The notes beneath the pieces are model-generated. The model worked only from the letters and a program-made list of their open reading frames with translations. It did no database searches and was not told where the DNA came from. Both the position numbers and the translations under genes were made by a program. Source: Galbibacter mesophilus (GTDB lineage Bacteria; Bacteroidota; Bacteroidia; Flavobacteriales; Flavobacteriaceae). From it: DNA of 64,000 nt. The stretch's first letter is position 1; each line of letters starts with the position of its first letter. Location: positions 372,001 through 436,000 of the forward strand of contig NZ_JAMQVC010000001.1 of assembly GCF_023721415.1 (NCBI RefSeq). The letters are read 5' to 3'. Of the stretch, positions 1 through 64,000 are shown in pieces.

Positions 1-264
1 GTGATGCTTCAGGTAAAAAGCATCGAAACAGCCAAAGGCGGCGACACCATCCATAAATTGTATGTAGATGGCGGTTTCAGTGATAATGATGTGTATATAA
101 AACTCTTGTCTCATTATTTGAGAAACATGGAATTACGCACTACCAATGCTTCGCTAGGCTCGGCTTTGGGGGCCGCAATCAGTATATCGGACACGAAACT
201 GAATTCAAAATTCCTTAAAAAGAATTATTCCCTCAAAAAACACGTTCCACTCATAGTAAAATAA
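1..264 (+). CDS. FGGY-family carbohydrate kinase, C-terminal fragment
   Basis: Only the last 87 or so codons are inside the window; the gene starts to the left. The fragment carries the C-terminal FGGY signature: a YVDGGFSDND stretch that closes the ATP site, followed by LGSALGAA near the end. Kinases of this family phosphorylate sugars such as L-rhamnulose, L-fuculose, xylulose or glycerol. The substrate cannot be read from this piece. The 2-hydroxy-acid dehydrogenase only 5 bp downstream suggests a deoxysugar route (rhamnose or fucose, where lactaldehyde becomes lactate), but that is inference from context. Confidence 0.8.
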   Translation: MMLQVKSIETAKGGDTIHKLYVDGGFSDNDVYIKLLSHYLRNMELRTTNASLGSALGAAISISDTKLNSKFLKKNYSLKKHVPLIVK

Positions 265-269
265 TTTTT

Positions 270-1415
270 ATGGCATTTACCTTTAATTATCAATACCCTT
301 CCGTGGAAGACCTTAGAGAAAAGGCAAAAAAAAGAATGCCTCGGTTTGCCTTTGAATATTTAGATGGCGGGTGCAATGAAGATATTAACCTGTACAGAAA
401 TACTTCAGAATTAAGGGAAGTACAACTGGAACCGCGTTATTTAAAAAATTATAATGAGGCTACCATAAAAACTACTTTATTCGGAAAGGAATATGATGCT
501 CCATTCGGAATCGCGCCTGTTGGCCTACAAGGACTTATGTGGCCAAATGCACCACAGATATTGGCCAAAGCTGCTTTTCAACACAACATCCCGTTTATTT
601 TAAGTACGGTTACTACCATGGATATTGAAAAAGCCAGCGAACTTACCGAAGGGAACGCTTGGTTTCAACTTTACAATCCGGTAGAAGACCATATTAGAAA
701 AGATATCATTAAACGGGCGAGCGATGCCGGTTGCCCTGTTCTAGTGCTCTTGTGCGACGTACCCACTTTTGGATATCGTCCGAGGGATTTTAGAAACGGA
801 CTTGCATTACCGCCAAATATGTCTATTCGTAACATCCTTCAAATACTGGCCAATCCCACTTGGGCTTTTAATACCTTAAAATACGGACAACCAACTTTTG
901 AAAATCTTACTCCGTACATGCCGGAAGGATTGAATTTAAAGCAATTGGGGAAATTTATGGACAAGACCTTTTCGGGAAAATTGAATGAAGAACGCATAAA
1001 ACCCATCAGGGACCAATGGAAAGGGAAATTAGTTTTAAAAGGAGTAGCTTCCGAAGCGGATGCCCAAGAAGCCATTCGCCTGGGATTTGATGGAATTATT
1101 GTATCCAATCACGGCGGAAGGCAACTCGACGCAGGGGAATCTACCATAAAACCACTTACCACGATTGCTGAAAAATATGGCAATCAAATTGAAGTGATGA
1201 TGGATAGCGGTGTTCGTTCCGGCCCTGATATTGCCAGAGCAATGGCTAGCGGAGCAAAATTCACTTTTATGGGGCGGTCTTTCATGTACGGTGTCGGTGC
1301 CTTAGGGAATAAAGGCGGAGACCATACTATTTCCATGCTTAAAGTGCAACTGAAACAAGTAATGGACCAACTTTGCTGCGAAAAAATTGAAGACTTACCT
1401 AATCATTTAATTTAA
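270..1415 (+). CDS. FMN-dependent alpha-hydroxy-acid oxidizing protein (lactate dehydrogenase-like)
   Basis: 381 residues, the usual length for the glycolate oxidase/L-lactate dehydrogenase/lactate oxidase family of FMN TIM barrels. These oxidise an L-2-hydroxy acid to the 2-oxo acid. Visible family marks are FAFEYLDGG near residue 27, the PVG substrate loop near residue 85, and SNHGGRQLD near residue 280, which holds the catalytic His and the substrate-binding Arg. A GR-S/F-G phosphate loop follows near residue 335. No signal peptide is present, so it is cytoplasmic or peripheral to the membrane. It starts 5 bp after the kinase and lies 20 bp before a permease, which indicates one operon. 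L-lactate from deoxysugar breakdown is the likely substrate, not proven. Confidence 0.88.
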   Translation: MAFTFNYQYPSVEDLREKAKKRMPRFAFEYLDGGCNEDINLYRNTSELREVQLEPRYLKNYNEATIKTTLFGKEYDAPFGIAPVGLQGLMWPNAPQILAKAAFQHNIPFILSTVTTMDIEKASELTEGNAWFQLYNPVEDHIRKDIIKRASDAGCPVLVLLCDVPTFGYRPRDFRNGLALPPNMSIRNILQILANPTWAFNTLKYGQPTFENLTPYMPEGLNLKQLGKFMDKTFSGKLNEERIKPIRDQWKGKLVLKGVASEADAQEAIRLGFDGIIVSNHGGRQLDAGESTIKPLTTIAEKYGNQIEVMMDSGVRSGPDIARAMASGAKFTFMGRSFMYGVGALGNKGGDHTISMLKVQLKQVMDQLCCEKIEDLPNHLI

Positions 1416-1435
1416 CGAACCGAAAACACCTAACG

Positions 1436-2845
1436 ATGACACAATACGCTATTGAAGAAGACATTGAACAAGTAGCTGGAGGGGAATATGAAAGAGAACG
1501 CGTACCCGATTCTAAATTAAAAGGTTGGAAAAGTTTCCTTGGAATGTATGCTGGCGAGCACGCCGCGGGAACCGAATTTGTAATCGGACCTTTGTTTTTA
1601 ACTACAGGCGTGAGTGCTTTCGACCTGATTGTAGGATTACTTCTTGGGAATTTAATGGCCGTGCTTAGTTGGCGTTTCCTTACAGCTGAAATTGGCACGA
1701 AATTTAGATACACGCTGTATTTTCATCTTGAAAAAATTTGTGGTAAAAAGCTAGTTAACGTTTATAATTTAGCGAACGGAGTTCTTTTTTGTTTTCTGGC
1801 AGGTGCGATGATTACTGTTTCGGCAACCGCAGTTGGGATTCCGTTTAATATGGAAATGCCCAAACTAACCGATACCATGCCCAATAGCGCCACATGGATC
1901 ATTATTGTGCTGTGCATTGGAGCTGTTATTTCGGTAATTGCTGCAAAAGGCTACAGCACGGTGGCAAAAGCTGCCAATTGGATGTCACCTTTTATCGTAT
2001 TAGCATTTGTGGTTTGTGGGATTGTAGCGCTATATCAACTTGAAGTAAGTAATTTTTCTGATTTTTGGAACATCTGGGGTGATGGCGGCGAACCATTTCC
2101 AGGGCAGGTAAAATATACTTTTTGGCATGTAGTCCTTTGGTCTTGGTTTGCCAATGCTGCGATGCACATCGGTATGTCTGACCTTTCTGTATTTAGATTT
2201 GCCAAGAAAGCCTCTGCCGGATGGACAACCGCCGCCGGTATTTATATTGGTCATTATGTTGCATGGATTGCTGCGGCACTTTTATATGCTGTTTACTTAA
2301 AATCTCCTGAGGCCCAAGCCATGTTGAGCAATGGAGAAGCTCCGTCGGTGGCACCTGGCCCCTTAGCGTACAATGCAATTGGTGTTTTTGGTATTATCGC
2401 GGTAGTTCTTGCTGGTTGGACAACTGCCAACCCCACGATTTACAGAGCTGGATTGGCTTTTCAAGCCATTATTCCGAAAACCTCGACTTTTTGGGTGACC
2501 ATAATTGCAGGAAGTGTGGCAACCATTGCTGGTTTGTTTCCCGCTTTTGCCATGAAGTTATTAGGGTTTGTAGCCTTGTACGGGTTTATTTTAGCTCCCA
2601 TTGGAGCCATTATAGTATTTGAATATTTCTTCGGAAAAAAAGTGGGTATTCAATCTTTTTATGCTGAAAAAAAATCATTGAATTTCAATTGGGCTGTATT
2701 GGGGGCATGGATGATAAGCTTTGGAGTTTTCTACTTCATTTCAGTACAATTTGATGTATTTTTATCTTTTGTTACACTTCCAGCATGGATTTGCTGTGGT
2801 GTTTTGTATTTGATATTTAGTAAATTCCTTCAGAAGAGAAATTAA
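1436..2845 (+). CDS. NCS1-type (purine-cytosine permease-like) membrane transporter
   Basis: 469 residues with about twelve hydrophobic segments after a charged 40-residue cytoplasmic N-terminus. The first transmembrane region reads AGEHAAGTEFVIGP, and the segment spacing resembles the nucleobase:cation symporter-1 family (LeuT fold). NCS1 proteins carry nucleobases, hydantoins or vitamins, but sugar-locus members exist whose substrate is unassigned. Sitting at the end of a kinase/hydroxy-acid oxidase operon, it probably imports the sugar or acid used by those enzymes. That is inference. A strong symmetric terminator follows 18 bp after the stop. Confidence 0.72.
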   Translation: MTQYAIEEDIEQVAGGEYERERVPDSKLKGWKSFLGMYAGEHAAGTEFVIGPLFLTTGVSAFDLIVGLLLGNLMAVLSWRFLTAEIGTKFRYTLYFHLEKICGKKLVNVYNLANGVLFCFLAGAMITVSATAVGIPFNMEMPKLTDTMPNSATWIIIVLCIGAVISVIAAKGYSTVAKAANWMSPFIVLAFVVCGIVALYQLEVSNFSDFWNIWGDGGEPFPGQVKYTFWHVVLWSWFANAAMHIGMSDLSVFRFAKKASAGWTTAAGIYIGHYVAWIAAALLYAVYLKSPEAQAMLSNGEAPSVAPGPLAYNAIGVFGIIAVVLAGWTTANPTIYRAGLAFQAIIPKTSTFWVTIIAGSVATIAGLFPAFAMKLLGFVALYGFILAPIGAIIVFEYFFGKKVGIQSFYAEKKSLNFNWAVLGAWMISFGVFYFISVQFDVFLSFVTLPAWICCGVLYLIFSKFLQKRN

Positions 2846-2862
2846 TACTTTTTTCAAAAAAA

Positions 2863-2890
2863 GGGCTGTGCGAAAAAAACATCACAGCCC
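2863..2890. terminator. Bidirectional intrinsic terminator
   Basis: A perfect 8-bp stem (GGGCTGTG at 2863-2870, CACAGCCC at 2883-2890) with an A-rich loop, and an A/T-rich tract on the left side. It lies between the convergent permease and GH88 genes and can serve both strands. Confidence 0.85.
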
Positions 2891-2927
2891 AAGCGATTCA
2901 ATAACGTATCAGAAATATGAAATACGT

Positions 2928-4118
2928 TTATTCTTTTAAAGCTCTATTTCTTAACATTGTCTCCAAGAAATAGTAATCTGCATAATTTATTGCTACATCC
3001 ACTTCATCTTTACCCGGCCAATTTCCTGTACTATGCTTTAAAATAAAAGGTGCTTCCACCTCGGGTCCCAATAAATATTCAGAAGTTTTTAAAGCCTTTA
3101 AAACTTTTTGTGAGTAGTTTTTGTATTTATCGTTTTTGGTATATTCGTAAAGCTCCAGAAAAGCGGATGCCACAATAGTTGCTGCAGAAACATCCCGCGG
3201 AGAGTCGGGTATGCCGGGATCGTTAAAATCCCAATAAGGGATGCCATCTTCAGGTAAATTTTCATGCTCCAAATAAAATTGAGCTATGGCCTCCGCCTGC
3301 TCCAGATGATTTTTATCCTTGGTGTACCTATACGTCATGGTAAAACCGTAAATACCCCATGCCTGTCCACGAGCCCAGGCAGATTCATCATTAAAACCTT
3401 GGTGAGTAACTTTTTCTCTCACCGATCCATTAATGGTGTCGTACACCACGACGTGGTAAGAACTGTTATCTTTTCTAAAATGATTTTTGAGCGTTGTATT
3501 CGCATGATTATTGGCAACATTGTAATATGTACTATCGCCGGAAAATTTCGTAGCCTCAAACAACAATTCCAAATTCATCATATTGTCTATGATCACAGGA
3601 TATTGCCATACATTCACGTTCCAGTCCCACGACTTTATAGCTCCTACGTTTTTGTTATACCTGCCAATCAACGTATTCGCCGTTTCTACAACAATTTCCT
3701 CGTATAATGGATTGTTTTCTGATTGCAAAGCACTTCCGTAACTACAAAATACCTTAAACCCAGTATCGTGGGTGGTGCTATCAAATTTTTCTTTTTCAAT
3801 AAACTTAGTCCATTCCAATGCCTTTTCTTCAAACCTAGCATCTTCGGTTAATTGATATATTTTCCAAAGACTTCCCGGAAAAAAACCAGATGTCCAATCT
3901 TTTGAAGGAACCCCTCGAACACCTTCTTCTTCAGAATAACTTCTCGGGATTTTTAAAGAATCAACATCAAACTTTAATAATTTTTCATACCGGATCTTTA
4001 AAAGAGAATCGGTATTTAGAGTAGTTGTTTCTGGTTCTTCACTGGTATTTTCCTTGGACTGTTTGCAGCTAATCGTCAAAAACACCAGTATAGAGGCGAA
4101 TATTCCTATTTTGTTCAT
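2928..4118 (-). CDS. GH88 unsaturated uronyl (glucuronyl) hydrolase, lipoprotein
   Basis: 396 residues, matching glycoside hydrolase family 88, which hydrates and cleaves the 4,5-unsaturated uronic acid left on oligosaccharides by polysaccharide lyases. A lipoprotein signal ends at a lipobox around LTIS-C18, so it is probably membrane-anchored in the periplasm. The two family catalytic aspartates are apparent: D118 in HDTGF and D178 in IIDNMMNL. The (A/W)ARGQAWG motif near residue 248 lines the alpha6/alpha6 barrel. A LacI-type palindrome lies 73 bp upstream of the start. Likely polymers are ulvan, pectin-like or glycosaminoglycan-type glycans; the sequence alone cannot choose. Confidence 0.9.
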   Translation of the reverse strand: MNKIGIFASILVFLTISCKQSKENTSEEPETTTLNTDSLLKIRYEKLLKFDVDSLKIPRSYSEEEGVRGVPSKDWTSGFFPGSLWKIYQLTEDARFEEKALEWTKFIEKEKFDSTTHDTGFKVFCSYGSALQSENNPLYEEIVVETANTLIGRYNKNVGAIKSWDWNVNVWQYPVIIDNMMNLELLFEATKFSGDSTYYNVANNHANTTLKNHFRKDNSSYHVVVYDTINGSVREKVTHQGFNDESAWARGQAWGIYGFTMTYRYTKDKNHLEQAEAIAQFYLEHENLPEDGIPYWDFNDPGIPDSPRDVSAATIVASAFLELYEYTKNDKYKNYSQKVLKALKTSEYLLGPEVEAPFILKHSTGNWPGKDEVDVAINYADYYFLETMLRNRALKE

Positions 4119-4190
4119 AATTCTTATTTTTCGGTAGTTGGTTTATAATTATTTAATTCTGAAAACAATATAACGCAATTTTATATGAAC

Positions 4191-4204
4191 TACAATCGAT
4201 TGTA
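4191..4204. promoter_or_regulatory. LacI-type operator palindrome upstream of GH88
   Basis: TACAATCGATTGTA is a perfect 14-bp palindrome with the central CG typical of LacI-family operators. It lies in the 239-bp divergent gap between GH88 (minus) and the Gfo/Idh/MocA gene (plus), nearer the GH88 start. No LacI-family gene is in the window. The rest of the gap (4119-4357) shows nothing else I can name. Confidence 0.6.
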
Positions 4205-4357
4205 AAAAATATGCATTTTTGAAATTGATAATTTTAAATAATCTATAAACAGCCGTAACTTGTAGTCTGTAACAATAGAAAACATATAAGTTTTATATCT
4301 TGTAGCTTCAAGTTGCCATTTTTATTTAACGAACCATAAACCGACTATTTACCTATT

Positions 4358-5680
4358 ATGAAAAAAAACAACCCTTCCAAATCATCCTTTTTGGACAAGA
4401 ATTCACGAAGAAAATTCATAAAAAACTGTGCATTTACCTTGGGAGCCATAAGCATCATTCCCAGACATGTTATGGGAAAAGGCTTTACCCCTCCTAGCGA
4501 TAAAATAAATCTAGGTGTCATTGGGCTTGGAAAACAAGGACATATTTTAGCCAATAATTTTATTACGCATACCGAAGCGCAGATTGTAGCCGGAAGTGAT
4601 GTTTGGAACACCAAAAGAGATGGCTTTAAAATGCATGTTAAAAAACTATATGCTGAAAAGAAAAACCTTCCTTCCTACAATGGTATTGAAACATATTTAG
4701 ACTATCAAGAAATGTTGCAAAGAAAGGACATTGACGGTGTAATCGTTTCTACTCCAGACCATTGGCATAAAATTCAATCCATTGATGCCATGAAAGCGGG
4801 TAAAGATGTATATTGTGAAAAACCACTAACCAATACGATTGATGATGGAATACAAATGACCAAGGCAGTAGCAAAATACAACACGGTATTCCAGACGGGC
4901 AGTATGCAGCGTTCATGGGAGATTTTTAGAAAAGCTAAAGAAATTGTTGAAACTGGAAAGCTGGGGGAAATAAAAAAGGTGTTGGTGAACGTAGGAGACC
5001 CTGCAGTTAGTTACAATCTACCAGAGGAATCTTTACCTGATGGAATCGATTGGAATAAGTGGTGCGGACCAGCACCGCTGTTAACCTATAATCACAGAAT
5101 AGCACCCAAGGAAGTTAGTTTTTATCCCGATTGGAGAGATTTTACGGAAACCGGAGGTGGCATTCTATCGGATTGGGGAGCACATATGTTTGATATTGTT
5201 CAATGGTGTTTGCACATGGACAATTCCGGACCCGTAACTTACATTCCTCCTACCGAAAAAAGTGCCGTTCGAGGTTTAAAAATGAAATATGACAACGGTA
5301 TTGAAATGGTTCATGAAGATTTTGGAAGAGGATGGGCGGTACGCTTTATCGGTACTGAAGGAAGTATGGATGTTAGCCGTCAGTTTTTAGAAACAACGCC
5401 TTCCACTATCCTATTCCCGAAGCCCGTGTCCAATCCGGAAAAGTATTTCAAAGACCGAGGAAATCATTATCAAAATTGGTTAGATTGCATGAAGACCCGA
5501 CAAAAAACTATTTGTCCGGTTGAAGTTGGCCATAGAACTGCCTCAATTTGCAACATTGCCAACATTGCATACGACCTTGGCAGAACGTTGGAGTGGGATC
5601 CTAAGAAAGAAAAATTCATAAAAGATAAGGAAGCGAATAAAATGATAAAAAGGGAAGACCGCGAATACGAAACTTTATAA
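4358..5680 (+). CDS. Tat-exported Gfo/Idh/MocA family oxidoreductase
   Basis: 440 residues. The N-terminus has a twin-arginine signal (SRRKFIKN, residues about 17-24, then a hydrophobic stretch), so the folded NAD(P)-bound enzyme is probably exported. The Rossmann glycine motif GVIGLGKQGH follows near residue 54, and the family EKP motif with its nucleotide-contacting lysine is E154-K155-P156. A C-terminal beta-sheet domain contains GGGILSDWGAHMFD. Members oxidise or epimerise sugars and glycosides. Exported Bacteroidota versions commonly sit beside glycoside hydrolases, as here. The substrate is not deducible. It is divergent from GH88. Confidence 0.85.
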   Translation: MKKNNPSKSSFLDKNSRRKFIKNCAFTLGAISIIPRHVMGKGFTPPSDKINLGVIGLGKQGHILANNFITHTEAQIVAGSDVWNTKRDGFKMHVKKLYAEKKNLPSYNGIETYLDYQEMLQRKDIDGVIVSTPDHWHKIQSIDAMKAGKDVYCEKPLTNTIDDGIQMTKAVAKYNTVFQTGSMQRSWEIFRKAKEIVETGKLGEIKKVLVNVGDPAVSYNLPEESLPDGIDWNKWCGPAPLLTYNHRIAPKEVSFYPDWRDFTETGGGILSDWGAHMFDIVQWCLHMDNSGPVTYIPPTEKSAVRGLKMKYDNGIEMVHEDFGRGWAVRFIGTEGSMDVSRQFLETTPSTILFPKPVSNPEKYFKDRGNHYQNWLDCMKTRQKTICPVEVGHRTASICNIANIAYDLGRTLEWDPKKEKFIKDKEANKMIKREDREYETL

Positions 5681-5792
5681 ATACCTTATTCAAACTGAAA
5701 TAAATCAATAATCTTCTTTTAGTTATTTTTATAAATAGGAGCAAGACGGAAGTAAAAGATTATTAAGATATTTACCGTATCAAAATTGATTC

Positions 5793-7379
5793 ATGAAAAA
5801 ATCTATTTTACTCGCCATACTTTCTGGATTACTTCTCGCACTAGCTTGGCCTACTTACGGAATTCCTATTTTGGCATTCATTGGTTTCGTGCCACTATTG
5901 TTGGCAGAGAAACAAATTCGGGAGTCGGAACTTAAAAGAAAAGGAGCTAAAGTTTTTTTTACCTCCTACCTTGCTTTTATTATTTGGAATAGTATTACAA
6001 CTTGGTGGATTTGGTATTCCACTCCCTTTGGAATGTTCTTTGCGCTGGCTGTAAATTCCTTGCTCATGACCATTATTTTTTCGTTGTATCATTTTGTAGC
6101 GAAAAGACTTCCGGCTAAAATCCACTTAATTTTTCTTCCTGCTATTTGGATGGCTTTCGAAAAATTTCACCTCAACTGGGATTTCTCATGGCCTTGGTTA
6201 AGCCTTGGAAATGTTTTTTCTGAATATACTACTTGGATTCAATGGTATGAATACACAGGAACCTTTGGCGGTGCGTTATGGATTTGGATTATCAACATCG
6301 GTGTTTATAAGACTATTATAAAGTATCAACAAACTAAGAATAGGAATGTTCTAACTAAAGGGATTGCTAGAAATGTATTGCTCGTTGCCATTCCCGTGAT
6401 TGTTTCCTTATTTTTATTACATAACTACAAAGAAGCAGAAGAAAAAGCGCAGGTTACGCTACTGCAGCCAAATATCGATCCCTATTCTGAAAAGTATAAT
6501 ATCTCCAATCTTCAAATGACAAAAGATTTGATCGATTTGGCGAAAAGCGATGTTACTTCAGGAACAAATTATGTGATTGCCCCGGAAACAGCTATTGCAA
6601 AAGGTGCACCAATTGATAAGTTTGACAACAGCATGGAGAAGAAAATGCTTCAAAATTTTGTGTTGCAATTTCCCAATATGCAGTTTATCACTGGGGTAGA
6701 TTTTTACCGACATTACAGGGACAAAAAACAACCTAGCGCCACCGCAAACTATTACGGTCCAAACGGATGGTTCGATTTTTACAATGCCGCTGTACAAATA
6801 AACCAAAATAAAGTTTCAGAAAAATATGTAAAGTCAAAATTAGTGGTTGGGGTGGAGAACTTCCCTTTTAAAAGTTTTCTGGAACCTTTGCTTGGCGATG
6901 TTATGCTCGACCTTGGCGGCACAGTAGCCATGCGGGCAACGCAAAAGGAACGCGGTGTCTTCACTTCCAATAACCAACAATTTGTAGCTGCACCCATCAT
7001 TTGTTACGAATCTATTTACGGCGAATTTGTTACTGGGTATGTGAAAAATGGAGCTAATTTTCTGGCTATCATTACCAATGATGCTTGGTGGGACAACACC
7101 CAAGGTCACAAACAACATCTTAGTTATGCTCGTTTACGCGCCATTGAAACCCGAAAAAGTGTTGCTAGAAGTGCCAATACGGGTATTTCTGCATTTATCA
7201 ATGAAAAGGGTGAAGTAGAAAAAACGTTGGCATATAACCAAAAAGGCGCACTCTCTGGCGAAATTTCAATTAACTCTAAAGAGACTTTTTACGTAAAGTA
7301 CGGTGATTTTATTGCACGGATTTCCGTTTTATTCGCAGGAATGATTTTACTATACGCAATCGCCAGAAAGAAGGGGTAA
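5793..7379 (+). CDS. lnt: Apolipoprotein N-acyltransferase
   Basis: 528 residues, close to the usual 510-540. It transfers an acyl chain from phospholipid to the N-terminal cysteine of diacylated lipoproteins in the inner membrane. The N-terminal half (to about residue 215) holds six or so transmembrane segments, and the last is at the very C-terminus. The central nitrilase-like domain shows the triad: E265 in APETA, K347 in YVKSKLV, and C404 in IICYES. The usual P-F-G-E after the lysine motif reads V-G-V-E here. It is monocistronic, with a repeat-filled convergent gap after it. Confidence 0.93.
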   Translation: MKKSILLAILSGLLLALAWPTYGIPILAFIGFVPLLLAEKQIRESELKRKGAKVFFTSYLAFIIWNSITTWWIWYSTPFGMFFALAVNSLLMTIIFSLYHFVAKRLPAKIHLIFLPAIWMAFEKFHLNWDFSWPWLSLGNVFSEYTTWIQWYEYTGTFGGALWIWIINIGVYKTIIKYQQTKNRNVLTKGIARNVLLVAIPVIVSLFLLHNYKEAEEKAQVTLLQPNIDPYSEKYNISNLQMTKDLIDLAKSDVTSGTNYVIAPETAIAKGAPIDKFDNSMEKKMLQNFVLQFPNMQFITGVDFYRHYRDKKQPSATANYYGPNGWFDFYNAAVQINQNKVSEKYVKSKLVVGVENFPFKSFLEPLLGDVMLDLGGTVAMRATQKERGVFTSNNQQFVAAPIICYESIYGEFVTGYVKNGANFLAIITNDAWWDNTQGHKQHLSYARLRAIETRKSVARSANTGISAFINEKGEVEKTLAYNQKGALSGEISINSKETFYVKYGDFIARISVLFAGMILLYAIARKKG

Positions 7380-7399
7380 TGGTATTATAGGCTGATATT

Positions 7400-7456
7400 C
7401 AGTAGGCAGTGGTCAATGTTCAGTGTTCAGTGAGCAATAAAAACTTTGAACCTTTG
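7400..7456 (+). repeat. Intergenic direct repeat, left copy
   Basis: A CAGT-rich block (GGCAGT, TTCAGTG repeated) ending in GAGCAATAAAAACTTTGAAC. The same sequence order recurs at about 7870-7939 on the same strand. The roughly 30 bases at the right end are nearly identical in the two copies. It looks like dispersed intergenic repeat DNA, not coding. Confidence 0.75.
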
Positions 7457-7579
7457 CCCCTCTGCCTCTCAATTAACCAATTCAACAAATTTACGGTTGC
7501 TGTAGGCGGTAGGTTATATACGAAATTTTGATTTTGGATTTCAAGCTTTAAAAATCATAACAACTACCTTTTGCCTGAC

Positions 7580-7772
7580 TTCCCCACAGACTCAAAAAAA
7601 ATTCCCTCATCATGTTGACCTTCCCCTCGCACCTTTCAGCATCCCCACGGCTTAAGTAACATTCCCCTCGACCCTATGACCTTCCCCTCGGAGCCTGAAG
7701 TCTTCCCCTCGACCCAATGACCTTCCCCTCAAGGTTTGCAACCTTCCCCACGAGCCAATGACCCTCCCCTCG
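7580..7772. repeat. Tandem array, about 10 units, 20/21-bp alternating period
   Basis: The core TTCCC(C)TCG or a variant begins at 7580, 7602, 7621, 7641, 7662, 7682, 7703, 7723, 7744 and 7764. After an irregular 22 and 19 the spacing alternates strictly 20, 21, 20, 21, giving a 41-bp double period. The less conserved part of each unit resembles ACCCAATGACC. The array lies in the 566-bp gap between convergent lnt and the DUF1684 gene and is bracketed by direct repeats. No believable gene lies in this gap. Confidence 0.8.
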
Positions 7773-7869
7773 CCGCGGGAATGGCTCTTTTTCATGTGGG
7801 AAATCGTTTTTGTTTGCTTCTGGGTTGAATTGTTTATCTTTTGAAGTTTGAAAATAGTAGGCAGACACT

Positions 7870-7939
7870 CAGTTGGCAGTGTTCAGTATTCAGTGAGCAG
7901 TACTCAGTGTTCACTGAGCAATAAAAACTTTGAACCTTG
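7870..7939 (+). repeat. Intergenic direct repeat, right copy
   Basis: Counterpart of the block at 7400-7456, with additional CAGT/TTCAGT units before the shared GAGCAATAAAAACTTTGAAC end. It abuts the 3' end of the DUF1684 gene. Confidence 0.75.
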
Positions 7940-7945
7940 TTCCAC

Positions 7946-8605
7946 TTACTTCGTAAACTTTTTCACCCCTACCGTTATAGGATAGTCCAAGTTGTTTTCT
8001 TTGGGAACAATCGGACAAGAAAATTTTTCGTTGTATGCGCAATAAGGATTGTAGGCTTTGTTGAAATCTAGTGCAAGGGAATCTCCTTCCGGTATACTTA
8101 AATCGATGTATCTACCGCCAGCATACGTTTCATTTCCATTGGTTTTATCTGAAAAAGGCAAAAACAAATAGTTGCGGTACTCTTCCGTATTTTTTAATTG
8201 CTGATTTTGATAAACATTCAACTGAAAATCCTTTCCATGTAATGAAAAATGAAGTATTCCATATACTTTTTCTTGAGAATTATCCCCTGTAGTTGTGGGC
8301 ATTAAAAAAGGTTGTGCATCGGGGGTGCGCTCCAATTTTGCAATAACCGAAAAAGAGGTGTCAATTGGGAAAAAATCCAATCCTTCAAATCCTAAAAAAT
8401 CTTCTTTTGTTAGAGGTGTTTTTTCAGGATGGTTGTATTCTTCGTTTATTTCCTGTTGAAATCGTTTTGCAGTTGCCACCTTACTTTCGGGAATTGATTT
8501 TGCTTCAGAAACAACCTCAACTTCATTAGCATTATGATATTTTTTACCATCGTTGCATGCAATTAATAACGGCAAACACAGAATTAACAACTTCAATTTT
8601 TTCAT
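7946..8605 (-). CDS. DUF1684 domain lipoprotein
   Basis: About 219 residues from the chosen ATG at 8605; in-frame ATGs at 8611 and 8629 are also possible. The N-terminus is a lipoprotein signal (LLILCLPLLIAC), so the protein is probably anchored in the envelope. The DUF1684 marks are clear in the last third: YAGGRYIDL, then AYNPYCAYNEKFSCPIVP and a short closing strand. This family is widespread but has no assigned biochemical role. Its conserved N-P-Y-C-A-Y and C-P cysteines are both present. It is convergent with lnt. Confidence 0.85.
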   Translation of the reverse strand: MKKLKLLILCLPLLIACNDGKKYHNANEVEVVSEAKSIPESKVATAKRFQQEINEEYNHPEKTPLTKEDFLGFEGLDFFPIDTSFSVIAKLERTPDAQPFLMPTTTGDNSQEKVYGILHFSLHGKDFQLNVYQNQQLKNTEEYRNYLFLPFSDKTNGNETYAGGRYIDLSIPEGDSLALDFNKAYNPYCAYNEKFSCPIVPKENNLDYPITVGVKKFTK

Positions 8606-8654
8606 TCCCATCAATTTTTTCAGTAACAAAAATACAACTTACGGCATTTTTAAC

Positions 8655-8812
8655 TAGCTTTGTTTGAACAAATAGAAGAAATGACATTTTTTACCACATA
8701 TACAAAGTCTAATGTAAAATCGCTGCTTCGCAGTCGGTGCTTTTGTATGTTGTAGAAAATTACAATTATAAATTTATGAAAGCCCGACGCAAAAAGAACG
8801 TCGGGCTTTTTT
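8655..8812 (+). promoter_or_regulatory. Promoter and possible attenuator leader of the MFS gene
   Basis: A TAnnTTTG -7 element (TAGCTTTG, 8655-8662) predicts transcription from about 8669; no good -33 TTG is seen. The segment at 8733-8743 (GTCGGTGCTTT) can pair with 8779-8788 (AAAGCCCGAC) over ten base pairs with one bulge. That would block the 5' arm of the terminator at 8781-8807. A small CTGC/GCAG hairpin (8723-8733) partly overlaps the pairing segment. These mutually exclusive folds suggest an attenuator. An independent small RNA of about 140 nt is the alternative. Confidence 0.4.
8781..8812 (+). terminator. Intrinsic terminator just upstream of the MFS start
   Basis: A 9-bp GC-rich stem (AGCCCGACG at 8781-8789, CGTCGGGCT at 8799-8807) followed by a T run on the plus strand. 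It ends about 32 nt before the MFS start codon, and no plus-strand gene precedes it. Confidence 0.85.
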
Positions 8813-8843
8813 ATTGAACTTTTTTAATCAACCTTTCGTCCAA

Positions 8844-10046
8844 ATGAAGAAACTATACTTTGGATATATTTCATCCTTTCAAGGCCTCTCTAAAGAGGTT
8901 TGGTGGCTTGCGCTTATCACTTTAATTAACCGTGCCGGCACCATGGTTATACCGTTTTTATCGCTTTATCTTACGCAATCTTTAAACTTCAGCTTGGCGG
9001 AAGTAGGCTGGATAATGAGCTGTTTTGGACTCGGTTCGGTGGTGGGTTCTTGGATTGGCGGAAAATTGACAGACAGGATTGGTTATTATAAAATAATGGC
9101 ATTCAGTTTACTTTCTTCTGCCCTTTTCTTTGTATTGCTGCAGTTTTTCACTTCTTTTTGGAGTCTTTGCTTAGGAATTTTCCTGGTTATGTTAGTGGCG
9201 GATATGTTTCGCCCTGCGGTGTTTGTGGCATTAAGTGCCTACAGCAAACCCGAAAATAAGACCCGTTCGGTAACGTTAATCCGCTTAGCCATTAACTTAG
9301 GCTTTTCGGCTGGACCTGCCATTGGCGGACTCATCATTACCAACATAAGTTACGACGGACTTTTTTGGGTGGACGGGATTACATGCTTCTTTGCCGGAAT
9401 ATTATTGCTAAATGTTCTCAATCCGAAAAAAGCAAGAGTTTTGGATGAAGTTAAAAATGACAATCCCACTTCTGCTTACTCCGATTTTTTGTACTGGATA
9501 TTCTTTATCGCCATGATTATCTTCGGATTTATATTCTTACAGTATTTCTCTACCGTTCCACTTTATTACAAGGAAATATTTGCCTTGACGGAAGATGAAA
9601 TTGGATTGTTATTGGCCTTTAATGGCTTGTTGGTATTTATTTTTGAAATGCCCCTCGTGCAGTATTTCGAGAAAAAGTCATGGACATCCTTATCCAGCGT
9701 TATCTTCGGATTGATTTTAACATTCCTAAGCTTTTTGGTGCTAAACATGTTCCCGTTTTTAGGAATACTTATCGTTGGAATGATTTTGATGAGCTTCGGG
9801 GAAATGTTGGTATTTCCTTTTTCCAATGCTTTTGCACTAAAACGTGCCAAACGCGGCAATCAGGGGGAGTATTTAGCATTGTACAGCATTGCCTTTTCCT
9901 TTTCCCATATTCTTGCCCATAATTCCGGTTTTCACTTAATCGACATGTTCGGTTTTGAGTTTACATGGTATTTTATGGTTGTTTTGGGTATATTGGGTTG
10001 TTTGCTTTTAATGTACTTAAAAAGAAAACTTGCTATGGAAAATTAA
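8844..10046 (+). CDS. Major facilitator superfamily transporter
   Basis: 400 residues and about twelve transmembrane segments in two halves, an inner-membrane proton-linked transporter. The MFS loop 2-3 signature is present as GKLTDRIGYYK near residue 80. The first half contains NRAGTMVIPFLSLYL, common in multidrug-efflux-like (DHA) members, so export of a small molecule is plausible. ATG 8844 is preferred over the upstream TTG at 8814, because that TTG overlaps the T run of the terminator at 8781-8812. It may be controlled by that leader. Confidence 0.82.
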   Translation: MKKLYFGYISSFQGLSKEVWWLALITLINRAGTMVIPFLSLYLTQSLNFSLAEVGWIMSCFGLGSVVGSWIGGKLTDRIGYYKIMAFSLLSSALFFVLLQFFTSFWSLCLGIFLVMLVADMFRPAVFVALSAYSKPENKTRSVTLIRLAINLGFSAGPAIGGLIITNISYDGLFWVDGITCFFAGILLLNVLNPKKARVLDEVKNDNPTSAYSDFLYWIFFIAMIIFGFIFLQYFSTVPLYYKEIFALTEDEIGLLLAFNGLLVFIFEMPLVQYFEKKSWTSLSSVIFGLILTFLSFLVLNMFPFLGILIVGMILMSFGEMLVFPFSNAFALKRAKRGNQGEYLALYSIAFSFSHILAHNSGFHLIDMFGFEFTWYFMVVLGILGCLLLMYLKRKLAMEN

Positions 10047-10124
10047 AAATATGGAGAATAGCTATTCAGTTTAATGCAAAAAATAACGGCGAGAGCCTTC
10101 AACATAAGAGATAATTATTGACTA

Positions 10125-10639
10125 ATGGTAGAAAAGGAAACACTAAACCAAAAACTTATTGATGTTAAAACTGAAATTTACGATAAACTTTCTCTCGAAA
10201 TTTCTAAAATAAATAATGAAGTTGAAGGAACCGAATATGATGCTTGCCAATTTGAGCTTAATGGGTTGAAAATTATTTCTAGAAGCTCAAAATAACACCT
10301 AAAAAAGTTGGCCAATTCGTCACATTTTGGAAACGAAATCCAAATGGAAAAACAGAGCCCTATTCTGAAAATGACCAATTTGATTTTTACGTAATTAATA
10401 TAAAATCGGAAAATCGTTTCGGACAATTTGTATTCCCGAAATCCGAATTAATTAACAAAGGTTATGTAACCTCTGAAAAAAAGGATGGGAAAAGAGGGTT
10501 TAGAGTTTACCCTATTTGGGAAAAAGTGCTAAATAAACAGGCAGCAACAACACAGAAATGGCAGTTAAATTACTTTTATGAGATTAATGAAAAAACTGAT
10601 TTGAAAGCAGTAAGAAAGTTATACAACTGCGACGTATAG
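10125..10639 (+). pseudogene. MepB family protein, frameshifted
   Basis: An ATG at 10125 opens 56 codons ending in ISRSSK then TAA at 10293. The MepB homology continues at once in the frame shifted by one base: ITPKKVGQFVTFWKRN, then DFYVINI, FGQFVFP, GFRVYP and a stop at 10637. One extra A in the AAAA run near 10289-10292 would restore a single protein of about 171 residues, the normal MepB size. MepB proteins are small and of unknown biochemical function, first noted in a staphylococcal multidrug-export operon. The gene is either a recent pseudogene or a sequence error. Its stop touches the stop of the convergent methyltransferase. Confidence 0.8.
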
Positions 10640-11383
10640 TTACATTCTTCCAATTCTATAAAATACAGGGAACTTTAAAGAATATGTTTCTTTAGTTGTA
10701 AGTTTTGCCATAAAATCATCCACGGGATTTTTCTGATTCTTTTCTTTGTATTTTTTTACGGCAGACCAACTTTTCAGGTAGCCTTCCAACTGCTTGGGTG
10801 TCCAACGTACTTTTATTTCAAAATCTTTTGAAAGGGTTTCTTCCGTAAAAGGGAAGTCTACATTTTTATATTCTTTTTCAATATAAATGCGTTCTTTATC
10901 CCAAAAATCGCCAATAACATTCTCATAAAAATGAAATAGCTTCTCGTTAAATTCATCATCCCCTTTGTGTAGTCCGTAACCAAAAATAGCCAACAATCCG
11001 CCTGGTTTTAAAATCCGTTTGACTTCCGTAAAAAAAGCTTCAAAATCAAACCAATGAAAGGCTTGCCCCACCGTAATCAAATCAAAATAGTTATCGTAAA
11101 AAGGGGTTTGTTCCGCACGCGATACTCGATAATCAATATTATCAGCAGGAATAGCATTTTTTAATTGTTCTTCACTGATATCGATTCCATAAACCTGATC
11201 AAAACTATTTTTTAAAATATTAGCTATTTGTCCGTTTCCCGTACCAACATCCAAGGCTTTTTTGGAATAATGGACTTTTTTGACCAATTCAGAAATAAAA
11301 TCTTCAGGAAAAATAGGTCTAAAAGCAGCATAGTTTTCAGCTTCCGTAGAAAAATTATCAATCATCGCTTTCATAACTCTCAT
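10640..11383 (-). CDS. Class I SAM-dependent methyltransferase
   Basis: 247 residues with the methyltransferase type-11 core. Motif I is ALDVGTGNGQIA near residue 43. An acidic end of strand 2 (VYGIDIS) follows, then SRAEQTPFYDNYFDLITVGQAFHWFD, characteristic of the UbiE/trans-aconitate-like group. The substrate is unknown; the AFHWFD box is typical of small-acid or unassigned methyltransferases. The N-terminus carries three nearby methionines (11383, 11374, 11365), so the start is uncertain. No signal peptide is seen. It shares no operon partner: the next minus-strand gene stops upstream at 11408. Confidence 0.82.
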   Translation of the reverse strand: MRVMKAMIDNFSTEAENYAAFRPIFPEDFISELVKKVHYSKKALDVGTGNGQIANILKNSFDQVYGIDISEEQLKNAIPADNIDYRVSRAEQTPFYDNYFDLITVGQAFHWFDFEAFFTEVKRILKPGGLLAIFGYGLHKGDDEFNEKLFHFYENVIGDFWDKERIYIEKEYKNVDFPFTEETLSKDFEIKVRWTPKQLEGYLKSWSAVKKYKEKNQKNPVDDFMAKLTTKETYSLKFPVFYRIGRM

Positions 11384-11407
11384 TTTTTAGATTATTAAAC
11401 ACCAAAT

Positions 11408-12790
11408 TTAGTACATCGTATCAAACCCGTAAGATTCCAACAACTCATTATATTCCGGTTGAATTCGCAATAGCGTAATTCCGTCCTGTTGCCTTAACGT
11501 TTCTATATCTTTATAACCGTTTGCCAGCATTTTATCCAAGTAAAACAGTGCCATTCCATAGTCTCCACTTTGCACTGAATATTTTAAAATAGGATAGTAC
11601 GATTCGTAATCGGTGGGGTCAACAATTGTGCTATAAATAGAAAGATACAATAAATTTTGCGTCTGCTCTGGCTCTTTGTAAGATGTTTTCATTTCACTGG
11701 GAAGTATCTTCATAAAATTGAGAATCCTTTTACCCATTCGCTTTTTAACAGCACTGGCAGAATTAATGTACTCTTTATTTATGTCCGTAACTTCCCCTTC
11801 CCAATAGGACAAAGAATTTAATTCGCCAGAAGCAACGTCCTTGGGAAAGAAATTAACATAGTCTATGTAATAATTAGGTTCCACCATGTTTACGAAAGCG
11901 TGGTCACTCCGTTGCGAGCGATAGAGTTTAGTTCGCCGAATTTCTTTTTGAAGCTCTTTCAGCGTGTCTTTTTCAAAATAAAAACGATAGTTCTCCATCA
12001 TATCGTCCAAATCGTTATAAGCTCGGTACATTTCCAGCTGCGTTCTTAAAGTTTCATTATACGCAAGGTCTTCAGCATAAAATTGAGCGATTTCTTCATC
12101 ATTCCTCGGAATAATATTTCTTGTCATGGACTGAAGGGTAAGCAAGCGTACCGCCTTATTAATAGTTTCTTTTGGAGGCCAGACATGTCCGCCGGAGAAA
12201 AACACTAACTCGGCATCAAATTTGCGTTTGGTAAGGTATTCATCGGCAAGTTTCATCTCCCGATAATTAAAATCTTCATCCCCAACAACTCCCACAAACA
12301 AGAAATTATTTTTCTTTGGAGTATACATTTCATTATTGGCGAACGAAGCACCACAGGCTATTACACCTTTCACATTTTTTGAAATCACGGCAATAGTCAC
12401 CGCCAAACGGGCACCCCCGGAAAATCCCGCGACATAAATATTATTTTCGTCTGCACTGTAAGCCTGCAAAACTTCCGCATAAAAGTTACGAGCTATATTG
12501 AGATTCTCTTGATAAGTGCTATTCTTTACGCCATTGGAAGCAGCTATGATGTAACCATATTTTTCAGAAGCTTCCTTAAACTTTTCAGTAGCCAAAGCAC
12601 CCCTCCCATTGGGATCGAAAACCAAAATTACGGGCCATTTTCTATCACTTGTATAGTCCGTTGGAAGATAAACCGAATAAGTATCCTTGGAATGCGTAAT
12701 GGAAAGTGCATCCGTTACTTTACCTAACACAGGTTTTTCTTGGCTCCAGGCAAGGGAAGTCAGAAAAAATAAAATCAACAGTTTTTTCAT
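11408..12790 (-). CDS. Secreted alpha/beta-hydrolase-like protein with C-terminal helical region
   Basis: 460 residues. A signal peptide (KKLLILFFLTSLAWSQ) indicates export. Residues about 35-230 form an alpha/beta-hydrolase (esterase/PHB-depolymerase-like) domain. It contains VILVFDPNGRG, the nucleophile elbow GFSGGAR near residue 125, and a GGHVWPP stretch that would supply the catalytic His. The remaining 220 residues are helical and charged, resembling tetratricopeptide-like repeats, and contain no second enzyme motif. Substrate unknown. It lies 24 bp upstream of the methyltransferase in transcription order, so the two may be cotranscribed. Confidence 0.75.
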   Translation of the reverse strand: MKKLLILFFLTSLAWSQEKPVLGKVTDALSITHSKDTYSVYLPTDYTSDRKWPVILVFDPNGRGALATEKFKEASEKYGYIIAASNGVKNSTYQENLNIARNFYAEVLQAYSADENNIYVAGFSGGARLAVTIAVISKNVKGVIACGASFANNEMYTPKKNNFLFVGVVGDEDFNYREMKLADEYLTKRKFDAELVFFSGGHVWPPKETINKAVRLLTLQSMTRNIIPRNDEEIAQFYAEDLAYNETLRTQLEMYRAYNDLDDMMENYRFYFEKDTLKELQKEIRRTKLYRSQRSDHAFVNMVEPNYYIDYVNFFPKDVASGELNSLSYWEGEVTDINKEYINSASAVKKRMGKRILNFMKILPSEMKTSYKEPEQTQNLLYLSIYSTIVDPTDYESYYPILKYSVQSGDYGMALFYLDKMLANGYKDIETLRQQDGITLLRIQPEYNELLESYGFDTMY

Positions 12791-13032
12791 AAAAGCTTAT
12801 CAAACGTAAATTCAGCAAAAAAGTTGCCATTAAATTTATTCATAAAAATACACATCTATTAAACTTAGAGGAATTTTTATTTATATCAGTCACCCTATTG
12901 CACTACCTCAAACTTTAAATTTAGCCCAATTAAATGTTAAGATATTCTTTATTGAGTATCCTTTAACACCTTATTTCCCGTAAAATATGGATATTTAAGT
13001 AGAATCAAATCAGTAATTTAAAAATATCAACT

Positions 13033-13434
13033 ATGAAAATCCAAGCATATTTAGCATTTAAAAATCAATGTGAAGAAGCACTCAATTATTATAAAAACAT
13101 ATTTGGTGGCGAAGTAATTAACAAACAGACTTACGAGGACAAGAAAATCGACATTCCTGAAAGTTATAGACACAATCTACAACATGCCGAATTGAAAGGA
13201 AAAGGCTTTCACTTTATGGCCTACGACGCAGCGCCAGACACGCCTATAACTTCTGGTTCTAATTTGTACATGAGTATCGATGCAGACTCCAAAGACGAAG
13301 CTGCCGAGATTTTTAAAAAACTGAGTAGCGGAGGAAGTGTTCATCAACCGTTTGAAAAATCCAGTTGGGGAGATTATTACGGAAGATGTACCGACAAATA
13401 CAATATTCAATGGATGGTAAATGCAAAAGAATAA
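13033..13434 (+). CDS. VOC family (PhnB/glyoxalase-like) protein
   Basis: 133 residues of the vicinal-oxygen-chelate fold, PhnB-like subgroup. It begins MKIQAYLAFKNQCEEALNYY, the usual opening of this group, continues with HAELKGKGFHFMAYDA, and ends with SSWGDYYGRCTDKYNIQWM. Despite the historical name these are not demethylases, and most members have no known reaction. The protein is cytoplasmic and apparently monocistronic, with its own terminator. It is divergent from the hydrolase gene; the 242-bp gap between them holds no recognisable motif. Confidence 0.88.
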   Translation: MKIQAYLAFKNQCEEALNYYKNIFGGEVINKQTYEDKKIDIPESYRHNLQHAELKGKGFHFMAYDAAPDTPITSGSNLYMSIDADSKDEAAEIFKKLSSGGSVHQPFEKSSWGDYYGRCTDKYNIQWMVNAKE

Positions 13435-13459
13435 GTTAACCATTCTTATTAAAGAAACT

Positions 13460-13487
13460 AAAATCAGCTTTCGAGCTGATTTTTTTT
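13460..13487 (+). terminator. Intrinsic terminator of the VOC gene
   Basis: A 10-bp stem AAAATCAGCT/AGCTGATTTT with a TTCG tetraloop, followed by a T run. Confidence 0.9.
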
Positions 13488-13619
13488 ATTCCGATTTCAC
13501 CTACAAAACTGTTAAAAAAACTTTTCAATTCTCTAAAATGACATCCATTTCTTTATTTTTCGAAATAAAATTGAATATTTTTAAAGCCGTTTAGAAAATT
13601 AACTAACTAATAAAAAACA

Positions 13620-14585
13620 ATGAAACGTAGACAATTTGTAAACACCACTGCCAAATCCAGCCTTGCTTTAACCTTTTTAGGAGCTATGGCTTGTAAAGAA
13701 CAAAGTAAGAAAGAAACTTCTGAAGTTGTTGAAGAGGCCATTAAGAAAGACGAAGCTTTATTTTTTCAAATCTCTTTGGCACAGTGGTCGTTACACCGAG
13801 CCTTAAAATCTGGAGAAATGGATAATTTAGAATTTGCTGCCAAAGCAAAATCATTAGGATGTGAAGGCTTGGAATATGTAAATCAATTCTTTGGAGATAA
13901 AGCAAAAGATACCGCTTACTTGAACCAAATGAATGACAGAGCAAAATCTGAGGGTGTTGAAAACGTGCTTATCATGATCGACGGGGAAGGACAATTGGCT
14001 GATGCAGAAGCTAAAAAAAGACTGGAAGCAGTAGAAAATCATTACAAATGGGTGGAAGCTGCCAATTATTTAGGCTGTCATTCTATCCGTGTAAATATAG
14101 GTGGCGGAAAAGAAATGGAAGAGGCTGCCAAAGCAGGAATAGACTCTTTACAAAAACTGTCTGAATTTGCGGCTCAGGAAAATATAAATGTAATTGTAGA
14201 AAACCACGGCGGATTTTCCTCGAACGCATCTTGGGTGGCCGGGATAATGGAAAAAGTTGACATGGAAAATTGCGGTACCTTACCCGATTTTGGTAATTTC
14301 TGTATTGAACGAGGAAAAGACAGCTGTGCGGAAGAATACGATCGTTACAAAGGCGTTAAAGAATTGCTACCTTACGCCAAAGCTATTAGTGCTAAATCTC
14401 ACGATTTTAATGCTGAAGGAAATGAAACCCATACCGATTTTCTAAAAATGATGAAAATGGTAAAAGACAGCGGCTACAAAGGTTTTGTTGGTATCGAATA
14501 CGAAGGTGGTAATTTATCTGAAGAAAAAGGGATCATTGCAACCCGTGATTTATTGATTAAAGTTGGGAAACAACTATCTGCCTAA
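13620..14585 (+). CDS. Tat-exported sugar phosphate isomerase/epimerase (xylose-isomerase-like TIM barrel)
   Basis: 321 residues. The N-terminus MKRRQFVNTTAKSSLAL is a twin-arginine signal and ends in MAC, a possible lipobox, so the protein is exported and perhaps lipid-anchored. The body is an AP-endonuclease-2/xylose-isomerase barrel: AQWSLHRAL near residue 60, VIVENHGG near 195 and TLPDFGNFC near 220 supply metal ligands (Glu, His, Asp). A late glutamate lies in FVGIEYEGG. Such exported Bacteroidota members act on sugars or inositols together with Gfo/Idh/MocA enzymes. The substrate here is unknown. Confidence 0.85.
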   Translation: MKRRQFVNTTAKSSLALTFLGAMACKEQSKKETSEVVEEAIKKDEALFFQISLAQWSLHRALKSGEMDNLEFAAKAKSLGCEGLEYVNQFFGDKAKDTAYLNQMNDRAKSEGVENVLIMIDGEGQLADAEAKKRLEAVENHYKWVEAANYLGCHSIRVNIGGGKEMEEAAKAGIDSLQKLSEFAAQENINVIVENHGGFSSNASWVAGIMEKVDMENCGTLPDFGNFCIERGKDSCAEEYDRYKGVKELLPYAKAISAKSHDFNAEGNETHTDFLKMMKMVKDSGYKGFVGIEYEGGNLSEEKGIIATRDLLIKVGKQLSA

Positions 14586-14607
14586 ATCATAAAAGAATAT
14601 ATTGAAG

Positions 14608-14643
14608 GCCCAAAATGCAAAATGTTGTTTTGGGCTTTCTTTA
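14608..14643 (+). terminator. Intrinsic terminator after the epimerase gene
   Basis: Stem GCCCAAAA (14608-14615) with TTTTGGGC (14628-14635), then a T-rich tract. It lies between convergent genes. Confidence 0.85.
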
Positions 14644-14666
14644 TTTTATTTTCTACCGGAAGACAC

Positions 14667-15044
14667 TCATTCTTTAACGATTTCTCCGCCACTTTCTTCC
14701 CATTCGTCAAAACCTCCCCGCAAGTCAACCAAATCTTTAAATCCTAAAGAGTCAAGAATTTTAGACGCTTTAGCGCTACGTCCACCAGCTTTGCAATAAA
14801 CATACACCTTTTTATCCCTGGTAAGTTTGCTTACTTTTTCAGCAAAATCTTCAGATTTATAATCAATATTCTGGGCGTTTTTCAAATGGCCGCTAGAAAA
14901 CTCCTCTGGTGTTCGAACATCGATTAAAATCGATTCTGAAGTATCCTTCAATTTAAAATCAGAAATATTCATTTCATTAACTTGAGCCGTAAGTTGCTGA
15001 ACTGAAATTATTAATAGGAAATATATTATATATTTTATTTTCAT
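14667..15044 (-). CDS. Secreted single-domain rhodanese-like protein
   Basis: 125 residues from the ATG at 15044. That start is preferred because it gives a normal signal peptide (MKIKYIIYFLLIISVQQLTAQ), while a longer upstream reading lacks sense. One rhodanese domain follows. LIDVRTPEEFSSGHLKNAQNID is the entry motif, and VYVYCKAGGRSAKA holds the active-site loop with cysteine (CKAGGRS). These domains carry persulfide sulfur; periplasmic single-domain forms are common in Flavobacteriaceae but their acceptor is unknown. It is divergent from the sigma-factor gene. Confidence 0.9.
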   Translation of the reverse strand: MKIKYIIYFLLIISVQQLTAQVNEMNISDFKLKDTSESILIDVRTPEEFSSGHLKNAQNIDYKSEDFAEKVSKLTRDKKVYVYCKAGGRSAKASKILDSLGFKDLVDLRGGFDEWEESGGEIVKE

Positions 15045-15114
15045 GCCTTTGGTGTAAAAAAAAGTTATACCGCAAAGTACAGAATAACAAACGTGTTTTT
15101 TAAACTTTTTGTTA

Positions 15115-15122
15115 TACTTTTG
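15115..15122 (+). promoter_or_regulatory. TAnnTTTG promoter element of the sigma-factor gene
   Basis: TACTTTTG matches the Bacteroidota -7 consensus. It lies inside the longest reading frame of the sigma gene, which argues that translation starts downstream at the GTG at 15141. Confidence 0.5.
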
Positions 15123-15140
15123 AAAGAAAATTACAACTTC

Positions 15141-15701
15141 GTGGCCAAAAACCAACTTAATCCCTCCAAATGGGTAGATCTCTATGCAGACTACCTTTTT
15201 AACTATACCATCTCTCGGGTAAACGATACCATTGTTGCAGAAGATTTGGTACAGGAAACCTTTTTGGCTGGGTTAAAATCGGCTAAAAACTTTAAAGGAG
15301 AAGCCGCAGAACGTACTTGGTTGATTTCTATATTGAAAAGAAAAATTATTGATCATTATCGGAAAATTAATTCGAAAAAAGGAAAAGCCGAAGTTAAAAT
15401 GGGCTATTCTAATCGAAATGAAGAGGAAGGCGATTGGCTGGAAGACCGAGTAGCAGACCCCTTTGATATGAATGCCGAAGATGTGCTTCAAAACGAAGAG
15501 TTGGGTGTGGCCATTCAAGAATGTTTAATGAAATTGCCTAAAAAACAGGCCGATGTTTTTATAAAAAAAACGATTGAAGGAATGGAAACCGAAGATATTT
15601 GTAAAGAATTAAATATCTCCGCGTCTAATTTATGGGTAATTATCCATCGAGCAAGAACTGCGTTAATGGATTGTTTGGAAAATAATTGGTTTAAAAAATG
15701 A
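15141..15701 (+). CDS. Sigma-70 family (ECF-type) RNA polymerase sigma factor
   Basis: About 186 residues from a GTG at 15141 (reading VAKNQLNPSKWVDLYADYL). An earlier in-frame GTG at 15093 lies upstream of the putative promoter. Region 2 is seen in YADYLFNYTISRV and DLVQETFLAG, region 2.4 in ERTWLISILKRKIIDHYRK. Region 4 follows a linker in LPKKQADVFIKKTIEGMETEDIC with helix-turn-helix ISASNLWVIIHRAR. These are group-4 sigma factors that redirect RNA polymerase. The target is not shown by sequence. The stop overlaps the next start (ATGA), so the pair is translationally coupled. Confidence 0.9.
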   Translation: MAKNQLNPSKWVDLYADYLFNYTISRVNDTIVAEDLVQETFLAGLKSAKNFKGEAAERTWLISILKRKIIDHYRKINSKKGKAEVKMGYSNRNEEEGDWLEDRVADPFDMNAEDVLQNEELGVAIQECLMKLPKKQADVFIKKTIEGMETEDICKELNISASNLWVIIHRARTALMDCLENNWFKK

Positions 15702-15952
15702 GTACAAAAAAAAGCACTTTCTTTATCTCTTGCGAAGAGGCCAAGCATATTTGTGATAAAGTTCAATATGGCGAAGCCAGTATTTGGGAACGATTAAAAC
15801 TAAATCTTCGTCTTCTATGGTGTCGAGCAACAAAATCTTACACGAAACGTAACGGGACACTCACCAAACTTTGTAACGAAGCTCAAATTAAAACCCTCAA
15901 TGAAGAGAAGAAAAATGAAATGAAAAAACGTCTTGAATCGCAAGAAGTTTAA
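15698..15952 (+). CDS. Small cysteine-containing protein coupled to the sigma factor
   Basis: 84 residues, hydrophilic, with no membrane segment. It begins MSTKKSTFFISCEEAKHICDK and has four cysteines (SCEEAKHIC, LWCRATKSY, KLCNEA). The position, overlapping the sigma gene by four bases, is where cytoplasmic zinc-binding anti-sigma factors are usually found. The cysteine pattern only partly resembles the H-x3-C-x2-C zinc motif: a threonine stands where the second cysteine would be. A role as anti-sigma or sigma co-regulator is inference. Its stop overlaps the stop of the convergent UbiA-like gene. Confidence 0.75.
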   Translation: MSTKKSTFFISCEEAKHICDKVQYGEASIWERLKLNLRLLWCRATKSYTKRNGTLTKLCNEAQIKTLNEEKKNEMKKRLESQEV

Positions 15953-16764
15953 ATAGCCCACAACAGCAGCCACCAAATCACAGAAATACTCTCCACGAAA
16001 AATCTTGAAAAATAGCTGGATTGTTCTTTTTTAGCAAAAACTACTGCTAAAACCAACAAGCCACTAATGATCGATTCGACCACTAAATTATCCATTCCGA
16101 AGAAATGGCTTTTAACTATTGCAATAATCAAGAATAAAATAGTTAACACCCCTCCAAAAACCTTAACTCCTTTCTCCCCAAGCACCTGCGGAAGTGTTCG
16201 CAACCAAGGTTCATCCGCTTTTAAATCCCTGATTTCAAAAGGTATCATTAAAATAATAATGAACAAAAAGCGCTGTAAAAACTCTAGAAATCCAATCCAT
16301 TCTATTTTTGAATCGCTATTCAGTAATGGCAAAATTACGGTAGAAACAGACCAAGTTATTGCAACAATATAAATTTTCACCCCCTTTAGACTTCTAAAAT
16401 TTTGTTTTGAAGAAATAGCGGGGACTACATACAAAAAGGCCAAAAGGACCAACACAGAAGCGATTATAACTGTAATAGCCTGTAATTGAAACACAAAATA
16501 CAGCGCTACTAAAAAGCAAATTGCACTAAATAACTGTATGGATCGAATGTACTTTTGCGTTACAAAAATATAATGTTTTGCAAGCGGACTGTATTTTATA
16601 AAACTGTACTCCACAATAGTTCCAAAAAACAAAGCATAACTCAACGCATCATCAAATGGCAATCCTAAATTGTAAAAGGTAACCTGTGCCAACGCAAAAA
16701 CGCTCAAACCCACATGAATACTAGTATCCAAATAAAAATCAAAAATGCGTTTAAGTAGCTTCAT
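15949..16764 (-). CDS. UbiA-like integral membrane protein
   Basis: 271 residues with about eight hydrophobic helices. The second aspartate motif of UbiA prenyltransferases is recognisable as PFEIRDLKAD near residue 178 (D-x3-D). The first one, N-D-x2-D-x3-D, is not: its expected position in the N-terminal third reads VEYSFIKYSPLAKHY. The family normally moves an isoprenyl chain onto an aromatic acceptor in the membrane. With half of the magnesium-diphosphate site missing, this protein may be inactive or do something else. It is monocistronic and convergent with the sigma pair. Confidence 0.65.
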   Translation of the reverse strand: MKLLKRIFDFYLDTSIHVGLSVFALAQVTFYNLGLPFDDALSYALFFGTIVEYSFIKYSPLAKHYIFVTQKYIRSIQLFSAICFLVALYFVFQLQAITVIIASVLVLLAFLYVVPAISSKQNFRSLKGVKIYIVAITWSVSTVILPLLNSDSKIEWIGFLEFLQRFLFIIILMIPFEIRDLKADEPWLRTLPQVLGEKGVKVFGGVLTILFLIIAIVKSHFFGMDNLVVESIISGLLVLAVVFAKKEQSSYFSRFFVESISVIWWLLLWAI

Positions 16765-16863
16765 TTCAATAAAATAGACAGCAAAATGTTAATTCTGTTA
16801 TTGGGTGTTCAAAACTTTAGTTAAAGCCATTTTAAAAGTACTTTTTTTAACCATAATTATGTG

Positions 16864-16871
16864 TACTTTTG
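16864..16871 (+). promoter_or_regulatory. gcvP promoter -7 element
   Basis: TACTTTTG matches TAnnTTTG. The -33 position is T-rich but lacks a clear TTTG. Transcription from about 16878 would give a leader of about 120 nt. Confidence 0.6.
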
Positions 16872-16883
16872 CGCAAAATCAAC

Positions 16884-16974
16884 TACCTGAAAGTTAATTT
16901 TCTAGGTATACAAAGGAAAACAAATTAATTCTTTTCGGCCAATAAAACCGAAGGAACAAGCCCTCCCAGAGGGC
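16884..16974 (+). promoter_or_regulatory. Structured 5' leader of gcvP, three hairpins
   Basis: Three successive hairpins: TACCTGAAA/TTTTCTAGGTA (16884-16908), TTCGG/CCGAA (16934-16952) and GCCCTC/GAGGGC with a CCA loop (16960-16974). The string CCGAAGGAACAAG followed by GGGCAAAA resembles conserved parts of the glycine aptamer. The 5' GGAGAG strand and its CUCUC partner are missing, so I do not call a canonical glycine riboswitch. Control of a glycine-cleavage gene makes a related RNA plausible. Confidence 0.4.
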
Positions 16975-16997
16975 AAAACATTTTTTAGACGGTTATA

Positions 16998-19847
16998 ATG
17001 AAAACAGATTCTTTTATTTCCCGCCATATCGGCCCACAAGAAGATGATTTAGGCACCATGTTTTCTACAGTTGGTGTTAAAAATATGGACGAGCTACTCT
17101 ACGAAACCTTTCCAGATGGCATCCGATTGAAATCGGATTTAGACCTTCCGGAGGCAATGACAGAGCATGAGTACTTAGGCCATTTAAAACAACTGGCGGC
17201 CAAAAACAGTGTTTACAAAACCTATATTGGTCTTGGTTACCACGAGTCTATTACGCCTTCAGTAATCAAAAGGAATATTTTAGAAAATCCAGGATGGTAC
17301 ACTGCATACACTCCTTACCAAGCGGAAATCGCTCAAGGAAGATTGGAAGCTTTGTTAAACTTCCAAACCATGATTTGCGATCTCACTGGGATGGAATTGG
17401 CCAATGCGTCTTTATTAGATGAAGGTTCTGCTGCTGCAGAGGCGATGTCTATGCTTTTCGGTGCAAGAAGTAGGGAGCAAAAGAAAAATAATATCAATAA
17501 GTTTTTTGTTTCAGATGAAGTTTTACCGCAGACTTTATCGGTATTAAAATCGCACGCTGCTCCGTTAGAAATTGAATTGGTTGTAGGCAACCATACTTCT
17601 TTTGATTTTTCAAAGGAATTCTTTGGTGCTTTCCTTCAATACCCAGGAAAATACGGTGCTGTTTACAATTATGGCGAATTCGTTTCCGAAGCCAATAAAA
17701 ATGACATTAAAGTTGCTTTTGCAGCCGATATTTTAAGTTTGGTAAACCTTACTCCTCCTGGAGAATTAGGAGCAGAAGTAGTAGTTGGAACTACACAACG
17801 CTTTGGAATTCCGTTAGGATATGGTGGCCCACACGCAGCATATTTCGCTACAAAAGAAGCTTATAAAAGAAACATCCCTGGAAGAATTATTGGAGTTACA
17901 AAAGATATGGACGGAAACCGTGCATTGCGAATGGCGCTCCAAACTAGGGAACAACATATAAAAAGAGATAAAGCTACTTCTAACATTTGTACAGCTCAAG
18001 TTTTATTGGCGGTTATGGCTGGAATGTATGCTGTTTATCACGGCCCAAAAGGTTTAAAATACATCGCCGATAAGGTTCATAATTCTGCTATTGCGCTTTC
18101 CAAAGCGCTTTCTGAATTAGGTTATGAGCAACTAAACGAGTCGTATTTCGATACTATTTTGGTTAAAGCCGATGCACAAAATGTTAGACATATTGCGGAA
18201 TTGGAAAATGTAAACTTTCTATATGTGGATGGCGATAAAGTGGCAATCTCTTTAAATGAAGCCACTACGCTTAAAGACCTCAACAAAATTGTACAGATTT
18301 TTGCTGACGCCGCTGGAAAAAACACAGTTACCATTGATAAGTTAATGGAAAATACAGCTGTACTAAACGGTACCGCACGTGTATCTCCATTTTTAGAGAA
18401 TGAAGTTTTTAACTCTTTCCACTCTGAAACCGCTTTAATGCGTTACATCAAAAAATTAGAGCGTAAAGATTTGGCGTTAAACCATTCTATGATTTCTTTA
18501 GGGTCTTGTACCATGAAGCTAAATGCTGCTTCGGAAATGCTACCTTTAAGTTGGGATGAATGGGGAAATATTCACCCGTTTGTACCCGTAGAGCAAGCCC
18601 AAGGTTACCAAGAAGTGTTGAAAACGCTTGAAGAACAACTTAACGTAATCACTGGTTTTGCCGGAACTTCTCTTCAGCCAAATTCAGGTGCACAGGGAGA
18701 ATATGCAGGACTAATGGTAATTCGTGCGTATCACGAATCCCGTAATGAATCTCATCGAAACATTTGTTTGATACCTGCTTCCGCTCACGGAACCAATCCA
18801 GCTTCTGCAGTATTGGCTGGAATGAAAGTGGTGGTTACAAAAACCGACGACAAAGGGAATATCGATGTTGAAGATCTACGCGAAAAAGCAGAAAAGCACA
18901 AAGAAGATTTGGCTGCTTTAATGGTTACTTATCCTTCAACACACGGGGTTTTTGAATCTTCCATTAAAGAAATTACCCAAATTATTCATGATAACGGCGG
19001 ACAAGTTTATATGGACGGTGCAAACATGAATGCTCAGGTAGGACTTACAAATCCGGCAACTATTGGAGCCGACGTTTGTCACTTGAATCTTCATAAAACA
19101 TTTGCCATCCCGCATGGTGGTGGAGGCCCTGGTGTTGGCCCTATTTGTGTAGCCGCACATTTGGTTCAGTTCTTACCTTCCAATCCTGTTATAAAAACCG
19201 GTGGAGAAAATGCTATCGATGCGATTTCAGCAGCGCCATGGGGAAGCTCATTGGTTTGTTTGATTTCCTACGGATACATTAAAATGCTTGGTGCTAAAGG
19301 CTTGAAACAAGTTACAAGCACAGCAATTTTAAACGCAAACTATATTAAAAGCAGATTGAGCGGTTCTTTTGATGTATTGTATACAGGAGAAAAAGGAAGA
19401 GCTGCCCACGAAATGATAATCGATTGTCGCCCATTTAAAGCAAAAGGTATTGAGGTTACCGATATTGCCAAAAGACTTATCGACTACGGATTCCATGCGC
19501 CTACGGTTTCTTTCCCAGTGGCAGGAACAATGATGATTGAGCCTACGGAAAGTGAAAACCTAGCAGAGTTAGACCGTTTTTGTGATGCTTTAATTGCCAT
19601 AACAAAAGAAATTGAAGAATTGGAAGAAGGCGATACAAATAATGTTTTGAAAAATGCGCCTCATACGTTAAAAATGTTGACGTCTTCCAACTGGGATTTT
19701 CCTTATTCAAGGGAAAAAGCGGCATTTCCTATGGATTATATTGCCGATAATAAGTTTTGGCCTACCGTAAGACGTGTTGATGAAGCCTATGGAGATCGTA
19801 ATTTAATGTGTACCTGCGCTCCTATTGAAGATTATATAGAAGCTTAG
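16998..19847 (+). CDS. gcvP: Glycine dehydrogenase (decarboxylating), P protein
   Basis: 949 residues, the full fused form in which both halves of the P protein lie in one chain. It decarboxylates glycine with PLP and passes the aminomethyl group to lipoyl-GcvH in the glycine cleavage system. The N-terminus SFISRHIGP is family-typical. The PLP lysine is K700 in [34 protein letters not shown] follows. GcvT and GcvH are not nearby, which is usual for Bacteroidota. A structured leader precedes it and an intrinsic terminator follows. Confidence 0.98.
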
Positions 19848-19872
19848 AAAAACCACAAATAATCAGTATATA

Positions 19873-19914
19873 AAGGCTCTGTTGGAATTTTGAAAATTCA
19901 ACAGAGCCTTTTCT
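19873..19914 (+). terminator. Intrinsic terminator of gcvP
   Basis: Stem AAGGCTCTGTTG (19873-19884) with CAACAGAGCCTT (19899-19910), then TTCTTT. Confidence 0.9.
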
Positions 19915-20004
19915 TTATCCATCTTCATGCTTTTATAAGTCATAAAAACAATACTGGACATCGTAAAAAAAACTATGCACGCATAATATTTAAGGAAGTT
20001 ACTG

Positions 20005-20012
20005 TACCTTTG
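20005..20012 (+). promoter_or_regulatory. Promoter -7 element of the KAS III operon
   Basis: TACCTTTG matches TAnnTTTG and lies 17 bp before the start codon, implying a very short leader. No clear -33 element. Confidence 0.55.
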
Positions 20013-20028
20013 ATCAAATTCAAGCTAA

Positions 20029-21087
20029 ATGAACATAAAAATCACTGGTACGGGGTCTTATATTCCTTCAGAAATTACTGGGAACCAATCCTTTTTAAAA
20101 AATGTATTCCTAAATGCTGATGGAAGCACTTTTGATACCACCAACGAAATCATAATTGAAAAGTTCAAAGCCATTACTGGAATTGAAAATAGAAGGTATG
20201 TAAAAGATGAATACACTACTTCTGATATTGCTTTCTTAGCTGCTGAAAAAGCAATTGAGGATGCTGGCATTGATAAAGAGACATTGGATTACATAATTGT
20301 TGCCCATAACTTCGGTGATGTAGAAAAAGGTTCTACCCAAACGGATTGTGTCCCCAGCATTGCTTCCCGTGTAAAAAATGCACTGCAAATTAAAAATCCA
20401 GCATGTGTAGGCTATGATGTTTTGTTTGGTTGCCCTGGTTGGCTAGAGGGTGTTGTACAAGCGAACGCATTTATTAAAGCTGGCATAGCTAAAAAATGTT
20501 TGGTTATTGGGGCAGAAACCCTTTCCAGAGTAGTGGATAACAACGACCGTGATTCTATGATTTATGCTGACGGAGCTGGCGCTACGATTATTGAAGCGAC
20601 AAGTGAAGAAGGCGGATTGTTAGCGCATCAATCAGCTACCTACGCAGCAGAGGAAGCTCATTATCTTTTCATGGGTAAATCGTACGATAAGGACCAACTA
20701 GATAATACTAAGTACATCAAAATGTACGGTAGGAAAATTTATGAATTTGCCGTTACCCATGTACCCAATGCTATGAAAGAATGTTTGGACAGAAGCGGGG
20801 TTGCAATAGAAGACGTAAAAAAAGTGTTTATCCACCAAGCCAACGAAAAAATGGATGAAGCCATCCTTAAACGTTTCTTCAGACTTTATAAAATGTCTGT
20901 TCCAAACGGAATTATGCCTATGAACATTCACGAAATGGGAAATAGTTCCGTAGCAACCATCCCTACTCTATTCGATTCAGTAAGAAAAGGATTCATAAAA
21001 AATCAAGAAGTAAATAAAGGAGATGTTGTTATATTTGCAAGTGTAGGCGCAGGAATGAATATCAACGCGCTCGTTTATAAAATATAA
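20029..21087 (+). CDS. 3-oxoacyl-ACP synthase III-like (FabH family) protein
   Basis: 352 residues of the thiolase fold. The KAS III triad is complete: C135 in LFGCPGW, H269 in FIHQAN, N305 in MGNSSVAT. KAS III enzymes condense an acyl-CoA with malonyl-ACP to start a fatty-acid or polyketide-like chain. The protein begins at once with ITGTGSYIPSEITGN, also typical. It is followed after one base by a methyltransferase and then a glycosyltransferase, so it may start a specialised lipid and not be housekeeping fabH. That role is inferred from the operon. Confidence 0.85.
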   Translation: MNIKITGTGSYIPSEITGNQSFLKNVFLNADGSTFDTTNEIIIEKFKAITGIENRRYVKDEYTTSDIAFLAAEKAIEDAGIDKETLDYIIVAHNFGDVEKGSTQTDCVPSIASRVKNALQIKNPACVGYDVLFGCPGWLEGVVQANAFIKAGIAKKCLVIGAETLSRVVDNNDRDSMIYADGAGATIIEATSEEGGLLAHQSATYAAEEAHYLFMGKSYDKDQLDNTKYIKMYGRKIYEFAVTHVPNAMKECLDRSGVAIEDVKKVFIHQANEKMDEAILKRFFRLYKMSVPNGIMPMNIHEMGNSSVATIPTLFDSVRKGFIKNQEVNKGDVVIFASVGAGMNINALVYKI

Positions 21088-21088
21088 T

Positions 21089-21616
21089 ATGTACGAAAAT
21101 AGCTTCCCTAACAAACGCTATAAAAAGACCATAGAATTCTTAGAATCATCCGTTCCCAAACCCACTTCTATTCTTGATTTAGGGGTAGAAAATCCTTTCA
21201 GTAAAATTATGCAGGAACGTGGATATCAAGTTGAAAACACAAAAGGGGAAGATCTCGATATTGATTTTTCAACAGTTATTAATTCTGATGCGGAAGTGGT
21301 AACCGCTTTTGAAATTTTTGAACATCTATTGGCGCCTTTCAACGTTTTAAGGGAAATAAAATCTGATAAACTGATAGCCTCCATCCCTCTACGTTTGTGG
21401 TTTTCCCCTGCTTACCGCAGTAAAACGGATAAATGGGATCAACATTACCATGAATTTGAAGATTGGCAATTTGATTGGCTTCTGGAAAAAGCAGGTTGGG
21501 AAATAAAAAAACGCGACAAATGGACAAACCCTGTTAAAAAAATAGGCATAAGGCCTCTTCTTCGCAGTTTTACCCCTCGTTATTATATTGTGTATGCTGA
21601 AAGAAAAAAGCAATAA
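21089..21616 (+). CDS. Small class I methyltransferase-like protein
   Basis: 175 residues. A short SAM-binding signature is seen in ILDLGVENPFSK near residue 29, then GEDLDIDF (end of strand 2) and VVTAFEIFEHLLAP, the post-I region typical of type-11 methyltransferases. The protein is shorter than most (about 240), lacking the last part of the fold. It starts one base after the KAS III stop, and its TAA shares an A with the next ATG, so translation of all three is coupled. Substrate unknown; a lipid or glycolipid intermediate is a guess. Confidence 0.72.
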   Translation: MYENSFPNKRYKKTIEFLESSVPKPTSILDLGVENPFSKIMQERGYQVENTKGEDLDIDFSTVINSDAEVVTAFEIFEHLLAPFNVLREIKSDKLIASIPLRLWFSPAYRSKTDKWDQHYHEFEDWQFDWLLEKAGWEIKKRDKWTNPVKKIGIRPLLRSFTPRYYIVYAERKKQ

Positions 21617-22467
21617 TGGACTATTATGTAGTTATACCTGCGCATAACGAAGAAGATTTCATCAATCTTTGTTTGGAGAGTTTAGTCTTGCAAACGCTAC
21701 TTCCCAAAAAAGTGATTGTGGTGAATGATAATTCTACAGATGGTACCGAAGCCATCATTGATGCTTTTGCCAACGAATATGGCTTTATTGAAAAATATAA
21801 CACCCAATCCTCTACCGAACATATGCCAGGGAGCAAGGTGGTAAATGCTTTTAACAAAGGACTCGCCCTACTTGACGATAAATACGATTTTATAGTAAAA
21901 TTAGACGCAGATCTTATTCTTCCTGTAGAATATTTTGAAACTATCGCCCAAACTTTTGGTAAAAATAAAGCCGTTGGTATCGCTGGAGGTTTTGTTTATG
22001 AAACAAATGAAAATGGTGATTGGGAACGTAATCACCCCATGAATAACGATCACGTGCGCGGTGCTTTTAAAGCTTATTCCAGAGACTGTTTCAACGCCAT
22101 AGGCGGATTAAAACCAGCCATGGGCTGGGACACCGTGGACGAATTGTTGGCAAAATACCACGGATATGAAATATCTACAAACGACAATCTTCAGGTAAAA
22201 CACCTCCGCCCCACTGGGAAATCCTACAATAAAAAAGCAAAACTTCTTCAAGGAGAAGCCATGTACGGCATGCGGTATGGTTTTTTTATAACCTGCATTG
22301 CTTCTTTAAAAATGGCTTTAAAATATAAGAAGTCTTCTATTTTTAATGATAATATGACTGGTTATTTTAATGCCAAAAAGAAAAGCAACCCTTTTATTGT
22401 TACTGAAGAAGAAGGAAGTTTTATAAGGGCTTATCGCTGGAAAAATATCAGGCAAAAGCTTTTTTAG
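21616..22467 (+). CDS. Glycosyltransferase family 2 (GT-A fold)
   Basis: 283 residues. The GT2 entry YYVVIPAHNEEDFI stands at the N-terminus. VVNDNSTDGT (nucleotide-sugar site) comes near residue 36, KLDADLILP (DxD metal site) near residue 95, and GGLKPAMGWDTVDELL near residue 158. There is no evident transmembrane anchor. GT2 enzymes transfer a sugar from a nucleotide donor to a lipid, polysaccharide or protein acceptor. As last gene of the KAS III operon it probably decorates the lipid made there. A 21-bp repeat array follows. Confidence 0.88.
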   Translation: MDYYVVIPAHNEEDFINLCLESLVLQTLLPKKVIVVNDNSTDGTEAIIDAFANEYGFIEKYNTQSSTEHMPGSKVVNAFNKGLALLDDKYDFIVKLDADLILPVEYFETIAQTFGKNKAVGIAGGFVYETNENGDWERNHPMNNDHVRGAFKAYSRDCFNAIGGLKPAMGWDTVDELLAKYHGYEISTNDNLQVKHLRPTGKSYNKKAKLLQGEAMYGMRYGFFITCIASLKMALKYKKSSIFNDNMTGYFNAKKKSNPFIVTEEEGSFIRAYRWKNIRQKLF

Positions 22468-22481
22468 AGAGGTATATACAG

Positions 22482-22745
22482 TTCCCCCGTGAGAATATAC
22501 TTTTCCCTGACAGGAATATAGAGTTCCCTTGTTAAAATATACTTTTCCATGACAAGAATATACAGTTCCCTCGTTAAAATATAGTTTGCCATGACAAGAA
22601 TATATAGTTCCCTCATTAAAATATAAATTTCCCTGACAAGATTATATAGTTCCCTCGTTAAAATATAGTTTTCCCTGACGAGAATATACAGTTCCTTCAT
22701 TAAAATATACTTTTCCCTGACAGGGATATACAGTTCTATCATGAA
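22482..22745. repeat. Tandem array, 13 units of exactly 21 bp
   Basis: The core TTCCC (or close variant) begins at 22482 and then every 21 bases to 22734, thirteen times without a single insertion or deletion. Two unit types alternate: GTTCCCTCGTTAAAATATA and TTTCCCTGACAAGAATATA, so the higher period is 42 bp. Units differ by substitutions only. It lies between the convergent glycosyltransferase and DoxX genes. The minus strand stays open through it as a heptad-like peptide, but that frame begins inside a terminator. Confidence 0.9.
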
Positions 22746-22747
22746 AA

Positions 22748-22777
22748 AAGAGGTGCTTTGTAATAAAAGCACCTCTT
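22748..22777. terminator. Intrinsic terminator next to the 21-bp array
   Basis: A 12-bp stem, AAGAGGTGCTTT (22748-22759) with AAAGCACCTCTT (22766-22777). On the minus strand it is followed by TTTTCAT, so it best serves the DoxX operon. Confidence 0.75.
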
Positions 22778-22842
22778 AACCACGTGAATAAATGAATAAA
22801 CTAAACATTTAATTAGCAGGTCGCCAATTAAATTTCTTTCGC

Positions 22843-23289
22843 CTAAATAGGCTTTATCCAAAGTAAATGTTTCCACTTACTGTATTCTTTTAATACTAAA
22901 GCTATATTAATTAGGAATAGCGCAGCTGTTTTTAGAAGCTCTCCCATTTCTTCGGGCTCTAAAAAATAATGAAATAAGAAAATATGTAACGTTATGGGCA
23001 ACAAAAAGAGAGCTCCCACAAAACTAGTTCCCTGAAAAAGAAGCAACAACCCGAATAAAATTTCGCAGATACCTAAAACTTGCCAAAAATAGCCTGTTTG
23101 TTTTGCTCCGCTGATATACAATATTTTTTGCAACGTACTTTCTTTATCCGGTTGAGTGAATTTTTCGGCTTTTTCCACTACCTCTACAGGCGTTGGACTG
23201 GGCTTTTCAAACTTATTAATGCCACCATACACCATAAGTCCGCCTAAAACAAGACGAAGTATTATAAATAGAATGTTTACAGTTTTCAT
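22843..23289 (-). CDS. DoxX family membrane protein
   Basis: 148 residues from the ATG at 23289, which opens a four-helix membrane protein (NILFIILRLVLGGLMVYGGINKF). An upstream ATG at 23340 would run into the HmuY gene. ILGICEILFGLLLLF-like glycine-rich helices in the second half are typical of DoxX/DoxD-like proteins, whose roles range from quinone-linked oxidation to unknown. It begins one base after the HmuY stop and ends the receptor-HmuY-DoxX operon, so a link to heme or redox metabolism is plausible but unproven. Confidence 0.8.
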   Translation of the reverse strand: MKTVNILFIILRLVLGGLMVYGGINKFEKPSPTPVEVVEKAEKFTQPDKESTLQKILYISGAKQTGYFWQVLGICEILFGLLLLFQGTSFVGALFLLPITLHIFLFHYFLEPEEMGELLKTAALFLINIALVLKEYSKWKHLLWIKPI

Positions 23290-23290
23290 A

Positions 23291-24703
23291 TTACAACAAT
23301 TTATATTCAAATTTTGGATATCCACGTTCACCGCTTTCACTCAACAAGGCCGTAAAGCGAATTTTATAGTAATTTCCGTCGGAATCTTTTAGGACAAAAA
23401 ACACATCCTCTTTTAAAGAAGGTAAAGTATTTGGACCGCCTCCATTTCTCCAGTCACTTCCAATTCCTCTTTGATCTTCAATAAGGTTGGCTTCTATAAT
23501 ATCTTCCGCAGAAAAGTTTTCATAAGAGAAATCAGCCGCATTCACCTGATATGCCTTTGCCCCCGCCTTTAAATTGGTAGCCACAAAATCGGCATAGCCA
23601 TACGCACCATAACCCTGTATTATATTTGTAAAAACCGTAAAGTTTAGATCCCATTTTGTCTTTTCCGGCTCAACTGTCGTTTCTTCATTTGTATTAAAAC
23701 TGAAAAAAGTAAAATTGTAATCTTCATTCTTATCAATTACAACTTCGTTATGAGTAGTTGCATTTAAATCTGCATACTGCAAAACATAATCATTCCCTTG
23801 ACGAAGCACTCTAATTTTTTTCCAGCCTCGGGAATCATCCGTAATATCAATACCACCTTTCTCGGGTGTTTCGGTACCAATGGCACTTCCAAGGTTTACC
23901 AGATACACTTTATTTTCCGAAGCTGTTTCAGAAATTTCGGCAATAGCAGTTTCTCTTATATTCCCTGAAGGATCATCTATATAATCAGCACTTTCTGCGC
24001 TAAAGGTTCCAACCGCTACTGCCGACTGAAATGCTGTTACATCAGCTTCGGAAATGGCATCTATATCAGTGGATTCTAATTCCTTCGCCGCCATGTAAAG
24101 AGACCCATTCAAAACTACCCTAAAATCTTCTCCGCTATAGAAACCTAGGTCCCAAGTATCTCGCTTGACCGTAGTTTGTGTTTGCGAACTTAAATCGACA
24201 TATACCTGATTGGGTTGATTTGGACCGCCAACCTCTGGTGACAAGACTCCACCCAGAGCAGCAGATTCTGTAAAACTAACCGCCAAGGTAGTATTTCCCT
24301 GAAGGGAACTGTTGGTATTGGACACAGCATCCAGTTTAAAGGTCACAGACATTTCTGTTCCTTCAACAGGGTTTTGTAGTTTCGTAAAGTTGAATGTAGC
24401 AGAATTACTGCCGGCTGTTAAAGGTACCTCCAAGATTCCATTTTCTCCGGAAGGAGACGTAATAAAATGTGTACCATATTCAGCGTTCACTGAAGTATAA
24501 CTTATAGTGGCTGTTCCCGCTTCAGTAGCCGTTTTAGAATAAACCAAGGTAATTTCTTTATCTGTATCTTCCGCAGTAAAACTTACGGAAGGATTTTCAA
24601 AAGCAGCCACGAAAGGTTGTGCTTCTCCAGCATCGTCGTCGCTACTGCAAGAAAACAGTAATAGCGCCATGATGATTTTTCCAAATAATAGTGTTCTTCT
24701 CAT
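23291..24703 (-). CDS. HmuY-family heme-binding lipoprotein
   Basis: 470 residues, more than twice classical HmuY. A lipoprotein signal ends at LLLFSC19. Residues about 30-150 look like a Calx-beta-type beta domain (VSFTAEDTDKEITLVY, AEYGTHFI). The rest is the HmuY domain, entered by QVYVDLSSQTQTTVKRDTWDLGFYSG and closed by YYKIRFTALL. HmuY proteins capture heme at the surface and hand it to a TonB receptor. The receptor gene lies just 6 bp upstream in the same operon. The heme ligands cannot be assigned by eye, so another ligand is possible. Confidence 0.85.
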   Translation of the reverse strand: MRRTLLFGKIIMALLLFSCSSDDDAGEAQPFVAAFENPSVSFTAEDTDKEITLVYSKTATEAGTATISYTSVNAEYGTHFITSPSGENGILEVPLTAGSNSATFNFTKLQNPVEGTEMSVTFKLDAVSNTNSSLQGNTTLAVSFTESAALGGVLSPEVGGPNQPNQVYVDLSSQTQTTVKRDTWDLGFYSGEDFRVVLNGSLYMAAKELESTDIDAISEADVTAFQSAVAVGTFSAESADYIDDPSGNIRETAIAEISETASENKVYLVNLGSAIGTETPEKGGIDITDDSRGWKKIRVLRQGNDYVLQYADLNATTHNEVVIDKNEDYNFTFFSFNTNEETTVEPEKTKWDLNFTVFTNIIQGYGAYGYADFVATNLKAGAKAYQVNAADFSYENFSAEDIIEANLIEDQRGIGSDWRNGGGPNTLPSLKEDVFFVLKDSDGNYYKIRFTALLSESGERGYPKFEYKLL

Positions 24704-24709
24704 GATTAA

Positions 24710-26830
24710 TTAGTTAAAATTTAGATTATACAATAGTTTTATAAAGTAAGATCTTCCGTAGCCTAACAACACGCTGCTCGGCGGTCCAGAATGTGCCCCG
24801 CCTTCCATTGCTGTGGTATTTACACGGGTAACATTTAATAGATTTCTCACCCCCAATGTCAGCTCCATCTTATTTTTTAATAGTAGTTTCCTTACCGATG
24901 CATCCCACCAACTGTATGGCGCCTGTCTGCCACGCACCAACACATCTTCCCCATTTTCATCTTGCTCCTGTACAAATTGATATTCTGGTCCGTTGTATTT
25001 ATAATACGTTGAAAAAGTAGTTCCCCAATTAGGAATGCTGTAAGACAAATTTGCATTGAGTTGTACTGCATTTAAGTAGTCATCATTGTAATCGCGACTG
25101 TCCAATACTTTGGAAACTGCTGAATACGATATTCCAAGGTTTCCGTTAATATTTCTGTAAAAGAAACCATTGGCCAGGGACACATTCCAGGTACGGTATC
25201 TGTCGATGTTATTATATTGAAATGCTAATGGGGAATTGTTTACAATGGTAAGTTCTATTCGGTCTTCTACATTAAGATAACCCAATGTTAATTTGCTTTT
25301 CAACAGAAATTCACTTCCTAAAGCAAAAGGCTTTTTAAGATGAACAAAGACAGAACTTCCTTGCTCAGGCTGTAAGTTTTCATTGCCGCGCACATCGTGA
25401 TTGGCATCTACAAAATAGGAATATAGTTCTGTGAAATTAGGCATTCGCGGTGCTGTTCCCACCACGGCACGAAGCTCGAAATTATTATTGAAAGTATACT
25501 TGGATGAAATTTCCAACGCCGTTTGGGCATTAAATTTATTGGAAAAGAAAACCCTTGCTCCAGGGCGTAGCGAAAATCTGTTATTGGGAATGTATTCTGC
25601 GGAAGCAAAAATATCGTAAGCTCCCAAATACCGATTAATATTCTCTCCCCCGAAATCGCCTGCCACAGCAGAAGCATAGCCGTCGCTGGCATTAACTTCG
25701 TAACCCAACTGAAAATCAAATGTTTGATTATTCAGAAAATCACTGAGCATTCCTTTAGAATAATAGACCTTTCTAGATTCGTATTCAAAGTTTTCAATAT
25801 CAAATTTTTCACGGGAAGGAATGCGGTAATTATAATTTTCGGCATTTCTTTTTTGTTGCTGAAATGAAAAAGACACATCATAGCGAATACCGCCATTGAA
25901 GTTGCCATTTCCGTTTAAGTGGTGCATAAACCGATTGGAGGTAAAAACCTCATCAGAAGAAACGGGATTATTAGTTCCTGTTGAAGGGTTTGAATTCATG
26001 CGCACTACGGAATCGTAGCGAGAGACTTTTTCGTTGAAGTATTCAAATTTGTAAAACCAGCGTGTATTGTTGCCTTGATAACTTAGCAGCGCCTTCCCGT
26101 TGTATTGAATCTTTGGTAACCATTCATAACCACGTTTTCCATCATTTATGGCATAATTTCGCCCTTCCCTTTCGCCCCATAAACCTGCAAAATCGTTTCG
26201 GGTGATCATGGCATTGGCGTACCATTTATCAGACATTTTATGGCTAACGCTAATCGATTGAATATGCCTTCCTTCATCAAACCAGCTGTATTCATCGCCA
26301 ATGGTTTCTTCTTGAAGGTAGGGAGTAATTTCCCACGTATTTTGCGAAGATTTTTTAGTGATAATATTTATAACTCCAGCAACCGCATCGGTTCCGTATT
26401 GAACGCCCATTGCTCCTTCTACGATTTCAATCTGTTCAATGTCATCTAGATTTATCTGTGTGAGATCGGTATTGTTTCCAAAACCTTCATCGTTTACCAA
26501 AGGAATGTTATCGACCAGTATTTTTACATATTGTCCGTCCAATCCGAACATCCGCACTTGTGATTTTCCGGTAGAGGCATTTGGGATTATAGAAATGTTC
26601 AAAGTTTGATTTAAAACATCTGCCAAATTATTGCCCGCCTGCCGGTCAATATCTGCTTTACTAATTACCGATACTTCATAAACCGACTTTTTTATGGATT
26701 GTGGGTTATACTGACCTGTAACTACTACCTCGTCCAAATTGTTTATGGACAAAGAATCTGATACAGAAATATTTTGAGCCGTAATGGAACTAAAAAAAAG
26801 TATTAAAAATATAAGGGTTAGCTGTTTCAT
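24710..26830 (-). CDS. TonB-dependent outer-membrane receptor (HmuR-like)
   Basis: 706 residues. A signal peptide (LTLIFLILFFSSITAQ) is followed by a TonB-box-like region (LDEVVVTGQ) and the plug domain (DVLNQTLNISI, GLDGQYVKILVDNIPL, IEIVEGAMGVQYGTDAVAGVINI). The beta-barrel occupies the remaining 540 residues. It takes up heme or another iron complex using TonB energy. It is the first gene of the operon with HmuY and DoxX. A Fur-like palindrome overlaps the start codon, so iron repression is expected. Confidence 0.9.
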   Translation of the reverse strand: MKQLTLIFLILFFSSITAQNISVSDSLSINNLDEVVVTGQYNPQSIKKSVYEVSVISKADIDRQAGNNLADVLNQTLNISIIPNASTGKSQVRMFGLDGQYVKILVDNIPLVNDEGFGNNTDLTQINLDDIEQIEIVEGAMGVQYGTDAVAGVINIITKKSSQNTWEITPYLQEETIGDEYSWFDEGRHIQSISVSHKMSDKWYANAMITRNDFAGLWGEREGRNYAINDGKRGYEWLPKIQYNGKALLSYQGNNTRWFYKFEYFNEKVSRYDSVVRMNSNPSTGTNNPVSSDEVFTSNRFMHHLNGNGNFNGGIRYDVSFSFQQQKRNAENYNYRIPSREKFDIENFEYESRKVYYSKGMLSDFLNNQTFDFQLGYEVNASDGYASAVAGDFGGENINRYLGAYDIFASAEYIPNNRFSLRPGARVFFSNKFNAQTALEISSKYTFNNNFELRAVVGTAPRMPNFTELYSYFVDANHDVRGNENLQPEQGSSVFVHLKKPFALGSEFLLKSKLTLGYLNVEDRIELTIVNNSPLAFQYNNIDRYRTWNVSLANGFFYRNINGNLGISYSAVSKVLDSRDYNDDYLNAVQLNANLSYSIPNWGTTFSTYYKYNGPEYQFVQEQDENGEDVLVRGRQAPYSWWDASVRKLLLKNKMELTLGVRNLLNVTRVNTTAMEGGAHSGPPSSVLLGYGRSYFIKLLYNLNFN

Positions 26831-26853
26831 TATTTAGATTGATTCTGAATAAT
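26829..26853. promoter_or_regulatory. Fur-like operator at the receptor start
   Basis: ATTATTTAGATTGATTCTGAATAAT is a 25-bp near-perfect palindrome with key halves TTTAGA and TCTGAA. It overlaps the receptor ATG and lies just downstream of its -7 element, where a bound repressor would block transcription or translation. Confidence 0.6.
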
Positions 26854-26859
26854 TTTCAG

Positions 26860-26867
26860 CAAATATA
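26860..26867 (-). promoter_or_regulatory. Promoter -7 element of the receptor operon
   Basis: CAAATATA on the plus strand, read TATATTTG on the minus strand, matches TAnnTTTG, 30 bp before the receptor start codon. Confidence 0.5.
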
Positions 26868-26877
26868 TATGTTATTT

Positions 26878-26896
26878 TTATTCAATCTAAATAAAT
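26878..26896. promoter_or_regulatory. Second Fur-like palindrome between divergent promoters
   Basis: TTTATTCAATCTAAATAAA pairs at 7 of 9 symmetric positions and repeats the TCTAAAT half-site. It lies where the -33 regions of both divergent promoters would fall, so one dimer could act on both genes. Confidence 0.5.
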
Positions 26897-26900
26897 TTTA

Positions 26901-26908
26901 TATTTTTG
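26901..26908 (+). promoter_or_regulatory. Promoter -7 element of the DUF6607 gene
   Basis: TATTTTTG matches TAnnTTTG, 36 bp before the ATG at 26944. Confidence 0.5.
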
Positions 26909-26943
26909 TTCTGTCAGAAATTCAAAACCTAATTAAATCAGAA

Positions 26944-27849
26944 ATGAAAAAACTAATGTTAGTATGCATGGCAACAGGGCTGTCAGCATTTCAATTAACC
27001 GCTCAAAACAATAAGAAAAAGTTAGATCAAGAAAGCATAAAGGATATGTGCGGATGTTACGAAGTGCGTTTCAACTTTGCTGAAACCTTTAACAATGCAA
27101 AAGATTCAACCTACCAACCTTCTAAAGTAAAACAAGTGGGTGCTTTAGAATGGGTTGAACTGGTAGAAGATAAAGCTGACAAAATTGTTATGCAGCATCT
27201 TCTTATCGCTAATGATACTATGATTATAAAACACTGGCGACAGGATTGGTTATATGAAAACACCGATTTCTATCAGTTTCACAAGGACAAAACATGGAAG
27301 TACGAGAAGCTTTCCAACGGTGAAGTAAAAGGGCAATGGACGCAGAAAGTGTATCAAGTGGATGACAGTCCGCGTTATGAAGGAACCGCTACCTGGGTGC
27401 ATGTTGATGGTAAAGATTATTGGACTAACACCACGGACGCGCCATTACCAAGAAGGGAGCACACCATTCGCGATGACTACAATGTTATGAAGCGTAGAAA
27501 TATTCACGCCATAACCGATTACGGATGGTTGCACGAACAAGACAACGACAAAATTATAAGAAAAGACGGCGCTGAAGATTTTGTACTAGCTCAAGAAAAA
27601 GGGTATGACACCTATACTAAAGTTGCTGATGAAAAATGCAAAGCCGCCCAAGATTGGTGGAAAGAAAATGATAAATTTTGGAAAATTGTACGAAATAAAT
27701 GGAACAAAGTTTTTGAGAGAAATCAAGACATTCATTTAAAGAAGAGCGTGGATAATAAACCTCTTTTTGCCCACTTATTTAGTATGCCAGCCAATAGTAG
27801 TAAAAAGGATATAGAAGCTGTAATAGATAGTTTTATAGCAGAGGAATGA
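26944..27849 (+). CDS. DUF6607 family exported protein
   Basis: 301 residues from ATG 26944. An earlier in-frame ATG at 26839 would include the promoter and operators and is rejected. A signal peptide (MKKLMLVCMATGLSAFQLTA) is present. The body matches the DUF6607 pattern as I know it: KDMCGCYEVRFNFAETF, HWRQDWLYEN, APLPRREHTIRDDYNVMKRRN and a tryptophan-rich end (DWWKENDKFWKIV). The function is unknown. Divergence from a heme-receptor operon over shared Fur-like sites suggests a part in iron or heme acquisition. Confidence 0.85.
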   Translation: MKKLMLVCMATGLSAFQLTAQNNKKKLDQESIKDMCGCYEVRFNFAETFNNAKDSTYQPSKVKQVGALEWVELVEDKADKIVMQHLLIANDTMIIKHWRQDWLYENTDFYQFHKDKTWKYEKLSNGEVKGQWTQKVYQVDDSPRYEGTATWVHVDGKDYWTNTTDAPLPRREHTIRDDYNVMKRRNIHAITDYGWLHEQDNDKIIRKDGAEDFVLAQEKGYDTYTKVADEKCKAAQDWWKENDKFWKIVRNKWNKVFERNQDIHLKKSVDNKPLFAHLFSMPANSSKKDIEAVIDSFIAEE

Positions 27850-27907
27850 AAAATAAAGTTTAATTGTTCCTAGACAAACATGATATTTATTGATTCATAG
27901 AAGCTCC

Positions 27908-28071
27908 TTTCATTTCTTTTGCTCGCCCAAAAGAAACGAAACAAAGAAAAAGGCGCCTTATCCAAGGAATTTTTTCGACCCTAAAGTCGAAAAACCGTAA
28001 TCAAAACTCCGCGTCGCTCCGTGCCTACGCTCCTGCTCTCGGAGCTTTTGATTACTATTCTCCAGATAAGG
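27908..28071 (+). repeat. About 164-bp direct repeat, left copy
   Basis: It runs from TTTCATTTCTTTTGCTCGCC to GATAAGG, with about ten mismatches and no gap against the copy at 28659-28822 (offset 751 bp). Internal structure: TTCGAC/GTCGAA and GCTCC/GGAGC hairpins. A core AAACGAAACAAAGAAAAAGG recurs in altered form near 38776. It fills most of the 292-bp gap before the next gene. Confidence 0.9.
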
Positions 28072-28141
28072 AAATTATATAAATTGATAATTTCAACTGT
28101 GCTTTAACTTAAAATCCATTAAATATAACAATTCAAAGCTG

Positions 28142-28492
28142 ATGTGTAAACACCTTCAAATATTAAATAGATCTAGAAATGGAATCCTTATTTATTGTAA
28201 AAACAATAACATGTATCAATTGCTTTACAATAACCTCAATTTTAATTTTACTGAAGCGGAATTTGAGAGTTTTCATAAATATCTATTCAATTTGGAGGTA
28301 GATTATTGGGAAGAAGAGTACAGATATTCTATTTACGATAAACGCATTCCCATTCCCACTATTCAATCCAATTTGCTTATTCTTCTAAACAAGCAAGAAG
28401 TATTGGAACTAAAATCACTTGTAAAACTGAGGCCTCATGAATACAAACTGTTACCTATTCATGACATTCATTATAAATTGTTCTCTAATTAA
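28142..28492 (+). CDS. Small hypothetical protein between two direct repeats
   Basis: 116 residues, no signal peptide or membrane segment. It begins MCKHLQILNRSRNGILIYCK and has a conserved-looking aromatic central part (NFNFTEAEFESFHKYLFNLEVDYWEEE). The layout reminds me of small Bacteroidota-specific proteins of the DUF6686 type, but I am not certain. The two near-identical flanking repeats suggest this gene arrived or moved with repeat DNA, or that the repeats recombined around it. A terminator follows 56 bp downstream. Confidence 0.65.
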   Translation: MCKHLQILNRSRNGILIYCKNNNMYQLLYNNLNFNFTEAEFESFHKYLFNLEVDYWEEEYRYSIYDKRIPIPTIQSNLLILLNKQEVLELKSLVKLRPHEYKLLPIHDIHYKLFSN

Positions 28493-28547
28493 ATTTTATA
28501 TTATTTGAGTTTGTTAGTTTGTTGTTGCTGCAAATTGCAGCAAAAGA

Positions 28548-28586
28548 AAAGCCCGAAAAACTTGTCTTTTTTTCGGGCTTTCTAAT
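28548..28586 (+). terminator. Intrinsic terminator after the 116-residue gene
   Basis: Stem AAAGCCCGAAAAA (28548-28560) with TTTTTTTCGGGCTTT (28567-28581). A second palindrome, TTGCTGC/GCAGCAA, lies just upstream near 28525-28543. Confidence 0.85.
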
Positions 28587-28658
28587 GTTTTATTTATTTT
28601 TTGACTCAAACTTATTTTACGATGACAAATATTAAATTTTTCGATTACTAGAATGTCT

Positions 28659-28822
28659 TTTCATTTCTTTTGTTCGCCCAAAAGAAACGAAACAAAGAAA
28701 AAGGCGCCTTATCCAAGGAATTTTTTCGACCATTAAGTCGAAAAACCGAAATCAAAACTCCGCGTCGCTCCGTGCCTACGCTCCTGCTTTCGGAGCTTTT
28801 GAATCCTATTCTGAGGATAAGG
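28659..28822 (+). repeat. About 164-bp direct repeat, right copy
   Basis: Second copy of the 27908-28071 repeat. In this copy CCTTATCC (near 28709) and GGATAAGG (28815-28822) form inverted ends around the inner hairpins. It lies between the 116-residue gene and the convergent argS. Confidence 0.9.
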
Positions 28823-28863
28823 AGTTTTTTTAACGGCTATTTTTCACTAACAAATTTATTTTT

Positions 28864-30648
28864 TTACATACGCTCCGGAACGTTGATTCCCAACAAAAGC
28901 AATGCACTGGCAATTACTTCGCCTACTTTTTGCGATAGCTGCACTCTGAATATTTTTTCTGAAGTATCTTCTGCGCCCAAAATAGATACGTTTTGATAGA
29001 AGGAATTGAATTCTTTTACCAAATCGTACGCGTAGTTTGCAATCACTGCCGGACTAAAGTTGGCCGCTGCATTTTGAACCACTTCTGGGAATAACTGCAA
29101 TTGTTTTATCAGCGTACGTTCCTTTTCATGTAGGGCATAACTTAAATTTATTTGGTCTTTACTAAAATCGAAATCTGCTTTTCTCAAAATAGATTGAATC
29201 CTAGCATAGGTATATTGTATAAAAGGACCTGTATTCCCTTGAAAATCGATAGATTCCATAGGATCGAATAAAATTCGCTTCTTCGGATCCACTTTCAAAA
29301 TATAATATTTAAGTGCTCCCAAACCTATGGTTTTATAGAGTTCCTGCTTTTCTTCTTCACTGAAACCATCCAACTTACCTAATTCTGCTGAAATTTCTCC
29401 GGCAGTATTGGCCATTTCTTCAATCAAGTCATCGGCATCTACAACAGTCCCTTCCCTACTTTTCATTTTTCCGCTTGGCAAATCTACCATTCCATAACTT
29501 AGGTGATAAAGATTATCTGCCCAATCGAAACCTAATTTTTTCAGAATTAAAAACAATACTTTAAAATGGTAATCCTGTTCATTTCCAACTGTATAAACCA
29601 ACCCACCAACGTCTGGGTAATCTTTTATACGCTGAATCGCGGTCCCGATATCCTGCGTCATATAAACGGCTGTTCCATCAGCACGGAGAACAATTTTTTC
29701 ATCCAATCCTTCGTCAGTAAGATCGATCCAAACAGAACCATCTTCTTTTTTGAAAAATATCCCTCTTTCCAGACCGTCTGCAACTACATCTTTTCCCAGC
29801 AAGTAGGTGTTACTTTCGTAATATAATTTATCAAAATCAACTCCCAAGTTCTTATAGGTAATATCAAAACCGTCGTATACCCATCCGTTCATGGTTTCCC
29901 AAAGTTTAACCACTTCTGGTTCTCCAGCTTCCCACTTTCTAAGCATTTCCTGAGCTTCCAAAAGTATGGGCGCTTCTTTTTCGGCAGTTTCTTTGTCGGT
30001 TCCTTCTGCAACCATAGCTTCTATTTCTGCTTTGTAAGCTTTATCGAACGCTACGTAATAATTACCTACTAATTTGTCACCTTTCAGTCCGGTTGATGCA
30101 GGAGTTTCTCCGTTACCAAATTTCTGCCAAGCCAACATCGATTTGCAAATATGTATCCCCCTATCGTTAATGATTTGGGTTTTATACACTTTTTTACCAG
30201 CCGCTTTAATAATTTCAGCAACCGAATATCCCAACAAATTATTTCTAATATGACCTAAATGAAGGGGTTTATTGGTGTTCGGCGACGAATATTCTACCAT
30301 TACCGCTTTATCTCCTTCTGAAGGATTGACAAACCCATAAGTGGAGTCATTTCTAACCTCTTTGAAAAAGTTCAGGAAAAAAGCATCGGAGATAACTAAG
30401 TTTAAAAAGCCTTTTACCACGTTGAATTTTTCAACCTCAGCAACATTTGCCTGTAAGTAGGCTCCTATTTCTTCACCTATAACTTGTGGATTGCCTTTTA
30501 CAACGCGTAACATTGGAAAAACCACTACCGTAACATCTCCTTCAAATTCCTTACGTGTAGCTTGCAACTCGACAGTTTCAAGTTCTTTACCAAAAATAGA
30601 AGTTACTGCTTCTTTTACCTTATTTATAATGATATTCTGAATATCCAT
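28864..30648 (-). CDS. argS: Arginyl-tRNA synthetase
   Basis: 594 residues, full length for this class I synthetase, which charges tRNA-Arg. The HIGH motif is HLGHIRNN near residue 132. The KMSKS counterpart is KMKSREG near residue 397. The N-terminal ~110 residues form the tRNA D-loop-recognising domain. The C-terminal anticodon-binding helical domain contains FIQYTYARIQSILRK and ends near ASALLLLGINVPERM. It is monocistronic. A TAnnTTTG promoter lies 21 bp upstream. Confidence 0.97.
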   Translation of the reverse strand: MDIQNIIINKVKEAVTSIFGKELETVELQATRKEFEGDVTVVVFPMLRVVKGNPQVIGEEIGAYLQANVAEVEKFNVVKGFLNLVISDAFFLNFFKEVRNDSTYGFVNPSEGDKAVMVEYSSPNTNKPLHLGHIRNNLLGYSVAEIIKAAGKKVYKTQIINDRGIHICKSMLAWQKFGNGETPASTGLKGDKLVGNYYVAFDKAYKAEIEAMVAEGTDKETAEKEAPILLEAQEMLRKWEAGEPEVVKLWETMNGWVYDGFDITYKNLGVDFDKLYYESNTYLLGKDVVADGLERGIFFKKEDGSVWIDLTDEGLDEKIVLRADGTAVYMTQDIGTAIQRIKDYPDVGGLVYTVGNEQDYHFKVLFLILKKLGFDWADNLYHLSYGMVDLPSGKMKSREGTVVDADDLIEEMANTAGEISAELGKLDGFSEEEKQELYKTIGLGALKYYILKVDPKKRILFDPMESIDFQGNTGPFIQYTYARIQSILRKADFDFSKDQINLSYALHEKERTLIKQLQLFPEVVQNAAANFSPAVIANYAYDLVKEFNSFYQNVSILGAEDTSEKIFRVQLSQKVGEVIASALLLLGINVPERM

Positions 30649-30668
30649 TCTTTTGAAAAATTTGGCTG

Positions 30669-30701
30669 CAAAGATACGGATTTCGAAAAAGTTAACACCA
30701 A
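30669..30701 (-). promoter_or_regulatory. argS promoter
   Basis: Read on the minus strand: -33 TTG (30699-30701), 22-bp spacer, -7 TATCTTTG (30669-30676), 21 bp before the argS start codon. Confidence 0.6.
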
Positions 30702-30804
30702 TGCTTCAACCATAAAAAAGGTTAAGTACGTTTTTAGTAGGTGATTTTTTGTATTAAAGTGAACTTGATGAGTAATTGCATTCAGAAAAAACTATCTTTA
30801 TTGT

Positions 30805-31233
30805 ATGTTGTTAAATGTATCCTATAACGATCCTAAGCAAGAGAAAACCATTTTCGATGAAGTGGGCGGAATCATTAATTTAAGAGAGCGATTGAAAATT
30901 GGAGGCTCTGGCTCTCCGAAACTATTTATTACCCAAGCCAGTGTAGCAATTAACAACTTATTATTGTTAGACAACAACTTAAATACTTGTAATATTGAAA
31001 TTAGGGAAAAAGGGATTATCATTAGGTTTCGATCCATTTTAGAAACATATGCGCTCATTATTCCTTTCTATAAACTGTCCATCTACAAAGGTTCTTCCCA
31101 AGAATATACCTTTCACAAAGACCATCATTTTATAAGGGTTGCGGCTAAAACCAAAGGAATTCATAATTTTGTAAAGAAAATTTCGGATAGAAAAATTCAA
31201 CACCTCCCCAACCAAAACGATAATCCAAACTAA
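30805..31233 (+). CDS. Hypothetical protein
   Basis: 142 residues, no signal peptide and no clear membrane helix despite a hydrophobic strand (YALIIPFYKLSIYKG). The protein mixes beta-like stretches (CNIEIREKGIIIRFR) with a basic C-terminus (KTKGIHNFVKKISDRK). I do not recognise a family. It lies 17 bp before the TTG start of a BCCT transporter, so the two may be cotranscribed. An almost-consensus -7 element (TATCTTTA) lies just upstream. Confidence 0.65.
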   Translation: MLLNVSYNDPKQEKTIFDEVGGIINLRERLKIGGSGSPKLFITQASVAINNLLLLDNNLNTCNIEIREKGIIIRFRSILETYALIIPFYKLSIYKGSSQEYTFHKDHHFIRVAAKTKGIHNFVKKISDRKIQHLPNQNDNPN

Positions 31234-31250
31234 AATTTCAAATAAAGCTT

Positions 31251-32726
31251 TTGAATATTTTCCGAAATAAACTTTTAAGTATTTCCTGCGGCATTTTGCT
31301 ATTGCTTTCGGGCGCTATTTTTTTGTTCCCAAAACGGGCGTATAATAGTATTGAATCTTTTTCTATTTGGATACGTGATTATTTTGGCAACTTTTACTTG
31401 TACTTGGGGCTATTCTGTGTACTTTTTTTATTAGGAATCGCCCTTTCCCCGCTTGGAAAATTAAAACTAGGAAAACCAACTGATAAGCCAAAATACACGC
31501 GTTGGGCATGGATTTCCATGCTGTATAGCGCAGGCATGGGAGCTGGAATTCTCTTACGGGCCGTGCAAGAGCCTGTTTACATGTATTTAAATCCTCCCAT
31601 TACCACAGGCGCATCCGATAAAACATTGGCCTTGGAATATACTTTTTACCAATGGGGTTTCACCGCTTGGGCATTTTATGGCCTTTTTGCATTGGTTATA
31701 GGTCATTATTTATTTGCTAAAAACAAGAAAGCACTGGTAAGCAGTTCCGTTTCCCATCTATTTAAAAATAAGGCTCTCTTAAAATCAATAGACATCATTG
31801 TGATTCTAGCCACGGTTTTTGGGTTAGTTGGTGCAGTTGGCTTGGGAACCACACAAATAAATGGTGGGGTAAATCATTTGTTGAAAGGTGACTTAGGTTT
31901 ACTTTCCACTATCATTTTAACGCTCTTTATCTGCGGGGTGGCATTTCTCTCAGCGTGGAAAGGCATCAATAAAGGGATAAAAAACATTTCAAAAGTCAAT
32001 ATTTTCGTCACCATTTTGTTGCTTTTATTTGTTTTGTCACAAAGTGATTTAATAATAATCTCCAAACGTTTTTCCGAAGCTTTATTTAGTTATCTAAAAG
32101 ATTTCATTCCACTGAGCCTTGCCATTGGAAAATTTGATCCCGGAATACAGTTCCTTACTGATTGGACCTATTACTATTGGGCTTTTTGGTTAGCTTGGGC
32201 GCCTTTTACCGGTGTTTTTATTGCACGTATCTCCAAAGGGCGAACGCTTCGGGAAATGTTGCTAGGCGTAATGATTATTCCTTCCCTAGGTTCTTTCTTA
32301 TGGTTTACGGTGTTTGGCGAAAATGCTTTTCAGCTTATTGATAATTGGGGTAATTACAACAATGAGTTTGGGAATGTTTTCACCTCTATTTTTATATTTC
32401 TGAAGCACTACCCCATGCAATTCTTAGTAAATGCTACGGTTGTTTTACTTTTAACAGGTTTTCTTTTAACCTCAGTAGATTCGGCTATTTTTGTGCTGAG
32501 CATGTTTAGCGACCGCGGAAATCCCAATCCTAAAAAATCGCATCGCACTATTTGGTCCGTGATTATTGCCATTTTTAGCGTTGCCATGTTGGTTTTAGGA
32601 AATGTAAAACCTGAAATTGATGTACTTATCGCACTTCAAAAAGTTTTAATAATTACGTCGCTCCCTTTTGCATTGTTTATTCCTGTGATGAGTTTTTTAT
32701 TTCTGAAGGATCTACTCAATAAGTAA
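31251..32726 (+). CDS. BCCT family betaine/carnitine/choline transporter
   Basis: 491 residues, about twelve transmembrane segments, LeuT fold. The family signature around helix 8 is plain: DWTYYYWAFWLAWAPFTG followed by FIARISKGRT. The first substrate-side helix reads SAGMGAGILLRAVQEP, where the GMG motif usually marks Na+ binding or coupling. These transporters import quaternary ammonium compounds such as glycine betaine, often as osmoprotectants in marine bacteria. The start appears to be TTG at 31251. The C-terminal tail is short, so osmosensing via a long tail is unlikely. Confidence 0.9.
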   Translation: MNIFRNKLLSISCGILLLLSGAIFLFPKRAYNSIESFSIWIRDYFGNFYLYLGLFCVLFLLGIALSPLGKLKLGKPTDKPKYTRWAWISMLYSAGMGAGILLRAVQEPVYMYLNPPITTGASDKTLALEYTFYQWGFTAWAFYGLFALVIGHYLFAKNKKALVSSSVSHLFKNKALLKSIDIIVILATVFGLVGAVGLGTTQINGGVNHLLKGDLGLLSTIILTLFICGVAFLSAWKGINKGIKNISKVNIFVTILLLLFVLSQSDLIIISKRFSEALFSYLKDFIPLSLAIGKFDPGIQFLTDWTYYYWAFWLAWAPFTGVFIARISKGRTLREMLLGVMIIPSLGSFLWFTVFGENAFQLIDNWGNYNNEFGNVFTSIFIFLKHYPMQFLVNATVVLLLTGFLLTSVDSAIFVLSMFSDRGNPNPKKSHRTIWSVIIAIFSVAMLVLGNVKPEIDVLIALQKVLIITSLPFALFIPVMSFLFLKDLLNK

Positions 32727-32765
32727 AACGAAAGATACAGTTACGATTTTCCATTAAAGAAATAA

Positions 32766-34235
32766 TCAATTGTAAATTAATGCATTTCCAAAGTTTTTAT
32801 CAGGCGCCTGAAGATCTACCAAATAACCATTGATAACCAAATACTTTAACGCATCATTCTTTTTAAGAAAGAAAGTTGGGTTTGCACCTACGTAAAGATT
32901 GACGTCCGTATTTTTCTTATCGGTTATAACGTGCATTGGAATCTGCATAGCATTTTTATCCTGCGGAATATTTTCAACTTGAACATAGGCATACCCTTTT
33001 TTCAGCAGCGATGCAAAATCCATTTCCCTTAACGCTCCAATAGATTTAATTACCGAAGGATAAACTTTACCTGGCACTACTTTATAACCCGAAACATCCA
33101 TTTCCTTATAACCATAATAGGTAGAAAGATCACCCATATCTGCTACGCTGCCTTTAGTGTAAATCCCTGATTCCGTATTGGATGAGATTTCATAATTATT
33201 CAACCCGAGATCTACTGTATAAGTGTCACCGAGCAATTCGTACTGTACACCAACAAGTTTTAAATCGAAAAGCTTTCTATCGTTTTCCGGAATTTTCCAG
33301 TACTCATCTTTAGATGTGTTTTTAAATTCTTCTGTAGCAATGGCATGAATTGCAGAGAGTATGGTAACAAAATTGAGCTTTCTAATAAATTGCTTTTCTG
33401 GATCATTGGGATATCCTCCAGATTCGATTAAAACTACACTCGTTCCCCACTTTTGGATGTTATCCCCAAAAGCTCTCGGTTCAAAATCGTCATTGTACCT
33501 ACCCACCTGGCCTGGTGCATATTTTTGAAGAATGTTGTTCATGTAGCCAATTAATTTCATAGCATTTCCACGTACTTCATTTACCTCTTTCTCATAATTA
33601 TAGGCAGGCGCTAAATAAGAAATAGTGGCAGGCTTTGGTGTTCGAGCAGCATTGTAATAAGTGCTTTGATCGTGTAAATTAAACCCGAAGTCGGCTTCCA
33701 GACTATCCCGAACACGTTTCAAAGTTTTTGCTTCTGGTGACTGTAATCTCAAAGCATCCCGATTGATATCAATCCCAAGGGCATTTCTTCTTGTAAACCT
33801 TTCTGCCCCATCTGGATTCAGCATCGGTAAAAAGTGAATGCGCAATTTAGAGAGCATTTCTTTCTTTTCTTTTTTGAAGTCATTAGATTTAAAAAAATTG
33901 AAAATATCGAATCCAGCCATGGTAGCGGTAGATTCATCTCCGTGCATTTGCGACCAAAGGAACACGTCCACGTCCCCTTCTCCAAAACTGATTAAGTTCA
34001 GCGGCGTTCCTTTAATAGAATTTCCCACTTTTTGAACTTCAAAAAAGGAATCCTCCTTTAAGTTTTCTATTAAGGGTGAAATTTTCTCATAAGAGAACCT
34101 TCGCTTTGTGATGCTTTCCTCCTTGTAGGTATCGTATTTCTCAAACAATTCCTGATAAAAATCCTGTGCGGAAGCTACCTCTGCGGCTGTAAATAATAGA
34201 CAGAAAAAAAAAATAGCTCTCAAATATCTCTTCAT
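32766..34235 (-). CDS. Secreted M14-family zinc carboxypeptidase
   Basis: 489 residues with a signal peptide (AIFFFCLLFTAAEVASAQ). The M14 zinc site is visible: H and E in SQMHGDEST near residue 94, and the third ligand His in FNLHDQSTYY near residue 187. The catalytic Glu is in VVLIESGGYP near residue 270. The region after about residue 300 is beta-rich and unassigned. The enzyme removes C-terminal residues from peptides, possibly murein peptides, since it lies 6 bp after an N-acetylmuramoyl-alanine amidase gene in the same operon. Confidence 0.9.
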   Translation of the reverse strand: MKRYLRAIFFFCLLFTAAEVASAQDFYQELFEKYDTYKEESITKRRFSYEKISPLIENLKEDSFFEVQKVGNSIKGTPLNLISFGEGDVDVFLWSQMHGDESTATMAGFDIFNFFKSNDFKKEKKEMLSKLRIHFLPMLNPDGAERFTRRNALGIDINRDALRLQSPEAKTLKRVRDSLEADFGFNLHDQSTYYNAARTPKPATISYLAPAYNYEKEVNEVRGNAMKLIGYMNNILQKYAPGQVGRYNDDFEPRAFGDNIQKWGTSVVLIESGGYPNDPEKQFIRKLNFVTILSAIHAIATEEFKNTSKDEYWKIPENDRKLFDLKLVGVQYELLGDTYTVDLGLNNYEISSNTESGIYTKGSVADMGDLSTYYGYKEMDVSGYKVVPGKVYPSVIKSIGALREMDFASLLKKGYAYVQVENIPQDKNAMQIPMHVITDKKNTDVNLYVGANPTFFLKKNDALKYLVINGYLVDLQAPDKNFGNALIYN

Positions 34236-34241
34236 GTTTAA

Positions 34242-34898
34242 TTAGTTTTCCGGTAATGTTTTTAAATCTAAGTGCGCGATGTTTTTTCGTATATCAGCCA
34301 TAAATGCTTCATCTGGATCGCTTTTTTCGGTGCGATATCCTTCATCTTGCTCCAGCCACAGCTCATGATCTTCGAACAACTGATATTCATAATGTCCAAT
34401 CACATAATCAATGGGGTATTTCTTTTTAAGGTACTTTATAAGTTTGATATTCGCTTTCAATTGCGCTTTTGTAAGTGGCATATCGGGTCCACCTACATTT
34501 TCAATACCAATAGCACAATGATTTAAACCAATTACATGGCGTGCCATAGTGGTTTCCGGCATTAGTTTATAGATGGTGCCATCTTGATCAACCAAAAAGT
34601 GTGAGGACACATTAAGGCTCCCCCCTCCGGAAATTGCCGTTCTAAAACTGGGCAAGTGCACGTCATAAAAAGCATCAAAAGATTTTTGAAAAGAAGGAAT
34701 TGCCGTCCAATGCACCACTACCATTTTAGGTAAAATCGTAGGTGAATCTACATCCAGATCGTAATGCATTTTCATATAATCTTTCGTCAACGCATTTCTT
34801 TCGTCATTAAATAGAATCGGCTCTTCTACTATTTTCGGGCCACAGGAAAACAGTATCGAAACTATCGCTACCAACAGAAATGTATTTTTCTTCTTCAT
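34242..34898 (-). CDS. N-acetylmuramoyl-L-alanine amidase (amidase_2/PGRP fold), lipoprotein
   Basis: 218 residues. A lipoprotein signal ends at ILFSC19. Zinc ligands of the amidase_2 fold are seen as H in VVHWTAI near residue 63, H in VIGHYEY near residue 170, and D in EKSDPDEAF near residue 196. Another family feature is SSHFLVDQDGTIYKLMPE. The enzyme cuts the bond between muramic acid and the stem peptide in peptidoglycan. It is the first gene of the pair with the M14 peptidase, a set fitting periplasmic murein turnover. Confidence 0.88.
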   Translation of the reverse strand: MKKKNTFLLVAIVSILFSCGPKIVEEPILFNDERNALTKDYMKMHYDLDVDSPTILPKMVVVHWTAIPSFQKSFDAFYDVHLPSFRTAISGGGSLNVSSHFLVDQDGTIYKLMPETTMARHVIGLNHCAIGIENVGGPDMPLTKAQLKANIKLIKYLKKKYPIDYVIGHYEYQLFEDHELWLEQDEGYRTEKSDPDEAFMADIRKNIAHLDLKTLPEN

Positions 34899-34963
34899 TA
34901 TAACCAGAATCTGAAATAAAAGTATAAATAATGTAGCTTTTTAAGGCAGAATATTTCATAAAA

Positions 34964-34997
34964 AAAAGCTGCCTTTATTACGAAAGACAACTTTTTA
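34964..34997 (-). terminator. Intrinsic terminator after the CysH-like gene
   Basis: An imperfect stem (AAAG..CTTT twice, about 34967-34996) with a T run on the minus strand, ending transcription of the CysH-like gene before the amidase operon. Confidence 0.65.
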
Positions 34998-35018
34998 TTC
35001 ATTAATTTTTTTAAAAGA

Positions 35019-35630
35019 TTAACTTACGTGCAGACCACATTCCCGATTTTCCAGAACTTTGGTAGGATCGAAATAGTTAAACTCGTTTTCAAGATTGTTT
35101 TCCTCAAGATATACGTCCAATTCTTCGTCAGAATAATAGAAAAACGGACTCACTTTAAGAACTCCATCTTCGCCTTTCGTTACGATATCCAAGGTGTCTC
35201 TAAAGGCTGTTTGTCCTTTTCTAAGATTGGTAAACCAAATATCAGGCGTATTCTCTTGCATCGCTCTTTTAAAAGGCTCTAGTTTTACTTGTTCCGTAAA
35301 AACTTTATGCAAGGGATCGTTTATATCTGGAATTCCCATCACTATATTTCTATGCGCTACGGTTTGCTTTGGAACGTATAGTTTTACATTAAGATTTAAT
35401 GCTTTGATCAGTCTTTCTGCATGCAAATAGGTTTTATTGGTATTATACCCTGTATCACACCAAATCACAGGAATATCCTTCTTGGCTTGTGTTGTAGCAT
35501 GTAAAATTGCCGCTTCGTATGGCCTAAAGTTGGTAGTTACGACAGGTTTTTTACCCTGCTTTAAAGCCCATTCCACAATTTGCAGTGGCGATTTCTCTTT
35601 TAAATCTTTATTTATCTGCTGTAAATCCAT
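35019..35630 (-). CDS. Phosphoadenosine phosphosulfate reductase family protein (CysH-like)
   Basis: 203 residues from ATG 35630, the sensible start (an earlier one at 35657 adds nine unlike residues). The adenine-nucleotide alpha-hydrolase fold of PAPS/APS reductases is present: PVIWCDTGYNTNKTY and IWFTNLRKGQTAFRD. The catalytic C-terminal ECGLH cysteine is there (RECGLHVS). The CC and CxxC pairs that bind the iron-sulfur cluster in APS-type enzymes are absent, so if it reduces sulfate esters it is PAPS-type. No other sulfate-assimilation gene is near. An Rrf2 regulator lies upstream. Confidence 0.85.
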   Translation of the reverse strand: MDLQQINKDLKEKSPLQIVEWALKQGKKPVVTTNFRPYEAAILHATTQAKKDIPVIWCDTGYNTNKTYLHAERLIKALNLNVKLYVPKQTVAHRNIVMGIPDINDPLHKVFTEQVKLEPFKRAMQENTPDIWFTNLRKGQTAFRDTLDIVTKGEDGVLKVSPFFYYSDEELDVYLEENNLENEFNYFDPTKVLENRECGLHVS

Positions 35631-35738
35631 AATGCTTTCAATGTAATAGAACAGCAAAGATATTAATAGTCTAGTTAATTAGTAGGTTTTTAACGAAAAA
35701 ATCACAATTAATTTCAAAAACAACTAAAAATCAAAATA

Positions 35739-36164
35739 TTACAATGACATGGTTGAGTTTGTGAGATCCGCCAGAGATTTATTTTCCAAAATTTTTAGCG
35801 TACTATCTCTCACTTCAATCATTAACTTACTCAACGAACAAGTTTCTTCATTTTTACAGTCATCGCATTTTTCATAAAAATTCAAACTCACGCAAGGCAA
35901 CATAGCGATAGGCCCTTCCAGCACCCTAATCAGAGAGGCTACTGTAATTTTTTCAGGCTCCCTAATAAGATAATAGCCGCCACCTTTTCCTTTTTTCGAC
36001 CCAAGGAAGCCGCTGTTTTTTAGTTGAAGTAAAATTATTTCCAGAAATTTTTTTGAGATGTTTTCTTCTTCTGCAATTTCAGAAATTAGGACTGGTTTCT
36101 TACTTTCTTTCTTGGCCATGTATGTAAGCGCTTTCAGTCCGTATTTTGTCTTTTTTGAAAGCAT
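35739..36164 (-). CDS. Rrf2 family transcriptional regulator with cysteine cluster
   Basis: 141 residues. The winged helix-turn-helix of Rrf2 proteins is clear (KYGLKALTYMAKKE, ISEIAEEENISKKFLEIILLQLKNSGFLGSKKGKGGGYYL). The effector loop contains four cysteines spaced C-x8-C-x2-C-x5-C (CVSLNFYEKCDDCKNEETC), which suggests an Fe-S cluster or thiol sensor as in IscR/NsrR relatives. It lies about 110 bp upstream of the CysH-like gene on the same strand, so control of cysteine or sulfur metabolism is a fair guess, comparable with CymR. Not demonstrated. Confidence 0.9.
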   Translation of the reverse strand: MLSKKTKYGLKALTYMAKKESKKPVLISEIAEEENISKKFLEIILLQLKNSGFLGSKKGKGGGYYLIREPEKITVASLIRVLEGPIAMLPCVSLNFYEKCDDCKNEETCSLSKLMIEVRDSTLKILENKSLADLTNSTMSL

Positions 36165-36201
36165 AAATTATTTAAATATAGATGGGTATGCCTCTAATAT
36201 A

Positions 36202-37134
36202 CTATTTTTTTGGCAGAAATATCTCCGCCATCATACAACGGGCACTTCCGCCCCCACAAGTTTCAATGGTTTCTAGATTAGAAGACAAAATGGTAGCATA
36301 TTTTCCAATTGTGGCTTTTTGTAGTTCTGTTAAGCAATCATGAGCAGATTGACTCATTACTAAATACTTCTTAGCATCACCACCCTGTACTTGCAACATA
36401 TTTCCAGCAAATTCATTCATCTGTGCTTCCGTAATGTCTATTATTTCTTTACCATCTTTTTTGAGGTGATCCACCACGTTTTTGCGTTCTTTTTTATCGT
36501 CGATAGTACTTAGACAAATCACAGCGAAATCGTCACCAACGCACATCATAACATTGGTATGGTAAATAGGTTTTCTTTGACCATCAACCGACTGGTTTGC
36601 TGTGAAAATTACAGGAAAGTATTCAAAATCTTCACAAAACTCAATAAACAATTCTTCATCGGCTCTTGGTGAAAGTGCGCAATATGCTTTTCTATTTACA
36701 CGATCTAAAATAATACTTCCCGTACCCTCCAAAAAAATTTCTTCTTCTTCAGCAGCGGTATAATCCATTACATCTTTTATAGAAAAACCTTCCTCTTCCA
36801 AGGCCTTAAGCACATCCTCATTACGCTCCAAACGCCTGTTTTCGGCAAACATGGGATATAAAGCTAAGGTACCATCTTCATGAGTAGACACCCAATTGTT
36901 GGGGAAAATAGAATCTGGAGTGTCTGGGTTTTCCGTGTCTTGGACAACAATAACGTTAACGCCTACAGCCCCTAATTTTTCTACAAAAGCATCAAATTCA
37001 CGCTGCGCTTTTGCATTTACCGTTTCATTTAATACATCCAAATCCTCCTGAAAATAATTGTTCACAGCGGTTTGCTCATTCATTCTGAAACGTATAGGAC
37101 GAACCATTAAAATGGTGTTGGTAATCTGACTCAT
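36202..37134 (-). CDS. ctlX: Citrulline utilization hydrolase CtlX (arginine deiminase-related)
   Basis: 310 residues of the pentein (guanidino-group-modifying) fold. The opening TNTILMVRPIRFRMNEQTA and the early PDSIFPNNWVSTH are typical of CtlX, described as needed for growth on citrulline. The catalytic cysteine lies near the end in GGGSARCMMAEIF, and the IFLEGTGSIILDR loop holds active-site acids. It converts or binds citrulline/arginine-like compounds; the exact reaction is less firm than the family assignment. It follows an NTF2-like and a second pentein gene. Confidence 0.9.
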   Translation of the reverse strand: MSQITNTILMVRPIRFRMNEQTAVNNYFQEDLDVLNETVNAKAQREFDAFVEKLGAVGVNVIVVQDTENPDTPDSIFPNNWVSTHEDGTLALYPMFAENRRLERNEDVLKALEEEGFSIKDVMDYTAAEEEEIFLEGTGSIILDRVNRKAYCALSPRADEELFIEFCEDFEYFPVIFTANQSVDGQRKPIYHTNVMMCVGDDFAVICLSTIDDKKERKNVVDHLKKDGKEIIDITEAQMNEFAGNMLQVQGGDAKKYLVMSQSAHDCLTELQKATIGKYATILSSNLETIETCGGGSARCMMAEIFLPKK

Positions 37135-37156
37135 AAATTGATTTGAATTAAGCTTG

Positions 37157-37164
37157 CAAAGCTA
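37157..37164 (-). promoter_or_regulatory. ctlX promoter -7 element
   Basis: CAAAGCTA on the plus strand, TAGCTTTG on the minus strand, 22 bp before the ctlX start. No clear -33 element. Confidence 0.5.
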
Positions 37165-37220
37165 TAAACACGACTTTGCGTTATTCTTGATGAATTTGAA
37201 AAATGTTATTAACGATTGTA

Positions 37221-37601
37221 TTAAAACATGGTATTGTTGTTGGCTGATGTATTTGGTATTTGTTGAATGGAATCCCAGTGCTCTATAATTTTATTGTTTG
37301 CATCAAACCGAAAGAAATCCATCGTTACATATTGATCATTATCAGGCCAAATTTGATGCGAATGCAACGCTACCAAATTACCTTCGGAAATAACTCTTAC
37401 AAAATTGATGGATTTATTAGGGTATTCTTTATGCATTTTCTCAAAATAAGCAATAAAACCTTCCTTCCCATCTTCCACTGCAGGATTATGCTGAATGTAT
37501 TGATCTCCTACATATAATTCAACCGCTTTTTTGGGATTTCCTTCATAAGCCATCTTATAAAAAGCCACTGCATTACTCTTCATCTCCTCATTCATAATCA
37601 C
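37221..37601 (-). CDS. NTF2/SnoaL-like protein
   Basis: 126 residues with the cone-shaped NTF2 fold pattern: AVAFYKMAYEGNPKKAVELYV near the N-terminus, then DQYIQHNPAVEDGKEGFIAYF and VTMDFFRFDANNKIIEHWDSIQ. These small proteins can be enzymes (isomerases, cyclases) or binding modules; here neither can be told. It lies 15 bp after the arginine-deiminase-like gene in transcription order and 86 bp before ctlX, so it probably belongs to their unit. Confidence 0.82.
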   Translation of the reverse strand: MIMNEEMKSNAVAFYKMAYEGNPKKAVELYVGDQYIQHNPAVEDGKEGFIAYFEKMHKEYPNKSINFVRVISEGNLVALHSHQIWPDNDQYVTMDFFRFDANNKIIEHWDSIQQIPNTSANNNTMF

Positions 37602-37616
37602 ATTTTTTGAATTACA

Positions 37617-38540
37617 TTATTCCCTTATTAAAGGCATGGTAGAACAGCGTAAAAGGCCTTCCTGTTTGGCAATTTCTGAGTATGGAATTTCTTCAACAGT
37701 AAATCCGTTTTCCCTTAACCAATTATTCAACCGTGTAAAATTCTTTTCTGAAACGACCACATTAGGTGCAATGGAAAAAACATTGCTAAACATATGATAC
37801 ATTTCCTTTTTATCGATATGAAATAGATTCTCTTCACCGAAGAGATTCACCAAATATTGATAATCTTCTTCACTTCTGAAGCCTTCTTTATGTATTATTC
37901 CCTTATCTACCCCAACAGGCTGAAAGCAACAATCCAAATGCAAGGCATTGTCCTCTGCCACGGTATTGGATTTACTTAAATCGAACTCCTTGACGATTTT
38001 ATTCGGAAACATTTCCTTAATAAAATTCACCCCATGCATATTTGTTCTGGCCGTTATGTAGTCGGGATAATCTTCTCCTTTGTAAGTTCCTATAAAGATA
38101 TAATCGTTCCATAGCATTACATCTCCCCCTTCAATATGCACTTCTTCTGGAGGAGTAATCACTTTAGCAGGATCAATTTGATCGATAACATATTGAATCG
38201 CCTCCAGCTCTACTTCCCTATCTGGAAGAATATTGGATTTTATTAAGTAATCGTCTATTACAAAAGCAATATCCCTAGAAAATATTTGGTTGCAGTCTTT
38301 AAACACCTCTGGTCTAAAAACTTTTACGTTGTACTTTTCAAAAACAGCATTAAATGCTTCCATTTCTGGCACCATATCTTCTTCTTTCGGATATGTTCCT
38401 GCTTTAATGTGCTCCAAAGATTTAGGATCGTAAGCTTCTTCAACAGTTGGAATGGGGCCATTACTTCTAGCGGTACCCAAAACCACTGCTTTTAGCTTTG
38501 AGGTTTCGTTTTCAACATGTAATTTCAACATAAATCTCAA
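37617..38540 (-). CDS. Arginine deiminase/dimethylarginine dimethylaminohydrolase-like protein
   Basis: 307 residues of the pentein fold. It opens with LHVENETSKLKAVVLGT. Family motifs are EVHIEGGDVMLWND (substrate acids), HLDCCFQPV (catalytic His) and the terminal LLRCSTMPLIRE with the nucleophilic cysteine. Members deiminate or dealkylate guanidines, giving citrulline plus ammonia or an amine, or are amidinotransferases. ATG 38540 and 38531 are both usable. Together with CtlX it forms a small guanidino/ureido catabolism set. Confidence 0.85.
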   Translation of the reverse strand: MRFMLKLHVENETSKLKAVVLGTARSNGPIPTVEEAYDPKSLEHIKAGTYPKEEDMVPEMEAFNAVFEKYNVKVFRPEVFKDCNQIFSRDIAFVIDDYLIKSNILPDREVELEAIQYVIDQIDPAKVITPPEEVHIEGGDVMLWNDYIFIGTYKGEDYPDYITARTNMHGVNFIKEMFPNKIVKEFDLSKSNTVAEDNALHLDCCFQPVGVDKGIIHKEGFRSEEDYQYLVNLFGEENLFHIDKKEMYHMFSNVFSIAPNVVVSEKNFTRLNNWLRENGFTVEEIPYSEIAKQEGLLRCSTMPLIRE

Positions 38541-38750
38541 TTTTGAACGCGCTAAAATATGAAATCAATAAAAGATTATCATAAACAAAATGAAAAATTT
38601 AAATTTCCTTTTCTGTCCTTAGATTATGGTATTGTATTTAATCTAAAAACTAGCACATGAATGATTTAGAAATTTTACTTAATCTGAATTTGACACAAGA
38701 TACAATGCAATCTGCATAATTTAGATTTGATTTCGTAAGACACAACCCTC

Positions 38751-38905
38751 CTTTCATTTTTGTCTTGACACAAAAACGAAACAAAAAAGTCAAGACTGAT
38801 TTAAAAAGTATAAAAAAATCTACGGAAACAACCTCCACAGATAAAAAGAACTCGCTACGCTCAAACAGCTTTTTATCTTTAAGCCAAACGCTGCTTCCTT
38901 GATTT
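38751..38905 (+). repeat. Dispersed intergenic repeat with two hairpins
   Basis: It begins CTTTCATTTTTGTCTTGAC. GTCTTGAC (38762-38769) and GTCAAGAC (38789-38796) form an inverted repeat around an ACGAAACAAAAAAG core. AGATAAAAAG (38839-38848) and CTTTTTATCT (38869-38878) form a second around CTCGCTACGCTC. The layout matches the 27908/28659 repeats at lower identity. It occupies the 497-bp gap 38541-39037; the rest of that gap is AT-rich with only the terminator below. Confidence 0.7.
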
Positions 38906-38989
38906 TCAACACTTTTAAAATAGGTCAGTTGTTTTTAACATGTACCACTCCAACATCGGACTGACTTTTAAAAACCTATAAATAAATAA

Positions 38990-39017
38990 AAAGGGCATGT
39001 TTTGAAACATGCCCTTT
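38990..39017 (-). terminator. Intrinsic terminator of gltA
   Basis: A 13-bp stem (AAAGGGCATGTTT/AAACATGCCCTTT) with a T-rich end on the minus strand, 20 bp after the gltA stop. Confidence 0.9.
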
Positions 39018-39037
39018 CGTAAAAATTTTATAGGAAA

Positions 39038-40321
39038 TTATCTTTTCTCAACTTCCACAAAAGACCTAAGGTTTTCACCTACATAAACTTGTCTCGGTCT
39101 TCCAATTGGTTCTTTTTTCAAGCGCATCTCTCTCCACTGAGCAATCCAACCCGGTAATCTTCCTAAGGCAAACATTACTGTGAACATTTCTGTTGGTATT
39201 CCCAATGCTCTGTAAATAATTCCAGAGTAGAAATCTACATTTGGATAAAGCTTTCTTTTAACAAAATAATCATCTTCCAGGGCTTGTTTTTCCAATCCTT
39301 TTGCGATGGATAAAACTGGATCCTCTACACCTAAATCTGCCAACACTTCATCAGCGGACTTTTTAATGATTTTAGCTCTTGGATCGAAGTTTTTATAAAC
39401 TCTGTGTCCGAAGCCCATCAAACGGAAAGGATCTTCTTTGTCTTTCGCTTTCTCCATGTATTTGGCGGTATCTCCACCATCTTGTTTTATGCCTTCCAGC
39501 ATCTCAATTACCGCTTGGTTTGCACCACCGTGAAGTGGCCCCCAAAGTGCAGAAACACCTGCGGATAATGAAGCGAATAAACCAGCGTGCGACGAACCAA
39601 CGATTCTTACGGTTGACGTTGAGCAGTTTTGCTCATGATCGGCATGTAGAATTAAAAGCTTGTCCAAAGCATCTACTACTACAGGGTTTAATTTATATTG
39701 CTCGTTGGGCTTTTTAAACATCATATAAAGCATGTTCTCTACATACCCAAGAGAAGAGTCACCATAGTCGTAAGGCTTAGAATTTCTTCTTCTAAGAGTC
39801 CAAGCTGCCAATACTGGAAATTTACCCATTATTTTCACAATGGCTTGGTACATATCCTCTTCTGAATTTATATCAACACAAGATGGATTAAAAGCCGTTA
39901 ATGCACTGGTTAATGAAGACAGTACTCCCATTGGGTGTGCAGTTCTAGGAAAACTATCTACGATTTTCTTAACATCTTCATCAACTTCAGAATTGGCTTT
40001 AATATCGTTGTGGAATTTTTCTAATTGATCTTTATTAGGCAATTCACCAAAAATCAACAAATAAGCAACTTCTAAAAAATTGGCCTTTTCAGCTAAATCT
40101 TCAATAGCATATCCTCTATACCTTAAAATCCCCTTTTCACCATCTAAATAAGTAATGGCACTCTCGCAAGAACCGGTATTCTTATAACCTGGGTCTAAAG
40201 TAATAATCCCTGTAGACGCTCTTAGCTTTTTAATATCGATTGCTAGTTCGTTTTCAGTACCTTCTACAACTGGAAATTCTATCTTTTTATCTTTATACTC
40301 AAAAGTAGCCGTATCTGACAT
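39038..40321 (-). CDS. gltA: Citrate synthase
   Basis: 427 residues, the long type II (hexameric, Gram-negative) form. It condenses acetyl-CoA and oxaloacetate to open the citric acid cycle. The active-site region WGPLHGGANQAVIEML comes near residue 255, the second His in GFGHRVYKNFDPRA near residue 297, and the catalytic Asp in YPNVDFYSGI near residue 353. An N-terminal beta domain (residues 1-60) is typical of the NADH-regulated form. It is monocistronic, with its own terminator. Confidence 0.97.
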   Translation of the reverse strand: MSDTATFEYKDKKIEFPVVEGTENELAIDIKKLRASTGIITLDPGYKNTGSCESAITYLDGEKGILRYRGYAIEDLAEKANFLEVAYLLIFGELPNKDQLEKFHNDIKANSEVDEDVKKIVDSFPRTAHPMGVLSSLTSALTAFNPSCVDINSEEDMYQAIVKIMGKFPVLAAWTLRRRNSKPYDYGDSSLGYVENMLYMMFKKPNEQYKLNPVVVDALDKLLILHADHEQNCSTSTVRIVGSSHAGLFASLSAGVSALWGPLHGGANQAVIEMLEGIKQDGGDTAKYMEKAKDKEDPFRLMGFGHRVYKNFDPRAKIIKKSADEVLADLGVEDPVLSIAKGLEKQALEDDYFVKRKLYPNVDFYSGIIYRALGIPTEMFTVMFALGRLPGWIAQWREMRLKKEPIGRPRQVYVGENLRSFVEVEKR

Positions 40322-40460
40322 AATGTATTTTTAGTTTTTATTTTTTTCAAGTGTTGCGAAAATACGAAATAATCAATTAATTATGGTGTCAGGAAAGTCC
40401 TTTTTGGCTTTGTAAATAGTTAAAAATATGCGAAAATGCTACTCTTTATCAAAACCACTT

Positions 40461-42077
40461 CTATTTGTTATATATAAATTTACTGGACTTACTTTTAGTA
40501 CTTCTCCTTTTTGCTTGAAAATTATTATCCACAGGAGGTTCCAATAGATAAAGTTGGCTGTAATATTCTTTCACGGAACGCTCCCAACTGAATCTTTTTC
40601 CCTTTGCCGTTTTGCTGATGTGTTTCCAAATTTCTTTTTCGTCAAAAAATAGGTTTAATGCATCTTCAAACACGCTTACGAAATTGGCATGCTTCTCAAA
40701 CATAGTTCCTCCTGAAAAACTGAAGCCGGATTTTAAATGATCTACCGTATCAATTAATCCTCCAGTGGCATGTACCAAACAAGGCTGCCCGTTTCTCATG
40801 GCCAACATTTGACTGATCCCACATGGTTCAAACAAACTTGGCATTAAATAGATATTGGATTCAAAATAAAGTGAATCTATAATTTCTTCTGATTGTCCAT
40901 TAATGAAAATAAAGTTTTCTTTTTGATAACTTATATCCCGCAGTAACTCTTCATATTCCGGCGCTCCTGTACCCAAAACAATGTAAACACCATTTTTCTC
41001 CTTTAGAAGATCCAAAAGTTGTATAAGAGTATCTGGATTATCTTTATAGAAATAAAATTTTTGTTCCGTTAAACGGGCTACACTTGCACAAATAAAGCTT
41101 GGTTTATTAAGTGATAATGAATAAACTTTATTTCCGGTATGCGCTAAAAAGTCTGCTTTGTATTTTTTATTGGGTTCCTGAAGCCATTTAAATATCGCCT
41201 TCAAGCTATTTTTATAGAGCTCGTTCCTTTTGGCCCTGTTTATATTTTTATAATTACTTCCGTTTAAAATTCCAAACAATCTTCCCTCTTCGTCCGCTTT
41301 TGTCAAATCGTTTTCCAATCCCTCCCCTCCAACGAAAGCAGGAAAATCACTCGGCTTCTTAATATCTTCTTTATAGGATGGAGATACAGTGTGTACAGCA
41401 TCAGCAAAGCGAATTCCCAATGCCATTAAATTGATGCAATCATGATAACGCGGATCTTTAAGTCGGTCTTCATCAATCATAACCTCCGGAAAAAAAGCTT
41501 TCAATGAAGAGTGATTGTTGCGGAATGGACGTATTCCCTGAATAGCTAAATTATGTATGGAATAGACAAATCTAATATTTTTTAATACTGAAAAAGAAGG
41601 GTGAAATTCTTTTAAAAACAGCAATAAACTGGTATGCCAATCGTGAAGATGAATTATTTGAAGCTCCCCAAAAACATCTTGTTTAACCGCTTGCGCTACC
41701 GCCGTGCAGAAAAGGGAAAACATACAGGCATCCGTATAAAAAGGCTGCTCCGGATCGTTAAAATAGATATGGGCAATGTCCCCTGATTTAATTTCAGGAT
41801 GATCAATTACATAATGCTTTATATTCTCATCTACTTTCTTCCCAGGAACTTCATACAGATGAGCTTCTTGGGGAACACCGCGATAAATGAATGAAAGTTC
41901 AGCTATTTTCTCCCCATTTTGATGCAATCTTCCATAGGAAGGTGTTATTACATGGGAAGTGTCTCCATGGGAAGCTATTTGGCGAGGCACGTCACGCACC
42001 ACATCTCCCATGCCGCCAGCTTTACAGTTAGGTATTCCGTCATTTTCAGCACAAACAAAAAGGAAATTAGTCTTCAC
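40461..42077 (-). CDS. glgA: Glycogen/starch synthase (GT5)
   Basis: 538 residues. It adds glucose from ADP-glucose or UDP-glucose to an alpha-1,4-glucan. The N-terminal glucose-donor motif K-x-G-G appears as CKAGGMGDVVRD, with Met in place of the usual Leu. The HLHDWHT and VYSIHNLAIQG motifs follow. The C-terminal half has SLFEPCGISQMLAMRNGQP and ATGGLIDTV. A basic tail of about 25 residues (KRRSTKSKSSK) is an extension beyond the catalytic fold. It stands alone, without glgB or glgC nearby. Confidence 0.92.
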   Translation of the reverse strand: MKTNFLFVCAENDGIPNCKAGGMGDVVRDVPRQIASHGDTSHVITPSYGRLHQNGEKIAELSFIYRGVPQEAHLYEVPGKKVDENIKHYVIDHPEIKSGDIAHIYFNDPEQPFYTDACMFSLFCTAVAQAVKQDVFGELQIIHLHDWHTSLLLFLKEFHPSFSVLKNIRFVYSIHNLAIQGIRPFRNNHSSLKAFFPEVMIDEDRLKDPRYHDCINLMALGIRFADAVHTVSPSYKEDIKKPSDFPAFVGGEGLENDLTKADEEGRLFGILNGSNYKNINRAKRNELYKNSLKAIFKWLQEPNKKYKADFLAHTGNKVYSLSLNKPSFICASVARLTEQKFYFYKDNPDTLIQLLDLLKEKNGVYIVLGTGAPEYEELLRDISYQKENFIFINGQSEEIIDSLYFESNIYLMPSLFEPCGISQMLAMRNGQPCLVHATGGLIDTVDHLKSGFSFSGGTMFEKHANFVSVFEDALNLFFDEKEIWKHISKTAKGKRFSWERSVKEYYSQLYLLEPPVDNNFQAKRRSTKSKSSKFIYNK

Positions 42078-42209
42078 AAATAATCATGTTTTTGGTTAAT
42101 GGGTCAACTCACAAATAATTACCTTTAAGTTAACCATTAAATATGACATTTAGTAAATTATCCCTATTAAATCAATGTTAACACCAAAAAAATTGTGAAT
42201 AAACAAAAA

Positions 42210-42236
42210 AAGCTCCTCAAAATTGAGGAGCTTCTT
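42210..42236 (-). terminator. Intrinsic terminator of eno
   Basis: Stem AAGCTCCTCAA (42210-42220) with TTGAGGAGCTT (42223-42233), and a T run on the minus strand. It ends the carA-eno unit. The rest of the 179-bp gap before glgA shows no motif. Confidence 0.9.
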
Positions 42237-42256
42237 ATTTTAACTTTTAAAAGTAT

Positions 42257-44664
<2,408 letters not shown>

Positions 44665-44701
44665 TTTTGTACGTTACAAAAGTTTTACAAAATAACATAA
44701 A

Positions 44702-44733
44702 AAAAAGGATAAACTAAAGCGTTTATCCTTTTT
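44702..44733 (-). terminator. Terminator of the ribosomal superoperon
   Basis: A 13-bp stem AAAAAGGATAAAC (44702-44714) with GTTTATCCTTTTT (44721-44733), just after the rplQ stop and before carA. Confidence 0.85.
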
Positions 44734-44757
44734 GATATGTTACGATAACATTAATCA

Positions 44758-45279
44758 CTATTCTTGTGAAGTTTCTGGTTTATCTTTTTCAGAAGCTTCT
44801 TCTTTAGCCGGAGCCTCAGCAGCTTTAGTTTCTGTAGCTACTGCTTCAGAATCTTCAGCTTTTTTACTTCTACTTCTTCTTGTAGTTTTCTTCTTAGCTG
44901 GCTTACCTGCATTGTAAGTTTCGTTGTAATCAACCAACTCAATCATGGCCATGTCAGCGTTATCTCCAAGTCTGTTTCCTAGTTTAATAATTCTAGTGTA
45001 ACCTCCTGGTCTGTCACCCACTTTAGCTGCTACTTCTCTAAAAAGTTCAGTAACCGCATATTTGTCTCTAATTCTACTAAAAACAATACGTCTGTTGTGT
45101 GTAGTGTCTTCTTTAGATTTTGTTACCAAAGGCTCAATAAACTGCTTTAAAGCTTTCGCTTTTGCCAAGGTGGTGTTAATACGCTTGTGTTCTATTAAAG
45201 AACACGCCATGTTTGCCAACATAGCTTTTCTGTGGGCAGTTTTTCTACCTAAATGGTTAAATTTCTTTCCGTGTCTCAT
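44758..45279 (-). CDS. rplQ: 50S ribosomal protein L17
   Basis: 173 residues against about 120 in E. coli. The L17 core ([21 protein letters not shown] to about residue 125) is normal. It is followed by a lysine-rich then Ala/Glu-rich acidic tail ([22 protein letters not shown]), a common Bacteroidota extension. L17 sits near the peptide exit of the 50S subunit. It is the last gene of the superoperon, directly before the terminator. Confidence 0.97.
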
Positions 45280-45344
45280 GACGTTTCATTTAAACCAACA
45301 TCTTGCTCAACCTCTTTTGGGGAGCAAATTATGCTGATTGGGTG

Positions 45345-46337
45345 TTAATCTTTATCTAATTTGTATTTGGATAAATCCATACCGAAGCTCAATCCTTTGT
45401 TGTTCACAAGTTCTTCTAGCTCAGTAAGTGATTTCTTACCAAAGTTTCTAAATTTCATTAAATCGTTCTTATTGAAAGAAACTAAATCTCCCAATGTATC
45501 AACTTCAGCAGCCTTCAAACAGTTTAATGCTCTTACAGAAAGATCCATATCTACCAATTTCGTCTTCAAAAGTTGACGCATGTGTAATGACTCTTCGTCG
45601 TAAGTTTCTGTTTGCGCAATCTCATCTGCCTCTAATGTTATACGCTCATCAGAGAATAACATGAAGTGGTGGATAAGGATTTTAGCAGCTTCTGTTAAGG
45701 CATCTTTAGGATGTATAGAACCATCAGAAACAATTTCGAAAACTAATTTTTCGTAATCTGTTTTCTGCTCTACACGATAGTTTTCAATGCTAAACTTTAC
45801 ATTCTTAATAGGCGTATAGATAGCATCTGTAAAGATTGTACCAAGAGGCGCGTTTGCCTTCTTGTTTTCTTCAGCAGGAACATATCCTCTACCCTTCTCA
45901 ATTGTTATCTCCATGTTTATGGTAACTTTCGGGTCTAAATTACAGATTACTAAATCTGGATTTAATACCTGAAAACCTGAAATAAACTTTTGGAAATCTC
46001 CAGCAGTGATCTGTTCTTTACCTGAGATTGAAATAGAAACGGTTTCGTTGTCGATATCCTCTATTTGTCTTTTGAAACGAACTTGTTTCAAATTCAAGAT
46101 GATTTCGGTAACGTCTTCAACTACTCCTTCGATTGTAGAAAACTCATGTTCTACTGTATCGATTCTTGTAGAAGTGATTGCAAAACCTTCTAATGAAGAT
46201 AAAAGAACTCTTCGTAATGCGTTACCAACGGTCAATCCATAACCAGGTTCCAAAGGTCTGAATTCAAACTTACCTTCGAAATCGGTAGAATCGATCATTA
46301 TAACTTTATCGGGCTTCTGAAAATTTAGTATTGCCAT
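45345..46337 (-). CDS. rpoA: RNA polymerase subunit alpha
   Basis: 330 residues. The N-terminal domain (to about 235) dimerises and holds beta and beta-prime: [17 protein letters not shown] is the hallmark. A linker (about 235-255) follows, then the C-terminal domain with [19 protein letters not shown] and [12 protein letters not shown], which contacts DNA and activators. It lies between rpsD and rplQ as in most bacteria. Confidence 0.98.
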
Positions 46338-46358
46338 AGTACGACTGCTGTCTAATTA

Positions 46359-46964
46359 TTATTTAGAGTATAACTCGACGATTAATTGCTCTTTAATATT
46401 TTCTGGAATCTGTAAACGCTCTGGAACTGTTACAAATGTTCCTTCTTTTTTCTCGTTATTCCAGGTAATCCATTCGTAAACGCTACTATTGTTGGCCAAT
46501 GAATTGTTGATAGCCTCCAAAGATTTTGATTTTTCCCTTACCCCAACAACATCGCCAGGCTTCAATTGGTAAGAAGGAATGTTTACTACTTCTCCGTTAA
46601 CGGTAATGTGACGGTGAGAAACCAACTGTCTAGCACCTCTTCTAGATGGAGAAACCCCCATTCTAAATACCACATTATCCAAACGGGATTCACAAAGTTG
46701 TAAAAGCACCTCACCAGTAACACCTTTGCTACGGTTTGCTTTTTCAAATAGGTTTCTAAACTGTCTTTCTAGAATACCGTAAGAATACTTTGCTTTTTGC
46801 TTTTCCATTAACTGGATAGCATATTCTGATTTTTTACCTCTTCTACGGTTGTTACCGTGTTGTCCTGGAGGATAATTTCTTTTTTCGAATGATTTATCAT
46901 CTCCGAAAATAGCTTCACCGAATTTACGGGCTATTTTAGTTTTTGGACCTGTATATCTTGCCAT
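46359..46964 (-). CDS. rpsD: 30S ribosomal protein S4
   Basis: 201 residues. It binds 16S rRNA early in 30S assembly and can repress its own operon in other bacteria. The N-terminus [17 protein letters not shown] lacks the zinc-binding cysteines of some S4 proteins. The S4 RNA-binding domain is [25 protein letters not shown] near residue 92. Confidence 0.98.
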
Positions 46965-47047
46965 GTTTTTGTAAAATTTTGAAGGTGATTATGAATTAAG
47001 GCTTATCCTTCGATAATCGTAAAAACCTTCTTTTAAACATAAATTAA

Positions 47048-47440
47048 TTAAACTCTTCTTCTTTTTGGTGGACGACATCCGTTGTGTGGCAATGGAGTAA
47101 CGTCGATAATTTCTGTTACTTCGATACCAGCGTTATGGATAGAACGGATAGCAGATTCTCTACCAGATCCAGGACCTTTAACGTACACTTTAACTTTTCT
47201 AAGACCCGCTTCCTGAGCTACTTTTGCAGCATCTTCTGCAGCTATTTGAGCAGCGTAAGGTGTATTCTTTTTAGAACCACGGAATCCCATTTTTCCTGCT
47301 GAAGACCAAGCAACAACATCTCCTTTTTTATTCGTTAAGGAAATAATTACATTGTTGAAGGATGCAGCGATGTGAGCTTCTCCTACAGATTCTACTACAA
47401 CTTTACGTTTCTTAGCAGTTTTTGTATTTGACTTTGCCAT
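47048..47440 (-). CDS. rpsK: 30S ribosomal protein S11
   Basis: 130 residues. It forms part of the 30S platform near the mRNA exit. Motifs: [31 protein letters not shown], and the basic end [14 protein letters not shown] 105-bp gap separates it from rpsM, longer than the other spacers in the alpha region. Confidence 0.98.
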
Positions 47441-47545
47441 ATTGTTTTAGTTTCTAGCTGTTAGTTTTTAGTTGTTAGAATCCTAAACATTTCTATTTCA
47501 AGCAGATTCATCTAACTTCTAAACACTAATGACTACTGTCTTTAA
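47441..47545. repeat. Short-repeat spacer between rpsK and rpsM
   Basis: The spacer is made of TAGCTGTTAGTTTTTAGTTGTTAG on the left and degenerate inverted counterparts (CTAACTTCTAAACACTAATGAC) on the right, separated by about 30 bases. It looks like dispersed AT-rich repeat DNA inserted in the operon. No promoter or terminator is recognisable in it. Confidence 0.5.
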
Positions 47546-47920
47546 TTATTTAGTTGCTTTCTTCTTGTTAGCAACAGTTTTTCTTTTACCTTTTCTAGTT
47601 CTAGAGTTATTCTTGGTACGTTGTCCTCGTAAAGGAAGACCTGCTCTATGACGAATACCTCTTTGACACCCGATGTCCATTAAACGTTTAATGTTTAATT
47701 GCACCTCAGAGCGTAGCTCACCTTCTATTGTATAGGAAGCAATTGCCTCTCTAATACCAGCGATATCTTCATCTACCCAGTCGTTAACTTTTTTGTCTTC
47801 GCTAACCTGAGCTTTTTCCAAGATCTCTTTAGCTCTACTTTTTCCTATACCAAAGATGTAAGTTAAACCTATAACCCCTCTTTTGTTCTTTGGTAAATCT
47901 ACTCCTGCGATTCTAGCCAT
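47546..47920 (-). CDS. rpsM: 30S ribosomal protein S13
   Basis: 124 residues. It lies in the 30S head and contacts the 50S subunit and P-site tRNA. It begins [15 protein letters not shown] with helix-two-turn-helix [13 protein letters not shown], and ends in the basic tail [21 protein letters not shown] that reaches the tRNA. Confidence 0.98.
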
Positions 47921-47923
47921 AAC

Positions 47924-48040
47924 TTATCCTTGTCTTTGTTTAAACTTAGGATTCTTTTTATTGATTACATACAATCTACCCTTTCTACGCACAATTTTGC
48001 ACTCGGGACTTCTCTTTTTTAGTGATGCTCTTACTTTCAT
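47924..48040 (-). CDS. rpmJ: 50S ribosomal protein L36
   Basis: 38 codons, [21 protein letters not shown] to KFKQRQG, short but unmistakable. The zinc-ribbon form has three Cys and one His; here only C14 remains, so this is a zinc-independent L36. It fits exactly between infA and rpsM with 3-4 bp spacers. Confidence 0.95.
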
Positions 48041-48044
48041 CTCT

Positions 48045-48260
48045 TTAATATCTATAAGTAATTCTTGCTTTGGTAAGGTCGTAAGGGCTCATTTCAAGTT
48101 TTACTTTATCTCCTGGCAATAATTTAATGTAATGCATACGCATTTTACCAGAGATATGAGCCGTTACCACGTGACCGTTTTCTAATTCAACTCGAAACAT
48201 TGCGTTAGACAATGCTTCGATAATACTTCCGTCTTGTTCTATTGCGGGTTGTTTTGCCAT
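48045..48260 (-). CDS. infA: Translation initiation factor IF-1
   Basis: 71 residues, one S1/OB-fold domain. It occupies the ribosomal A site during initiation. Motifs: [32 protein letters not shown] and the conserved end [11 protein letters not shown]. It directly follows secY, with no map or adk gene in between as many other phyla have. Confidence 0.98.
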
Positions 48261-48262
48261 AA

Positions 48263-49618
48263 TTAAGCTACAACTTTTCTATTTTTACCTGTTTTCATCA
48301 AGCCATCATAATGTCTGTTCAACAAATATGAATTCACTTGCTGCATTGTATCTATAGCTACACCTACTAAAATTAATAGCGATGTACCTCCGTAGAACAA
48401 TGCCCAACCTTGTTGTACTCCCATTAATTTAACTACAATTGCTGGTAATACAGCAATAAGCGCCAAAAACAAAGATCCTGGGAACGTAATTAAAGACATT
48501 ATCTTATCCAAATAATCAGAGGTTTCTTTACCCGGACGAATCCCAGGGATAAATCCACCACTTCTCTTTAAATCGTCAGCCATTTTATTTGTTGGTACTG
48601 TAATTGCGGTGTAAAAATACGTAAATATTATAATTAACAGTGCAAAAACAATATTATACCACAATCCAAAGATATTACTAAACTCTGTTTGTAGCCATTG
48701 ACCAACTCCTGTATCTTTTAAAGCTCCTATTCTACCAATATATGCAGGGGCAAACATAATAGCCTGCGCAAAGATAATTGGCATTACTCCAGAAGCGTTT
48801 AATTTTAAAGGGATGTACTGTCTTGACCCAAAAACATTCTTCTCGTAACCTCCAGAAGCAGTTCTTCGTGCATATTGAACCGGAATTTGTCTCGTTGCCA
48901 TTACCAACATAATACATGCTAGAATTACAACAAACCATAAAATCAATTCAATTAATATCAACATTAAACCTCCGTTAGAACCTGAAGTTCTAGACACAAA
49001 TTCTTGCACGAAAGACTGTGGCATCGTTGCAATAATACCCACCATGATTAACAGAGAGATTCCATTACCAATACCTTTATCGGTAATTTTTTCTCCCAGC
49101 CACATGGCGAAGATGGTTCCTGTTACTAGAATAAGTACGGCAGGAATCATAAAATCCAGTCCTTTTCCTAAGATAAAGGCGCTATCTGGAACACCTAAAG
49201 AACCTAAAGAGTAAAGATAAGCTGGTGCCTGCACCAAACAAATACCAATGGTTAACCATCTCGTTATTTGGTTTAGTGTTTTTCTACCACTTTCTCCCTC
49301 TTTTTGTAATTTCTGAAGGTAAGGAATGGCTAATCCCATCAACTGTACTACGATAGATGCAGAAATATAAGGCATAATACCCAACGCAAAGAAAGAAGCA
49401 TTTGCAAAAGCTCCCCCTGTAAATGCGTTTAAAACACCTAATAATCCACCACCATCTGTTCTAGACGATAATTCTGCCAATTGCTGTGTATCAATACCTG
49501 GCAAAACTACCTGCGCACCAAAACGGTACACTAACAAAAGGCCAAGAGTTATTAAAATCCTGCCCTTTAATTCTTCAATTTTCCAGATATTGCTTAATGT
49601 CTCAAAAAATTTCTTCAT
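48263..49618 (-). CDS. secY: Protein translocase subunit SecY
   Basis: 451 residues, ten transmembrane helices. It forms the channel for protein export and membrane insertion with SecE and SecG. The plug/first helix region ([21 protein letters not shown]), the cytoplasmic loop [16 protein letters not shown] and KNRKVVA at the C-terminus are visible. It lies after rplO in the spc region. Confidence 0.98.
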
Positions 49619-49631
49619 GGTTACTTGTTGG

Positions 49632-50084
49632 TTATAAACTTACTGCTTCACCTCCGGCTGCTTCGATAGCTGCTTTTGCACTGGCGGTAAATTTATGTAC
49701 TGATACTTTTAATTTAGCTTTTAGTTCTCCACCACCTAATATTTTTACTAGATCGTTAGATTTTACAACTCCGTTGCTTACTAAAACATCTAAATCTACA
49801 GTGTCTTTTACAACACCCTTATCAACCAATTCCTGTAACTTGTTAAGATTGATTCCTGCGTATTCCTTTCTGTTGATGTTATTAAAACCAAATTTAGGAA
49901 CACGACGTTGAAGTGGCATTTGCCCTCCTTCAAAACCAATTTTCTTAGAGTAACCAGATCGGGACTTGGCTCCTTTATGACCTCTAGCGGCTGTACCACC
50001 TTTTCCGGAACCTTGACCACGTCCTACTCTTTTTCCGTCTCTATGTACTGAACCTTCAGCAGGTTGTAAGTTACTTAAATTCAT
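49632..50084 (-). CDS. rplO: 50S ribosomal protein L15
   Basis: 150 residues from ATG 50084, which gives the conserved start MNLSNLQPAEGS. The longer in-frame start at 50111 overlaps the end of rpmD and is rejected. A glycine-rich basic extension (GRGQGSGKGGTAARGHKG) threads into 23S rRNA, and the globular end contains VLVSNGVVKSNDLVKILGGG. Confidence 0.96.
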   Translation of the reverse strand: MNLSNLQPAEGSVHRDGKRVGRGQGSGKGGTAARGHKGAKSRSGYSKKIGFEGGQMPLQRRVPKFGFNNINRKEYAGINLNKLQELVDKGVVKDTVDLDVLVSNGVVKSNDLVKILGGGELKAKLKVSVHKFTASAKAAIEAAGGEAVSL

Positions 50085-50097
50085 AACTATATTGTTA

Positions 50098-50277
50098 TTA
50101 AGCTTCTTCAAAAGAAACTAAGTGTTCAACTTTTTTTACCATACCAAGGATGCTTGGCGTTGCCTCGTGCTCCACAACTTGACCAATTCCTTTAAGGCCT
50201 AGCGCTTTTAACGTTCTTTTTTGTGTTTCAGGACGTTTAATGCTGCTTTTTACTTGCGTAACTTTTACTTTTTTCAT
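50098..50277 (-). CDS. rpmD: 50S ribosomal protein L30
   Basis: 59 residues, MKKVKVTQVKSSIKRPETQ to VSFEEA. It carries the usual small L30 fold with LKALGLKGIGQVVEHEATPS. It fills the space between rpsE and rplO in the conserved order, confirming the call despite its size. Confidence 0.95.
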   Translation of the reverse strand: MKKVKVTQVKSSIKRPETQKRTLKALGLKGIGQVVEHEATPSILGMVKKVEHLVSFEEA

Positions 50278-50289
50278 CTTATCCTTGGT

Positions 50290-50814
50290 TTATCCTTTAA
50301 AAACTTTTTCTAAAGAAATTCCTCTTTGAGCTGCAATAGTTCTAGCATCTCTTAAACGCAATAAAGCGTCGAAAGTTGCTTTAACCACGTTGTGTGGGTT
50401 TGAAGAACCTTGAGATTTAGAAAGTACATCGTGTACTCCTACTGCTTCCAATACCGCACGCACTGCACCACCGGCAATAACCCCGGTACCGTGTGAAGCT
50501 GGCTGAATGTAAACTCTAGCACCTCCGTATTTTCCTTTCTGCTCGTGAGGCAATGTACCTTTGTTAAGAGGGATACGAACAAGGTTTTTCTTAGCGTCTT
50601 CTACCGCTTTAGAAATAGCATCTGCTACCTCTTTAGACTTTCCTAATCCGTGACCTACTACACCGTTCTCGTCTCCTACAACAACAATTGCAGAAAATCC
50701 GAAGGCTCTACCTCCTTTAGTAACTTTAGTAACTCTTTGCACCCCTACTAGACGATCTTTCAATTCTAGTCCACCAGGTTTTACTAATTCTACGTTTTTA
50801 TAATCTTGATACAT
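50290..50814 (-). CDS. rpsE: 30S ribosomal protein S5
   Basis: 174 residues. It sits at the mRNA entry and takes part in decoding accuracy. The N-terminal double-stranded-RNA-binding-like domain has [19 protein letters not shown]. The loop [20 protein letters not shown] is where spectinomycin resistance changes arise in other species. The C-terminal domain has [17 protein letters not shown]. Confidence 0.98.
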
Positions 50815-50820
50815 ATTTTC

Positions 50821-51177
50821 TTAGAATTTAAGTCCTGCTTCTCTAGCACCTTCTGCTAACGATTTTACTCTACCGTGGTACAAGTAACCTCCTCTATCAA
50901 AAGAGATGGCTTCGTACCCAGCGCTTTTTGCTTTCTCTGCAATAGCTTTTCCTACTAGAGCAGCTATTTCAATTTTAGTACCTTCTGCAGAACTAATTTC
51001 TTTATCTCTTGAAGATGCAGACAACAAGGTTTTCCCTGTTTCGTCATCTATCAATTGAGCATAAATTTCTTTATTACTTCTAAAAACAGCCAATCTAGGT
51101 CTAGCTTCTGTTCCAGAAACTACCTTGCGGATTCTGTTTTTGATTCTTTGTCTTCTTTCAGTCTTTGATAATGCCAT
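50821..51177 (-). CDS. rplR: 50S ribosomal protein L18
   Basis: 118 residues, a 5S rRNA-binding protein. It has a basic N-terminus ([16 protein letters not shown]) followed by [20 protein letters not shown] and the end [26 protein letters not shown]. Confidence 0.98.
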
Positions 51178-51188
51178 AGTGCTAATTA

Positions 51189-51731
51189 TTAAGCTGATTT
51201 ACCTGCTTTTCTTCTTAATTGTTCACCAACAAACTTAATTCCTTTTCCTTTGTAAGGCTCTGGCTTACGGAAAGAACGAATCTTAGCTGCTACTTGACCA
51301 ACTAATTGCTTATCGAATGAGGTTAGTTTTACGATTGGGTTTTTACCTTTTTCTGAAACAGTTTCCACTTTAACTTCAGGAGCTAAATCGATAACAATGT
51401 TATGCGAAAAACCAATGGCCAAATCTAATTTTTGTCCTTGGTTACTAGCTCTATAACCTACACCAACTAATTCTAACTCTTTAGTAAAGCCGTTAGACAC
51501 ACCTTCGATCATATTGTTAATCAATGATCTATAAAGACCGTGCTTAGCTTTAACATTTTTCACCTCTGAAGAACGCTCCACTACAACGCTTCCCTCTTCT
51601 ACCTTTACGGTAACATCAGAAAATGTTTGCTTTAATTCTCCAAGTTTACCTTTTACGGTAACTTCGTCTTCTTTAATATCTACAGTAACCCCTTCTGGAA
51701 TTGCTATTGGACTATTACCTATTCTTGACAT
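51189..51731 (-). CDS. rplF: 50S ribosomal protein L6
   Basis: 180 residues, two tandem L6 folds. It lies near the factor-binding site of the 50S. It begins [15 protein letters not shown], the second fold starts at [17 protein letters not shown], and it ends [15 protein letters not shown] with the basic tail. Confidence 0.98.
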
Positions 51732-51750
51732 TTCTTCTTGTCTTTATATA

Positions 51751-52149
51751 TTAGTAAACGTAACACAATACTTCTCCACCTACATTCTCTTGCTTAGCTT
51801 GCTTGCTCGTCATCACTCCATGAGAAGTAGATATAATGGCAATACCAAGACCGTTAAGAACTCGAGGAAGTTCATCTTTACCGGCATACTTACGTAAACC
51901 TGGTGTACTTACACGCTTCAATCTTTTAATAACAGGCTCTTTGGTTAGCTTATCATACTTCAAAGCTATTTTAATGATACCCTGAACTCCGTCATCTTCA
52001 AATTTATAACTCAAAATATATCCTTGGTCGAATAAAATCTTAGTTATGTCTCTTTTCAAATTAGAAGCAGGTATTTCTACCACTCTGTGCCCTGCACTGT
52101 TTGCGTTTCTAATTCTTGTTAAATAATCTGCTATAGGATCTGTATACAT
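51751..52149 (-). CDS. rpsH: 30S ribosomal protein S8
   Basis: 132 residues. It binds helix 21 of 16S rRNA; in E. coli it represses the spc operon. Motifs: [14 protein letters not shown] near the start and the signature [27 protein letters not shown] at the end. Confidence 0.98.
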
Positions 52150-52213
52150 CTATCTCTATTTGCGGTAACAGTTTTCAGTAAACATTACTGAACTTACTAC
52201 CCGTTAAAATTTA

Positions 52214-52483
52214 TTACCAACTTGCTTTTTTAACCCCTGGGATCAAACCTTGGTTTGCCATCTCTCTGAAAGTAACTCGAGAAATACCGAAAGTACGCAT
52301 GTACCCTCTTGGTCTTCCAGTTAACTTACAACGGTTGTGCAAACGTACCGGTGAAGAATTTTTTGGCAATTTTTGCAATGCTTCATAATCTCCAGCTTCT
52401 TTCAAAGCTTTTCTTTTTTCAGCATACTTATCTACCAATTTTTGTCTTTTCACCTCACGGGCTTTCATTGATTCTTTAGCCAT
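52214..52483 (-). CDS. rpsN: 30S ribosomal protein S14
   Basis: 89 residues, the long zinc-free form. Only one cysteine ([12 protein letters not shown]) remains where zinc-binding S14 has a CxxC...CxxC ribbon. It ends [24 protein letters not shown], typical for S14 in the 30S head. Confidence 0.98.
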
Positions 52484-52484
52484 A

Positions 52485-53036
52485 CTAGTTCTTTTTAAAA
52501 GGTAATCCTAATTCGCTTAATAATGATTTTGCTTCCTTATCGGTGTCTGCAGAAGTAACAAAGGTAATATCCATACCTGCCACTTTGTTAACTCTATCGA
52601 TATTGATCTCTGGAAAGATAATTTGCTCGGTAATACCAAGGTTATAATTTCCACGTCCGTCAAAACCATTTGCTTTGATACCATTAAAATCTCTTACTCG
52701 TGGTAATGCAGAAGTAATCAATCTATCTAAAAATTCGTACATTCTTTCACCACGTAAAGTTACTTTTGCGCCGATTGGCATCCCTTTACGAAGTTTAAAA
52801 GAAGCAACGTCTTTTTTAGATATGGTTGCTACCGCTTTCTGGCCAGAAATTCTTGAAAGCTCATCAACTGCATAGTCGATTAACTTTTTATCTGCCACTG
52901 CTGCACCAACTCCACGGCTAATAACAATCTTTTCCAGTTTTGGCACTTGCATAACGTTTGTGTACCCAAACTCTCCTGTAAGAGCAGAAACAATTCTCTC
53001 TTTATACTCTTGTTTTAATCTTGGAATGTAAGCCAT
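52485..53036 (-). CDS. rplE: 50S ribosomal protein L5
   Basis: 183 residues, binds 5S rRNA and the P-site tRNA. Motifs: [37 protein letters not shown], and [28 protein letters not shown]. It starts 2 bp after rplX and ends 1 bp before rpsN. Confidence 0.98.
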
Positions 53037-53038
53037 AA

Positions 53039-53353
53039 TTAAATTACTTCATTAGATTTTTTAGAAAATCTCACTTTCTTACCATCTCTTACTTCATAAC
53101 CTACACGTGTAGCCTCTCCTGATTTAGGATCTAGCAACGACAAGTTTGAAATATGGATAAGAGCTTCTTTCTTAACGATACCTCCTTGAGGGTTTTTAGC
53201 GCTTGGTTTCTCGTGTTTAGACACAAGATTAACCCCCTCAACTATCGCTTTATTCTTTTCACGATCTACTTTAAGCACTTGCCCTTCTGAACCTTTATGG
53301 TCCCCAGCAATTACTCGTACCGTATCTCCTGATTTTATCTTTAGTTTTATCAT
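53039..53353 (-). CDS. rplX: 50S ribosomal protein L24
   Basis: 104 residues, one of the first proteins to bind 23S rRNA. The KOW motif is seen in [21 protein letters not shown], and [13 protein letters not shown] follows. Confidence 0.98.
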
Positions 53354-53364
53354 GTCTTAATGTA

Positions 53365-53733
53365 TTAAAGCACCTCTGGAGCCAATGATACAATTTTCAT
53401 AAACTGCTTGTCGCGCAATTCTCTAGCCACTGGTCCAAAAACACGTGTTCCACGCATTTCACCTTGTGGATTAAGAAGTACACAAGCGTTATCATCAAAA
53501 CGGATGTAAGAACCATCTGGTCTTCTTACCTCTTTTCTGGTACGAACAACTACTGCTGTAGACACTTGCCCTTTTTTAACGTTTCCGTTAGGCGTAGCAT
53601 CTTTTACGGTAACAACTATTTTGTCACCAACAGAAGCATATCTTCTTTTAGTACCTCCTAAAACACGGATAGCTAATACTTCCTTAGCTCCAGTGTTGTC
53701 TGCTACTTTTAATCTTGATTCCTGTTGTACCAT
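53365..53733 (-). CDS. rplN: 50S ribosomal protein L14
   Basis: 122 residues, contacts 16S rRNA at an intersubunit bridge and is the RsfS silencing-factor docking site. Motifs: [22 protein letters not shown] at the start, [13 protein letters not shown] near the end. Confidence 0.98.
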
Positions 53734-53735
53734 AA

Positions 53736-53993
53736 TTATTTCGCTCTTTCAATGATTTCAACTAATCTCCAACATTTGGTTTTACTCAATGGACGTGTCT
53801 CCATTATTTTTACTGTATCACCAATATTGCAATCGTCTTTTTCGTCGTGTGCAACGTATTTTTTCGTTTTCAACACGAACTTACCGTACATAGGGTGCTT
53901 TACTCGTTTTACTTCAGAAACCACGATCGACTTCTGCATTTTGTTACTTGTAACTACCCCTATTCTTTCTTTTCTTAAATTTCTATTTTCCAT
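53736..53993 (-). CDS. rpsQ: 30S ribosomal protein S17
   Basis: 85 residues, OB-fold 16S rRNA binder. [19 protein letters not shown] opens the protein and [24 protein letters not shown] closes it. Confidence 0.98.
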
Positions 53994-54010
53994 CTTCTAG
54001 CAGAATCGAA

Positions 54011-54202
54011 TTATTGTAATTCTCTTTTAGTAAGCTCCGTTGCTAATCTAGCCACCGTTCTTCTAGTATGTCTCAACTGAAGTGGATTCTCCAAAGGTGT
54101 AATAGCGTGAGCTAATTTTAAATCTGCATATTGTTTTTTAACAATACCAAGCTGTTCTTGTAGCTCAGCAGTAGATAATTCTCTTATTTCTGATTGTTTC
54201 AT
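54011..54202 (-). CDS. rpmC: 50S ribosomal protein L29
   Basis: 63 residues, a helical hairpin near the exit tunnel that contributes to the SRP and trigger-factor docking site. IRELSTAELQEQL and PLQLRHTRRTVARLATEL are typical. Confidence 0.97.
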   Translation of the reverse strand: MKQSEIRELSTAELQEQLGIVKKQYADLKLAHAITPLENPLQLRHTRRTVARLATELTKRELQ

Positions 54203-54219
54203 AATCTTCTTAAATTAAA

Positions 54220-54639
54220 TTAAGCTGAATAATCTCTAGCTACAATAAACTTTGTTTTAACAGGTAATTTCTGCGCCGCAAGTCTTAATGCCTCTTTGGC
54301 TACATCCATAGGCACACCACCTATTTCAAACATAATTCTACCTGGTTTCACTACAGCTGCCCAATATTCTGGAGCACCTTTACCTTTACCCATACGCACC
54401 TCAAGTGGCTTCTTTGTAATAGGTTTGTCTGGAAAAATTTTGATCCATAACTGCCCTTCCCTTTTCATAAATCGGGTTGCTGCAACACGAGCCGCCTCAA
54501 TTTGACGCGCTGTGATGAATGATGAATCCATTGATTTTATACCAAACATACCATTTGACAATTCATGCCCTCTTTGCGAAATGCCTTTCATTCGGCCTTT
54601 CTGCTGCTTACGGTATTTTGTTCTTTTCGGCTGTAACAT
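54220..54639 (-). CDS. rplP: 50S ribosomal protein L16
   Basis: 139 residues, near the A site and peptidyl-transferase centre. Motifs: [16 protein letters not shown] at the start, [19 protein letters not shown] and [19 protein letters not shown]. Confidence 0.98.
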
Positions 54640-54658
54640 TTTCTTTTACTTTAAAAAA

Positions 54659-55378
54659 TTACTTTCTACGACGAGATTTTCTAGCTCCACCGGCATTATT
54701 TCCACCTTTCCCTTGCTTTTTGGACATTCCAACAAGCGGAGAAAGCTCTCTCTTACCATAAACCTCACCTTTCATGATCCACACTTTGATTCCCAATCTA
54801 CCATAAGTAGTATGAGCCTCATGTAATGCGTAATCAATGTCAGCTCTAAATGTAGACAAAGGAATTCTACCATCTTTATACGCTTCAGAACGTGCCATTT
54901 CAGCCCCGTTTAAACGTCCAGAGATTTGAACTTTGATACCTTCGGCGTTCATTCTCATCGCTGCAGCAATAGCCATTTTGATAGCACGTCTGTATGAAAT
55001 TCTGTTTTCAATTTGACGAGCTATACTTGCAGCAACAAGGTTAGCATCTAGTTCTGGCCTCTTAATTTCAAAGATGTTAATTTGAACTTCTTTGTCGGTA
55101 ATTTTCTTAAGCTCTTCTTTTAGCTTGTCTACCTCTTGACCACCTTTACCGATAATAATACCAGGACGGGCAGTAGTGATAGTAACGGTTACAAGCTTAA
55201 GCGTACGCTCAATAATTACTCTAGAAACACTAGCTTTCGATAGACGAGCATGGATATACTTTCTGATTTTATCATCTTCAGCAAGTTTATCTCCATAGTC
55301 ATTACCTCCATACCAGTTGGATTCCCATCCTCTAATGATACCAAGGCGATTTCCGATCGGATTTGTTTTCTGTCCCAT
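54659..55378 (-). CDS. rpsC: 30S ribosomal protein S3
   Basis: 239 residues. It lines the mRNA entry tunnel together with S4 and S5. A KH domain is recognisable by [21 protein letters not shown]. The C-terminal domain carries [13 protein letters not shown]-like residues ([16 protein letters not shown]) and a basic glycine/asparagine-rich tail. Confidence 0.98.
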
Positions 55379-55387
55379 ACTCTAATC

Positions 55388-55795
55388 TTAACTTTGTGTA
55401 TTATTTTTAGCTCCAACCACCAATGTTACGTGATTTGAACGTTTTCTAATTCTGTGTGCACGACCTTGAGGTGCTGGACGAAGTCTTTTCAACATCGCTC
55501 CACCATCTACTCTGATCTCTTGTACAAATAAATCTGCTTCCTCTAGGTCTGCATCTTCGTTTTTAGCTTGCCAGTTTGCAATTGCAGAAACCAACAATTT
55601 CTCTAAACGGCGAGATGCTTCCTTTTGGTTAAATTTTAAAATAGCAAGTGCCTTCTCAACTTTTTCACCACGAACCAAATCAGCTACTAACCTCATTTTT
55701 CTAGGTGACGTTGGGCAGTTATTCAACTTTGCAAATGCTAAACTTTTTTTAGCCTCTTTTATTTGCTCTGCTCTTTCTCTTTTACGAACTCCCAT
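55388..55795 (-). CDS. rplV: 50S ribosomal protein L22
   Basis: 135 residues. Its extended hairpin lines the exit tunnel and is a macrolide-resistance site in other species. [21 protein letters not shown] and the hairpin [21 protein letters not shown] are clear. Confidence 0.98.
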
Positions 55796-55804
55796 GGCTA
55801 CTTA

Positions 55805-56083
55805 TTATTTTTTTCCTTTATTTTTCGCACCAGCGTGACCTCTGAAAGATCTTGTTGGTGAAAATTCTCCTAACTTATGCCCTACCATGTTCTCTGTTAC
55901 ATACACAGGAACAAATTGGCGACCATTATGTACAGCTATTGTTTGACCAACAAAATCTGGAGTAATCATAGATGCTCTAGACCAAGTTTTAATAACTGTC
56001 TTCTTACCAGATTCAACATTCTGTTGAACTTTTTTCTCTAAACTATAGTGAACGTAAGGTCCTTTTTTTAGTGAACGTGCCAT
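55805..56083 (-). CDS. rpsS: 30S ribosomal protein S19
   Basis: 92 residues, in the 30S head with S13. [19 protein letters not shown] opens it; [22 protein letters not shown] and [16 protein letters not shown] follow. Confidence 0.98.
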
Positions 56084-56092
56084 CTCTTAATA

Positions 56093-56917
56093 TTATTTCT
56101 TTCTACGTTCTACAATATACTTATTACTCGCTTTAGCTTTAGCTCTAGTTCTAAAACCTTTAGCAGGTATACCTTTTCTTGATCTTGGGTGACCTCCAGA
56201 AGCACGGCCTTCCCCACCACCCATTGGGTGATCAATCGGGTTCATAACTACCGGTCTAGTTCTTGGTCTTCTACCCAACCAACGTTTTCTACCTGCTTTA
56301 CCAGAAACTACTAACTGATGATCTGAATTAGATACAGCTCCAATAGTTGCTAAACAACCCGCCAATACCAATCTAGTTTCACCAGAAGGAAGCTTCACAG
56401 TAGCATATTTACCTTCTCTTGCCATTAACTGAGCAAAAGCACCAGCCGAACGAGCCATCACAGCTCCTTGACCAGGACGTAATTCAATACAAGATATAAT
56501 AGTACCTAATGGAACCTCACTTAAAGGCATTGCATTTCCTATCTCAGGAGCCACTCCAGAACCGGAAACAACCGTTTGACCTACTTGCAAACCGTTTTGA
56601 GCAATTATATAGCTCTTTTCTCCGTCTTTATAAGTGATTAATGCAATAAACGCAGTTCTGTTTGGATCGTATTGAATTGACTCTACAGTAGCCTCAACAT
56701 TAGCTTTAGCTCTTTTAAAATCAACCAAACGATACTTTCTCTTATGACCACCACCTAAGTAGCGCATGGTCATTTTTCCTTGACTGTTTCTACCTCCCGA
56801 CTTTTTTAACGGAGCGAGCAAGCTCTTATCCGGCTTATCAGTAGTAATCGCGTCAAATCCGTTTACTACTCTAAATCGCTGTCCAGGAGTTACTGGTTTT
56901 AATTTTCTTACTGACAT
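56093..56917 (-). CDS. rplB: 50S ribosomal protein L2
   Basis: 274 residues. It is needed for subunit association and peptidyl transfer. The essential histidine region is in [18 protein letters not shown] near residue 225. Earlier motifs are [20 protein letters not shown] and [18 protein letters not shown]. Confidence 0.98.
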
Positions 56918-56930
56918 TTTTTGTCTTTAC

Positions 56931-57221
56931 TTATATATTATTATAAAAATCAATAATATCTCCTTCAGCTACTTGAACAATAGCTTTTTTAACCTTATTG
57001 GTTTTTCCGTGCTGGATCCCTGTCTTCGTATAACGAGTACTTCTTTTAGGACCGTAATTCATTGTACGAACTTTTTCAACAGAAACACCATAAGTAGCCT
57101 CAACAGCATCCTTTATTTGCAATTTGTTTGCACTATGATTTACCATGAAACCATAACGATTATGCAACTCGCTATCTGCAGTTGCTTTTTCGGTAATTAT
57201 TGGTTTAATCAACACACTCAT
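56931..57221 (-). CDS. rplW: 50S ribosomal protein L23
   Basis: 96 residues, exit-tunnel protein that docks trigger factor and SRP. VLIKPIITEKATADSE at the start and KVRTMNYGPKRSTRYTK in the rRNA-binding loop are family-typical. Confidence 0.98.
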   Translation of the reverse strand: MSVLIKPIITEKATADSELHNRYGFMVNHSANKLQIKDAVEATYGVSVEKVRTMNYGPKRSTRYTKTGIQHGKTNKVKKAIVQVAEGDIIDFYNNI

Positions 57222-57228
57222 TGGTTCC

Positions 57229-57858
57229 TTATTTACTTAAATTCGACTCAATTCCTTCTATAGACCCCTCTAAAAGCACTACATTACTTGCATTAACAAT
57301 TTTGTAAGTGTTTAATTCTGAAGAAGTTACAACTTCAGAGGTCTTTAAATTGCGTGACGACAAATATACGTTATTATTTGAATCACCCAACACAAAGAGG
57401 GATTTTTTATTTTCTAACCCTAAAGCTTTCAAAACTTTAGTGAAATCTTTCGTCTTTGGAGCTTCAAAATTGAAGTCTTCTAAAACGATAATTGATTTCT
57501 CTTGCGCCTTAATTGACAAAGCTGAACGTCTTGCCAAACGCTTAACGCCTTTATTAAGTTTTTGCGTATAATCTTTAGGTCTTGGACCAAAAATTCTACC
57601 ACCTCCTTTAAATACAGGAGACTTGATACTACCTGCTCTCGCAGTACCAGTACCTTTTTGCTTTTTGATCTTACGTGTACTACCCGCAATTTCTGCTCTC
57701 TCTTTAGACTTGTGCGTTCCTTGACGTTGATTTGCCAAGTACTGCTTTACGTCTAAGTATACAGCGTGCGTATTAGGCTCTACACCGAAAACTGATTTAG
57801 AAAGCTCAACCTTTCTGCCAGTTTCTTTTCCGTTGATATCTAAAACTGCTACTTCCAT
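57229..57858 (-). CDS. rplD: 50S ribosomal protein L4
   Basis: 209 residues. The long tunnel loop contains [26 protein letters not shown], with [23 protein letters not shown] nearby. In E. coli L4 represses the S10 operon by attenuation. Its start overlaps the rplC stop by one base, giving translational coupling. Confidence 0.98.
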
Positions 57859-58475
57859 TACTTCTGAACGATTACATAAGCGTTTTTATGGCCAGGAACA
57901 CATCCTTTAACTACTAAAAGATTTTTCTCTGGAACCACTTTTAACACTCTTAAGTTTTGTACTGTTACTTTTTCTGCACCCATTTGCCCAGCCATACGCA
58001 TACCTTTAAATACACGAGACGGATAAGATGCAGCACCAATAGAACCAGGTGCTCTTAAACGGTTGTGCTGACCGTGGGTAGATTGACCTACACCACCAAA
58101 GCCGTGACGTTTAACAACCCCTTGGAATCCTTTACCTTTTGATGTACCTGTAACATCAATAAATTCTCCTTCTACAAATTGTTCTACTGTTAAAGTATCC
58201 CCTAACTTGTGTTCGCTCTTAAAATCCTTGAATTCAACGACTTTTTTCTTAGGAGAAACCCCTGCTTTTTTAGCATGACCTAACTCAGCCTTGCTTGCAC
58301 GTTTTTCTGCCTTGTCATCGAAACCAAGCTGAAGAGCCTCATACCCGTCAACCTCTGTGGTTCTGACTTGGGTAACTACGCATGGTCCAGCTTCGATTAC
58401 TGTACATGGAATGTTTTTTCCATTCTCATCGAAGATGCTGGTCATACCGATTTTTTTTCCTATTAACCCAGACAT
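57858..58475 (-). CDS. rplC: 50S ribosomal protein L3
   Basis: 205 residues, an early 23S rRNA binder near the peptidyl-transferase centre. [19 protein letters not shown], the [19 protein letters not shown] loop and [15 protein letters not shown] are typical. It is preceded by an unusually long 233-bp gap, which separates it from rpsJ. Confidence 0.98.
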
Positions 58476-58708
58476 TCTAAATTACGATTTACGGTTTTAA
58501 GCCTTTCGAAAACAACTTCCTATTGGCCGCCAACCTTTTTGTTAATTAATTACTTATTTATCTAAAAAACTTCAGGGTCAAAAATACTTTCAACCCTGAA
58601 TGTATTTTTACCGTTTTTCCTTTGCTTACTAGCGCCGGACATGTCGCCTCCTGCAAAGGCAGGATCCTCTTTTGGCGTTCTTGAGATTCCCACCTACGCG
58701 GGAATTTA
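58476..58708. promoter_or_regulatory. Structured 233-bp gap between rpsJ and rplC
   Basis: On the minus strand, going from rpsJ to rplC, there are three hairpins: ATTCCC/GGGAAT (58686-58705), TCCTGC-GCAGGA (58649-58664, four-base loop) and TTCAGGGT/ACCCTGAA (58571-58600). The last is followed by GTTTTTTAG, as in an intrinsic terminator. The first two look like REP-type dispersed palindromes. No promoter motif is clear before rplC. It may attenuate, protect or separate the transcript. Confidence 0.5.
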
Positions 58709-59014
58709 TCACACCTTAATTTCTACTTCAACACCACTTGGCAACTCCAGCTTCATCAAAGCATCAATAGTTTTAGATGAAGAACTGTAGATATCCAAAA
58801 GTCTTTTGTAAGAACTTAATTGAAACTGTTCTCTAGACTTCTTGTTAACGTGCGGAGAACGTAATACAGTAAAGATTTTTTTGTGAGTTGGCAATGGAAT
58901 TGGTCCAGTTACCACAGCACCAGTAGTTTTTACTGTTTTAACGATTTTTTCAGCAGATTTGTCTACCAAATTATAATCGTATGATTTTAGTTTTATTCTG
59001 ATTTTCTGACTCAT
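58709..59014 (-). CDS. rpsJ: 30S ribosomal protein S10
   Basis: 101 residues. It joins the 30S head and is also NusE in antitermination. [49 protein letters not shown] are characteristic. It follows fusA by 11 bp; the tuf gene usually found here in other phyla is absent. Confidence 0.98.
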
Positions 59015-59025
59015 TTTCTTAAAAT

Positions 59026-61155
59026 TTAAGCTTCAACTCCTTTTGCTTCCTTAATTACAGCTTCAGATATATTTGAAGGTGTTTCAGCATAATGTGAGAA
59101 TTCCATTGTAGAGGTAGCTCTACCAGAAGATAGGGTACGTAAAGAAGTTACATAACCGAACATTTCTGACAACGGAACACTCGCTTTAATTACTTTAGAA
59201 CCTGCTCTGTCGCTCATGTTATTAACTTGACCACGACGACGGTTAAGGTCACCTACAATATCTCCCATACTTTCTTCAGGAGTTAACACTTCTAATTTCA
59301 TGATTGGCTCCATGATTACCGCTTTAGCTGCTCTAGCTGCCGCTTTAAATCCTAGTTTTGCTGCCAATTCAAACGAAAGTTGATCGGAATCCACATCGTG
59401 GTAAGAACCATCAGTTAAAGTAACCTTCATAGCATCTACTTCATACCCCGCTAACGGACCATTTTTCATTGCCTCCTTGAATCCTTTCTCGATAGACGGA
59501 ACAAATTCCTTAGGAACGTTACCACCTTTAATTTCAGAAACAAACTCTAAACCAATCTTACCTTCTTCTGCAGGCTCCAATGTAAATACGATGTCTGCAA
59601 ATTTACCACGACCACCAGACTGCTTTTTGTAAACCTCTCTGTGCTGTGCTTTTTGCGTAATCGATTCTTTGTACTCCACTTGAGGCTGTCCTTGGTTTAC
59701 TTCAACCTTGAACTCACGCTTCAAACGGTCTACAATAATATCTAAGTGAAGCTCACCCATACCAGAAATAATAGTTTGCCCAGAAGCCTCATCTGTTCTA
59801 GCGGTAAACGTTGGATCTTCTTCAGCCAATTTAGCCAAAGCCATACCCATTTTATCCACATCAGCTTTTGTTTTAGGCTCCACAGCAATACCGATTACTG
59901 GATCTGGGAAGTCCATACTTTCAAGTACGATAGGTGCTTTTTCATCAGACAACGTATCACCAGTTTTAATATCTTTAAAACCTACAGCTGCTCCAATATC
60001 TCCTGCCTCAATATACTCGATAGCATTTTGCTTATTAGAGTGCATTTGATAGATACGAGAAATACGCTCTTTTTTACCAGATCTGTTGTTCAATACATAT
60101 GACCCAGCATCTAATCTACCAGAATACGCACGGAAGAATGCCAAACGACCTACGAAAGGATCAGTAGCAATCTTAAATGCTAATGCTGCAAAAGGAGCAC
60201 TAACATCCGGCTTACGTTTTTCTTCTGCACCAGTATCAGGATTCGTTCCAGTTACACCATCCTTATCTACCGGCGAAGGCAAATAACGACAAACAGCGTC
60301 TAACAAGAACTGAACACCTTTATTTTTAAATGAAGAACCACAAATCATAGGAATGATTGCTCTATCCATAACAGCCGCTCTAAGTGCTGCATGAATTTCT
60401 TCTTCAGTAATAGAACTTTCGTCTTCGAAGAATTTCTCTAAAAGATTTTCGTCATATTCAGCAACCTCTTCAATAAGTTTAGCTCTGTACTCATGAACTT
60501 CCTCCTTCATATCCTCAGGAATATCCACTACGTCAAAAGTAGAACCAAAGTTATCTTCATGCCAAACAATAGCACGGTTTTTAACCAAATCTACGATTCC
60601 TTTGAAATCAGCTTCATCACCGATAGGCAATACAATTGGAACTGCATTGGATCCTAACATTTCTTTCACCTGCTTAGCAACATTCAAGAAGTTAGACCCC
60701 TGACGGTCCATTTTGTTCACGAAACCAATTCTTGGAACACCGTAGTTATCAGCCAATCTCCAGTTAGTTTCAGACTGAGGCTCTACACCGTCAACCGCAC
60801 TAAACAAGAAAACCAATCCATCCAATACACGTAAAGAACGGTTTACCTCTACGGTAAAATCCACGTGACCGGGAGTATCGATAATATTGAAGTGATAACC
60901 TTTGGTTTCTGGAGTTTCCTGTGCATTTTCCATTGGAAATCTCCATGTACAGGTAGTGGCCGCAGAAGTAATGGTAATACCACGCTCCTGCTCTTGCTCC
61001 ATCCAGTCCATAGTAGCCGCACCATCGTGCACCTCACCAATTTTATGGGAAACACCAGTATAAAAAAGAATACGCTCTGTTGTTGTTGTTTTACCAGCAT
61101 CAATGTGAGCCGCAATTCCTATATTTCTTGTATATTTTAAATCTCTTTGTGCCAT
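59026..61155 (-). CDS. fusA: Elongation factor G
   Basis: 709 residues, five-domain translocase GTPase. G1 [17 protein letters not shown]2/switch [13 protein letters not shown]3 [17 protein letters not shown] and G4 NKMDRQG are all in place. Domain IV ([12 protein letters not shown]) and domain V ([15 protein letters not shown]) complete it. It moves tRNA and mRNA after peptide-bond formation. It lies between rpsG and rpsJ. Confidence 0.98.
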
Positions 61156-61167
61156 TTTATTTTTTTA

Positions 61168-61644
61168 CTAAAATCTAAAGTGAGAGAATGCTTTATTTGC
61201 TTCAGCCATTTTATGAGTATCCACTCTTTTCTTAACCGCCGCACCTTCTTCTTTAGCAGCAGCAAGTACTTCAGAAGCTAATCTTTGAGCCATTGATTTT
61301 TCATTTCTCTTACGAGAATATCCAATCAACCACTTCATAGCCATGGACACCTTTCTATCTGGTCTGATCTGCATAGGAATCTGGAATGTTGCTCCACCTA
61401 CACGACGGCTTCTCACCTCTACGTGCGGCATAACATTAGACAATGCGTCTTTCCAAATCTCCAAAGCAGTTTTTTCTTCGTCTTGTTTTTTCTCTTCCAC
61501 AATATCTATTGCATCGTAGAAAACTTTAAAAGCTACCGACTTTTTACCATCCCACATCATCATGTTAACGAAACGCGTCACTAACTGATCATTAAATCTT
61601 GGATCCGGTAAAAGAGGTCTTTTTTTGGCCTGTCTTTTTCTCAT
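61168..61644 (-). CDS. rpsG: 30S ribosomal protein S7
   Basis: 158 residues, nucleates the 30S head and contacts E-site t[22 protein letters not shown], the [21 protein letters not shown] loop and the end [14 protein letters not shown] are typical. Confidence 0.98.
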
Positions 61645-61666
61645 TTCTTCTTGTTAAAAGTTTTAA

Positions 61667-62041
61667 TTACTTCTTAGGGCGTTTTGCTCCGTATTTTGAT
61701 CTACGTTGCGTTCTTCCTTGAACACCAGCCGTATCTAGCGCACCACGAACAATGTGATACCTAACACCTGGTAAATCCTTAACCCTTCCGCCTCTTACTA
61801 ATACTATCGAGTGCTCTTGCAAATTGTGACCCTCTCCAGGGATGTAAGCATTCACTTCCTTACCATTCGTAAGACGGACCCTTGCTACTTTACGCATAGC
61901 AGAGTTTGGCTTCTTAGGCGTAGTAGTGTAAACACGCGTACAAACCCCTCTTCTTTGAGGACACGAATCCAAAGCAGCCGATTTACTCTTCTTAGTAATT
62001 GTGGCTCTTCCTTTTCGTACTAATTGTGAAATTGTTGGCAT
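61667..62041 (-). CDS. rpsL: 30S ribosomal protein S12
   Basis: 124 residues, the decoding-centre protein and site of streptomycin resistance in other species. [11 protein letters not shown] opens it. [21 protein letters not shown] contains the well-known lysine of the PKKPNS loop in its wild-type form. [18 protein letters not shown] follows. It is the first gene of the superoperon. Confidence 0.98.
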
Positions 62042-62140
62042 AATCTACTAAACAATAATTATGTTTTATTAATTAAAAAATCCTCATAAAACGCTGGCTT
62101 TCAGCTCACAACTGAACAAACCTCTCGTTTAAAAGGGTGG

Positions 62141-62171
62141 CAAAGGTAGAAATATTTATTTATAAATCAAA
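62141..62171 (-). promoter_or_regulatory. Main promoter of the str-S10-spc-alpha superoperon
   Basis: Read on the minus strand: -33 TTTG (62168-62171), a 19-bp spacer, then -7 TACCTTTG (62141-62148). Transcription would start near 62134, giving a leader of about 95 nt to rpsL. It matches the Bacteroidota consensus in both boxes. The rest of the 507-bp gap 62042-62548 is AT-rich and shows no further motif I can support. Confidence 0.75.
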
Positions 62172-62548
62172 CCTTTAGCGATTTATTTTCAAGAAATTAA
62201 GGGTTGTAGCAAAAAAAAGCAATAAGAATCACTTTGAAGGGAGGTACTCAAAAAACAGCATCAAATATTATTTATTAATAAAATATTAAAAAAATAGGGT
62301 TTACAGCTTCAATTATAGTGTACAATCAACAAAAGACAAGTATTTGTTAAAAAAAATGCCTTTTCACTCTAAAAATGCCGAAACCCTCAATATTTTAAGT
62401 TAAAACTTAAAATTATAAAAATTAATTATTTAAAAAAATGATTACTTCACTAAAATAAGACCTACACAAGAACTTTATCTTAAAAAAATTGGAATAACAT
62501 TCATTAACTGTTAAATATGCATTAATCAATTTTAAATATTCTTTAATT

Positions 62549-62971
62549 ATGAAAAATTCGCCATTTGGAAGGAAAGCCCTCCAAACATCAAAATTATTAA
62601 CCAAACTAACATCATTATCACTTCTCATAATCGCAGTCATATCCTGCGAAAAAGAAGAAATCAATGAAACTTCTAACTATGGAAATTTAAATAATGAATT
62701 TCAAGCATTACATGATCTGAAAGAGAACCCCACTACTGGCGGAGGCAACCCCTCAGATGACGAGGGTGGACCCGTAACCAACCCTGACAACCCAAACGAT
62801 TACGACCCAAACCCGGACGGAATTGGAGACATTGATTATCCAGGACTAAATCCAAACAACCAGCCTCCAGACGGAGACCAGCAACCTAACCCTGAAACTC
62901 CAACCCCTGATCCATACACACCAGGGACAACACCAAATCCGCCACTCCATGATTTCGAACACGCAGACTAA
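62549..62971 (+). CDS. Low-complexity Pro/Asn/Asp-rich lipoprotein
   Basis: 140 residues. A lipoprotein signal (TSLSLLIIAVISC33) precedes a short hydrophilic part (EKEEINETSNYGNLNNEF). Everything from about residue 60 is a run of Pro, Asn, Asp, Gly and Thr (GGPVTNPDNPNDYDPNPDG and similar) with no fold expected. Such a tail may act as a surface spacer. I do not recognise a family. It stands alone, divergent from the ribosomal operon and with its own terminator. Confidence 0.75.
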   Translation: MKNSPFGRKALQTSKLLTKLTSLSLLIIAVISCEKEEINETSNYGNLNNEFQALHDLKENPTTGGGNPSDDEGGPVTNPDNPNDYDPNPDGIGDIDYPGLNPNNQPPDGDQQPNPETPTPDPYTPGTTPNPPLHDFEHAD

Positions 62972-62996
62972 TTAAATATTTTATCCGCTTGACCAG

Positions 62997-63034
62997 AGGC
63001 TGTCTAAAATGTAAAAAGACAGCCTTCTTTATTT
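62997..63034 (+). terminator. Intrinsic terminator after the low-complexity lipoprotein
   Basis: A 9-bp stem, AGGCTGTCT (62997-63005) with AGACAGCCT (63017-63025), followed by a T-rich tract. Confidence 0.85.
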
Positions 63035-63189
63035 TTTTAAAGAACCTTAAAATCCAATTATAAAAACGTAAAGCTACACATTAAGCCCACACCGGTTCAC
63101 AAAACTGCGCTCTTTTACAACCTGATTTTGCCTCAAGAAGATTATTTTAAAGAACTTCATCCAACCATCTTCTAGATTGTGCTTCCATA

Positions 63190-64000
63190 ATGATCGATTT
63201 GCATGATATCGAGACCATAAGACGACCTTTAAGACTGGCGACGGGAACGTACTTTACCTCTTTTGGACACCTTAAAGACAACGGATACACAATCAATTCT
63301 GACCATGAAAGAATCACGACTCGTCTAAATCTTCAACATGAAGTTAGAGAATGGTTGTCAGGATCTGTAAATGTTGGTTACACCATTTCTGATGCCAACA
63401 ACAACGGACAATCTGAAGATTCTGGAAGTGTTTTCTTGTTCGTAGACAACATCCCGTCCATTTACCCCTTATTCTTAAGAGACAACAACGGAAACACTGT
63501 AGAAGACCCTATTTATGGTGGCCCTCAATATGACTATGGTGAAGGCAGAGGCTTCGGAGGTTTAACAAACGCCATCGCGGATGCAATTTATTCAACAAGC
63601 GAAACGAAACGTCATGAAATAAACTCGAGCGCTTCATTAAATTTCAAGTTTTCAGATCATCTTACATTTGAGAACACGATTGGCCTACAGTATTTTACGA
63701 CAGCTTCAACAATAGAAATAGTCCGTTTTACGGCCCAAGCGCCTCTCAAAACGGCTCTATCTACAAAATTTTCAGCTACAATATCTTAAACTTAATCCGT
63801 TACAAAAACACGTTTGGAAACCACAGTATTGAAGCCTTGGTAGCACACGAAGCTAATTCATGGGAGCAAAAATTCCTAGAAGCTTCTAAATCCAACTTGG
63901 TTGATCCAGATGGAGACGGATTAAGCAATGCAGCGGTTACAACCCCTCCTTTATCATATACAGAAGATTTCACCTTAGAAAGCTACTTTGCTCAATTAAA
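63190..64000 (+). pseudogene. SusC/RagA TonB-dependent receptor fragment, truncated and frameshifted
   Basis: Homology to SusC-type nutrient receptors starts abruptly at YFTSFGHLKDNGYTINSDHERI near 63250; signal peptide, carboxypeptidase-like domain and plug are missing upstream. The barrel reading continues (RLNLQHEVREWLSGSVNVGY, IPSIYPLFLRDNNGN) to about 63693. There the homology shifts by one base: YDSFNN, SPFYGPSASQNGS and EALVAHEANSWEQKF continue in another frame to the window end. One extra T in the TTTT run at 63693-63696 would restore a single frame. It lacks its own promoter and is almost certainly non-functional as it stands. Confidence 0.85.

Follow-up and report, generated by a model that had tools for sequence, protein, structure and literature searches.

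Two tandem arrays with a two-turn pitch in Galbibacter mesophilus belong to different families of non-coding minisatellites

Two gaps between tail-to-tail genes of Galbibacter mesophilus each hold a short tandem array whose units recur at intervals of roughly two helical turns. They lie in the stretch of 64,000 nucleotides analysed here (contig NZ_JAMQVC010000001.1, positions 372,001 to 436,000), referred to as the window. A sequence-only reading of this DNA had proposed that the two arrays may form one family of phased elements with a common TTCCC(C)TCG core and a common function, such as insulation between converging genes. We asked whether they are indeed related, and what could keep their spacing. 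The features concerned are as follows (window coordinates).

5793 to 7379, plus strand: apolipoprotein N-acyltransferase (LNT_N, CN_hydrolase), left neighbour of array 1
7580 to 7772, plus strand: array 1 (family A), 10 TTCCC-type cores in a 41-bp double unit, non-coding
7773 to 7810, plus strand: tail of array 1 (family A), with inverted GGGAA cores at 7777-7781 and 7798-7802, 21 bp apart
7946 to 8629, minus strand: DUF1684 protein, right neighbour of array 1
21616 to 22467, plus strand: family 2 glycosyltransferase, left neighbour of array 2, its stop codon ending 6 bp ahead of the array
22464 to 22772, minus strand: 102-codon open frame crossing array 2, judged not to be a gene
22474 to 22746, plus strand: array 2 (family B), non-coding, with 13 units that keep a 21-bp register exactly
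22741 to 22776, minus strand: intrinsic terminator-like hairpin with a 12-bp stem, at the edge of array 2 and belonging to the right-hand gene
22843 to 23340, minus strand: DoxX-like, right neighbour of array 2

The double period was confirmed, at 41 bp in array 1 and 42 bp in array 2, and so were the convergent ORFs that flank each array. The cores of array 1 span 7580-7769, with a CCC register whose pitch alternates between 20 and 21 bp. Array 2 shows a 42-bp alternation, ATATACAGTTCCCTCGTTAAA / ATATACTTTTCCCTGACAAGA, every other unit being TTCCCTGA or a variant thereof. The common core did not hold up: the exact TTCCC(C)TCG was found at four sites in array 1 (7621, 7662, 7682 and 7703) but just twice in array 2, at 22566 and 22650, and TTCCC is absent from all 14 units of another array of family B (C2:10011-10289). 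The two arrays form no single family; they belong to two different families of non-coding minisatellites on one chromosome, whose Rfam and Pfam matches look like those of Flavobacteriaceae. TTCCC was accordingly dropped as the defining feature, family B holding its pitch without it.

What stands of the proposed family is its multiplicity, since many more copies exist. Family A was found at six loci of this genome (model R2, five of the six having gone into building it) and family B at seven (model R1, likewise built from five of them), weaker R1 matches, with E of 5e-4 and above, being left out of this count. TTCCC arrays exceed chance in this genome: three TTCCC spaced by 19-24 bp occur 48 times (25 + 23) and the reversed pattern once. 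The family A copies have a common unit order and a common right end with inverted cores, and differ at the left end; the first inverted GGGAA of the tail is present in all six, and a second GGAA about 21 bp further in four, a fifth copy having GGGA. Inspection by eye of the printed family B arrays gave no common ends or flanks, and one of them (C2:640360-641036) contains an internal 231-bp block that is repeated. If the frames that cross the arrays themselves are disregarded, each of the 13 A and B arrays falls between long ORFs, mostly beside ordinary, unrelated genes.

Outside this species, family A had no match in 396 other genomes of the bacterial family, and family B has sporadic, diverged relatives. 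B-like arrays in two of these genomes (G426 and G559) match at about 15-16 of 21 positions by hand count; the search, run on two partly shared sets of 397 and 395 genomes, used a 21-bp-periodic AT-rich model to which some matches are expected by chance, so that homology with B is only suggestive. A further model, R3, was built from the array of G002 and one G426 array, and thus only the second G426 array and that of G559 were new to it. It gave 9 single weak matches (E 5e-5 to 8e-4) in 9 other genomes of the family (G389 repeated), missed the G033 array, whose core is one base off register, and did not recover the R1 match in G437. One B, one A and one phage-like array used as queries in a plasmid BLAST had no match, and the gene that adjoins both the C2:640360-641036 and the G033 arrays was absent from the loci, viral contigs and plasmids searched.

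The two-turn pitch (20.5 to 21.5 bp, with double units of 41, 42 or 43 bp) is more widespread than either family. In 800 kb of this genome, as 40 stretches originally taken for GC skew measurement, 8 of 11 non-coding arrays had a period of 21/42 (seven) or 43 (one), in five sequence groups; the other three had periods of 11, 33 and 39, the last two being read as Ala/Glu-rich coding DNA. No such array appeared when the same 800 kb were shuffled in 60-bp blocks. A second count on these stretches put seven loci at period 21 and single loci at 16, 33 and 43, and Tandem Repeats Finder gave 12 of 29, coding and heptamer repeats included. The background was 5 of 33 arrays in 695 kb of other bacterial contigs and 2 of 8 in 908 kb of viral contigs. 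Compared with 5/33, the Fisher p was 8e-4 for all 11 rows and 9e-5 with two rows dropped, for an excess counted on the very stretches that had drawn attention to it. Among independent samples, the nearest gave 2/4 (G005, 540 kb), 0/2 (G006, 140 kb), 0/1 (G002, 100 kb) and 0/1 (G020, 120 kb). To speak of two unlinked arrays is an understatement, given six loci of A, seven of B and further arrays of other sequence with the same pitch. Two of the other groups carry inverted half-sites, TTTAGGT/ACCTAAA and GATACGT/ACGTATC, which look like protein sites. Taken together, these counts suggest that spacing is kept more than sequence in arrays of several unrelated sequences.

Within family B the spacing is exact. 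All 133 joints are in 21-bp register, over 320 changes when counted on minimum spanning trees within arrays, or 248 when a single tree covers all. Other repeats dispersed in this genome served as control (213 gap openings against 1980 mismatches in 104 overlapping alignments), and from their rate 27-34 indels would be expected in family B; the count of zero is partly conditioned, because regular repeats are the ones most readily detected as arrays and 21 bp was the length to which units were cut. One array (L050) has a 3-bp shift at its edge that was left out of the joint count, and one duplicated unit in C2:640360-641036 can also be read as a paired 20/22 shift. Seven other arrays, read in a fixed register, add 68 joints with 251 changes, and the G002 array has one 22-bp joint. 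The changes in B are uneven across columns (chi-square p 1e-19), with columns 1-5, 9, 11 and 21 showing one base in 93-100% of 140 units.

In view of a two-turn pitch that is exact in B and recurs in unrelated sequences, the lack of a coding signal in B and a position mostly downstream of genes, we tentatively favour, at somewhat below an even chance, the reading that the arrays are minisatellites serving as one-faced, putative protein-binding platforms whose pitch is under selection. Each unit would be a site for a DNA-binding protein, and the pitch would be kept on that account: two turns would bring neighbouring molecules onto the same face of the helix and allow cooperative binding. Each family may have its own protein or its own variant site. 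A row of protein in spacer DNA could act as a local anchor, a roadblock or a supercoil sink, while copies would reach new loci and grow by whole-unit exchange. The distribution, with A in no other genome of the bacterial family and B sporadic, tells against such platforms in that it fits drifting satellites as well as it fits a function.

Neutral minisatellites, arising by tandem duplication, slippage or unequal exchange, are the more serious of the alternatives, if a doubtful one; the pitch would then be inherited within each array, and its coincidence between families would reflect mutational preference or chance. The restriction of A to one species and the scattered occurrence of B agree with this, as do the 231-bp block repeated within one array, the 42-bp alternation, which is typical of whole-unit exchange, and the samples from G006, G002 and G020, small as they are, in which no period excess was seen. 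The absence of indels in 133 B joints where 27-34 were expected, and the uneven column constraint, speak against it, and we know of no mutational process with a preference for 21 bp. Repeats of MITE or REP type, mobile or served by a domesticated transposase, seem unlikely as the general explanation, are most plausible for family A because of its shared tail with inverted cores, and are compatible with protein-binding platforms. An enzyme copying them on a single-stranded lagging-strand template would also explain why array orientation follows replication, and IS200/IS605-type transposases do act on the lagging strand (PMC6006769). The common unit order and shared end of the A copies fit such copying, and the strand of the array is the presumed leading strand in 12 of the 13 A and B arrays (p 0.003 against chance). 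Control repeat families with at least 4 copies split 6:5, 9:0, 4:1, 4:1 and 4:0, a tRNA family (4:1) being set aside. The one polarised 9/9 is in favour of mobile repeats and the one split 6 to 5 speaks against them; the printed B arrays show no common ends by eye, and terminal inverted repeats or target duplications were not established.

Because control families are polarised too, replication polarity was rejected as a property special to the arrays. Among four arrays scored in other species it holds in three and fails in G002, on skews that are local and weak; two neighbouring stretches of G033 disagree in skew sign. A KOPS-like polarity of single sites was likewise rejected, as GAGGGAA (50 leading, 27 lagging) and CGAGGGAA (8 and 7) fit the general G-rich skew.

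Readings in which the repeats act through a product or through DNA shape fared worse, the tests of coding, RNA structure and curvature giving no consistent support. Since 21 bp correspond to 7 codons, the arrays could encode heptad-repeat proteins, and an open frame does cross several of them; we regard this as very improbable. Pitches of 41 bp (family A) and 43 bp (L434, and L449 in G005) are not multiples of 3, the changes in B fall evenly over codon positions (93, 111 and 116), and the N/S of its open frame (about 0.62) is barely under that of the stop-filled frames (0.64 and 0.67). The frame crossing array 2 was judged not to be a gene because it has no family match, B has no codon-position signal, and a different frame is open in G426. 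Pfam gave no match above the cut-off for four array-crossing ORFs. In L419 and L416 what seems to be the same frame is open, with an apparent N/S that is low (0.36 and 0.34) but drawn from few changes; these two may be coding. Repeat RNA antitoxins are known, and the arrays might act as structured transcripts, such as the repeat RNA of a type III toxin-antitoxin system, or as intrinsically curved DNA, to all of which together we give the smallest probability. For array 2 the plus strand gives a better fold than its shuffles (z -3.56), but this fold takes in the adjoining terminator hairpin; the minus strand, without the hairpin, has z -1.52. In family A, either strand of one copy gave a poorer fold than its shuffles, and of 16 predicted pairs 1 is compensatory. 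No gathering-level Rfam match was found at the 13 A and B arrays or at L404, L416, L419 and L433, and a Pfam scan of the 27 neighbours of the 13 arrays matched 22, none of them a type III toxin, leaving 5 without a match. Predicted curvature stood out in 3 of the 13, above the 95th percentile of arrays with permuted columns, and was unremarkable in the other 10.

Gene orientation bears on the first proposal for this locus, that a single protein bound at the TTCCC(C)TCG core would insulate converging transcription. Convergent genes surround 7 of the 13 A and B arrays, and 24 of the 120 gaps that measure 250 bp or more and hold no such array (Fisher p 0.012). The predicted enrichment is thus seen for A and B and weakens to 8/20 (p 0.08) when all arrays are pooled, those of other sequence being convergent in 1 of 7 scorable cases; indifference to gene orientation is weakly rejected. 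A role tied to converging transcription is not borne out, as 6 of the 13 are not convergent, one lying between divergent genes (L048, DUF3302 / S9 peptidase). TTCCC is present in both window arrays, in keeping with a common protein, but it is missing from a B array, and single TTCCCTC[GA] sites outside arrays have no strand preference (17 and 15). On balance we consider this insulator improbable. Arrays lie mostly downstream of genes, and a terminator-like hairpin of the gene stands between gene and array in 6 of 19.

Minisatellites of bacteria commonly serve as typing markers and are taken to be neutral. A bolder reading, which we hold to be rather unlikely, is that this lineage builds phased scaffolds independent of sequence: many unrelated non-coding arrays in spacer DNA, replication-oriented, with the two-turn pitch as their only conserved property, would each become a protein filament on one face of the helix, with a role in nucleoid organisation or in blocking polymerases. 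Where most non-coding arrays are phased, unrelated and indel-poor, selection on spacing becomes separable from selection on sequence, many natural replicates are on offer for finding bound proteins, and a pitch-based, motif-free test can be applied to any genome.

The nearest known systems are REP/BIME and BrickBuilt. REP/BIME elements bind gyrase and IHF and are a model for protein-bound repeats acting on supercoiling. REP units are palindromic and alternate in orientation within BIMEs, whereas A and B repeat directly and fold little, as the fold scores of the A copy and the B minus strand show; the TTTAGGT group (L404, L413, L421) comes closer. Like our arrays, REP/BIME are extragenic, regularly spaced and dispersed, with several families per genome (PMC6006769; see also PMC2817692, PMC8266576, PMC3733652). 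BrickBuilt, a minisatellite-MITE of Porphyromonas gingivalis, probably of the same phylum, is described as head-to-tail 23-nt repeats, always intergenic, in 19 copies in one strain, with a leader, a tail and terminal inverted repeats resembling ISPg1/ISPg9 (PMC4596501). It shares with our arrays a tandem unit of about two turns, multiple copies and intergenic position; it is one family with a 23-nt unit, whereas here the pitch is 20.5-21.5 bp (21 bp in B, 20/21 alternating in A), with several unrelated families and no common ends seen by eye in B. Borg genomes hold many independent repeat families in the spacers of one genome, 20- and 21-nt units included; their units are perfect and recent, with 14-38% of intergenic unit lengths divisible by 3 (PMC9879509), whereas the arrays of this genome have diverged units and a pitch that clusters at 21. 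The Flavobacterium psychrophilum VNTRs (4-9 bp units; PMC4501049) and the TAACTGA heptamers of Bacteroidetes (7 bp; PMC4679880) are also intergenic tandem repeats, of shorter unit than the 21 bp found here. Non-coding arrays of 21-bp pitch in Flavobacteriaceae were not described among the literature matches listed, from a search with subscription journals mostly outside it. Iterons and plasmid centromere repeats are direct repeats of about two-turn spacing, bound cooperatively on one face and located beside rep or par genes, in contrast to the mostly ordinary, unrelated neighbours of the 13 A and B loci. A collection scan for TTCCCT at 21-bp spacing was unspecific, many of the matches listed being coding or heptamer repeats. 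TTCCCTG arrays also occur on three phage-like contigs, close to genes for terminase or ParB-methylase, which we note as an analogy only.

Both arrays of the window lie between ordinary convergent genes, tail to tail, and both keep the 41-42-bp double period described in the sequence-only reading:

7580-7772, array 1: ten TTCCC-type cores, spaced 20/21 bp in alternation in the CCC register, double unit of 41 bp
22474-22746, array 2: thirteen 21-bp units with an alternation of 42 bp

The TTCCC(C)TCG sequence proposed as their common core was not retained, since exact copies number 4 in array 1 and 2 in array 2, and a related array at C2:10011 is devoid of TTCCC. In the Galbibacter mesophilus genome (3.77 Mb, 8 contigs), of which the window is C1:372001-436000, three TTCCC spaced 19-24 bp apart were matched 25 + 23 times, and the reversed pattern 0 + 1 times. 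These matches split into two sequence families, besides one 12-bp repeat at C5:82460. Array 1 is bordered on either side by CAGT-rich imperfect repeats (window 7400-7440 and 7862-7920), similar pieces of which occur in other spacers. An S4-Flavobacteria ribosomal protein leader is located at window 46987-47018 (-).

Sequence-only profiles were built for family B (R1) and family A (R2), the count of family B loci leaving out weaker R1 matches (E 5e-4 upwards):

Family B (R1): C1:394474; C1:920993-921557; C1:1272243-1272685; C2:10011-10289; C2:640355-641106; C4:248907-249085; C5:54656-55142 (C2:10011 and C4 loci outside the training set)
Family A (R2): C1:53436; C1:206725 (outside the training set); C1:379580; C1:838788; C3:160781; C3:176743

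A Flavo-1 RNA scoring just over the cut-off (L053 9913-10056) lies about 4.4 kb from one family A array, and a SAM-II riboswitch (L110 289-348) about 4.9 kb from another. Family A copies share their unit order and the end CCCTCCCCTCGCCGCGGGAA, or a close variant of it, and carry an inverted GGGAA in 6/6 cases, followed some 21 bp later by a second GGAA in 4/6 and by GGGA in a fifth; in the copy of the window the two inverted cores are at 7777 and 7798. Given this order and common end, family A resembles a dispersed, internally periodic element and not just a satellite.

When the 140 units of the 7 family B arrays were read at 21-bp steps, the motif remained in register across 133/133 joints. 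The units range from a TTCCC type (ATATACAGTTCCCTCGCAAGA) to a GCAA type (ATATAAAGTGCAATCGCTAGA), to which the C2:10011 array belongs, often blockwise within an array. Columns 1-5, 9, 11 and 21 hold a single base in 93-100% of units, the most variable being 6, 8, 10, 13, 15, 17 and 18. The 320 changes counted on minimum spanning trees within arrays, the last unit of C2:640k left out, are unevenly distributed over columns (chi-square p 1e-19) and fall 93/111/116 by codon position. From the gap/mismatch ratio in dispersed repeats of the same genome (213 gap openings vs 1980 mismatches in 104 non-independent alignments), 27-34 indels were expected and none was counted, a figure partly conditioned by array finding and read-out, both of which are biased towards regularity. 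The units omit a 3-bp shift at the L050 edge, and for one twice-occurring unit of C2:640k a paired 20/22 shift is an alternative reading.

Scanning 40 stretches (800 kb) of the genome, originally drawn for GC skew, with Tandem Repeats Finder and by self-similarity revealed same-pitch arrays of other sequence:

L404, L413, L421: TTTAGGT/ACCTAAA
L416, L419: AGTCGTGCAAAG
L433, L408 (short): further same-pitch arrays
L434: 43 bp, GATACGT/ACGTATC

One count on these stretches gave 11 arrays that were non-coding by a crude rule, with periods of 21 (5), 42 (2), 43 (1), 11, 33 and 39, the last two judged to be Ala/Glu coding repeats. Whether these two are kept or dropped, the two-turn share exceeds that of other bacterial contigs (5/33 in 695 kb, chosen via a TTCCC pattern with its neighbourhood masked); the data in which this excess was first noticed also served to count it.

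A pitch that stays exact while the sequence varies freely points to helical phasing, and the uneven columns within a family point to a putative sequence-reading protein, as do half-sites in inverted order in two of the other groups. Folding, coding and curvature tests on the arrays gave no consistent support; the case against a coding reading is weakest for L416 and L419. On these combined grounds we favour a putative DNA-bound protein that would sit in rows along one helical face in spacer DNA and might affect supercoiling, read-through or chromosome organisation. The nearest described element found was BrickBuilt, a minisatellite-MITE of Porphyromonas gingivalis (PMC4596501); REP/BIME, which are dispersed extragenic palindromic repeats, offer the best functional analogy. 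The arrays correspond only partly to either definition. They were filed as a variant of intergenic minisatellites.

The suggested enrichment between convergent genes was borne out in part: 7/13 family A and B arrays are in convergent gaps, but 5 are co-directional and 1 is divergent. Among 120 other gaps (minimum length 250 bp) free of such arrays, a few of them containing other-sequence arrays, 24 are convergent, 70 co-directional and 26 divergent. Of the other-sequence arrays, L433 is convergent, L404, L408, L413, L416, L419 and L434 are co-directional, and L421 was not scorable. Throughout, orientation was taken from long ORFs as gene calls instead of an annotation. The safest statement is that 19/20 scored arrays are downstream of at least one gene.

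Third-position GC skew flips from minus to plus at ~1.03-1.08 Mb on C1, where the stretches at 650 and 915 kb do not fit, and from plus to minus between ~0.72 and 0.78 Mb on C2; it is plus in all C3 stretches sampled (60, 155, 171, 180 and 320 kb), and dnaA is at C3:138257. If plus skew is taken to mark the leading strand, the arrays have their G-rich strand on this presumed leading strand in 12/13 (B 7/7, A 5/6; two-sided p 0.003), the exception being C3:176743. Since one control repeat family gave 9 to 0 and another 6 to 5, such polarity is shared by some dispersed repeats of this genome and is no proof of polar function. A dispersed intergenic repeat (GCTCCGAAA..CAGGAGCGTAGGCACGGAGCGACGCGGAG..), present at window 28624-28831 (-) and at eight more of the places sampled, is oriented with replication in 9/9 sampled copies.

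The strict TTCCCT pattern had no match in 6/6 same-genus genomes and matched 5/119 genomes, G. mesophilus included, besides which only G033 appeared B-like by eye. Over 397 genomes of the family, with stricter filters, R1 matched in 4, G. mesophilus included, and R2 in G. mesophilus only. A same-genus genome, G002, contains a diverged 21-bp array with weak R1 matches (E 1e-4 and 2e-4); from this array and one of G426 a wider model (R3) was built, which matched a second G426 array as well as arrays in G559, a genome outside the family. Comparison of the genes neighbouring the G002 and G426 arrays with those beside the G. mesophilus arrays gave no good counterpart, the sole matches being one at 23% and frames running through the arrays. 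In 540 kb of G005, 4 non-coding arrays had periods of 43, 21, 15 and 28; the 43-bp array carries the L434 motif between convergent genes, and the 21-bp array (L484) is B-like by eye. G006 (140 kb), G002 (100 kb) and G020 (120 kb) together yielded four arrays, with periods of 14, 14, 11 and 24.

The gene adjoining the G033 array and that adjoining the longest family B array of G. mesophilus share 28% identity over 173 residues, both encoding a protein of ~240 aa directly beside the arrays:

L052 4947-5675: G. mesophilus copy (C2)
L057 4767-5471: G033 copy

Neither copy matched Pfam or NCBIfam, and no relative was found in the loci, viral contigs or plasmids searched; it is possibly a partner gene, or a chance neighbour. 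An HTH_3 regulator gene (L052 6675-7034) also directly adjoins this longest array; of the 22 array neighbours that matched Pfam it is the only such regulator.

A 7.8-kb contig (L214) has two arrays of unlike sequence, of 21 and 42 bp (~3108-3300 and ~5022-5315), between ORFs, matching the pattern of G. mesophilus. In three phage-like contigs (L294, L256, L300), close to genes for terminase or a ParB-methylase, TTCCCTG repeats with a 21-bp spacing precede an inverted TTCCCTG..CAGGGAA. In G559, 21-bp arrays of the GTATAAAGTAAAGTTGCTAGA type at L445 and L446 (C54 and C25) occur three times among short ORFs and share neighbouring sequence, resembling a cassette region.
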